From an uncultured Saprospiraceae bacterium (lineage in GTDB: Bacteria > Bacteroidota > Bacteroidia > Chitinophagales > Saprospiraceae), in the NCBI GenBank assembly GCA_937928615.1, contig CALFWI010000397.1, forward strand, positions 1 through 38,752: DNA of 38,752 nt. Reading direction: 5' to 3'. Positions 1 through 38,752 of this stretch are shown piece by piece. A program made the position numbers and the translations under genes. The number at the start of each line of letters is the position of its first letter. Within the stretch, counting starts at the first letter, position 1. Below the pieces are notes generated by a model. The model was not told the origin of the DNA, ran no database searches, and saw only the letters and a list, made by a program, of their open reading frames with translations.

Positions 1-2
1 CT

Positions 3-3000
3 GACTTTGAACCATTAATCATTAATGGTATGGATATTAATACAGATGTAGTAGCGAATAATAGTCCTCTTTCTGTTTGTGTAAATAGTAGCAGTATTAC
101 GCCGCCAATATTGGCATTTTCTACCACAAGTACAAATCCAACCACGGGGGTGTGTAATGATGGCACCATTACGGTGACGGCAACAGGCGGTACAGGGTTT
201 TATGAATATAGCATCAATAATGGAACAGATTGGGGGACGGATAATGAATTCACCAACTTAATCACAGGAAGTTATTCCGTAAGGGTCAGAAGTACAGATG
301 AAGTTTGTTTAACGGATGCGGAGAATGTGGTTTTACAAAACGTAGATTGTGCGCCAGCCTGTGATGTGGTTATTACGACGATTGATAGCACCAATGCTAC
401 TTGTAATGCGGCAAATGGAATGTTGACCATCAATGCGACAGGTAGTCATTTACAATATAGCATTAACACAGGTATGACTTTCCAAAGTAGTAATAGCTTT
501 GAAAATGTAGCTGGAGGAATTTATAATATTGTAGTTAGAGACTCTGTTAATACCAATTGTGAAGCCAATATCACCATTACTTTAAATGGAACTACGTTAC
601 CAACAATTCAATCAGTTGCATTATCAGACACTGATAGTTTTGCTTCTAACACAGGAGTAATTACGATTTTGGCAACAGGAACAGATAGTCTTAAATATAG
701 TATTGATGGTGGATTAAATTTCTCTGATGGCAATGCTTTTACGAACCTTGGATTGGGAACTTATACCATTGTCGTAGCAAATGGCGATGAAGCTTGTCCA
801 GTAATGTATAGCAATAATCCAATTCAAATTGACCAAAGCTGTACGGTGAATGCAGGAGAAGATAGAACAATTTGTCCAGGAGCGGCAGTTGCTTTATCCG
901 CTAATGGCACCGCTCCAATTTTTGGCTGGGCACCGAGTACTGGATTAAGTTGCACAGATTGCCCCAATCCAATTGCAAATCCTGATACCACGACGACGTA
1001 TATCGTCACCAATAGTGGGGGAGGTTGTTTTGAAATGGATACCATTCTAATAACCGTTTTACCAACGATTACTGCTGATTTTAATTTTATAACTAGTTGT
1101 GCAGATTTGTCTGTTCAATTTACCGATACTTCTCGTACAGCAGGTACGATTACTAATTATTCCTGGGACTTTGGAGATAGTGGTACTTCAACGGAAGCTA
1201 ACCCGAATCATACTTATGGAACTGCTGGCAGTTATACAGTTCGATTAACGACAACCATTTCAGGAGGCTGTACCAATACTGTTTCGAAATTAGTCGTCGT
1301 AGGTAGTGGATTGATGGGAACAGTAAGCGAGGATGCGACTATTTGTACAGGGGATTGTGTTCAATTAATGGCAGCAGGCGGTACAACTTATGCTTGGATG
1401 CCTGCGGAAGGACTAAGTGCGACTGATATTGCTAATCCAATGGCTTGTCCAACAGTAACCACGACTTATTATGTGACAATTACGAATGGAGCTGGTTGTA
1501 TGACCACGGATAGTGTAACGGTAACTATAACGAGCCCAACAATTGGGGCTTCTGCTAGAGGCACTACTTGTGGAAATAATAATGGGATGATTACTATTAT
1601 TGCTTCTTTATCTGGAGCAACTTTAGAATTCCAATTAATTGATAATGGCGAATGGTTTACGAGCAACAGTTTTACTAATTTAGTAGCGGGCGAATACAAT
1701 GTACGAATAAGAACAACTAATGAAAATTGTGTAACGCCTTTCCAAAATAATCCAGTGGTTATCGGGGATACGCCTGGAGCGGTGATAGATAGTATTACGG
1801 CAAATAGCCCAACAGATTGCAATATGGCCAATGGTAATATAACCATTGCCGCATCTGGAGCTAATCCATTAATTTATACCATAGATGATGGCGCTAATTG
1901 GAGTAATTCCGCTAGTTTTACGGGATTAGGACAAGGCAATTATACCATTCAAGTAGCTTATGCAGATACAACTTGTATAACGCCTAGCCAAACCATTCAA
2001 CTAAATCCACCAGTAGCACCTATTATTTTGGAAGTGACTAGTACCAATCCGACCACTTGTGGGAATAATGATGGTACGATTAATATTGAAGTCGATGCAG
2101 TAGCAGCAGGAACTAATTTATTTGAGTTTAGTTTAGATGGAATTAATTGGCAGGCTAATAATTTGCTAGATACTTTAATCGCTGGAACTTATAGTGTTTT
2201 TGTTCGATACGAAAACCAAAATTGTATTACAGAATATCCAACGACGATTACTTTAAATCCAGCTAATCCACCTGTTATTTCGACCATAGTAGGGATGCCA
2301 CCAAGTACCATTGATAATAATGATGGAAGCATCGAAATTACAGCTACAGGAAGTAGTGATTTAGAATATAGTATTGATAATGGCCTAAGCTGGCAAGCCA
2401 ATAATATTTTTAACGATTTAGATACAGGGACTTACGATATTATTGTTCGGTACACGGATGAAAGCTGTCCAACTGTTTATGATAGACCATTAATTTTAAG
2501 TGTTGATGGCTGTCTGACCGAAATTGATATTCAAGAAGTAATAACGACTATCCCGATGGGCTGTGCAGATAATAATGGTCAAATTGAAATTATTGCAGAT
2601 GGAAGGGCCAATCTAGAATATAGTATTGATAACGGCGTAACTTGGCAAACAAGCAATCTATTCGATAGCTTAAACACAAATGGTTATATAGTAGCTGTGA
2701 GAACTGCTGATGAAATTTGTCAAACGACTTATAATCAACCCGTTGTGCTAATAGGCGATTTTGCACTAGAAGTGACGGAGGTAATCAGTACAAACCCTAC
2801 AGGTTGTGGAACAACGGATGGAACAATGACCATTACTGCTTCAGGTGCTGATAACTTAGAATATAGTATAGATAACGGAGAAACGTGGCAAGCAGCTCCT
2901 ATTTTTAATAATTTACCTGCTGGTATATACACTATTGTCGTAAGAACACCTGATGACCTTTGTCAAGGAACGCATAATGCTCCTGTTATTTTAATGGGTA

Positions 3001-6000
3001 GCGGAGATATTATGATTACAGAAATTACTAGCACCAATCCAACTGGATGTGGCGAGGCAAATGGAACAATAACGATTGCTACGGCTGGTCTGACTAATTT
3101 AGAATATAGTATTGATAATGGGGAAAATTGGCAAGCAAGTAATGTTTTTAATAATTTAGCTGCTATGTCCTATGATGTTTTAGTAAGAACCGATGATGGG
3201 CTTTGTCAAGTTCCTTATAATAATCAAGTTGTTTTAATCGGCGGAGGAGATATAGTCATTACGGAAGTGATAACGACAAATCCAGGCGATTGTGGCGCAT
3301 TTAATGGAAGTATCTCTATCAATGCAACAAGTACCGATATCGTAGAATATAGTATTGATAATGGAATCAATTGGCAATTTAGTAGCACGTTTACAAATTT
3401 GGCAACAGGGACTTATGCGGTATTGGTTCGTACAACCGATGCGCTTTGTCAAACAGCCTATAATGCCCCCGTCGTCCTAATGGGAAGTCAGCCTATCACT
3501 ATTCTAGATGTATTCGGAAGTCAGCCAAGTGCTACAGGGAATAAGGATGGAATGATTGAAATTTTTGCAGATGGAAATGAGGTTTTAGAATACAGTATTG
3601 ATAATGGCGCATCTTGGCAAGCAAACAACATTTTTACGAATTTAGGGGAAGGTACTTATACAATTACCGTACGTTATGTAGGTGGCAACTGTAGCGTAAC
3701 TTATCCTACGCTAATAGTACTTGATGCGGCAGTATGTTTAGCATTCATTGACATAATAGGGCAGCGTCCACAAGCATGTGGTGCGAACGATGGACAAATT
3801 TTTATAGTGACCAATGTTGTAGGGTCAAATGTAGAATATAGTATTAATAATGGATTGACTTGGCAAAGTGAAGAAATATTTGAAAATCTTGCTGCTGGAA
3901 CATACACCATTTTAGCTAGAAGAATAGATATAAATTGTCAAATTATTTTTGATAATCCGATTGTTTTAGAAGGTTCGTCGAATGCTTTTAGCGTCGTAAC
4001 ACCTATTCCGAACAGAGCGGTTTGTACAGACACTTTAATGGCAGTATCCGTCACTTTAAGTGATTTAATTGATAGCTACCAAATAAATAATGGGGCAATT
4101 GCCAATCCAGTATTAAATGGAACAACCTTGACTTTTGATGCCTTGGTAACCGATTTATTTAATGAATATGAAATCACTTTTACCAATGCTATTGGCTGTG
4201 AAGTAACGGAATCCTTTGTTATTTTTCAAGCAACAGATACCGAAGCAGATTTTGTAGTCATTGAACCTTACTGTCGAGAGATGGAAGTGAGTCTATTATT
4301 TACAGGTACAGCAACACCAATGGCTGATTTAATTTGGGAATTAGATGGTGGTGTTTTAGTGTCTAGTTCTCCTGCCACGGCGACAGAACCAGCAGGGAAA
4401 GAAATCGTGGTGAGATGGGATAATGAAGGAAGCCGATTAATTAAATTGACCATCAATGATGGTGGGTGTGTAGATGATGAATACGAAAGTATTTTTGTTA
4501 GAAAATTACCTTTAGCAGAAGCAGGAGAAAATGTTTCTATTTGTATGGGCGAATGTACGGAATTAGCAGGTAGTGGAACAGGTGTCTGGTATACTTGGAG
4601 TCCAGCAGTTGGCCTAAGTTCAACGGATGGCGCTACGGTAACTGCTTGTCCGACAGAAACGACGACTTATACCTTGACGGTAATGAGCGCGGATGGCTGT
4701 GTATCAGTAGATAGTGTGACCGTAAATGTAGAAACGGGGTTTGTCATTATGACCGAAGATGCGACTATTTGTGAAGGAGAATCTATCCGTTTAAGCGCTT
4801 CAGGTGGCACGACTTATACTTGGTTTCCTGGCGTTACTTTAGATAATCCTAATATAGCGACTCCCGTTGCAACGCCAGCAGTGACCACGCTTTATAAAGT
4901 GGTATCCGCCAATGAAAATGGTTGTATAGATACGGCTTATGTGACGGTGTTTGTGAACCCAAACCCAGTAGCTATTGCCTGCGAAGATAAAACGATTTGT
5001 AGAGGCGATAGTATTCAGTTAATTGTTACGACGCATGCGCAATATAGCTGGAGTCCAACCAATACTTTGCTGAATCCAAATAGTGGAACACCTATTGCTT
5101 TTCCAACGGAAACGACAACTTATACCGTAACTGTCACGGATGAAAATGGTTGTACAGATACAGATGAAGTGATAGTTTTTGTGAATACGCCACCAACAGT
5201 AAATGCGGGCAGTGATGTCACTATTTGTCCGAATGCTAGTACGAACTTAAGTGCCTCTGGCGCAATTAATTATAGTTGGTCACCCGCTACGGGATTAAGT
5301 AATCCAACTATTGCCAATCCAATAGCCAATCCTGCTGTGACCACCACTTATACGGTGACAGGAACAGGCCTAAACGGATGCACTAATGAAGATCAAGTAA
5401 CCGTTTTTGTCACAGAAGATACAGGTATTTCTGCTGGAAATGATGTCACTATTTGTGAAGGAAATGTGGTGCAATTAAATGCTATTGGTGGAAGTAATCA
5501 TAGTTGGTCACCTGCTACAGGATTAAGCAATCCAACTATTGCCAATCCAGTGGCAACACCTTCGGTTACGACTACTTATACCGTAACTGGAGTAAGTACA
5601 AATGGCTGTCCTGTAGTGGATATGGTTACCATAACGGTGCTTCCAAATCCAGAAGCTATTGCCTGTGAAGACAAAACGATTTGTCGAGGAGATAGTATTC
5701 AATTAATTGTTACGACGCATGCGCAGTATAGTTGGAGTCCAACGAATACTTTATTAAATACAACGAGTGGTACACCAATTGCTTTTCCAACGGAGACCAC
5801 AACTTATACCGTCACCGTAACGGATGAAAATGGTTGTACGGATACCGATGAAGTAGTCGTATTTGTCAATACGCCAACTGTTGTTAATCTAGGCCCAGAT
5901 AGAACAATTTGTGAAAGTGGAACAGTTTCTTTAGATGCAGGGGAGGGCATAGCTTATCAATGGAGTCCAGCAACAGGATTGAGTAATCCAAATAGTAGAA

Positions 6001-8945
6001 ATCCAATTGCAACGGTTACCAATACAATCACTTATACCGTTCAGGTAACGAATACAGATGGTTGTATAGGAACAGATGAGATAACGATTAATGTGAATGA
6101 TAGTCCTAATGCTGATGCTGGTCCGCCAGTTGTTTTATGCCCAGGAGCTTCTGGTCAATTAATGGCTTCTGGAGGGGTGACTTATCGATGGAGTCCGACA
6201 ACTGGTCTAAGCAATCCAAATATCGCTAATCCAATTGTTACGACTAATCAAGTAACCAGTTACCAAGTTACAGTTACCGATGAATTTGGCTGTACGGCTA
6301 CAGATGAAACATTAGTCACAGTTTCCTTACCGCTAGCAGTTGACCCAATTATTACTAATGCAAATTGTTGTGGAACAGGAGGAAGTGCGACATTGAATGT
6401 ATCTGGTGGTTTTGGGAATGTAACTTATAATTGGTCACCAAATGTTGCTAATTCCAATACAGCAACTGATTTAGCCGCTGGGTTTTATAAAGTAATTATC
6501 TCAGATGCGGTAGGTTGTAGTATTATTTTCACTTTTGAAGTGAAAGAAGATTGTACGGGTTGTCCAGATATGTTCCCAGAAGATGAAAGATGTGTTAACG
6601 ACACTGCCACTACGGAACGAATTTGTTTGCCAATTGCCTTAGAAGACTTAGCAGATTACGAAATTTTAGTAGATAGAGTAACTTATTTACCAGACCATGG
6701 ATGTGCACCTGAAAACCTGACTGCTTATTCTTACGCTTTAGTAGAAGGTCAAGGAAATACGGGAATGTATCGGGTAGAAAATTGGGAGGTCGATGGACAA
6801 ATATTTAACACGGAGGTAGAAACAATGGAAGAGTTGACTTTCTGGATGAATACCGTTGACCCAGGGGGGAATTGGATTATCCATCCATCTATTTTAACCA
6901 TTATTGGAGGTAATCCGAATAAAGCATACGGAACAATGAAAGTCGTACAACTCACTAAATGGATTGAGACGATGTTGCAACCAGATGTGACGGGCGTTGC
7001 TACGGGTAGTGTTATTGAAGTGGATGTGCGTAATATGGATTTACCAAGAGAAATTATTATTACGGATAAGTCAACCTGTTGTTCGGATACGCTTTTATTA
7101 AAAAGATGTGGCCAAGAACAACCTTGCGCAATCGAAGTTGTTGAGCTTGATCAGTACGATATGATGGTTACTTGTGGCGAATCAGCTGAAATCTGTCTAG
7201 ATATTCCATTTAATAGCATCGGAAATTATGAATTGGAGGCGAATAATAGACCATTTACAGGAGAAATATTGCCTTGCAATTTTGACTCTATGTTTGCCTA
7301 TACGTACTTTACTTTACCTGGTCAAGGAACAGCAGGACCTTATCAGATTACTAATTGGATGGTTGACGAACAGATGCATGGAGGAACATTTAATTCCTTA
7401 CCTGAATTTGTCCAATTGGTAAATCAAATTGACCCAACGGGCAATTGGAGACTAGACGAATCTACTTTGACCATTCAAGGAGGGAATGCAAGGACAGAAT
7501 ATGGAGCAATTAATATAGAACAAATTAATACGCGTTCCATTGCTACCCTAGAATTGAATGCTAACCTGATTCCAATGGGAACCACCCTAACTTTTGAATC
7601 AGGAAATTATGAACTATTGATTAATGATAAGGATTCAGGTTGTCGAGACCGTGTTTTAGTAAATGTGACTTGTGATGGAGTAGAACCCGTGGATACGACT
7701 ATCACACCCGTGGATACGACTATCACACCCGTGGATACGACTATCACACCCGTAGATACGACTATCACACCCGTGGATACGACTATCACACCCGTAGATA
7801 CGACTATCACACCCGTGGATACGACCATCACACCCGTGGATACGACCATCACGCCCGTGGATACGACTCTATGCTTAGACTTTATTACAGAAGAAGTCCT
7901 ATTTGCTATGGTGACTCGTTGTGATTCCATAGTGTCCTTCTGTATTGATATTCCATTTGCTAAAATAAATGAATATGCACTTACTATTGATGGGCAAGCT
8001 TATCAAGGTGAGTTAACAAATTGCAATGAGGAGACCAATATTTCAATTGGAGTAGGTGGTTTTAATCTTCTTTTTGAAAATATTACCACAGGTTGTAAAG
8101 ATAGTATTATTCTAGCCGTAACCTGTGCAACTAGTCCACGAGAAGAGGTTATCACCTTAGAAGAAGGAGCAACGGAAATGTATTGCCCAGAATCAGATAA
8201 TTTAATGGGGGACATCATCAGAATAGATAATGTATGTCCAGAAGAATCAGGCCTATTAAGCAGTCTTTTATTAGATACCTTAGATTATTGTGTTAATGTA
8301 ACAGGGCTTTCAGAAGGGGAGGAAAAAGCTTGCTTAGTGGTCTGTGATGCCAATGGTATTTGCGATACGACTTATTTAACTATTCGAGTAACGCCTAAGC
8401 CTTTATTGAATCCAGTAGCAGAGCGAGACATAGATACCACCCGTGAATCTACCCCTATTACAATTGAAGTATTGAATAATGATTCTATCTATGGTATTTT
8501 ACGAAATATGGAGATTTTGGAGCAACCAGCAAATGGTAGAGCCACTTTTAATTTGGATAATACCATTACTTATATCCCAAATGATAACTTCTGTGATTCA
8601 GGTACACCTGACTTGATTATGTATGGTATTTGTAATGATAATGGTTGTGATACCGCCATGGTAGAAATATGGGTACCATGTGGAGAATTAGATATTAAAA
8701 ATGGCTTTTCTCCAAATAATGATGGCGTCAATGATTTCTTTAGAATCAGTGGGATACAAAATTTCCCTAATAATAATTTGAAAATCTTTAATCGTTGGGG
8801 GTTAGAAGTATTTAACCAGAGCGGATATAAAAATAGATGGAACGGAACTTTCCAAGATAAAGATTTACCTGATGGTACCTACTTCTACGTATTCGATGAT
8901 GGAAAAGGAAAGAAATATTCAGGCTGGGTGCAGATAAATCGGTAA
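3..8945 (+). CDS. Giant secreted multidomain repeat protein (SprB-like/adhesin-like), 5' end outside window, C-terminal gliding-motility-associated CHU_C domain (T9SS substrate)
   Basis: The frame of the 30..8945 ORF is open to the left edge with no stop (reads DFEPLIINGMDINTDVV...), so the ATG at 30 is probably internal. About 13 EYSIDNG.WQ..N.F.NL.AGTY.I.VR repeats, about 10 'D.TIC.G...L.A.GG..Y.WSP..GLS....ANP.A.P..TTTYTVT' repeats, one PKD-like unit (NYSWDFGDSGTSTEANPNHTYGTAGSYTVRLT), and a C-terminus 'NGFSPNNDGVNDFFRISGI..FPNNNLKIFNRWGLEVF...WNGTFQDKDLPDGTYFYVF' typical of CHU_C/TIGR04131. Confidence 0.93.
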   Translation, partial: DFEPLIINGMDINTDVVANNSPLSVCVNSSSITPPILAFSTTSTNPTTGVCNDGTITVTATGGTGFYEYSINNGTDWGTDNEFTNLITGSYSVRVRSTDEVCLTDAENVVLQNVDCAPACDVVITTIDSTNATCNAANGMLTINATGSHLQYSINTGMTFQSSNSFENVAGGIYNIVVRDSVNTNCEANITITLNGTTLPTIQSVALSDTDSFASNTGVITILATGTDSLKYSIDGGLNFSDGNAFTNLGLGTYTIVVANGDEACPVMYSNNPIQIDQSCTVNAGEDRTICPGAAVALSANGTAPIFGWAPSTGLSCTDCPNPIANPDTTTTYIVTNSGGGCFEMDTILITVLPTITADFNFITSCADLSVQFTDTSRTAGTITNYSWDFGDSGTSTEANPNHTYGTAGSYTVRLTTTISGGCTNTVSKLVVVGSGLMGTVSEDATICTGDCVQLMAAGGTTYAWMPAEGLSATDIANPMACPTVTTTYYVTITNGAGCMTTDSVTVTITSPTIGASARGTTCGNNNGMITIIASLSGATLEFQLIDNGEWFTSNSFTNLVAGEYNVRIRTTNENCVTPFQNNPVVIGDTPGAVIDSITANSPTDCNMANGNITIAASGANPLIYTIDDGANWSNSASFTGLGQGNYTIQVAYADTTCITPSQTIQLNPPVAPIILEVTSTNPTTCGNNDGTINIEVDAVAAGTNLFEFSLDGINWQANNLLDTLIAGTYSVFVRYENQNCITEYPTTITLNPANPPVISTIVGMPPSTIDNNDGSIEITATGSSDLEYSIDNGLSWQANNIFNDLDTGTYDIIVRYTDESCPTVYDRPLILSVDGCLTEIDIQEVITTIPMGCADNNGQIEIIADGRANLEYSIDNGVTWQTSNLFDSLNTNGYIVAVRTADEICQTTYNQPVVLIGDFALEVTEVISTNPTGCGTTDGTMTITASGADNLEYSIDNGETWQAAPIFNNLPAGIYTIVVRTPDDLCQGTHNAPVILMGSGDIMITEITSTNPTGCGEANGTITIATAGLTNLEYSIDNGENWQASNVFNNLAAMSYDVLVRTDDGLCQVPYNNQVVLIGGGDIVITEVITTNPGDCGAFNGSISINATSTDIVEYSIDNGINWQFSSTFTNLATGTYAVLVRTTDALCQTAYNAPVVLMGSQPITILDVFGSQPSATGNKDGMIEIFADGNEVLEYSIDNGASWQANNIFTNLGEGTYTITVRYVGGNCSVTYPTLIVLDAAVCLAFIDIIGQRPQACGANDGQIFIVTNVVGSNVEYSINNGLTWQSEEIFENLAAGTYTILARRIDINCQIIFDNPIVLEGSSNAFSVVTPIPNRAVCTDTLMAVSVTLSDLIDSYQINNGAIANPVLNGTTLTFDALVTDLFNEYEITFTNAIGCEVTESFVIFQATDTEADFVVIEPYCREMEVSLLFTGTATPMADLIWELDGGVLVSSSPATATEPAGKEIVVRWDNEGSRLIKLTINDGGCVDDEYESIFVRKLPLAEAGENVSICMGECTELAGSGTGVWYTWSPAVGLSSTDGATVTACPTETTTYTLTVMSADGCVSVDSVTVNVETGFVIMTEDATICEGESIRLSASGGTTYTWFPGVTLDNPNIATPVATPAVTTLYKVVSANENGCIDTAYVTVFVNPNPVAIACEDKTICRGDSIQLIVTTHAQYSWSPTNTLLNPNSGTPIAFPTETTTYTVTVTDENGCTDTDEVIVFVNTPPTVNAGSDVTICPNASTNLSASGAINYSWSPATGLSNPTIANPIANPAVTTTYTVTGTGLNGCTNEDQVTVFVTEDTGISAGNDVTICEGNVVQLNAIGGSNHSWSPATGLSNPTIANPVATPSVTTTYTVTGVSTNGCPVVDMVTITVLPNPEAIACEDKTICRGDSIQLIVTTHAQYSWSPTNTLLNTTSGTPIAFPTETTTYTVTVTDENGCTDTDEVVVFVNTPTVVNLGPDRTICESGTVSLDAGEGIAYQWSPATGLSNPNSRNPIATVTNTITYTVQVTNTDGCIGTDEITINVNDSPNADAGPPVVLCPGASGQLMASGGVTYRWSPTTGLSNPNIANPIVTTNQVTSYQVTVTDEFGCTATDETLVTVSLPLAVDPIITNANCCGTGGSATLNVSGGFGNVTYNWSPNVANSNTATDLAAGFYKVIISDAVGCSIIFTFEVKEDCTGCPDMFPEDERCVNDTATTERICLPIALEDLADYEILVDRVTYLPDHGCAPENLTAYSYALVEGQGNTGMYRVENWEVDGQIFNTEVETMEELTFWMNTVDPGGNWIIHPSILTIIGGNPNKAYGTMKVVQLTKWIETMLQPDVTGVATGSVIEVDVRNMDLPREIIITDKSTCCSDTLLLKRCGQEQPCAIEVVELDQYDMMVTCGESAEICLDIPFNSIGNYELEANNRPFTGEILPCNFDSMFAYTYFTLPGQGTAGPYQITNWMVDEQMHGGTFNSLPEFVQLVNQIDPTGNWRLDESTLTIQGGNARTEYGAINIEQINTRSIATLELNANLIPMGTTLTFESGNYELLINDKDSGCRDRVLVNVTCDGVEPVDTTITPVDTTITPVDTTITPVDTTITPVDTTITPVDTTITPVDTTITPVDTTITPVDTTLCLDFITEEVLFAMVTRCDSIVSFCIDIPFAKINEYALTIDGQAYQGELTNCNEETNISIGVGGFNLLFENITTGCKDSIILAVTCATSPREEVITLEEGATEMYCPESDNLMGDIIRIDNVCPEESGLLSSLLLDTLDYCVNVTGLSEGEEKACLVVCDANGICDTTYLTIRVTPKPLLNPVAERDIDTTRESTPITIEVLNNDSIYGILRNMEILEQPANGRATFNLDNTITYIPNDNFCDSGTPDLIMYGICNDNGCDTAMVEIWVPCGELDIKNGFSPNNDGVNDFFRISGIQNFPNNNLKIFNRWGLEVFNQSGYKNRWNGTFQDKDLPDGTYFYVFDDGKGKKYSGWVQINR
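4971..5192 (+). repeat. Intragenic repeat unit, copy A of a near-identical protein module (AIACEDKTICRGDS...VFVNTP)
   Basis: Translates to a 74-aa unit differing from 5655..5876 at only 3 residues. Confidence 0.95.
5655..5876 (+). repeat. Intragenic repeat unit, copy B
   Basis: Offset 684 bp (228 codons) from copy A; about 22 synonymous codon differences and 3 amino-acid changes by hand count. Confidence 0.95.
7686..7868 (+). repeat. 21-bp in-frame tandem repeat, 8 full + 1 partial copies, encoding (PVDTTIT)8-PVDTT linker
   Basis: ccc-gtg/gta-gat-acg-ac(t/c)-atc-ac(a/g) repeated at 7686, 7707, 7728, 7749, 7770, 7791, 7812, 7833 and 7854. Confidence 0.98.
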
Positions 8946-9063
8946 TGCAGTAGGCAGTACATAATTTTGACGATAAATTAGGTTGAGAGGGAGTAGGGAT
9001 TAAATCCTGTAAATCTTGAATAATCCTGTCAACCTGTAAAAATATATTAAGGTGTTTTTAGTA

Positions 9064-9102
9064 AATGCTCGGTCGGTTTTGGCGATCGAGCATTCTTTTT
9101 TT
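9064..9102 (+). terminator. Intrinsic terminator downstream of the giant repeat protein
   Basis: aatgctcggtc (9064-9074) / gatcgagcatt (9084-9094), one G-T pair, followed by ctttttttg. Confidence 0.85.
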
Positions 9103-9141
9103 GATGTTGAATGAATTACATTTTAGTGGAAATCAAATAAC

Positions 9142-9190
9142 TTGAATGGTTATATTGTTGAGTAGCCATAAAACCATTCAACAATATAAC
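9142..9190. repeat. Two interleaved inverted repeats (10 bp and 13 bp)
   Basis: TTGAATGGTT (9142-9151)/AACCATTCAA (9172-9181) and GTTATATTGTTGA (9149-9161)/TCAACAATATAAC (9178-9190), both perfect. Confidence 0.9.
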
Positions 9191-9250
9191 TAGTTGACTA
9201 ATCTTGAAATACGATGATTGAAAACAAATTTCACTCATTTGTAACCTCCT

Positions 9251-9853
9251 CTAAATTTCTTGATTAAGACCATTAATGAAATCAAGAATGTCGGACTGTC
9301 CTTCTTTTTGAACGGAAGAAGTAATAAATTCTTGAGGTAAAGCCTCCCAATGCTCTAAAAAAGAAGCACGAATAATATCAATATTGGGTTGTACTTCAGC
9401 AGGCTTAAGTCTATCAATTTTAGTGTAAACGAGGGCAAAAGGAACGTTCTTATCCCCTAACCAATTTAAGAAATCAATATCAATTTGTTGGGCAGGAATA
9501 TTGGCATCAATGAGTACAAAAGCGCAAGCTAAGGTTCTGCGATGTTGTAAATACCCTTCTATCATTATTTCCCATTCTCGCCTTTTTTTCTTTGAAATTT
9601 TGGCGTAGCCATATCCTGGTAAATCGACTAAATACCAATCTTTGTCCACTAAAAAATAATTAATCAGCTGGGTTTTACCCGGTTTTTTTGAAATTCTTGC
9701 CAAACCATTTCTACCCGTTAACATATTAATCAAAGAAGATTTACCCACATTAGAACGACCAATAAAAGCATATTCTGGTCGCTCATCTTTTGGGCAAGAC
9801 GAAATACTTGGATAACTTGCTACATATTTTACCGCTTGCATCGTTCTAGCCAT
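9251..9853 (-). CDS. engB: Ribosome biogenesis GTP-binding protein YihA/YsxC (EngB)
   Basis: GRSNVGKSSLIN (G1), GKTQLINYF, DLPGYGYAK (G3), TKIDRL (G4). Confidence 0.95.
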   Translation of the reverse strand: MARTMQAVKYVASYPSISSCPKDERPEYAFIGRSNVGKSSLINMLTGRNGLARISKKPGKTQLINYFLVDKDWYLVDLPGYGYAKISKKKRREWEIMIEGYLQHRRTLACAFVLIDANIPAQQIDIDFLNWLGDKNVPFALVYTKIDRLKPAEVQPNIDIIRASFLEHWEALPQEFITSSVQKEGQSDILDFINGLNQEI

Positions 9854-10263
9854 TATTCAATTATTTTAAAATAAAAAACGTAAAATTATAACTTTTCAAC
9901 TTAGGATAAGCTGAAACCACTTATTTTTGCTTTCTGAGGGGGCGGAAATGATGAATATAAAAACGTCTGCACAACGCCAATTATTTAAAAAATTAGTTTT
10001 CTAAACTAAAATAGGAAATAAAAGTTATAATTTGAACAACTTTGTAGCAGATTAAAACTTTAAAAAGTAACGAGGAATCAATAATTATCGTTTAATTTGT
10101 GAAATTGTATAAATAATTGAAGCATAAATTGCTTCAGATGCAACTTTGAGGCAAATATAATTACTCCTATCTAATGAAAGTAGCAATTAACTTTTTGGTA
10201 CTCAAATCTGGACGATTAAAGCTTCAGTGCGGTCCACTAAAATTCACCATCACGACGTCCGAT

Positions 10264-11235
10264 ATGGTAAAAAATATACTTTTATTTATTGCTTGCTGCA
10301 CTACTTTTAGCCTTTTTGCACAGCAACCGAGTAATTATAGTCTATACATGTTTAATAAATTTTCCTATAATCCAGCCTATGCTGGAATGGACAATTCATT
10401 GAGTTTTAATGGACTTTATCGGAAACAATGGTCAGGGCTAACAGACAGTCCAACTACCCAAAATATTAATGTTCATATGCCCTTATACATTCTGAGTGGA
10501 GGTATTGGCATAAATGTTGAGAATGAGAAGTTAGGTTTAGAGGAGAACCTACTTGCAACCCTTTCGTATAATTTTCAGCTCCCCGTTGGAAAAATTGGAA
10601 TTTTAGCTATTGGTGCGAGTGGCGGAATTTTTCAAAAAAGCTTAGATGGATTGAGGATATTGACCCCAGATGGTCAATATGAAGGATTAACAATAAATCA
10701 TAATGATGATTTGCCATTGCCCACAGGAGATGTAAGTGAATTAACCCCCACCTTTAATGCAGGCATTTATTTTAAAACAGAGACCTTTGAAGCAGGATTA
10801 TCCACCATCAATATTCAAGAACCAGTCATTGAAGGTACCTTCTTTTCTACGACTTTAAGTCGTAACTATTTTTTTAATGCAGCGTACCAATTTGACCTAC
10901 TAAGGAGTGTTAGTGTGCATCCTTCGGTACTCATAAAAACGGATTTGATAGAGACGCAAATCGAAGCATCTGTTTTATTTAAATATAATGACAATATATT
11001 TGTAGGCGGGTCGTTAAGAGGGTATAATACCAATACCCTAGATGCCGCAAGTTTGATAGTCGGATTGAACCTAAGTGAAAAAATAACCATGGCTTATGCC
11101 TATGACTATACTTTATCAGATTTAAACTTAGTCAGCAATGGAAGCCATGAAATCATGATTAGTTATAATCTAGGAAGAGAAATCGGAAAAGGTAAACTAC
11201 CAAAGATTATTTTTAACCCAAGATATATAGATTAA
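10264..11235 (+). CDS. PorP/SprF family type IX secretion system outer-membrane protein
   Basis: QQPSNYSLYMFNKFSYNPAYAGMDNSLSFNGLYRKQWSGL is the PorP/SprF N-terminal signature. Start moved from 10174 to 10264, where a signal peptide MVKNILLFIACCTTFSLFAQ begins. Confidence 0.92.
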   Translation: MVKNILLFIACCTTFSLFAQQPSNYSLYMFNKFSYNPAYAGMDNSLSFNGLYRKQWSGLTDSPTTQNINVHMPLYILSGGIGINVENEKLGLEENLLATLSYNFQLPVGKIGILAIGASGGIFQKSLDGLRILTPDGQYEGLTINHNDDLPLPTGDVSELTPTFNAGIYFKTETFEAGLSTINIQEPVIEGTFFSTTLSRNYFFNAAYQFDLLRSVSVHPSVLIKTDLIETQIEASVLFKYNDNIFVGGSLRGYNTNTLDAASLIVGLNLSEKITMAYAYDYTLSDLNLVSNGSHEIMISYNLGREIGKGKLPKIIFNPRYID

Positions 11236-11597
11236 TCGCTAAAATACGGATTTAAGAACCGTGTTCTAAATGTACTTCACACGGTCTCATTTGAAGAGAA
11301 ATGTAAGACAGTTTGCAAAAGTTTGAAATAAGTTATAATTAGCAACTTTTTTTGAAAAACAAGGCACTAAGAATTGAAATAGAGGCGTTTTAAGTTTGCA
11401 GATGTAAAAATAAAGGCACAGATAGATTATCTTGAACAGCAACTAATTATCAAAAAGTAGATAATTACAGCAATTAATCTCCAAATTGTCGCCAATCATC
11501 AAGATTTATTTTTTTTTATTCTTTGAAAAACACTTAACCGATTAACTTTACGGTCGTTTTTGCGGGCGAAGGAAGCCCAAACAAATTAAAGGTAATT

Positions 11598-12899
11598 ATG
11601 AGCGTCAACATGAGAAAAATGTCAAAGTTTTTGTTTTCCCTGGTTTTATTATACGGCCTTACCACTGCTTGTGGTAAAAAAGAAGGTGGTGAGTTAACCG
11701 GAGTGTTAGATCGTCCTACTTTCAATGGAATCAATCCTTATGGTATGCAATACATTCCTTCGGGGACTTTGCATATTGGACCTGCTGATCAGGATTTAAG
11801 AAGTACCTATGTCCAAAGACCTAAATCTATTTCGATTCAAGGTTTTTTTATGGATGAGACTGAAATCACTAATAATGAATATCGCCAATTTGTCGATTGG
11901 GTAAGAGATGAGAAGGCTTTACGGCTTTTGGATTATATGGCAGAAGATGATAATGGGGATTTAACGGAAAAAGTAGATTGGGATTATCGAGATGAAATAG
12001 ATTGGGAAGATACAGAAAGCGAAATCCAAGATTTATTTTATGATGAAGAAAGTTTTATCTACACAGGAGATGAGCCTAATATGGGCGGTAAAACAGTCGA
12101 CATTGATAAATTAGTTTATGAATATAAAACTTACGATTGGAAAAAAGCTGCGGAAGAACGAAGTTTTTCTAACATTGACAAATATGCTCAAGAACATTCA
12201 GTAAATATTTATCCAGATATTTTCTGTTGGATTAGAGATTTCTCTTATTCTTATAATGAGCCAATGACTAGAAATTATTTCTGGCACCCTGCTTTCGATG
12301 ATTACCCAGTAGTTGGTGTGAATTGGAAAATGGCACAGGCTTTCTGTAATTGGAGAACTGAACTTTGGAATACTTTCAAAGCGACTCAAAAAAATGAAGT
12401 AAATACAGAAGACTTCCGTTTGCCTACTGAACACGAATGGGAATATGCTGCAAGAGGTGGACACGATTTAGCACCTTATCCTTGGGGTGGTTTTTATACT
12501 AGAAATGGTAAAGGTTGTCTATTAGCCAACTTTAAGCCAGGTAGAGGTAATTACCCAGAAGATGGTGGTTTGTATACAGTGGCTGCTGATATGTATTTTC
12601 CGAACGATTACCTATTGTACAATATGTCAGGAAATGTAGCAGAATGGACTTCTTCTGCTTATTATGAAAATGCTTACTCTTTCTTACATGATTTAAACCC
12701 AGATATTCGTTATGATGCAACGGATGACGATTATGAAGCAGATCAGCGTAAAGTAATCAGAGGTGGCTCTTGGAAAGACGTGGCTTATTTCTTGCGTTGT
12801 GGTGTTCGTCACTGGGAATACCAAGATACAACAAAATCATATGTTGGATTTAGATGCGCCTTAACTTTCTTAGGTCGTTCTATCAACGATGATTTTTAA
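11598..12899 (+). CDS. gldK: T9SS lipoprotein GldK (FGE/SUMF1-like fold)
   Basis: Lipobox LTTACGKK; DETEITNNEYRQF; RLPTEHEWEYAARGG; SGNVAEWTSSAY; VIRGGSWKD...GFRCAL; followed by gldLMN. Alternative in-frame starts at 11610/11619. Confidence 0.95.
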   Translation: MSVNMRKMSKFLFSLVLLYGLTTACGKKEGGELTGVLDRPTFNGINPYGMQYIPSGTLHIGPADQDLRSTYVQRPKSISIQGFFMDETEITNNEYRQFVDWVRDEKALRLLDYMAEDDNGDLTEKVDWDYRDEIDWEDTESEIQDLFYDEESFIYTGDEPNMGGKTVDIDKLVYEYKTYDWKKAAEERSFSNIDKYAQEHSVNIYPDIFCWIRDFSYSYNEPMTRNYFWHPAFDDYPVVGVNWKMAQAFCNWRTELWNTFKATQKNEVNTEDFRLPTEHEWEYAARGGHDLAPYPWGGFYTRNGKGCLLANFKPGRGNYPEDGGLYTVAADMYFPNDYLLYNMSGNVAEWTSSAYYENAYSFLHDLNPDIRYDATDDDYEADQRKVIRGGSWKDVAYFLRCGVRHWEYQDTTKSYVGFRCALTFLGRSINDDF

Positions 12900-12918
12900 T
12901 CAATAAAGCATAAATATA

Positions 12919-12961
12919 AAAATGGTACGAATATTTAATACAATAATGTTCGTACCATTTT
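12919..12961 (+). terminator. Hairpin / candidate terminator or attenuator between gldK and gldL
   Basis: AAAATGGTACGAA (12919-12931) / TTCGTACCATTTT (12949-12961), 13-bp perfect stem; only a short T run. Confidence 0.6.
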
Positions 12962-13227
12962 AGTGTTATAAAAGAATGGTTTTGTCTTTTTTACGGACTG
13001 AATCATGGATACCAACTAAAAATTAAATAAAACACCCTTCAAAAACCGTTACTTTTTAGAAAATAAACATTATTAAGGTAAGAAGGAAATAAGTGGATAT
13101 TTAAAATATTGCAGCATTTTATTTTTGATGTTTTGTGATATTCAAAATTTAACATTTACGCTTTCTACGTTATTTAATTAAGTAACAATCTAACAATTTT
13201 AATAACCTACAATAACATTCAGAAGTT

Positions 13228-13821
13228 ATGAGTTTTGTAAAGTCAAAAGGATTCAAGTATTTAAAGAATTTATTAATCGGTGTTGGTGCGGCTGTAGTAT
13301 TAATGGGCGCATTATTTAAATTAGAGAGCTGGCCTTATGCAAGTGAGATGCTAATCCTTGGATTATCAGTAGAAGCATTAATATTCTTAGTATTAGGAAT
13401 TTTAGGACCAGAAAAAGATTATTACTGGGAAAAATTATATCCAGGTTTAGATGAATATGGTGCAAAAATCCAACCTTTAGCTGCTGGCCCTGTAGGCGCT
13501 TCAGCACCAGGTTTAAATGGTGAAGTTGTAGAGCAACAATTAGGTGGTATGTTGAATGAGTTGCAAGGAATGTCTAAGAGCTTAGGTTCTTTAAAGGCAT
13601 TACAAGAAGCAGATTTCTCAGGAACAGGACAGCAAATTAAACAAATGAATAGCTTCTATTCAAAGTTAAACGAGGCAATGGCTGATTTAGCAGATTCTGT
13701 AGATGAAACGAAGCACTACAAAGATCAATTAACTGCTTTAAATACCAATTTGAACTCATTGAATGGTGTTTACGGAGGTATGTTATCTGCGATGTCTAAT
13801 ATCGGTGGATCTAAAAGCTAA
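13228..13821 (+). CDS. gldL: T9SS motor protein GldL
   Basis: Two TM helices, VVLMGALFKLESWPYASEMLILGLSVEALIFLVLGILGPEKDYYWEKLYPGL; located between gldK and gldM. Confidence 0.95.
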   Translation: MSFVKSKGFKYLKNLLIGVGAAVVLMGALFKLESWPYASEMLILGLSVEALIFLVLGILGPEKDYYWEKLYPGLDEYGAKIQPLAAGPVGASAPGLNGEVVEQQLGGMLNELQGMSKSLGSLKALQEADFSGTGQQIKQMNSFYSKLNEAMADLADSVDETKHYKDQLTALNTNLNSLNGVYGGMLSAMSNIGGSKS

Positions 13822-13980
13822 AAATTGTTAACTAGTTAAATTGTTTTACTGTTTTGAAAGCCGTAGGACAATCTAGTAATAAAGCAATTTCAATTATTTA
13901 AAAATTAGTTGTGGGTTACATTTTACGAGAAAGTAATCAAAAAAATATAAGCTCTACAACGATCCATAAAATTTTCAAAA

Positions 13981-15630
13981 ATGTCTATTCCTAAGGATCC
14001 CAGGCAGTTGATGATTAACCTAATGTATCTGGTATTGACCGCATTGTTAGCGTTAAACGTTTCCGCCGAAGTGCTGAACGCATTTAAGACTATTGACAAT
14101 AGTTTGACAAAATCAAATATAACGACGAATAAAGCCATTGATGAGCAGGCAGCTGCTTTGAATGCTTTATTGGGAGAAAAATCAAAAGAAAAATTTAAAC
14201 CATTAGGTGTTGCTGTATCAGATATTCGAGCGGAAATCGCTGGTTTCAATGATTATGTCGAAGGTATCAAAAATGATTTAATTGATGCCGCGGGTGACAA
14301 AAATGGTACGGTTGATGACGCTGATTTTCTTTATCCTGAAAACCCTGCGAAGAAAATTATTAAGGGGAAGAAAAATAAAGACGTTACCACAAATATGTTG
14401 GTAAAAGAAGGAAGAGGAGATGAATTAGCGCTTAAGATAGCGGAGGTTAGAAAAAATATTGTTGAAATCTACACTAAGGTTATCAATGATAATAAAGAAA
14501 CATTTGGCTTTGTTAAAGGTGGTAGAGTAGACCAGGCAGCGGCAGATGCAAACATTGCTTCTTTTTCTAATAATATTTCTTTAGATATTGACCAAAATTG
14601 GGAAGAGCAATCAGATGGAGATAAAACGAGTTGGGCGGATTTCCGTTTCCGACAAATGCCTTTGATTTCTGTTTTACCTTTATTAACTAAATTTCAGACA
14701 GATGCTAAGAATGCGGAAGCATTAGGTGTTAGTAAATTAGCGGAATTAGTTGGTGGTAAGCAAATTGTATTTAATCAATTTTTCCCTGTAATCAATGCTA
14801 AGAAAGCTTATGTAATTAAAGGCGGAAAATTTGAAGCAGAAGTATCTTTAGGTGCTTATAGTTCTGATATTCCACCTTCAAATATCAATCTTACCGTAAA
14901 TGGGAGAAGATTGCCAGTAGGAAAAGATGGTAAAGCAGTCTTTTCAGATGCAGCTTCAGGCTTAGGTACTAAAACCTTGAACCTTAGTGCAACGGTAACA
15001 AACCCATTAACAGGAGAAGTAACTACTTCAAAATCAACTTTTGATTACGAAGTAGGAGAAACCTCCGCAACTGTATCTGCGGATAAGATGAACGTTTTTT
15101 ACATTGGTGTAGAAAATCCTATTTCTGTATCTGTAGCTGGTGTATCAAGTAATGCCGTAAAGGTAAGCTGTGCTGGTGGTGGTTGTAACTTAAAAGGCGG
15201 AAAAGGGAAGTACGTTGTAAAAGTGACAAGACCAGGAGATGTTAAAATCAATATTTCTGGTGGAGGCTTGTCTAAGTCTGCTGATTTTAGAGTAAAGCGA
15301 ATTCCTGATCCAGTTGCTAAACTTGGTAAAAAACAAGATGGTACAATGGGAAATGGAGAATTTAAAGCTCAAAGAGGGGTGATTCCTTGGTTAGAAGGCT
15401 TTGATTTTGATGCAAAATGTAAAATTCAGGGATTCAATTTAGTTAGAGTTGCTAAACGACAAGATCCTGTTTCTAGTAATAATCGAGGTGGTACTTTTAA
15501 CGAGAAATCTTTAAGATTAGTGCGTGCAGCCAAGCCTGGCGATACTTATTATTTCGAAAACGTAAAAGCTACTTGCCCTGGTGATGCGGCAGGAAGAAAG
15601 ATTAATTCAATGGTCTTTAAAATTCGATAA
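13981..15630 (+). CDS. gldM: T9SS motor/shaft protein GldM
   Basis: MSIPKDPRQLMINLMYLVLTALLALNVSAEVLNAFKTIDNSL N-terminus characteristic of GldM. Confidence 0.96.
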   Translation: MSIPKDPRQLMINLMYLVLTALLALNVSAEVLNAFKTIDNSLTKSNITTNKAIDEQAAALNALLGEKSKEKFKPLGVAVSDIRAEIAGFNDYVEGIKNDLIDAAGDKNGTVDDADFLYPENPAKKIIKGKKNKDVTTNMLVKEGRGDELALKIAEVRKNIVEIYTKVINDNKETFGFVKGGRVDQAAADANIASFSNNISLDIDQNWEEQSDGDKTSWADFRFRQMPLISVLPLLTKFQTDAKNAEALGVSKLAELVGGKQIVFNQFFPVINAKKAYVIKGGKFEAEVSLGAYSSDIPPSNINLTVNGRRLPVGKDGKAVFSDAASGLGTKTLNLSATVTNPLTGEVTTSKSTFDYEVGETSATVSADKMNVFYIGVENPISVSVAGVSSNAVKVSCAGGGCNLKGGKGKYVVKVTRPGDVKINISGGGLSKSADFRVKRIPDPVAKLGKKQDGTMGNGEFKAQRGVIPWLEGFDFDAKCKIQGFNLVRVAKRQDPVSSNNRGGTFNEKSLRLVRAAKPGDTYYFENVKATCPGDAAGRKINSMVFKIR

Positions 15631-15637
15631 GCTATTA

Positions 15638-15693
15638 GTTGCCTGTTTCCAGTTGCCTGTTTTTGGTAACTGGAAACGGTTAATTGGCAACCG
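15638..15693. repeat. 7-bp word-periodic palindromic array (family A, GTTGCCT/CAGTTGC type) just after gldM stop
   Basis: gttgcct gtttcca gttgcct gtttttg | gtaactg gaaacgg ttaattg gcaaccg; arms GTTTCCAGTTGCC (15645-15657)/GGTAACTGGAAAC (15665-15677). Confidence 0.85.
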
Positions 15694-15806
15694 ACCTAAT
15701 AATATGTCAGCCTTTTAGCAAAAAGTATTTTTAAGCATAATTTTTGCAGCTTTATAGGCGTTTTAGCATTGTAATTTTTTGTAAAATTTATTTATTAAAA
15801 TCGATT

Positions 15807-16676
15807 ATGAATATTAAGTGCTTAATTGGATGTTTCTTATGTTTTTTTGCTGTCCAACTAGTAAATGCTCAAGATTTACGAACTGGAACAGAAGGGGAGT
15901 ATAAAACGGAAGCGGGCGAAGAATTTGATGCGCCTTTGGATGGTATTGTAGAAAAGAAAATCATTACTGATAGACGAGTACTACCATATGATGACATCCG
16001 AGAGGCGGATATATTCTGGGAAAAAAGAGTCTGGAGAGTGATTGATGTAAGAGAAAAATTAAATCTTCCTTTTTCTTATCCAGAAGAGCCATTCTTCTCG
16101 ATTTTAATGAAAGCTGCAGAAGAGGGAGAAATCACGGTTTATGGAACAGAAGATGATAAATTTTCTTATCCATTAGCACCTGATGAAGTAGCCTCTATGG
16201 GCGCAACAGTAGATACAATTATCGCTTTTGACCCAGAGACTTACGAAGAAGAGATTACAATTGTCAGAAATGACTTAAATCCAGAAGATATTAAACAGTT
16301 TAGAATCAAAGAAATTTGGTTTTTTGATGAAGAATCTTCTACGTTACAAGTAAGAATTCTTGGAATTGCACCATTAAAAGACGAATACGACGAGAATGGG
16401 AATTACAAATATACGACACCATTATTCTGGGCTTATTATCCTGAATGTAGAGAAATATTAGCTCGGCATAGAGTATTTAACCCAGAAAACGATGCGGATA
16501 TTACCACTTGGGAAGATTTAATGGAAGAACGTCGATTTTCTAGTTATATCATGAAACGATCAAATGTTTATGATAGAAAAGTAGAAGAATATTTGACAGG
16601 GGTAGATATGCTTTTAGAAGCAGAAAAAATCCGTATGGAAATCTTTAACTTTGAACATGACCTTTGGTCTTATTAA
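15807..16676 (+). CDS. gldN: T9SS ring component GldN
   Basis: Signal peptide MNIKCLIGCFLCFFAVQLVNAQ; DIFWEKRVWRVIDVREKLNLPFSYPEEPFFSILMKAAEEGEITVY; EIWFFDEESSTLQVRILGIAPL; WAYYPECREILARHRVFNPENDA. Start refined from 15744. Confidence 0.95.
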   Translation: MNIKCLIGCFLCFFAVQLVNAQDLRTGTEGEYKTEAGEEFDAPLDGIVEKKIITDRRVLPYDDIREADIFWEKRVWRVIDVREKLNLPFSYPEEPFFSILMKAAEEGEITVYGTEDDKFSYPLAPDEVASMGATVDTIIAFDPETYEEEITIVRNDLNPEDIKQFRIKEIWFFDEESSTLQVRILGIAPLKDEYDENGNYKYTTPLFWAYYPECREILARHRVFNPENDADITTWEDLMEERRFSSYIMKRSNVYDRKVEEYLTGVDMLLEAEKIRMEIFNFEHDLWSY

Positions 16677-16705
16677 TAAGAATTTAGACTGCTAGCCTAA
16701 GCATC

Positions 16706-16743
16706 AAAAAGCCTCAACCGATACTATTCGGTTGAGGCTTTTT
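16706..16743. terminator. Bidirectional intrinsic terminator between gldN and convergent maf
   Basis: AAAAAGCCTCAACCGA (16706-16721) / TCGGTTGAGGCTTTTT (16728-16743). Confidence 0.95.
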
Positions 16744-16807
16744 GTGTATACTAAAGTAGTTTAGATTTCTAATTTGAGTCAATTTATACAAAAATAGCTA
16801 AATTACT

Positions 16808-17407
16808 TTAGAATGCTTGCAAATACCGATAAACCAAATCAACAGGCAACCCCATTATATTACTGTAAGTTCCTTTTATTTTAGAAATTTTACACAAGCC
16901 AATCCATTCTTGAATAGCATAAGCACCAGCTTTATCATAAGGTTGGAATTTTTCGATGTAATAATCAATTTCTGTAGCGGATAATTTCTCTAGTTTTACT
17001 TTAGAAACACCAATAAAACTAACTTTTTTCTTTTTGGACAACAGACAAACACCTGTAATCACTGCATGCCACTTGCCAGATAGTTTTGTTAAAATCCGTT
17101 CTGCATCTTTTTTATCGGTAGGTTTCTCATAAATATTGTTGCCTTTGGTAACAATCGTATCTGCGGCCAAAATGATTTTGCCTTTTTTTAGAAAATCTTT
17201 GCAAGCTTTGGCTTTCTTTTCTGCTAAAAATAAAGGTACTTGTTGCGGAGTTAGCTGATTCGGATAGATTTCCTCCACATCCTTCGTTTTAATCTCAAAT
17301 TGAAAACCTGCCTCAGTCAATAATTGACTTCTTCGTGGAGACTTAGAAGCTAGGATTAATTGAGTAGTCGTTAAAACGTTCGGGATGGTATATTTAGATT
17401 TACTCAT
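16808..17407 (-). CDS. maf: Maf family nucleoside-triphosphate pyrophosphatase
   Basis: LILASKSPRRSQLLTEAGF; LAADTIV; YDKAGAYAIQEWIG; SNIMGLPV. Confidence 0.95.
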   Translation of the reverse strand: MSKSKYTIPNVLTTTQLILASKSPRRSQLLTEAGFQFEIKTKDVEEIYPNQLTPQQVPLFLAEKKAKACKDFLKKGKIILAADTIVTKGNNIYEKPTDKKDAERILTKLSGKWHAVITGVCLLSKKKKVSFIGVSKVKLEKLSATEIDYYIEKFQPYDKAGAYAIQEWIGLCKISKIKGTYSNIMGLPVDLVYRYLQAF

Positions 17408-17429
17408 TTTTTTAGTTTATTCATTCCAT

Positions 17430-17933
17430 TCATTTCGGTAACCAGACCTTCTTTAATCGAAGCACTTTTTCTATTACATCTCGAACACATCCTTCACCAC
17501 CGCCCAAAGGAGACATATATTGTGTAATGGCTCGTATTTCAGGTGCTGCATTTTTAGGACAAACGGGCAAGCCAACGATGCGCATGACTGGATAATCTGG
17601 TAAGTCATCCCCCATATAGAGGACTTGTTCGTTGTCTATTTCGTAGATCGTTTTAAATTCATCATAGGCGGCTTTTTTATCTCTTGTTTTTTCATAGATA
17701 TCAGTGATACCAATTTCTTTAAAAATAGCCGCTAATCCGTTTAAACTACCCCCTGAGATAATAGCTACCTTGTATTTATGGTCAATAGCTTTCCTCAGTG
17801 CAATTAAATCCTTGTCGTTTAATTTTCGAACAATTTTTCCGTTTTCAAAAACGAATATACTATGGTCCGTTAAGACACCGTCCACATCAAAAACAAAGGC
17901 TTTAACCCTACGGAATTTCTCTAAGTTATTCAT
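17430..17933 (-). CDS. KdsC-like HAD family phosphatase (3-deoxy-D-manno-octulosonate-8-phosphatase type)
   Basis: VKAFVFDVDGVLTDHSIF; VAIISGGSLNGL; LYMGDDLPDYPVMRIVGLPVCPKNAAPEI. Confidence 0.88.
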   Translation of the reverse strand: MNNLEKFRRVKAFVFDVDGVLTDHSIFVFENGKIVRKLNDKDLIALRKAIDHKYKVAIISGGSLNGLAAIFKEIGITDIYEKTRDKKAAYDEFKTIYEIDNEQVLYMGDDLPDYPVMRIVGLPVCPKNAAPEIRAITQYMSPLGGGEGCVRDVIEKVLRLKKVWLPK

Positions 17934-17940
17934 TGAAGGA

Positions 17941-18045
17941 AGGTATAAAGGTATAAAGGTATAAAGGTATAGAGGTATAGAGGTATAGAGGTATAGAGGT
18001 TAAATACCTTTGAACCTCTATACCTTTAAACCTATTAACCTTTCA
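17941..18045. repeat. 8-bp word-periodic array with inverted second half (family B, AGGTATAA/G ... ACCTCTAT)
   Basis: aggtataa x3, aggtatag x4, aggt (17941-18000), then acctttga acctctat acctttaa acctatta acctttca (18006-18045) in strict 8-nt phase. Confidence 0.95.
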
Positions 18046-18046
18046 T

Positions 18047-19195
18047 TTATAAATTCTGAAAAGCTTTATCTAAATCTTCGATTAAATCATCTACATCTTC
18101 TACACCAACACTTAATCGAATTAAAGAATCTGTCAAGCCTACTTTTAATCGTTCAGGTCTAGGAATAGAAGCATGGGTCATGCTAGCAGGATGCCCGATT
18201 AAAGATTCTACACCACCTAATGATTCTGCCAATGTAAATAAATGAGTATTACTTAGTACTTTTTTAGCTTCTTCATAATCATCATTTGTTAAATCAAAAG
18301 AAACCATACCACCAAAATCTCTCATTTGTGCCTTAGCAATCTTATGGTTTGGATGGTCTTTAAAGCCTGGATAATAAACTTTCCCTACTTTAGGATGAGA
18401 TTGCAAGAATTTAGCAATTTTCTTAGCATTTTTACAAGCTCGCTCTACTCTTAAATGCAGTGTTTTAATGCCCCTTAAAATTAAGAAACAATCTTGTGGT
18501 CCAGGAACTGCACCCACGGCATTTTGTATGAAATGTAAGCGATCTCCTAATTTCTTGGTTTTAGTGATAACGGCACCTAAGATTACATCTGAGTGCCCAC
18601 CTAAGTATTTTGTGGCAGAATGTAAAACCATATCTGCGCCTAAATCTAATGGATTCTGTAAGTAAGGAGAAGAAAAAGTATTATCAACACAAGTTAAGAT
18701 ACTATTGGCTTTAGCAATCTTACAAATGGCCTTGATGTCAATAATATTTAACATTGGATTAGTAGGAGTTTCAATCCAGACTAATTTAGTCTTACCTCGG
18801 CTGATATGTTTTTTGAATTGCTTCGGGTCACCCATATCAACGAAATGGGATTTAATGCCATAAGGCTCAAAAATAGTACGCATCAATCGGTAAGAACCAC
18901 CATATAAATCATTAGCTGCCAAAATCTCATCTCCAGGCTTCAATAGTTTCAAAACAGCATCCATTGCTGCTAAGCCACTAGCAAAACAAATCGCATCTTT
19001 CCCATTTTCTAGCGCCGCTAGATTTTTTTCTAAAACCGAACGAGTTGGATTTTTAGTTCTAGCATATTCAAACCCTTTATTTTTACCAGGTTCTGCTTGG
19101 GCATAAGTAGAAGTTTGGTAAATAGGGGTCATAATAGCACCTGTAGCTGGGTCTGGTTCAATACCTGCGTGGATAACTTTAGTTCCGAATTTCAT
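18047..19195 (-). CDS. Trans-sulfuration PLP enzyme (cystathionine gamma-synthase/lyase type)
   Basis: MKFGTKVIHAGIEPDPATGAIMTPIYQTSTYAQ; YARTKNPTR; DLYGGSYRLM; ETPTNPMLNI; VDNTFSSPYLQNPLDLGADMVLHSATKYLGGHSDV. Confidence 0.93.
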   Translation of the reverse strand: MKFGTKVIHAGIEPDPATGAIMTPIYQTSTYAQAEPGKNKGFEYARTKNPTRSVLEKNLAALENGKDAICFASGLAAMDAVLKLLKPGDEILAANDLYGGSYRLMRTIFEPYGIKSHFVDMGDPKQFKKHISRGKTKLVWIETPTNPMLNIIDIKAICKIAKANSILTCVDNTFSSPYLQNPLDLGADMVLHSATKYLGGHSDVILGAVITKTKKLGDRLHFIQNAVGAVPGPQDCFLILRGIKTLHLRVERACKNAKKIAKFLQSHPKVGKVYYPGFKDHPNHKIAKAQMRDFGGMVSFDLTNDDYEEAKKVLSNTHLFTLAESLGGVESLIGHPASMTHASIPRPERLKVGLTDSLIRLSVGVEDVDDLIEDLDKAFQNL

Positions 19196-19227
19196 TTTTT
19201 ATGATTAAAAATCATTCCTGAAAAATA

Positions 19228-19274
19228 AAACCTCCAAACTGCACGAATTATTTTACGAAACAATTTGGAGGTTT
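19228..19274 (-). terminator. Hairpin downstream of the transketolase-half gene / in leader of the trans-sulfuration gene
   Basis: AAACCTCCAAA (19228-19238)/TTTGGAGGTTT (19264-19274), U-rich (ttttattttt) on the minus-strand 3' side; large 25-nt loop. Confidence 0.55.
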
Positions 19275-19359
19275 ACTTAAGTATTTGACATCAGTTAGTA
19301 TATGTCAAGAATAGGAATTTTAGGAAAAAGTACTTAAGATTTTAGTTGCAAATCTCTAC

Positions 19360-19391
19360 ACCTCTGCACTTTTGTACCTTTACACCCTTTT
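19360..19391. repeat. Decayed 8-bp word array (family B words acctctgc/acttttgt/acctttac/accctttt)
   Basis: Four 8-nt phased units ending 5 bp from the transketolase-half stop codon (19397). Confidence 0.6.
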
Positions 19392-19396
19392 ATACC

Positions 19397-20356
19397 CTAT
19401 CCCTTTCTTTTAATAACTTTCTTAACAGCATCAATGACATTTTGTATGCCAAGTCCGTATTTATCTAATAATTGATCAGGTTTTCCACTTTCCCCGAAAG
19501 AATCATTGACCGCAATATATTCTTGAGGTGATGGTAAATGTTGTGCCAATACTTGAGCAACGCTATCTCCTAAACCACCATGTCGCTGATGTTCTTCCGC
19601 AGTTACGACACAACCTGTTTTTCTGACAGATTTTAAAATGGCTTCCTCATCCAAAGGCTTAATCGTATGAATATTAATTAATTCACAAGAAATGCCTTCT
19701 TTGGCCAATGCTTTTGCTGCTTCAATCGTGTGCCAAACTAGATGTCCCGTAGAAAAAATACTAACATCTGTTCCTTCACTTAACATTAAAGCTTTACCAA
19801 TTTCAAATTTTTGATTATCTGGCGTAAAAACAGGCCAGCCTGGACGACCAAAACGTAGATAAACTGGACCATAATGGTCTGCAATGGCAATCGTTGCTGC
19901 TTTGGTTTGGTTATAATCACAAGGATTGATAACCGTCATACCGGGCAACATTTTCATTAAACCAATATCCTCTAAAATTTGATGCGTAGCCCCATCTTCT
20001 CCTAAAGTCAGACCAGCATGCGAAGCACAAATTTTTACATTCTTATGCGAATAGGCAATAGACTGACGAATTTGGTCATAGACTCTACCCGTAGAGAAAT
20101 TGGCAAAAGTACCAGTATATGGAATTTTTCCACCAATAGCTAAACCTGCGGCCACGCCCATCATATTGGCTTCAGCAATACCTGCCTGATAAAACCTTTC
20201 AGGACTATCCTTAATAAATTCTTGCATTTTTAAAGAGCCAATTAAATCTGCACATAAAGCAACTACTTGGTTATTCTTCCTACCAACTTCTGCCAATCCT
20301 GCACCAAAACCATCTCTGGTTGATTTTTTACCGTTAGCGACAAGTTTATCTAACAT
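19397..20356 (-). CDS. Transketolase C-terminal subunit (split transketolase)
   Basis: TRDGFGAGLAEVGRKNNQVVALCADL; ERFYQAGIAEANMMGVAAGLA; GEDGATHQILEDIGLM; VVTAEEHQRHGGLGDSVAQVL. Lacks the TPP-binding N-terminal half. Confidence 0.93.
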   Translation of the reverse strand: MLDKLVANGKKSTRDGFGAGLAEVGRKNNQVVALCADLIGSLKMQEFIKDSPERFYQAGIAEANMMGVAAGLAIGGKIPYTGTFANFSTGRVYDQIRQSIAYSHKNVKICASHAGLTLGEDGATHQILEDIGLMKMLPGMTVINPCDYNQTKAATIAIADHYGPVYLRFGRPGWPVFTPDNQKFEIGKALMLSEGTDVSIFSTGHLVWHTIEAAKALAKEGISCELINIHTIKPLDEEAILKSVRKTGCVVTAEEHQRHGGLGDSVAQVLAQHLPSPQEYIAVNDSFGESGKPDQLLDKYGLGIQNVIDAVKKVIKRKG

Positions 20357-20367
20357 ATTTACTAATT

Positions 20368-20411
20368 AACGATGAATGATAATCCCGATAGCTATCGGGA
20401 GAACGATGAAT
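20368..20411. repeat. 18-bp perfect palindrome flanked by 10-bp direct repeats
   Basis: AACGATGAAT (20368-20377) ... TCCCGATAGCTATCGGGA (20383-20400) ... AACGATGAAT (20402-20411). Confidence 0.95.
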
Positions 20412-20574
20412 AGAAAACGCTCAAATTTAAAATAGGCAGCAAAAATAACCGATTCTTAGAGGAATACCAATTAAGTACTCTAACTAATTTAGTTTAAAAT
20501 TTAGTTTTGGTACAAATGATTGATTGTTTGGGATGCTTCAATCCTTTAATTCCTTAATCCTTCTAGCTTTGTCC

Positions 20575-21147
20575 TTACTTTACCCACCATTTATCCACAT
20601 ATTCAATTTTCTGCCCCTTCATTTTCGCAATTAACTGGGCGGGTTCAGCAGCTACCATAATACGGTCACCATGAAAATCCTTTAAAAACCCTTCTTTAAC
20701 CATATGTTGAATATGTGCTAGAAGATGGTCATAATAGCCATTTACATTTAAAATACCGATAGGTTTATCATGTAAACCTAATTGCTGCCAAGTAAACATT
20801 TCAAAGAATTCATCTAAAGTGCCAATACCACCAGGCAAGACAATAATACCTTCAGCGACGTCTACCATCTTCTGCTTTCTTTCGTGCATGGTTTCCGTAA
20901 TAATTAATTCGCTAATACCATAATGAGCGACTTCCTTGTCTACTAAGAATTGAGGAATGGTACCAATTACTTTTCCATTTTTAGATAATACGGCATCTGC
21001 TACAACTCCCATTAAACCGACATTACCTGCACCGTAGACCAAAGTAATAGCTTGTGTGCCCATTATTTCTCCCAAAACTTTGGTTGCTTCGGTATAAGCA
21101 GGATTTAAACCAGAACTAGAACCACAAAAAACGGCTATACTTTTCAT
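20575..21147 (-). CDS. LOG family / TIGR00730 Rossmann-fold nucleotide phosphoribohydrolase
   Basis: IAVFCGSSSGLNPAYTEA; LVYGAGNVGLMGVVADA; MHERKQKM; VLPGGIGTLDEFFEMFTWQQLGLHDKPIGILN. Confidence 0.95.
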   Translation of the reverse strand: MKSIAVFCGSSSGLNPAYTEATKVLGEIMGTQAITLVYGAGNVGLMGVVADAVLSKNGKVIGTIPQFLVDKEVAHYGISELIITETMHERKQKMVDVAEGIIVLPGGIGTLDEFFEMFTWQQLGLHDKPIGILNVNGYYDHLLAHIQHMVKEGFLKDFHGDRIMVAAEPAQLIAKMKGQKIEYVDKWWVK

Positions 21148-21235
21148 ATTGACTTTATTTTAGTGAAAATGGAGGAACTATCCATTTTTCGGAATAGTTC
21201 CAACGTGACCGCAAAGTAAGGAAATAAATTTCAAA

Positions 21236-21544
21236 TTATTCCTGTTCTTTCAAATGAGCCTCCAAATCATCTAATTTATCCAACCAGAATAATTCATATT
21301 GGCGCACCCATTTATAGACTTCCTCTAAAGGGGCTAAAGCTAAGGTGCAAATTCGTTCTCGCCCTTGTTTTTCAATCGTAATCAATGCCGATGCTTCCAA
21401 AATTTTTAACTGTTTGGAGATGGCTGGTCGACTAATTTTAAAATTTTCGGCAATGGTATTCACACTTTGTGGTGCTTTATTCAGTACTTCAATAATCTGT
21501 CGCCTAGTAGGGTCGGCTAATGCTTGCCAAGGGTCTCGTCTCAT
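21236..21544 (-). CDS. ArsR family winged-helix transcriptional regulator
   Basis: DPWQALADPTRRQIIEVLNKAPQSVNTIAENFKISRPAISKQLKILEASALITIEKQGRERICTL. Confidence 0.93.
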   Translation of the reverse strand: MRRDPWQALADPTRRQIIEVLNKAPQSVNTIAENFKISRPAISKQLKILEASALITIEKQGRERICTLALAPLEEVYKWVRQYELFWLDKLDDLEAHLKEQE

Positions 21545-21616
21545 ATTTTATTAGTTTAAATGGTAAAAACTCATGGAGTAATTACCATTTTTATTTTAAA
21601 AATTTACTGCAACAGC

Positions 21617-22072
21617 CTATTGTAACAAATGTTTTGTCAGTTTCTTCCGTAACATACTTTTCCAGCCAAAATTCAAAATTTGTCGAGTAAACCAACCGCC
21701 AAATCCTTCAAAACCAGCATGGGAAAGCGTCAAGAGCGTTTCATTTTTGGCCAATTCTTTGAGTTCCCAAGTAACAATGGTTGGTTTTTTCATGCCATTG
21801 GCTTGCCAAGAATAAGTGATGGAATTAGGTTGACTAAAAGATAAGACTTTGCAATGGACAATGCCATCCCAACCGCCTTGCGGTTTAGCTCTAAATTGAA
21901 AAATTTGACCTTCTCGCAATTCAAAATCAGTTGTTTGCATTAACCAATTAGATAAAGCAGCTTTGGTCGTTAACGCAGTCCACAGCTTATTAATGTCATG
22001 TTTATAAACACGTTTAATGTGGATTTGAGGTTTGGTAGTGGTGGTCGTTTGATTTAAAGTCATTACAGACAT
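21617..22072 (-). CDS. SRPBCC / AHSA1 (Activator of Hsp90 ATPase homolog 1-like) domain protein
   Basis: IHIKRVYKHDINKLWTALTTKAALSNWLMQTTDFELREGQIFQFRAKPQGGWDGIVHCKVLSF; upstream of arsR on the same strand. Confidence 0.88.
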   Translation of the reverse strand: MSVMTLNQTTTTTKPQIHIKRVYKHDINKLWTALTTKAALSNWLMQTTDFELREGQIFQFRAKPQGGWDGIVHCKVLSFSQPNSITYSWQANGMKKPTIVTWELKELAKNETLLTLSHAGFEGFGGWFTRQILNFGWKSMLRKKLTKHLLQ

Positions 22073-22123
22073 AATAATTAATTTTAAAAGATGAAGTAAA
22101 AATAAGCATAATTACTTAAAAGA

Positions 22124-22170
22124 GTAACTAATTGGTTACAAATATATAAGTAACCGATTAGTTACGCAAA
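22124..22170 (-). promoter_or_regulatory. Bacteroidetes-type promoter (TTTG-N20-TATATTTG) overlapped by paired operator GTAACYNATTNGTTAC
   Basis: Plus-strand coordinates: site 1 GTAACTAATTGGTTAC 22124-22139; -7 element complement CAAATATA 22139-22146; site 2 GTAACCGATTAGTTAC 22150-22165; -33 complement CAAA 22167-22170. Confidence 0.75.
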
Positions 22171-22265
22171 TATTTTTATTATTATTTTTTGAAACAGTAG
22201 ATAATTTTCTGTTTTTTCAAAAAAAAACTATCTTTAGTCGGTATTCTAATGCATAACCAATAATT

Positions 22266-25200
22266 ATGAGTCGTTTCTATTTTTTTGCTTTTTTAATCAC
22301 GCTTTTTGTATTTAGTTGCGAACCAGCTATTCCAGAGAATTTGGAAGTAGCTTATCAAGGTTTGCCAGAAAAAATTGATTTTAATTTGCATGTCCGACCC
22401 ATTTTGTCTGACCGTTGTTGGTCTTGTCACGGGCAAGATGAAGCAGCTAGAAAAGCCAACTTAAGATTAGATCAAGCAACAACTGCTTTTGCGCCCTTAA
22501 CAGAAAGTGACGGTTTTGCGCTAGTCAAAGGAAGCCTTAGAAAAAGTGAAGTGTTTCATCGAATTATTTCAGCAGACCCTGAATATCAGATGCCTACACC
22601 AGCAAGTCATTTGACCTTGAATGCCACCGAAAAAGCAACGATTATTAAATGGATTCAACAAGGCGCTGAATGGAAAGATCATTGGGCATTTATCCCACCT
22701 CAAAAGCCAGTCATACAGAAAATAAAAAAAGAGGGCTGGATTCAAAATAATGCCATAGACCAATTTATTCAAAACAAATTAGTTGCCCAACAACTAACAC
22801 CTGCTCCCATAGCAGATAAGGAAAGATTGCTCAGAAGAGTCTATATGGACCTAACGGGCTTGCCACCAACAATAGCAGCAATAGATGCTTTTTTAGCCGA
22901 TAATAGTGCAAACGCCTTTGAAAAAGTAGTAGACGAATTATTACAGACCGATGCTTATGCCGAACGAATGACCATGGAATGGATGGATTTATCCAGATAT
23001 GCTGATTCTCATGGGATGCATGCGGATGGTGCAAGATTGATGTGGCCTTGGCGAGATTGGGTGATTGAAAGTTTTAAACAAAATAAATCCTATGACCAAT
23101 TTGTTACCGAACAATTAGCAGGAGATTTATTGCCAAATGCGACTAAAGCGCAAAAATTAGCAACGGCTTTTAATCGAAATCATGCTATGACCGCAGAGGG
23201 TGGGGCAGTAGATGAGGAATTTCGATTAGAATACGTTTTTGACCGTTCTAATACGACTGCCACTGCATTTTTGGGTTTAACGATGGAATGTGCCCGCTGT
23301 CATGACCATAAATTTGACCCTTTTTCCCAAGATGAATTTTATCAATTTGCGGCCTTTTTTAATAATGTCAAAGAATTGGGGATGACGGGAGACGATGGGA
23401 ATTATGGCCCGATGTTAACTTTACCTGATGCAGTCACGGAAGCCAAATTAACGGAAATAAATGCCCGTATTCAAGCAAAAGAACAGGAACTAGCATTAAC
23501 TAAAAAACAACTAGCGGAGCAAGGCACGTTTATTAAACAATTGATTAGTCACACGCCACGGCGACCAAAAGACATGGTTGGGTATTTTCCTTTTGATAGG
23601 ATGAAGGCTTATATTAATAAAGGAAAACGGCCAGCAAAATACTTTGATGGGAATAAAAAATGTACGTCCCGAGGCGCACCAGTATTAGTAGACGGAAAAA
23701 AAGGACAAGCCATTACTTTTCCAGCTGGTTATGATGAAGTTTATTTAAGCGATATGGGTTTATTTGAAATGACCGAACCTTTCTCGGTAGGTGCTTGGAT
23801 ATATTTGACGGAAGACGACCGAGAAAAGACGCAAGTAATAGTTGGCAATGCAGGCGAAAAGAATAATTTTTGGCGAGGCTGGGATTTTTATTTAGATACG
23901 TTAAACAGAGTTTCTACTCGGTTAATTCATTCCTTGCCCCATAATTACCTGCATCAGCGTAGTCAAAATGCGGTCCCTTTAAATACTTGGACACATGTAG
24001 CGTTTACATATGATGGTTCTGGAAAAGCGGCAGGGGTCGAATTATTTATGAATGGTTTACCTATCGCAAGTGAGGTTGCTTTTGATAACCTCTATAAAAA
24101 TATCCATCCTGTAAAAGTGGGCAATCATGAATTAAATAATACGCCTTTAAGAGTAGGGAAGAGCTATCGAAATTATACAGGAGAAAGCGGTTTTTTCAAA
24201 GGAAAATTGGATGAATTAATGATTTTTGACCGTCAAATCACTCCTTTAGAAATCCAATGGATAGCAGATGTAACGGACATTAAGGACGAAGCACAATTAT
24301 TAGAGGAATATAAAATTACCCAACAACGACCCGTTAAAAAAATAAAGAGGGAATTACAACAATTGCGAACAGCACGATTGGAATTAATGAACCCCATAAT
24401 GGAGGTAATGGTCATGGAAGAAACACCAGAGAACCGTCCAATGCATGTGTTAAATAGAGGCGTATACGACCAGCCTAAGCATACGGTAGAAATGGCGACT
24501 CCTACTAAAGTATTGGCTTTTTCCGAAGAATTTCCCGCCAATAGATTAGGTTTATCCCAATGGTTGTTTAATGAAAAAAATCCCTTAACGGCAAGGGTTG
24601 CCGTCAATCGTTATTGGCAATTGATATTCGGCAGAGGATTGGTGAGCACTCCACAAGATTTTGGTAGCCAAGGGGCCTTACCAAGCCATCCAGAATTATT
24701 AGATTATTTGGCGGTTTCTTTTCGTGAAAATGGGTGGGATTTAAAAGCATTATTAAAAGAAATGGTCTTATCGCATACCTATCAGCAGGATTCGAGGGCA
24801 ACGGCTGAATTAATGGAAAAGGATCCATTGAATAGCTGGTTGTCCAGAAGTTCCAGTTATCGCTTACCTGCGGAAATGATTCGGGATAATGCCTTGAAAG
24901 CAAGTGGCCTACTCGTAGAAAAGATTGGTGGTGAAAGTGTCAAACCTTACCAACCAGAAGGTTTATGGATTGATTTAGGCAATTTCTCTCATCAACTGTT
25001 GCATTATAAAGAAGATGAAGGCGATAAGTTATATCGACGTAGTTTATACACTTTTGTGAGGCGAACGTCTCCACCTCCTTTTATGACCACTTTTGATGTC
25101 TCTTCCAGAGATAAATGTGTGGTACAAAGGGAACAAACGAATACGCCTTTGCAAGCCTTATTATTATTAAATGACCCCCAATTTGTAGAAGCGGCTAGAG

Positions 25201-25490
25201 TGTTAGCCGTCAGCATGCAAAAAGAAGGAGGCGATGACTTATCAAATCAAATCACTTACGCCTTTAGAAGTGCGACAGGACGAAAGCCACAACCCAAAGA
25301 AATCGCCTTATTAAGCGAATTATTTGAAAAAGAAAAAACTCGTTTTCAACAAAATCCTAAAGCAGCAAAAGAAGTCTTAGCCATTGGTAATTATCCTTTA
25401 GATAAGGCCGTTAATCGAATGACGACGGCTGCTTTGGCAACCGTTGCGAATACCATTTTAAACCATGATGAAGCTTATATGAGACGATAG
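22266..25490 (+). CDS. PSD1-type lipoprotein: planctomycete-type cytochrome c domain + DUF1549 + LamG/concanavalin-like domain + DUF1553
   Basis: Lipobox LFVFSCEP; heme motifs RCWSCHG and CARCHDHKFDPF; LDRVY.DLTGLPPT-type DUF1549 start (LLRRVYMDLTGLPPTIAAIDAF); SVGAWIYL...WTHVAFTYDGSG LamG; NPLTARVAVNRYWQLIFGRGLVSTPQDFGSQG and NTPLQALLLLNDPQFVEAARVLA DUF1553. Confidence 0.95.
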   Translation: MSRFYFFAFLITLFVFSCEPAIPENLEVAYQGLPEKIDFNLHVRPILSDRCWSCHGQDEAARKANLRLDQATTAFAPLTESDGFALVKGSLRKSEVFHRIISADPEYQMPTPASHLTLNATEKATIIKWIQQGAEWKDHWAFIPPQKPVIQKIKKEGWIQNNAIDQFIQNKLVAQQLTPAPIADKERLLRRVYMDLTGLPPTIAAIDAFLADNSANAFEKVVDELLQTDAYAERMTMEWMDLSRYADSHGMHADGARLMWPWRDWVIESFKQNKSYDQFVTEQLAGDLLPNATKAQKLATAFNRNHAMTAEGGAVDEEFRLEYVFDRSNTTATAFLGLTMECARCHDHKFDPFSQDEFYQFAAFFNNVKELGMTGDDGNYGPMLTLPDAVTEAKLTEINARIQAKEQELALTKKQLAEQGTFIKQLISHTPRRPKDMVGYFPFDRMKAYINKGKRPAKYFDGNKKCTSRGAPVLVDGKKGQAITFPAGYDEVYLSDMGLFEMTEPFSVGAWIYLTEDDREKTQVIVGNAGEKNNFWRGWDFYLDTLNRVSTRLIHSLPHNYLHQRSQNAVPLNTWTHVAFTYDGSGKAAGVELFMNGLPIASEVAFDNLYKNIHPVKVGNHELNNTPLRVGKSYRNYTGESGFFKGKLDELMIFDRQITPLEIQWIADVTDIKDEAQLLEEYKITQQRPVKKIKRELQQLRTARLELMNPIMEVMVMEETPENRPMHVLNRGVYDQPKHTVEMATPTKVLAFSEEFPANRLGLSQWLFNEKNPLTARVAVNRYWQLIFGRGLVSTPQDFGSQGALPSHPELLDYLAVSFRENGWDLKALLKEMVLSHTYQQDSRATAELMEKDPLNSWLSRSSSYRLPAEMIRDNALKASGLLVEKIGGESVKPYQPEGLWIDLGNFSHQLLHYKEDEGDKLYRRSLYTFVRRTSPPPFMTTFDVSSRDKCVVQREQTNTPLQALLLLNDPQFVEAARVLAVSMQKEGGDDLSNQITYAFRSATGRKPQPKEIALLSELFEKEKTRFQQNPKAAKEVLAIGNYPLDKAVNRMTTAALATVANTILNHDEAYMRR

Positions 25491-25554
25491 AGTAGGGGAG
25501 AATCCTAAATCGACTCATTTACTTTAAATCAAGTTGCGGATAATTGTTGGTGTG

Positions 25555-25595
25555 TTTTATTGTTGTGGTACTGAATAACCCTGAATTCCAGATTT
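25555..25595. repeat. Dispersed diverged 41-bp intergenic repeat, copy 1
   Basis: ttttattgttgtggtactgaataaccctgaattccagattt; about 34/41 identical by eye to 38547-38587. Flanked by inverted TGTTTTATTG (25553-25562)/CAATAAAACA (25609-25618). Confidence 0.75.
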
Positions 25596-25665
25596 TTAAC
25601 CCCATTAGCAATAAAACAATAGAACCATTTCAATTTTTTCGCTACTTGGATTATTTACTTATGCT

Positions 25666-25697
25666 CTCATTTACTCATTTATTCATCCTCTCATTCT
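25666..25697. repeat. 8-bp word array (CTCATTTA type) abutting DUF1501 start codon
   Basis: ctcattta ctcattta ttcatcct ctcattct then tctcct-ATG(25704). Confidence 0.65.
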
Positions 25698-25703
25698 TCT
25701 CCT

Positions 25704-27164
25704 ATGTACTGTAAGAACTACGAAAAAATCCATTCTAGAAGGTCCTTCCTAGCTAAGTCAGCGATGGGACTAGGGGCTGCAGCTTTAGCTACTTTTCTAA
25801 ATCCAATAACTACTTTAGGAAATCATCCAAATATAAATAACCTGCCTTTTAATGGCGGTATTTTAGGCAAACCACATTTTGCGCCAAAAGCTAAAAGAGT
25901 CATTTATTTATTTCAAAGTGGTGGGCCTTCTCAGTTGGATTTATTTGACCCGAAACCTTTATTAAAGAAAAGGAATGGGGAGAATTTGCCTGACTCTGTT
26001 CGTGGTGGGCAGCGATTAACAGGGATGTCAGGAGGGCAAGCAAGTTTCCCCTTAGCAGGATCCATTTTTGATTTTAAACAAAGCGGGCAAAGTGGAGCTT
26101 GGGTAAGTGAATTAATGCCGCATACGGCAAAAATTGTGGATGATTTATGCTTTATAAAATCCATGTATACCGAGGCGATTAACCATGACCCTGCCATTAC
26201 TTTTATGCAAACGGGGAGTCAATTACCTGGTCGTCCTTCTATCGGTTCTTGGTTGAATTATGGTTTAGGCTCTGATAATGAAAATTTGCCAGGCTTCGTC
26301 GTTTTAGTCACTAAAAATAAATACGGGCAACCATTATATTCCAGATTATGGGGCAATGGATTTTTACCCTCAGAACATCAAGGCGTGCAGTTTAGAGCGG
26401 GAAAAGACCCTGTTTTGTATTTGAATAACCCAGCTGGGATGACCAATTTATCTCGTCGAGACCAGTTAAATTATTTAAAAAAATTACAAGAAATACAGTT
26501 TGAACAAATAGCCGACCCCGAAATTGAAGCTCGAATTGCCCAATATGAAATGGCTTATCGCATGCAAACTTCTGTCCCTGAAGTAACGGATACTTCGGGA
26601 GAACCAGACTATATTTATGACATGTATGGAGCCGATAGTCGAATACCTGGAACTTATGCTGCCAATGCTTTATTAGCGAGACGATTAGCAGAAAAAGAGG
26701 TGAAATTCATTCAGTTATATCATCAAGGTTGGGACCAACATGGTGCTTTACCAAGTGCCATCAAAAAACAATGTAAAGAAACCGACCAAGCAACGGCTGC
26801 CCTCATTACCGACTTGAAACAAAGAGGTTTATTAGAGGATACATTGGTTATATGGGGCGGGGAATTTGGCAGGACCAGCTATTCTCAAGGACAATTAACG
26901 GTAGATAATTATGGTAGAGACCATCACCCCAAATGTTTTACGATGTTTATGGCGGGGGCAGGCGTTAAAGCAGGTTTCTCCTTTGGGACAACGGATGATT
27001 TTGGCTATAATGTGCAAACAAATGGGGTGCATGTTCACGATTTTCAAGCGACTTTAATGCATTTATTAGGCATCAATCATGAACAGATGACTTTCAAATT
27101 TCAGGGAAGGCGCTATCGGTTAACGGATGTGCATGGGAAGGTGGTGAAGGATATATTAGCTTAA
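25704..27164 (+). CDS. DUF1501 family protein with twin-arginine signal
   Basis: HSRRSFLAKSAMGLGAAALATFLNP Tat motif; AKRVIYLFQSGGPSQLDLFDPKP; LVIWGGEFGRTSYSQG; YGRDHHPKCFTMFMAGAGVKAGFSFGTTDDFGY. Confidence 0.95.
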   Translation: MYCKNYEKIHSRRSFLAKSAMGLGAAALATFLNPITTLGNHPNINNLPFNGGILGKPHFAPKAKRVIYLFQSGGPSQLDLFDPKPLLKKRNGENLPDSVRGGQRLTGMSGGQASFPLAGSIFDFKQSGQSGAWVSELMPHTAKIVDDLCFIKSMYTEAINHDPAITFMQTGSQLPGRPSIGSWLNYGLGSDNENLPGFVVLVTKNKYGQPLYSRLWGNGFLPSEHQGVQFRAGKDPVLYLNNPAGMTNLSRRDQLNYLKKLQEIQFEQIADPEIEARIAQYEMAYRMQTSVPEVTDTSGEPDYIYDMYGADSRIPGTYAANALLARRLAEKEVKFIQLYHQGWDQHGALPSAIKKQCKETDQATAALITDLKQRGLLEDTLVIWGGEFGRTSYSQGQLTVDNYGRDHHPKCFTMFMAGAGVKAGFSFGTTDDFGYNVQTNGVHVHDFQATLMHLLGINHEQMTFKFQGRRYRLTDVHGKVVKDILA

Positions 27165-27224
27165 GTTTAATATTTTTTAGTATTTTCGTACTAATTTTTA
27201 CAAATACATAAAACACCTTATATA

Positions 27225-28532
27225 ATGAAGCGACAATTATTTTCCTTATTATTTTTGCTAACTATTGCTGTTTTAACCTTTGCGCAATCGGCAAAAGGCG
27301 GTTTAGCGCAAGCTGCACCCGCAGAAGTTGGGATGTCTGCCAAACGATTAGCTTTATTAGATGCCCATATCCAAAAATATATTGGAGAAGGGACCATGCC
27401 TGGCGGTGTATTTTTAATTGCTCGAAAAGGAAAAACAGTTTATTATAAAAATTTCGGACATACAGGGCTTGATAAAAAAGACGCCTACCAAAAGGATAAC
27501 ATTTTCCGTTTGGCTTCGATGACTAAGGCAGTGACTACGGTTTCGATTATGCAGTTATTTGAGCAAGGAAAACTAGGATTGGATGATCCTATTTTTTACT
27601 ATATTCCAGGCTTTGCGAAGACGCAGGTATTAGATACTTTTAATCCAGCAGATTCTAGTTATACAACAGTTCCTTTGGAGCGTCCAGTTACTATTCGGCA
27701 CTTATTGACGCATTCTTCGGGGATTTCTTATGGGGCTTTTAATCCTGGAAAAATTCAGGCAATTTATGAGAAAAATAATGCCAATCAATTTGGCTTGTCT
27801 CATCCAACCATGACTACTGCTCAAATGGCGGAACAAATTGCTAAAGCACCACTTATTTATCAACCGGGGACGCAATATATGTATGGTTTGAATATGGAAA
27901 TTTTAGGTAGAATAGTAGAAGTAGTTTCGGGAATGCCCTTAAATCAGTATTTCAAAAAGAATGTTTTTGACCCACTTGGGATGGATGATACACGTTTTTA
28001 TTTGGCCAAAGATAAACATGACCGTATAGTTCCTATTTATACCTATAATAAGGAAAAACAAATGATCATGGCGGATAAATCTTCTGGTATTGATCCTGAC
28101 TATCCTATGTTTGCCGATAATAATCATTATGCTGGTGGTGGTGGATTGTCTGGAACAACTATGGATTATGCTAAGTTTATTCAGGCACTTTGCAATGGGG
28201 GAAGTTATAATGGCGTAAGGATATTGGGTAGAAAAACCATTGATGTCATGACTTCTGACCAATTAATTCGACAAAATGAAAATGGAAAAGGATTTAGTCA
28301 GAAACCAGGCTTAACTTATGGTTTAGGTTTCTCACTAAAAACAGCAGCAGGACAAGCGATTAACCCTAAATCTCCTGGTACTTACGAATGGGGTGGCGCA
28401 TTTAATACGAAATTTTTTATTGACCCTGCTGAAGAATTAACCTTCGTTGGCATGACTCAAATTATTCCTTTTGTCCGTCCTGATTTTTGGGATAAGCTAT
28501 ATGCTATTATTTATGGGGCGATAGAGGAGTAG
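27225..28532 (+). CDS. Beta-lactamase family serine hydrolase (class C/PBP-like), signal peptide
   Basis: MKRQLFSLLFLLTIAVLTFAQ; RLASMTKAVTTVSIMQL (SxxK); PVTIRHLLTHSSGI; YMYGLNMEILGRIVEVVSG (YxN). Confidence 0.94.
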   Translation: MKRQLFSLLFLLTIAVLTFAQSAKGGLAQAAPAEVGMSAKRLALLDAHIQKYIGEGTMPGGVFLIARKGKTVYYKNFGHTGLDKKDAYQKDNIFRLASMTKAVTTVSIMQLFEQGKLGLDDPIFYYIPGFAKTQVLDTFNPADSSYTTVPLERPVTIRHLLTHSSGISYGAFNPGKIQAIYEKNNANQFGLSHPTMTTAQMAEQIAKAPLIYQPGTQYMYGLNMEILGRIVEVVSGMPLNQYFKKNVFDPLGMDDTRFYLAKDKHDRIVPIYTYNKEKQMIMADKSSGIDPDYPMFADNNHYAGGGGLSGTTMDYAKFIQALCNGGSYNGVRILGRKTIDVMTSDQLIRQNENGKGFSQKPGLTYGLGFSLKTAAGQAINPKSPGTYEWGGAFNTKFFIDPAEELTFVGMTQIIPFVRPDFWDKLYAIIYGAIEE

Positions 28533-28533
28533 G

Positions 28534-28613
28534 AGGTTCAAAGGTATAGAGGTAATAAGGTATAGAGGGATGCCCTTTTGTACCTTGTTACCTCTAAACC
28601 CATTTACCTTTCT
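28534..28613. repeat. 8-bp word-periodic array with inverted second half (family B) filling a convergent spacer
   Basis: aggttcaa aggtatag aggtaata aggtatag agggatgc ccttttgt accttgtt acctctaa acccattt acctttct; arms TAGAGGTAATAAGGTA (28547-28562)/TACCTTGTTACCTCTA (28581-28596). Confidence 0.9.
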
Positions 28614-29144
28614 TCACCACTCAAACTTACCTAAATGTACTTGCCGAATCCCTTTTTTTCTATCTTCAAAATACCGTTTTAGCGTAAATTTAGAAGAAGG
28701 AAAGGCGATATCATCCCAAGGAATTTCTTCCTCTGTAAATAGTTTTATTTCTGTACTTTCTGGGGTGAGTTGATAATCTAAAGCCTGCAAATCTGCCAAA
28801 AAATGCATATAAACTTGGTTGATTCTAGGAATACTATAGACCATGTGTAGGCTAGTAATGGTTATTTTAGAAAGCGTTTCTTCGTACACTTCTCTAATAG
28901 CCCCTGCTTCTACGGTTTCCCCATTTTCCATATAGCCACCAGGGACATTCCAATAACCTTTCCGAGGCTCGATGCCTCTTTTACACAACATGACCTTATC
29001 TTCCCAGATTGGCAAAGCACCTGTGACAATGTTTGGGTTTTGGTAGTGAATGGTCTCACAATTATCACAAACATATCGGGGGCGGTGGTCGTCTGGTACA
29101 GGTTTTAAGGTGACTTCATGACCGCATTTGCTACAAAATTTCAA
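28614..29144 (-). CDS. NUDIX hydrolase with N-terminal zinc ribbon
   Basis: KFCSKCGHE...YVCDNCETIHYQNP; GGYMENGETVEAGAIREVYEET Nudix box. The ORF track start at 29306 lies upstream of a 42-bp tandem repeat; a TTG at 29142-29144 gives the conserved MKFCSKCG start. Confidence 0.88.
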   Translation of the reverse strand: MKFCSKCGHEVTLKPVPDDHRPRYVCDNCETIHYQNPNIVTGALPIWEDKVMLCKRGIEPRKGYWNVPGGYMENGETVEAGAIREVYEETLSKITITSLHMVYSIPRINQVYMHFLADLQALDYQLTPESTEIKLFTEEEIPWDDIAFPSSKFTLKRYFEDRKKGIRQVHLGKFEW

Positions 29145-29158
29145 AATATTTGCGTTTA

Positions 29159-29373
29159 GTAACACAGCTCTCTGAGCTGCGAAATGTATTAAAATGTGAT
29201 GTAACACAGCTCTCTGAGCTGTGAAATGTATTAAAATGTGATGTAACACAGCTCTCTGAGCTGTGAAATAAGGTACAAGTTGATAGAAAATATACAGTTT
29301 TACCAAAATGTTAGAAAACTAATTTATAGTTGGTAAGATACTATTCTTTTCACAATTCAGAGAGCTGTCTTAC
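29159..29373. mobile_element. MITE-like repeat: three 42-bp direct repeats with a CACAGCTC-TCT-GAGCTGTG hairpin plus one inverted end
   Basis: gtaacacagctctctgagctg(t/c)g at 29159, 29201, 29243 (period 42); inverted copy CACAATTCAGAGAGCTGTCTTAC 29351-29373 (20/23 match). Confidence 0.65.
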
Positions 29374-30100
29374 CTATGACTTTCTCCAAATCCTCAGGCG
29401 TATCAATCCCAATTGTTTCAATATCAGTCAAACCAATCCCAATCTTATACCCATTTTCCAACCAGCGTAATTGTTCTAAGGATTCTGCTTTTTCTAAAGC
29501 ACTCATAGGTAATTTAGCAATCGCTAAAAGTGTTGCTTTTCGGTAACCGTAAAGCCCAATATGTTTATAAAAAGCATGTGAATTGACCCAATCTTCTTGT
29601 TGACTATTTCTTAAAAAAGGAATTGGACTACGACTAAAATACTGAGCAATATTTGTTTGATTAAAGACGACTTTGACCGTATTCGGACTAAATATTTGCG
29701 CTGATTCAGTGATTCTTTTAGCTAAAGTGGCTATGTTTAGGGCTGTATTCTGTTTTAATTGTTGAACGACAAGGTCAATCTGCTTTGGATTAATAAATGG
29801 TTCATCCCCTTGAATGTTTACGATAGCTTCCATATCTTGGAAGCACATTGCTACTTCTGCACAACGATCAGTGCCACTTTGGTGGCTAGAATTGGTCATA
29901 ATAACTTGACCCCCAAAAGATTGTACGTGATTAAAGATGCGTTCATCATCTGTAGCAATAATAACTTTAGAGAGCGTTTTCGCTTTACAAGCTTGCAAAT
30001 AAACGCGTTGAATCATGGTTTTGCCATTAATATCCACTAAAGGTTTCCCCGGAAACCGAGTGGAAGCAAAACGAGAAGGGATGATACCAAGCGTTAGCAT
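29357..30100 (-). CDS. kdsB: 3-deoxy-manno-octulosonate cytidylyltransferase (CMP-KDO synthetase)
   Basis: MLTLGIIPSRFASTRFPGKPLVDINGKTMIQRVY; VIIATDDERI; SGTDRCAEVA; NIQGDEPFI; IGLYGYRKATL; LEQLRWLENGYKIGIGLT. Confidence 0.96.
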   Translation of the reverse strand: MLTLGIIPSRFASTRFPGKPLVDINGKTMIQRVYLQACKAKTLSKVIIATDDERIFNHVQSFGGQVIMTNSSHQSGTDRCAEVAMCFQDMEAIVNIQGDEPFINPKQIDLVVQQLKQNTALNIATLAKRITESAQIFSPNTVKVVFNQTNIAQYFSRSPIPFLRNSQQEDWVNSHAFYKHIGLYGYRKATLLAIAKLPMSALEKAESLEQLRWLENGYKIGIGLTDIETIGIDTPEDLEKVIGKTAL

Positions 30101-30204
30101 AAGCTTTATAATGATTATTAGACTTGTGACTTTTTCATTGAGTTATTTTTCAAAAAGGAACAAATCTATTTTTAAAAGAGAAAATTACACTAATATTCTG
30201 ACAA

Positions 30205-31071
30205 ATGAACAAATGGATTTTATGGGCGGCATTATTTTGCTTGCCGTTAAACATGCATGGGAAAACAACTGAAGACTATACAGGTGATAGTCTTAGTTAT
30301 CTAACTCCACAAGATACAATTTTTCTCTCAGCTGGTTCGTATGGGCAAAAAGTTTTTACGCATATCATGGAACCCAAGCAAACACTTTATTCCCTTGCCA
30401 AGTTTTACGGATTAACTTTAGATGAGTTGTATTTTTACAACCCTAAAAATGAGGGAGGGCGATATGGAACAGGAAGCCGAATAAAAATTCCTATTCCCAA
30501 CCGAAGCATTATTCGGTACAAACCAGTAGATTACTCGCCTTATTTGTATGTGCCTATTTATTACGTGGTAAAAAAAGGGGAAACGATGTATCATGTGGCT
30601 CAACGGTTGTTCAAATTGCCGATAGATACCATCATGGATAGAAACAATTTAATAGAACCCGTTTTATCAGTTGGGCATAAATTATTCATTGGTTGGATGG
30701 ACGTTTATGGCGTACCAGATTCCTACAGGCAATTTAAGGGGCATCCATTATGGCAAAAGAGTTATGCTTATAAACGGAAATATTACGCCCAAAAGCGAAG
30801 AAAAAAAGAATACCGTAGAAAAGGCCCTGCTGTATATATCAACGGGACTAAAAGTACTTCTGACTTATTGGTGATGCATAAATACGCACCCGTTGGGTCG
30901 ATTGTCCAAATTACCAACCCCATGAAAAAACGGACACTCTATGCAAAAGTGATTGCTAAAACGCCACCTGCTTACGATGTGAATGTAGAAATTGTCGTTT
31001 CTCCAAGGGTTGGGAAAATGCTAGGAGTTAGAGATAAGAAGTTTTATGTAAAAACGAGGTATTTGAGGTAG
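30205..31071 (+). CDS. Secreted LysM-domain protein with C-terminal RlpA-like double-psi domain
   Basis: Signal peptide; two LysM (HIMEPKQTLYSLAKFYGLTLDELYFYNP and YVVKKGETMYHVAQRLFKLPIDTIMDRN); C-terminal MHKYAPVGSIVQITNPMKKRTLYAKVIAKTPP. Confidence 0.85.
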   Translation: MNKWILWAALFCLPLNMHGKTTEDYTGDSLSYLTPQDTIFLSAGSYGQKVFTHIMEPKQTLYSLAKFYGLTLDELYFYNPKNEGGRYGTGSRIKIPIPNRSIIRYKPVDYSPYLYVPIYYVVKKGETMYHVAQRLFKLPIDTIMDRNNLIEPVLSVGHKLFIGWMDVYGVPDSYRQFKGHPLWQKSYAYKRKYYAQKRRKKEYRRKGPAVYINGTKSTSDLLVMHKYAPVGSIVQITNPMKKRTLYAKVIAKTPPAYDVNVEIVVSPRVGKMLGVRDKKFYVKTRYLR

Positions 31072-31537
31072 TTAGCAGTATTACAGTTTCCAGTTGGACG
31101 AATGTCCATGCCTAATATAGTTTGACGGCAAACTTCCAAATTTTTAGCTGAAAAGACAATAAACATTGGATGATAAACGGTTAGTTGAATATTCTCCGAG
31201 GTAAAAAAACTATGGTAGCATTTATCCATGTTAAGAAAATCTGTGGGGAAACCAAATCCGTGGGGAAATTAAAGGGTATCTCCTAGTGGGCTTCATTCTA
31301 GATAAAAAATCAGCGTTAAAACATTCGGAATACCTATCATCTTAGAAAAAAAATAGGCCTACTTTTGCGTCGCTTTGCAAATAGGAGGTATTTATAGTAA
31401 ACAAATAGAACTCATTTCCTTTTTTTTCGTTCCTCTTGCAAAGTAGTAGGTTGCTATTGTCAAACTTTAAGTGAGTCAGTACCCACACCTACCTACAAAG
31501 TAGCTAATCAAAACCTTTTATCAAATAAATCAGATTC

Positions 31538-32893
31538 ATGTATCACGAAAATATCCTAAAAACTATAGGAGACACCCCATTGATTCAAATCAATAAAATT
31601 GCAAAAGATATTCCAGCATTGGTTTTGGTAAAATTAGAAACGACCAATCCAGGGCATTCTATTAAAGACCGAATGGCCTTAAAAATGTTAGAAGACGCAG
31701 AGAAAAGAGGGGACATATTACCTGGTGGAACAATTATAGAATGTACTTCTGGTAATACAGGGATGGGCTTAGCGATTGCGGCTTGTGTCAAAGGCTATAA
31801 ATCTATCTTTACCACGAGTGACAAACAAAGTAAAGAGAAATTTGATTTATTAAAAGCGATGGGTTCAGAAGTTATTGTCTGCCCAACCAATGTAGAACCG
31901 ACGGATCCACGATCTTATTATTCGGTGGCAGAAAAATTGAGTAAGGAAATTCCCAATTCTTTTTGGTGCAATCAGTACGATAATTTATCTAATCGTCAAG
32001 CACATTATGAGTCTACAGGACCAGAAATTTGGGAACAAACGGAAGGCAAAATCACTCATATGGTGGTTGGTGTAGGGACAGGGGGCACCATTTCAGGTAC
32101 CTCAAAATACCTAAAGGAAAAGAACAAAGACATTAAAGTCATCGGTATTGATACTTATGGTTCTGTTTTTAAAAAATATCACGAAACAGGCGAATTTGAT
32201 GAGAAGGAGATTTATCCATATATCACGGAAGGGATTGGAGAAGATATTCTACCTAAAAATGTAGATTTTAGTTTAATTGACCATTTTGAAAAGGTCACTG
32301 ATAAGGATGGGGCTTTAATGTGTCGAAGATTGGCTAGAGAAGAAGGCATGTTATTAGGCTATTCTGCGGGGTCGGCTTTTGCAGGTTTATTGCAAATCAA
32401 AGACCAATTGACAAAAGATGATGTCGTTGTCGTTATTATTCATGACCACGGAAGTCGTTATGTCGGAAAAATCTATAATGATGATTGGATGCGAGAAAGA
32501 GGCTTTTTAGAAGATGATTTGACTGTAAAAGATATGATTTCGGCTAAAAATGGAGAGAAGTTTATTTCTGTTAGTCCTACTGATACGGTTCGGTCAGTTT
32601 TTAATTTGATGAAGGAAAAGGATATTTCTCAATTACCAGTTGTCGAAGAAAAAGCAATCATTGGTTCTGTTACAGAAAGTGCAGTCCTAACTTATTTATT
32701 GGAAAATCCTTTAAAGAATACGGAAAATCAAATCAAAACGATTATGGGAACGCCCTTCCCTTTAGTTGCAGAAGATTTACCTGTCAAAAGTTTAACCAGA
32801 TACATTAGTAAAGAAATACCTGCAGTGGTCGCTCAAGATAAAGCGGGCAACATGCATATTTTAACACAGTACGATATTATTCAGACGGTTTAA
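31538..32893 (+). CDS. Cystathionine beta-synthase (PLP fold type II + CBS domain pair)
   Basis: NILKTIGDTPLIQINKIAKDIPALVLVKLETTNPGHSIKDRMALKML; ECTSGNTGMGLAIAAC; GVGTGGTISGTSKYLKE; YSAGSAFAG; C-terminal CBS pair (VKDMISAKNGEKFISVSPTDTVRSVFNLM). Confidence 0.94.
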   Translation: MYHENILKTIGDTPLIQINKIAKDIPALVLVKLETTNPGHSIKDRMALKMLEDAEKRGDILPGGTIIECTSGNTGMGLAIAACVKGYKSIFTTSDKQSKEKFDLLKAMGSEVIVCPTNVEPTDPRSYYSVAEKLSKEIPNSFWCNQYDNLSNRQAHYESTGPEIWEQTEGKITHMVVGVGTGGTISGTSKYLKEKNKDIKVIGIDTYGSVFKKYHETGEFDEKEIYPYITEGIGEDILPKNVDFSLIDHFEKVTDKDGALMCRRLAREEGMLLGYSAGSAFAGLLQIKDQLTKDDVVVVIIHDHGSRYVGKIYNDDWMRERGFLEDDLTVKDMISAKNGEKFISVSPTDTVRSVFNLMKEKDISQLPVVEEKAIIGSVTESAVLTYLLENPLKNTENQIKTIMGTPFPLVAEDLPVKSLTRYISKEIPAVVAQDKAGNMHILTQYDIIQTV

Positions 32894-32901
32894 GCGGTTA
32901 T

Positions 32902-32989
32902 CAGTTGCGAGTTACCAGTTGCCAGTTGCCAGTTTGACGGGTAACTGGCAACCCGTAACTGGCAACTGGTAACTAACAACCCGCAACAC
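32902..32989. repeat. 7-bp word-periodic palindromic array (family A) just after cystathionine beta-synthase stop
   Basis: cagttgc gagttac cagttgc cagttgc cagtttg acgg gtaactg gcaaccc gtaactg gcaactg gtaacta acaaccc gcaacac; 18-bp perfect arms 32910-32927/32957-32974. Confidence 0.95.
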
Positions 32990-33035
32990 TTTCATAAAAA
33001 AACTGCCAAAAAAATTAAAACTCCACTTAGTTTAT

Positions 33036-33043
33036 TACCTTTG
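33036..33043 (+). promoter_or_regulatory. Candidate Bacteroidetes -7 element (TAnnTTTG = TACCTTTG) for ECF sigma gene
   Basis: tattacctttgctggg, 21 nt upstream of ATG 33065; no convincing -33 motif seen. Confidence 0.4.
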
Positions 33044-33064
33044 CTGGGAAAGGTAAAAGCTAAT

Positions 33065-33622
33065 ATGACTCAAAAAAATAAGCATTTAATTTTATGGGAA
33101 AATATGCTCAAGGGAGATTTAGTTGCCCTTGAAGCACTCTATACGTTATTTCACGCCGACCTTTATCACTACGCTCTAAAAATTACGGAACAACAAAATC
33201 TCGCAGAAGATGCGGTACAAGATGTATTTGTCGATTTATGGAATTATCGGCAGAAAATCATTGGGGTAAATACACCGAAATTTTACCTAATTCGATCGCT
33301 ACGGAATCAATGTTTAAAACTCCTAAAAAAGCAAAACCGATTGACGGATTTGACTTCGGCCAATCCTTTTGAGATAAGCATTTTACCTGAAGAATTACAA
33401 TTAAAAGTAGACAATCAGCTGGTGAAAAAAGCCATTGAAACGGCTATGACTAAATTGTCCCCAAGGCAACGAGAAATCATTTATTTGAAATTTTATAATA
33501 ACTTGGATTATGAGGAATTGGCGGAAATATTGGACATAAATTACCAATCCGTCGTCAATCATATACATAAAGCCATGATAAAACTACGTCAAGCGGACGT
33601 TTTACAACATTTTAAATATTAA
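33065..33622 (+). CDS. ECF RNA polymerase sigma-70 factor
   Basis: Region 2 (LYHYALKITEQQNLAEDAVQDVFVDLWNYR) and region 4 (KLSPRQREIIYLKFYNNLDYEELAEILDINYQSVVNHIHKAMIKLR). Start refined from TTG 33041 to ATG 33065. Confidence 0.94.
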   Translation: MTQKNKHLILWENMLKGDLVALEALYTLFHADLYHYALKITEQQNLAEDAVQDVFVDLWNYRQKIIGVNTPKFYLIRSLRNQCLKLLKKQNRLTDLTSANPFEISILPEELQLKVDNQLVKKAIETAMTKLSPRQREIIYLKFYNNLDYEELAEILDINYQSVVNHIHKAMIKLRQADVLQHFKY

Positions 33623-33745
33623 TTTTGCAGATTTTAAGGCAAAGTAGGGTATAAAATTGAAATGACTTTATCTTATAGACAGTTTTAACAATTTTAATTC
33701 AATCTCACAGTATCAAAAATTATCTTGCGGCATATTAAATGAATA

Positions 33746-34774
33746 ATGAGCAACAAAAATAACCTAGTAGAATTATTAAAGAATATTTCTTTTTTGAGTT
33801 GGCTCAAAAAGGAAGATGGAATGGATAGCGCACATTGGGAAAAATGGCAGCAAGAAAACGAAGAAAATAGGCAACTAGCAGCTGATGCAAAAATGCTGAA
33901 AAAAGGAATTCCTTTTAAAAAGCAGCAGGTCGATAAAGCCAAAATGAAAGCTAGTTGGCATAAATTAGCTACAAAATTAGACGAATCAACTTCACCGCAA
34001 GCAACGATACCTCAAATTTCTCCAAAATCTCCTGCTCGTTTAAATTGGTTGAAAATAGCGGCGACCATTGCGATTATAGTTTGTGCGGTCTGGGGAATCA
34101 CCGCCTATCTAAACCAAGCTGAATTAGTTCATCACCAAACTGATTTCGCCCAGCATGAACTAATTTATTTACCTGATGGAAGTGAAGTCGTATTAGCAGC
34201 GAACTCAAGTTTATCTTATTATGATGACTTAGTAGAAAAGGAGGAACGAAAGGTGGAATTAATAGGAGAAGCCTATTTTAAAGTAGCTTCCCAACCAGCG
34301 GGCAAACAATTTATGGTTGATTTAAAAGACCTTTCTGTAACCGTTATTGGGACGGCATTTAATGTTAATAGCCATCGGGAAAATTCTATTATCAGTTTAC
34401 TGGAGGGCAAAGTAGCATTGAATAAAACAGGTGTGAAAACGGAACAATTATTACCCGGTCAGACCGCTATATTTAATACCGCAACAGCTGAATTTGATTT
34501 ATTCAATAATCAAACGAATTATTGGATGGATTGGCGCTTCCAGAAATGGTCTTTTGGAGATGGTATGCCGATGCAAGAGATTATTCAAAGAATAGAAGAG
34601 ACTTTTGGTTTGAGCGTTCAATTAGAAGATACCGCTATTTTGGCTAAAAAAGCTTCGGGTAGTATTGCTATTGACAATCAGGAAGTCCTCTTTGAATCCC
34701 TATCTTATTTATTAAGTGTAGATTTTAAATTAGATGGCAATACTTTATTAATTAGCCAAAAAATAGAGCATTAA
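33746..34774 (+). CDS. FecR family anti-sigma factor (FecR + DUF4974)
   Basis: TM WLKIAATIAIIVCAVWGITAY; IYLPDGSEVVLAANSSLSYYDD...RKVELIGEAYFKVA; VIGTAFNVNSH; LLEGKVALN. Confidence 0.94.
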   Translation: MSNKNNLVELLKNISFLSWLKKEDGMDSAHWEKWQQENEENRQLAADAKMLKKGIPFKKQQVDKAKMKASWHKLATKLDESTSPQATIPQISPKSPARLNWLKIAATIAIIVCAVWGITAYLNQAELVHHQTDFAQHELIYLPDGSEVVLAANSSLSYYDDLVEKEERKVELIGEAYFKVASQPAGKQFMVDLKDLSVTVIGTAFNVNSHRENSIISLLEGKVALNKTGVKTEQLLPGQTAIFNTATAEFDLFNNQTNYWMDWRFQKWSFGDGMPMQEIIQRIEETFGLSVQLEDTAILAKKASGSIAIDNQEVLFESLSYLLSVDFKLDGNTLLISQKIEH

Positions 34775-34957
34775 GGATAGATTTATATTTTCCTCCATTC
34801 GCCTTTTTTCCTCATTCGTTTAATTTTTTCCAAAAGATTTATTATATCCTCTTTTTTTTTATCATCTTTAGGAAAATAAGTTGGTTGTTTCTATTTCCAA
34901 TTTTTTTCAAGAGAAAACTCTTTTTAGCGTTGTCACTAAAGAATTTAAACAAAAAAG

Positions 34958-37900
34958 TTGCTTTTGCAAAACCTCGTTAATTACATATCATTACTGTTAT
35001 TTTTGCCAACGCTTCTAGTTGGACAAGTACAGGTTAAGTATGAGCAAGTAACAACTAATGCCCTTCCAAAAATATTGCATCAGCTCAAAAAGCAAAAAGA
35101 AGTTTCTTTTCTATACGAACCAGAAACGATTGCCAATATTAAAATTAATACCCCTTTTGATTATCGTGCCGATATTAAAACGATTCTAAAAAAAATATTA
35201 CCTCCTGTTCATTTAAAATTCAAAAAAGTTGGTCGACAAAACTATATTATCAAAAAGGCCAAAATTAAAAAACGATATTTAAGCAGTCGAATTAATCGAA
35301 AACCTAGTCAAATCACTACTCCCAAAAAAATCAGTAATAAAGTACCACCTCGAAAAATAATTGGTCAAATATTAGATGAAAATAAATTGCCATTGACAGG
35401 AGCGACCATCTATTTACCAGATGCACTTAGTGGTACGACTACCGATGAAGCAGGATTTTTTGAATTATTAATACCATCAGGCAATCAATCGCTGGAAATT
35501 TCCTTCATCGGATATGAAACGAATGTGATTGAGATAGCTCAACAAAAAAGACTAAATCTCCAATTAAATCCTGCTAAAAATTTCCTAAATGAGATAGTCG
35601 TCAATGCTATCGGTTTTACACATTCTAGAGATAAAATGGGGGCAACTGCGGCTATTATTGACCCTAAATTGATACAACAATCAGGAGAAGTAAACCTATT
35701 AAATGCCTTAGGTGGAAAAGCAGCGAATGTACAAATTGCTCGAACAAATGGAGATCCAGGAGCAGCCACCAATATTAGAATTAGAGGGGCTAATACAATA
35801 ACAGGTTCTAACATTCCTTTGATTATTTTGGATGGTATTCCCATCAGTAATTCGACTATTTACGGTGGGGGAAATAATGTTACAGGTGGACGAACTGGCG
35901 GCGTGGCTCAACAAAACCGATTAAGTGATTTGAATCCAAACGATATCGCCAGTTTACAAATTTTAAAAGGGGCATCAGCGGCGGCATTATGGGGCTCGAG
36001 AGCAGCAAATGGGGTGATTGTAATGACCACAAAAAAAGGAACATCGGGCAAACTACAAATCAATTATCAAACGACTTTATCTTTTGATAAGGTAAAGGAA
36101 CGATTGGCATTACAAACCAGTTGGGGGCAAGGAAAAAATGGGCAATATAGCCCCAATGCAGCGGAATCATGGGGAGATTATATCCCTGAACGAACGGGAC
36201 AAGTAGACGAATATGTGCAGAATGGAACGTACTTTGAAGGAACAGATGGTATTAGGTATTTACCCATTAAAGAAAAGCATTCCAAACATATTTTTACGGA
36301 AGAAAACTGGAAGGAAGTTATTCAGAAAGGCGGGTTTAGTCAACATAATTTAAATGTATCGGGGGGGAATAATCGGGCCACTTTCTTTTTTAATTTAGGG
36401 CATTTAAACCAAGATGGTATTATAAAAAACGCAGATTATAACCGAACAAATTTAAGGTTAAATGGAAAAATATACTTAACAGATTGGTTAATTTTTTCAA
36501 CGAATGCCAATTATACCCATTCCAACTCTAATCGAATTCAACAGAGTTCAAGTACGACTAGTTTATTATTAGGTTTATTAAGGACACCACCTGATTTTGA
36601 TAATCAAACTTATAAAGGAACTTATTATGATGGGGTAGGTGGGGTCTTTCCAAATCGGCATCGTTCTTACCGACGTTATCTAGGCAATCGACAAAATCCT
36701 ATTTATAATAACCCTAGCTGGACTGCTTTTGAACAAACCGCTGCCTCTACAGTTAATCGGTCTATTATTGCTACAGACCTTAAAATACAACCTGTTAATT
36801 GGATGCAATTGACCGTAAGAGGAGGGTTTGATAAAACAGGAGACCAACGGAATTATTTCTTTCCAATAGGTTCATCAGGATTTAGAAGTCCAGGGGTTTT
36901 TGCAGAAGATTTAATTGGAGAACAAGAGTTGAATTTTGATGTTATTGCTAAAGCAAATTTTCAGTTAAAACAAGCGTTAAAAGGGACAGCGACGATTGGA
37001 TGGAATATCAATGACCGCCAAAGAACCATCAACTCTCAGGAATTAACGGGATTTCCTGCCACTTCTATTCAGGAAATTCATAGTTTAAATGGGCCGATTA
37101 GCCAAACAACCATCGACAATAATCAACAGCATATTCGTTCTAATCGAGCATTTGCCATCCTTTCGACTCATTTTTATGACCAATTTTTTCTAACTGCTTC
37201 TGGAGGTTTGGAAGCTACTTCCAGTATTGATGGTACTTTTTTCTATCCTGCGATGGATGCTGCATGGCAATTTACGAAAGCAATAAAACAACCTAATTGG
37301 TTAGATTTTGGTAAGTTACGTGCATCCTTTGGCAAGGTAGGAATTCAACCAGCTCCTCATCGTTTCAGAATATTAGCCGAAGATCAATTTGAATACACGA
37401 CTTATAGCGATCCTTTAGCGGTCAATTTATTTGGGGGCGGTTTTAGGGTTGATGATGACAAAGGAAATGCCAATTTGCGCCCTGAAATAAAAACGGAATG
37501 GGAGCTAGGCATAGATACTCGTTTACTACAAAACAAATTAACTATCTCCGCGACTTATTATCAAAATTGGATTAAGGATGTTTTATTTTATTTAGACTTA
37601 AGTCCTTCTTCTGGATATGACACCCAATATGATAATGGAGGTAAAATGAGCAATCAAGGCTTTGAGGCGAGGCTGGAGTATACCATTTTAAATAAAGAAA
37701 AATGGCAGTTAAGCACTTATACAAATTTTAGCCAAAACAAAAATAAAGTCTTGGATTTGAAAGGGACAGAGTCTATTGATTTAACAGGTTCTTCTTTAAG
37801 TTCAAGAGCAGTGGTTGGGTATCCTCTAGGCGTACTTGTGGGTACAGGTTCTTTAACAGATGCTGATGGGCACTTTATTTTAAATGAAAACGGATTTCCT

Positions 37901-38515
37901 CAATTAACCCCCAGTCCTGTCGTTTTGGGGGACCCAAATCCTGATTGGCGAGGTAGTTTGGGCATTAGCGCAAGCTATAAAAAAATCACCCTTGGTATAT
38001 TATTAGAACATGCCCATGGTGGGGATTATTCTCCCCGAACACAATGGGTTTTAAATAGATTTGGGACGACAGCAGAAACGGCCAATCGAGTGACCCTAAG
38101 CCAAGATTTAATGAATTATGCGGGAAAATTGATTCCCAAAGGCACAACCGTTAGAGGGAACCTCAAAGATTTTGGTGGAGGTACGGTTTTGTTGGATGAA
38201 ACTTGGTACCGAACAGGCATCGGTGGCGGATTTGGCGACAATCAAGCCTATAATTTTTCCATTAAAGACGCTACTTTTACTCGATTGCGAGAAGTCGCAT
38301 TAAGTTATACTTTGGACACGCCTAGTTTCCAAGAAAAATCAAAATTAGCGGCCATTAAATTTACGATAGCTGCCCGAAATTTATTCCTTTGGGATAAACT
38401 TCAAGGCATTGACCCAGAAACGAATCAGACTGGAGTCAGTAATGGATTTGGGCTAGATTATTTTACGAATCCTAGTACTCGGTCATTCTTAATTAGTATG
38501 GCCGTTAGTTATTAA
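34958..38515 (+). CDS. SusC/RagA family TonB-dependent transporter with N-terminal STN domain and carboxypeptidase-like domain (non-ATG start)
   Basis: STN (KEVSFLYEPETIANIKINTPFDYRADIKTILKKIL), CarboxypepD_reg (GQILDENKLPLTGATIYLPDALSGTTTDEAGFFEL), TonB plug (GGKAANVQIARTNGDPGAATNIRIRGANTITGSNIPLIILDGIPI). Confidence 0.94.
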   Translation: MLLQNLVNYISLLLFLPTLLVGQVQVKYEQVTTNALPKILHQLKKQKEVSFLYEPETIANIKINTPFDYRADIKTILKKILPPVHLKFKKVGRQNYIIKKAKIKKRYLSSRINRKPSQITTPKKISNKVPPRKIIGQILDENKLPLTGATIYLPDALSGTTTDEAGFFELLIPSGNQSLEISFIGYETNVIEIAQQKRLNLQLNPAKNFLNEIVVNAIGFTHSRDKMGATAAIIDPKLIQQSGEVNLLNALGGKAANVQIARTNGDPGAATNIRIRGANTITGSNIPLIILDGIPISNSTIYGGGNNVTGGRTGGVAQQNRLSDLNPNDIASLQILKGASAAALWGSRAANGVIVMTTKKGTSGKLQINYQTTLSFDKVKERLALQTSWGQGKNGQYSPNAAESWGDYIPERTGQVDEYVQNGTYFEGTDGIRYLPIKEKHSKHIFTEENWKEVIQKGGFSQHNLNVSGGNNRATFFFNLGHLNQDGIIKNADYNRTNLRLNGKIYLTDWLIFSTNANYTHSNSNRIQQSSSTTSLLLGLLRTPPDFDNQTYKGTYYDGVGGVFPNRHRSYRRYLGNRQNPIYNNPSWTAFEQTAASTVNRSIIATDLKIQPVNWMQLTVRGGFDKTGDQRNYFFPIGSSGFRSPGVFAEDLIGEQELNFDVIAKANFQLKQALKGTATIGWNINDRQRTINSQELTGFPATSIQEIHSLNGPISQTTIDNNQQHIRSNRAFAILSTHFYDQFFLTASGGLEATSSIDGTFFYPAMDAAWQFTKAIKQPNWLDFGKLRASFGKVGIQPAPHRFRILAEDQFEYTTYSDPLAVNLFGGGFRVDDDKGNANLRPEIKTEWELGIDTRLLQNKLTISATYYQNWIKDVLFYLDLSPSSGYDTQYDNGGKMSNQGFEARLEYTILNKEKWQLSTYTNFSQNKNKVLDLKGTESIDLTGSSLSSRAVVGYPLGVLVGTGSLTDADGHFILNENGFPQLTPSPVVLGDPNPDWRGSLGISASYKKITLGILLEHAHGGDYSPRTQWVLNRFGTTAETANRVTLSQDLMNYAGKLIPKGTTVRGNLKDFGGGTVLLDETWYRTGIGGGFGDNQAYNFSIKDATFTRLREVALSYTLDTPSFQEKSKLAAIKFTIAARNLFLWDKLQGIDPETNQTGVSNGFGLDYFTNPSTRSFLISMAVSY

Positions 38516-38546
38516 ACAATTTAAAACTGTTGTATTGATATTATTG

Positions 38547-38587
38547 TTTTATTGTTACGGTGCTGGATGACCCTTAATTCGAGATTT
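38547..38587. repeat. Dispersed diverged 41-bp intergenic repeat, copy 2
   Basis: ttttattgttacggtgctggatgacccttaattcgagattt; about 34/41 to 25555-25595. Confidence 0.7.
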
Positions 38588-38615
38588 CTTAGCTATGTAG
38601 TAGTACAACTGTGGG

Positions 38616-38751
38616 TCTTTGACAATTTTTGCACAAGTTCAATCCTTTCAGGATTGTGAGACTCGAATCTGCCAGCATTCTCCGCATTTCATACGGAGTT
38701 ATTATAGTTTAATCACTTCGTGATTGATAGCAATGCAAAAATTGTCAAAGA
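38616..38751. mobile_element. 136-bp element with 18-bp perfect terminal inverted repeats and three internal TTC-loop hairpins
   Basis: TCTTTGACAATTTTTGCA (38616-38633)/TGCAAAAATTGTCAAAGA (38734-38751); CAATCCT-TTC-AGGATTG, CTCCGCAT-TTC-ATACGGAG, AATCAC-TTC-GTGATT inside. Confidence 0.7.
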
Positions 38752-38752
38752 A

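What the first reader, a model, noticed from the sequence alone, without database searches (positions are those of the whole stretch)
15638..32989. Word-periodic palindromic arrays: intergenic spacers made of a 7- or 8-nt word repeated, then its reverse complement repeated, next to stop codons
Seen directly: family A (7-nt phase, CAGTTGC/GTAACTG words) at 15638-15693 and 32902-32989; family B (8-nt phase, AGGTATAG/ACCTCTAT words) at 17941-18045, 28534-28613 and, decayed, 19360-19391. Each array begins or ends within about 15 nt of a stop codon, two almost exactly fill the spacer, and the four well-preserved ones fold into a long hairpin because the word switches to its reverse complement at mid-array. 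The word period (7 versus 8) is conserved within a family although individual letters vary. Two unrelated words sharing one architecture suggests a generating process (slippage plus template switching, or a non-autonomous element) and possibly a shared 3'-UTR role such as termination, mRNA stabilisation or insulation. I know of no named element class with this layout, so the novelty is inference.
Basis: partly seen in the sequence, partly recalled or inferred. Interest (0 to 1): 0.75.

Follow-up and report, generated by a model that had tools for sequence, protein, structure and literature searches.

The report
Word-built hairpins at bacterial gene ends
In this marine Saprospiraceae lineage about one gene gap in eight carries a hairpin built from a repeated 7- or 8-letter DNA word set just after a stop codon; related species use different words, and between facing genes these hairpins occur where ordinary transcription terminators are missing.

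Summary
The arrays are real. Four of the five fold into hairpins (-29 to -54 kcal/mol); the fifth (19360) is one decayed arm. They belong to genome-wide families: 143 hits for AGTTRCC and 58 for AGGTATAR in the draft genome, against 0 for reversed patterns. An unbiased scan finds such arrays in 26 of 209 spacers, 1 of 1045 shuffled spacers and 0 of 1084 coding segments, with periods 7 and 8 and their doubles. They abut stop codons (23 of 30 within 15 nt; 11.9 expected) and avoid divergent spacers (0 of 47).

Words are lineage-specific: GTAATAR occurs only in three sister species, GTCATTR mainly in another. After gldM all eight species examined have a hairpin, with different words. Some families share a loop across loci, so whole hairpins were copied. 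Each family has one polarity (57 of 57), and adjacent family-A words are less alike than chance, which argues against simple slippage.

Arrays lack T-runs, yet convergent spacers holding one almost never hold a canonical terminator (2 of 35 versus 39 of 85). Best reading: a REP-like class of dispersed 3'-end hairpins made of heptamer/octamer words, serving as RNA 3'-end boundaries. That function is inferred. Related heptamer repeats are known in Nostoc, Xanthomonas and Beggiatoaceae.

The parts
15637..15692 (.). Array A1: AGTTGCC-type 7-nt words, loop, reverse-complement words; 6 nt after the gldM stop
17940..18043 (.). Array B1: 8-nt AGGTATAR words (8 copies), short loop, reverse-complement words; fills the 113-nt spacer between a Cys/Met PLP enzyme stop and a HAD hydrolase start (both minus strand)
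19356..19396 (.). Array B3: single decayed pyrimidine-strand arm with 8-nt phase, next to the transketolase stop; no hairpin
28533..28613 (.). Array B2: 8-nt words, exactly fills the gap between two convergent stop codons (beta-lactamase-like / Nudix); no canonical terminator in the spacer
32896..32987 (.). Array A2: 7-nt AGTTRCC words with a 14-nt superperiod, loop AGTTTGACG, reverse-complement words; 2-3 nt after the PALP-CBS stop
13981..15630 (+). gldM, upstream neighbour of A1
   Evidence: Pfam GldM domains
15807..16676 (+). gldN, downstream neighbour of A1; the block between array and gldN is 97% identical in G006 while the array is not
16710..16748 (.). Canonical bidirectional T-tailed terminator hairpin between gldN and maf, kept in four relatives: the ordinary alternative to an array

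Best explanation
The arrays are dispersed, palindromic 3'-end elements. A 7- or 8-nt word is repeated towards a short loop and answered by its reverse complement. SHOWN: they occupy about an eighth of intergenic spacers in the unbiased sample; they sit just behind stop codons; the word set differs between sister species; each of the two families tested has one polarity; some families share a loop across loci; between convergent genes they occur where canonical terminators are missing. INFERRED: (1) The transcribed hairpin marks and protects the mRNA 3' end. RNA polymerase would be stopped by other means, for example Rho, and 3'-to-5' exonucleases would trim back to the hairpin. In operons the hairpin would shield the upstream cistron. 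This needs a stem but no fixed sequence and no T-run, and it works in both directions. (2) New sites arise by copying of whole hairpins between gene ends. Arms change by gain or loss of whole words and are kept alike by hairpin-mediated template switching and/or selection for pairing, so the word 'dialect' drifts while the stem persists.
For: Genome-wide excess. Stop anchoring and avoidance of divergent spacers. Eight of eight gldM 3' ends carry a stem with z from -4.5 to -10.7 although the words differ. Eight of nine G000 arrays keep an array or hairpin in the closest relative. Canonical terminator in 2/35 array versus 39/85 other convergent spacers, length-matched expectation 15.9, unbiased contigs 0/8 versus 14/24, robust to defining arrays by period alone. 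Copying: one polarity in 57/57, shared loops. Arm coupling in family A, P = 0.0015. Literature: Rho-terminated ends in E. coli are trimmed by exonucleases (PMC7815308); template switching can create and maintain stems (PMC8794818).
Against: No excess of G.U over A.C mismatches on the transcribed strand (83 versus 106), so no direct sign of selection on RNA. Genus-wide, retention of a stem with unrelated sequence is about what independence predicts (29 versus about 26). Arm coupling is absent in family B. No transcript data. The exclusion with terminators treats related arrays as independent sites.
Confidence: 0.5

Rival explanations
1. Selfish or neutral dispersed palindromic repeats with no function. 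Copies land anywhere and survive only behind stop codons, because coding and promoter regions do not tolerate them.
For: Whole-hairpin copies with a shared loop at unrelated loci; rapid turnover of words and presence/absence between species (40 partners without a hairpin); no RNA-strand signature.
Against: Median distance to the stop of 4 nt even where the free spacer is long; depletion of canonical terminators in array-bearing convergent spacers is not expected from neutral insertion.
Confidence: 0.33
2. Purely local mutation products: replication slippage makes the tandem words and template switching makes the second arm, separately at each locus.
For: Period sharply at 7-8, which has been linked to polymerase slippage for heptamers (cited in PMC4692102); template switching can build stems (PMC8794818).
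Against: Same words at many loci in one genome and none in others; one polarity; shared loops; adjacent words less alike than shuffled order; arms not mirror copies word by word.
Confidence: 0.08
3. DNA-level elements, such as cruciform or nucleoid/gyrase sites like E. coli BIMEs, acting on supercoiling between genes rather than on RNA.
For: Strand-symmetric mismatches; convergent spacers, where positive supercoils meet, have the highest share of arrays (21% versus 14% co-directional).
Against: Anchoring to stop codons rather than to spacer middles; words differ, so no fixed protein site; no binding data.
Confidence: 0.09

Closest known systems
GGGAATC / GGGGA(C/T)T heptamer repeats of Xanthomonas and Nostoc (PMC4692102), and cyanobacterial tandem heptanucleotides (STRR; that name from memory)
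   Same: Degenerate tandem 7-nt words, intergenic, close to gene ends, under-represented between divergent genes, mostly at the same gene pairs in related species but variable in length and sequence. Nostoc and Brasilonema plasmids carry AGTTACC-, GTCATTG- and ACAGTGA-type words, in Brasilonema just after a stop codon.
   Different: Those papers describe one word per genome and stress G-quadruplexes or direct repeats. Here the rule is a word array followed by its reverse complement, 7- and 8-nt words coexist, and word sets are swapped between sister species.
TAACTGA direct repeats (MacGregor 2015, PMC4679880)
   Same: Heptamer arrays in intergenic spacers, including five Bacteroidetes; TAACTGA is the reverse complement of TCAGTTA, a variant of the AGTTRCC word found here (AGTTATC).
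   Different: In Beggiatoaceae they are direct repeats just upstream of start codons, with one inverted case in 170; here they are palindromic and follow stop codons.
REP / BIME elements and their RAYT transposases (PMC3733652, PMC2817692)
   Same: High-copy extragenic palindromes, between convergent and co-directional genes, close to or overlapping stop codons, proposed to act on mRNA.
   Different: REPs have a conserved 20-40-nt sequence with a GTAG or CGTC tag. Here stems are built from a repeated word, words differ between loci and species, and Y1 transposase counts do not track arrays.
Intrinsic (T-tailed) terminators
   Same: Hairpin behind the stop codon; arrays occur where these are missing.
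   Different: No T-tract after the stem, stems much longer, and word periodicity.

Membership tests
REP / BIME with RAYT | High-copy palindrome located in convergent or co-directional spacers near stop codons | tested here: met
   0/47 divergent, 10/47 convergent, 30/216 co-directional; 23/30 within 15 nt of the stop
REP / BIME with RAYT | One conserved 20-40-nt sequence with GTAG or CGTC tag | tested here: not met
   Stems are word-periodic and words differ by locus and species; no tag is apparent by eye in the array alignments
REP / BIME with RAYT | Cognate RAYT (Y1_Tnp) in the genome | tested here: inconclusive
   0-7 PF01797 matches per genome; G003 (82% complete) has none but 169 GTAATAR hits
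Bacterial heptamer tandem repeats (STRR, GGGAATC, TAACTGA) | Tandem degenerate 7-nt units in intergenic spacers at many loci | tested here: met
   but 8-nt families are as common as 7-nt ones
Bacterial heptamer tandem repeats (STRR, GGGAATC, TAACTGA) | Predominantly direct repeats of one word per genome | tested here: not met
   Word followed by its reverse complement in 57/57 A and B arrays counted as pairs; many words per genome
Intrinsic terminator | T-tract directly after the stem | tested here: not met
   4/53 arrays with at least 5 T in 6 within 12 nt; background about 12%
MITE | Fixed terminal inverted repeats and target-site duplication at insertion | tested here: inconclusive
   Arms vary in length and word; no clean empty site was found among matched G000-G006 gene ends, so duplications could not be scored
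Rfam RNA family | Match above gathering score | tested here: not met
   No match in the window

The most novel reading that the evidence does not exclude
A 3'-end hairpin system that is indifferent to sequence: a lineage keeps a vocabulary of 7-8-nt words, writes them as palindromes behind stop codons in place of T-tailed terminators, and replaces the vocabulary between sister species by a copying process that needs no known transposase and homogenises both arms of each hairpin. The same kind of vocabulary recurs in cyanobacteria.
Probability: 0.33. Interest if true: 0.78.

Novelty: new variant of a known kind. Interest (0 to 1): 0.58.

Why it matters
If arrays really stand in for terminators, a sizeable share of transcript ends in these bacteria would be missed by terminator prediction, which looks for a T-tail. 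Stems that stay while their letters change wholesale would be a good natural case for how hairpins are born and kept alike by template switching. The overlap with long-unexplained heptamer repeats in cyanobacteria, Xanthomonas and Beggiatoa suggests one testable explanation (3'-end hairpins) for at least part of those repeats.

Tried and rejected
Intrinsic terminator: rejected, no T-run. RAYT-driven REP: no correlation seen. Word-by-word mirror copying between arms: weak in family A in the first set (3/200), not significant in the larger set (P = 0.19), none in B. Simple slippage: adjacent words anti-correlated in A. RNA-level wobble signature: absent. Conserved position with swapped word as a genus-wide rule: not above independence once inherited pairs are removed. 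In the terminator test, requiring a reverse-complement word outside the periodic run left few arrays and no significance at most thresholds (second rows), because the run itself often spans both arms; the period-only rows are the cleaner test. BLAST against plasmids for cross-phylum relatives: enterobacterial hits cover about half the query and look like unrelated repeats (not examined); the cyanobacterial hits are informative. Rfam: nothing. Promoter scan of the window: not above shuffles.
Full report
WHERE IT IS. The window is the whole contig C397 of a 3.7-Mb, 467-contig, 55% complete draft genome. GldM and GldN genes and the nearest named relatives place it in Saprospiraceae (Bacteroidota). 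One congener in the search set, G006, appears to be MAG CPBay_Spr30G08_47: its contig C68 has the same length, 64325, as JAFMDF010000015.1.

OBSERVATION. All four good arrays are as described and fold strongly. The fifth (19360) is a single decayed arm. A1 follows gldM, A2 a PALP-CBS gene, B2 lies between convergent stops of a beta-lactamase-like and a Nudix gene, and B1 lies between a Cys/Met PLP enzyme stop and a HAD hydrolase start.

GENOME-WIDE. AGTTRCCAGTTRCCAGTT gives 143 hits and AGGTATARAGGTATARAGG 58 in this genome, with 0 for the reversed patterns. A word-blind scan of spacers shows an excess of periodic and of palindromic sequence, with best periods 7, 8 and 14 (G006 sample: period score at least 14 in 22 spacers versus 1.2 in shuffles; inverted-repeat score at least 16 in 36 versus 0). 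With one combined definition, arrays are in 26/209 spacers, 1/1045 shuffled spacers and 0/1084 coding segments; periods 7, 8, 14 and 16 account for 25 of 26. The words are many: AGTTRCC, AGGTATAR, ATCATAA, AATTTTC, ATTGTTTT, GTTACCAT, GATGAAT, AGAGAAT and others. Other Saprospiraceae genera have arrays with their own words.

POSITION. In unbiased contigs arrays are in 0/47 divergent, 10/47 convergent and 30/216 co-directional spacers. In co-directional spacers 23/30 begin within 15 nt of the upstream stop (11.9 +/- 1.8 by random placement, none of 2000 trials as high), while closeness to the next start is at chance.

WORDS CHANGE, STEMS STAY (SOMETIMES). Behind gldM, all eight species in which the locus was found have stems, with AGTTGCC, TCAGAAG, GTCATTA or GTAATAG-type words and z-scores from -4.5 to -10.7. 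In G000 versus G006 the block after the array is 97% identical, while the array part (0.73) is hardly above shuffled arrays (0.69). Words are lineage-specific: GTAATAR only in G003, G004 and G008 (169, 55 and 17 hits), GTCATTR mostly in G001 (93). Between the closest pair (G000, G006) eight of nine G000 arrays have an array or hairpin at the same gene end. Genus-wide, however, a partner of an array-bearing gene end has an array in 32, another hairpin in 20, none in 40 and a short spacer in 5 cases. After removing pairs that share an 8-mer, both-hairpin pairs (29) are close to what independence gives (about 26, my arithmetic from the counts). So gldM is a striking case, not a proven rule.

HOW THEY ARISE. 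Families have one polarity: 44/44 A and 13/13 B arrays run AGTT or AGGT towards the loop, none the other way. Loops are shared in part: 13 of 63 family-A centres hold a TGACG/ACGTAC/CGTACT core, and the 7-mer ACGTACT occurs in 6 versus 0.6 expected. Two G000 copies with the exact loop GTTTGACGTACTAAAC have arms in another dialect, GGTTATC/GGTTGTC. Seven G006 arrays share the loop CTGTCACGYTTTAYTTAGRTGG, with ATCATAA arms of different lengths and one missing its 5' arm; the same search finds none in the other eight genomes. A similar loop (CACGCTTT...TAGATGGAT) occurs in L075 from another species. This is copying of whole hairpins. Within family A the two arms of an array share word variants more than arms drawn from different arrays (0.675 versus 0.645, P = 0.0015), but not in B. 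Adjacent words in A are less alike than shuffled order (column 5: 0.357 versus 0.447, 0/1000), giving a two-word superperiod; B shows no such effect. Simple slippage predicts the opposite. Avoidance of perfect, unstable repeats or an ancestral 14-nt unit would fit.

WHAT THEY DO. They are not T-tailed terminators (4/53 with a T-tract, below background) and show no excess of G.U over A.C mismatches on the transcribed strand (83 versus 106). Yet they occur where terminators are missing. Between convergent genes a canonical T-tailed terminator is present in 39/85 spacers without an array and 2/35 with one (p = 1.2e-5); the length-matched expectation is 15.9, and in unbiased contigs it is 0/8 versus 14/24. 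The result holds when arrays are defined by period alone (4/41 versus 37/79, p = 3.5e-5; spacers of at least 111 nt 3/17 versus 22/46, p = 0.04). At the PALP-CBS gene end, some relatives have word arrays (L075, L076) and others a T-tailed hairpin (L080, L087, L093, L105). I therefore favour a 3'-end boundary role: RNA polymerase is stopped some other way, probably by Rho, and exonucleases trim to the stem. In E. coli, Rho-terminated ends are known to be processed by exonucleases (PMC7815308). This step is inference.

KNOWN RELATIVES. Heptamer repeats hugging gene ends are known in Xanthomonas and Nostoc (PMC4692102), TAACTGA heptamers in Beggiatoaceae and others (PMC4679880), and REPs share the placement (PMC3733652). 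Brasilonema and Nostoc plasmids carry the same kind of word. I found no report of the palindromic word layout as the rule, of word replacement between sister species, or of exclusion with terminators; the literature search covered open-licence papers only.

CAVEATS. All genomes are drafts. Arrays in one genome are related, so the p-values treat non-independent sites as independent. Several thresholds were tried. Some contigs were chosen because they hold arrays; unbiased subsets are named where used (they include the window itself, which was flagged for its arrays).

Noticed in passing
window 29159-29269 and 29343-29373: A 42-bp unit with the palindrome ACAGCTCTCTGAGCTGT in 2.6 tandem copies (98%) plus an inverted copy, at the 5' end of the Nudix ORF as first listed; the real start is probably about 29015. 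The same palindrome occurs in a G006 spacer (L186).
   Followed up: partly
window 7685-7868: A 21-bp tandem repeat (8.8 copies, 95%) inside the 2971-aa ORF 30-8945, in frame as a 7-residue repeat.
   Followed up: no
window 22123-22173: Two inverted copies of GTAACTAATTGGTTAC in a divergent promoter region; looks like a regulator operator.
   Followed up: no
L169 6382-6526 and many places in all nine genomes: A separate high-copy, sequence-conserved palindromic repeat family (GTCGTCTGGAGACGAC / CCAAGTCTGGAGACTTGG) coexists with the word arrays in the genus; a REP-like candidate for the few Y1 transposases.
   Followed up: partly
window 19230-19277: A conserved hairpin (AAACCTCCAAACTG...CAATTTGGAGGTTT) upstream of the Cys/Met PLP enzyme gene, kept in G006, G005 and G002 while its surroundings diverge; a possible leader terminator or attenuator.
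   Followed up: no
L242 (Pontibacter kalidii plasmid), about 806-1063: A long, nearly perfect tandem array of AATAAGTAAGAATT units between mobC and the relaxase gene; not palindromic, possibly oriT-associated.
   Followed up: no
G006:C68 (L155), spacer after the PALP-CBS gene: The A2 orthologue has its two arms pushed apart by about 100 nt that form an inner stem of their own, as if another hairpin had entered the loop.
   Followed up: no
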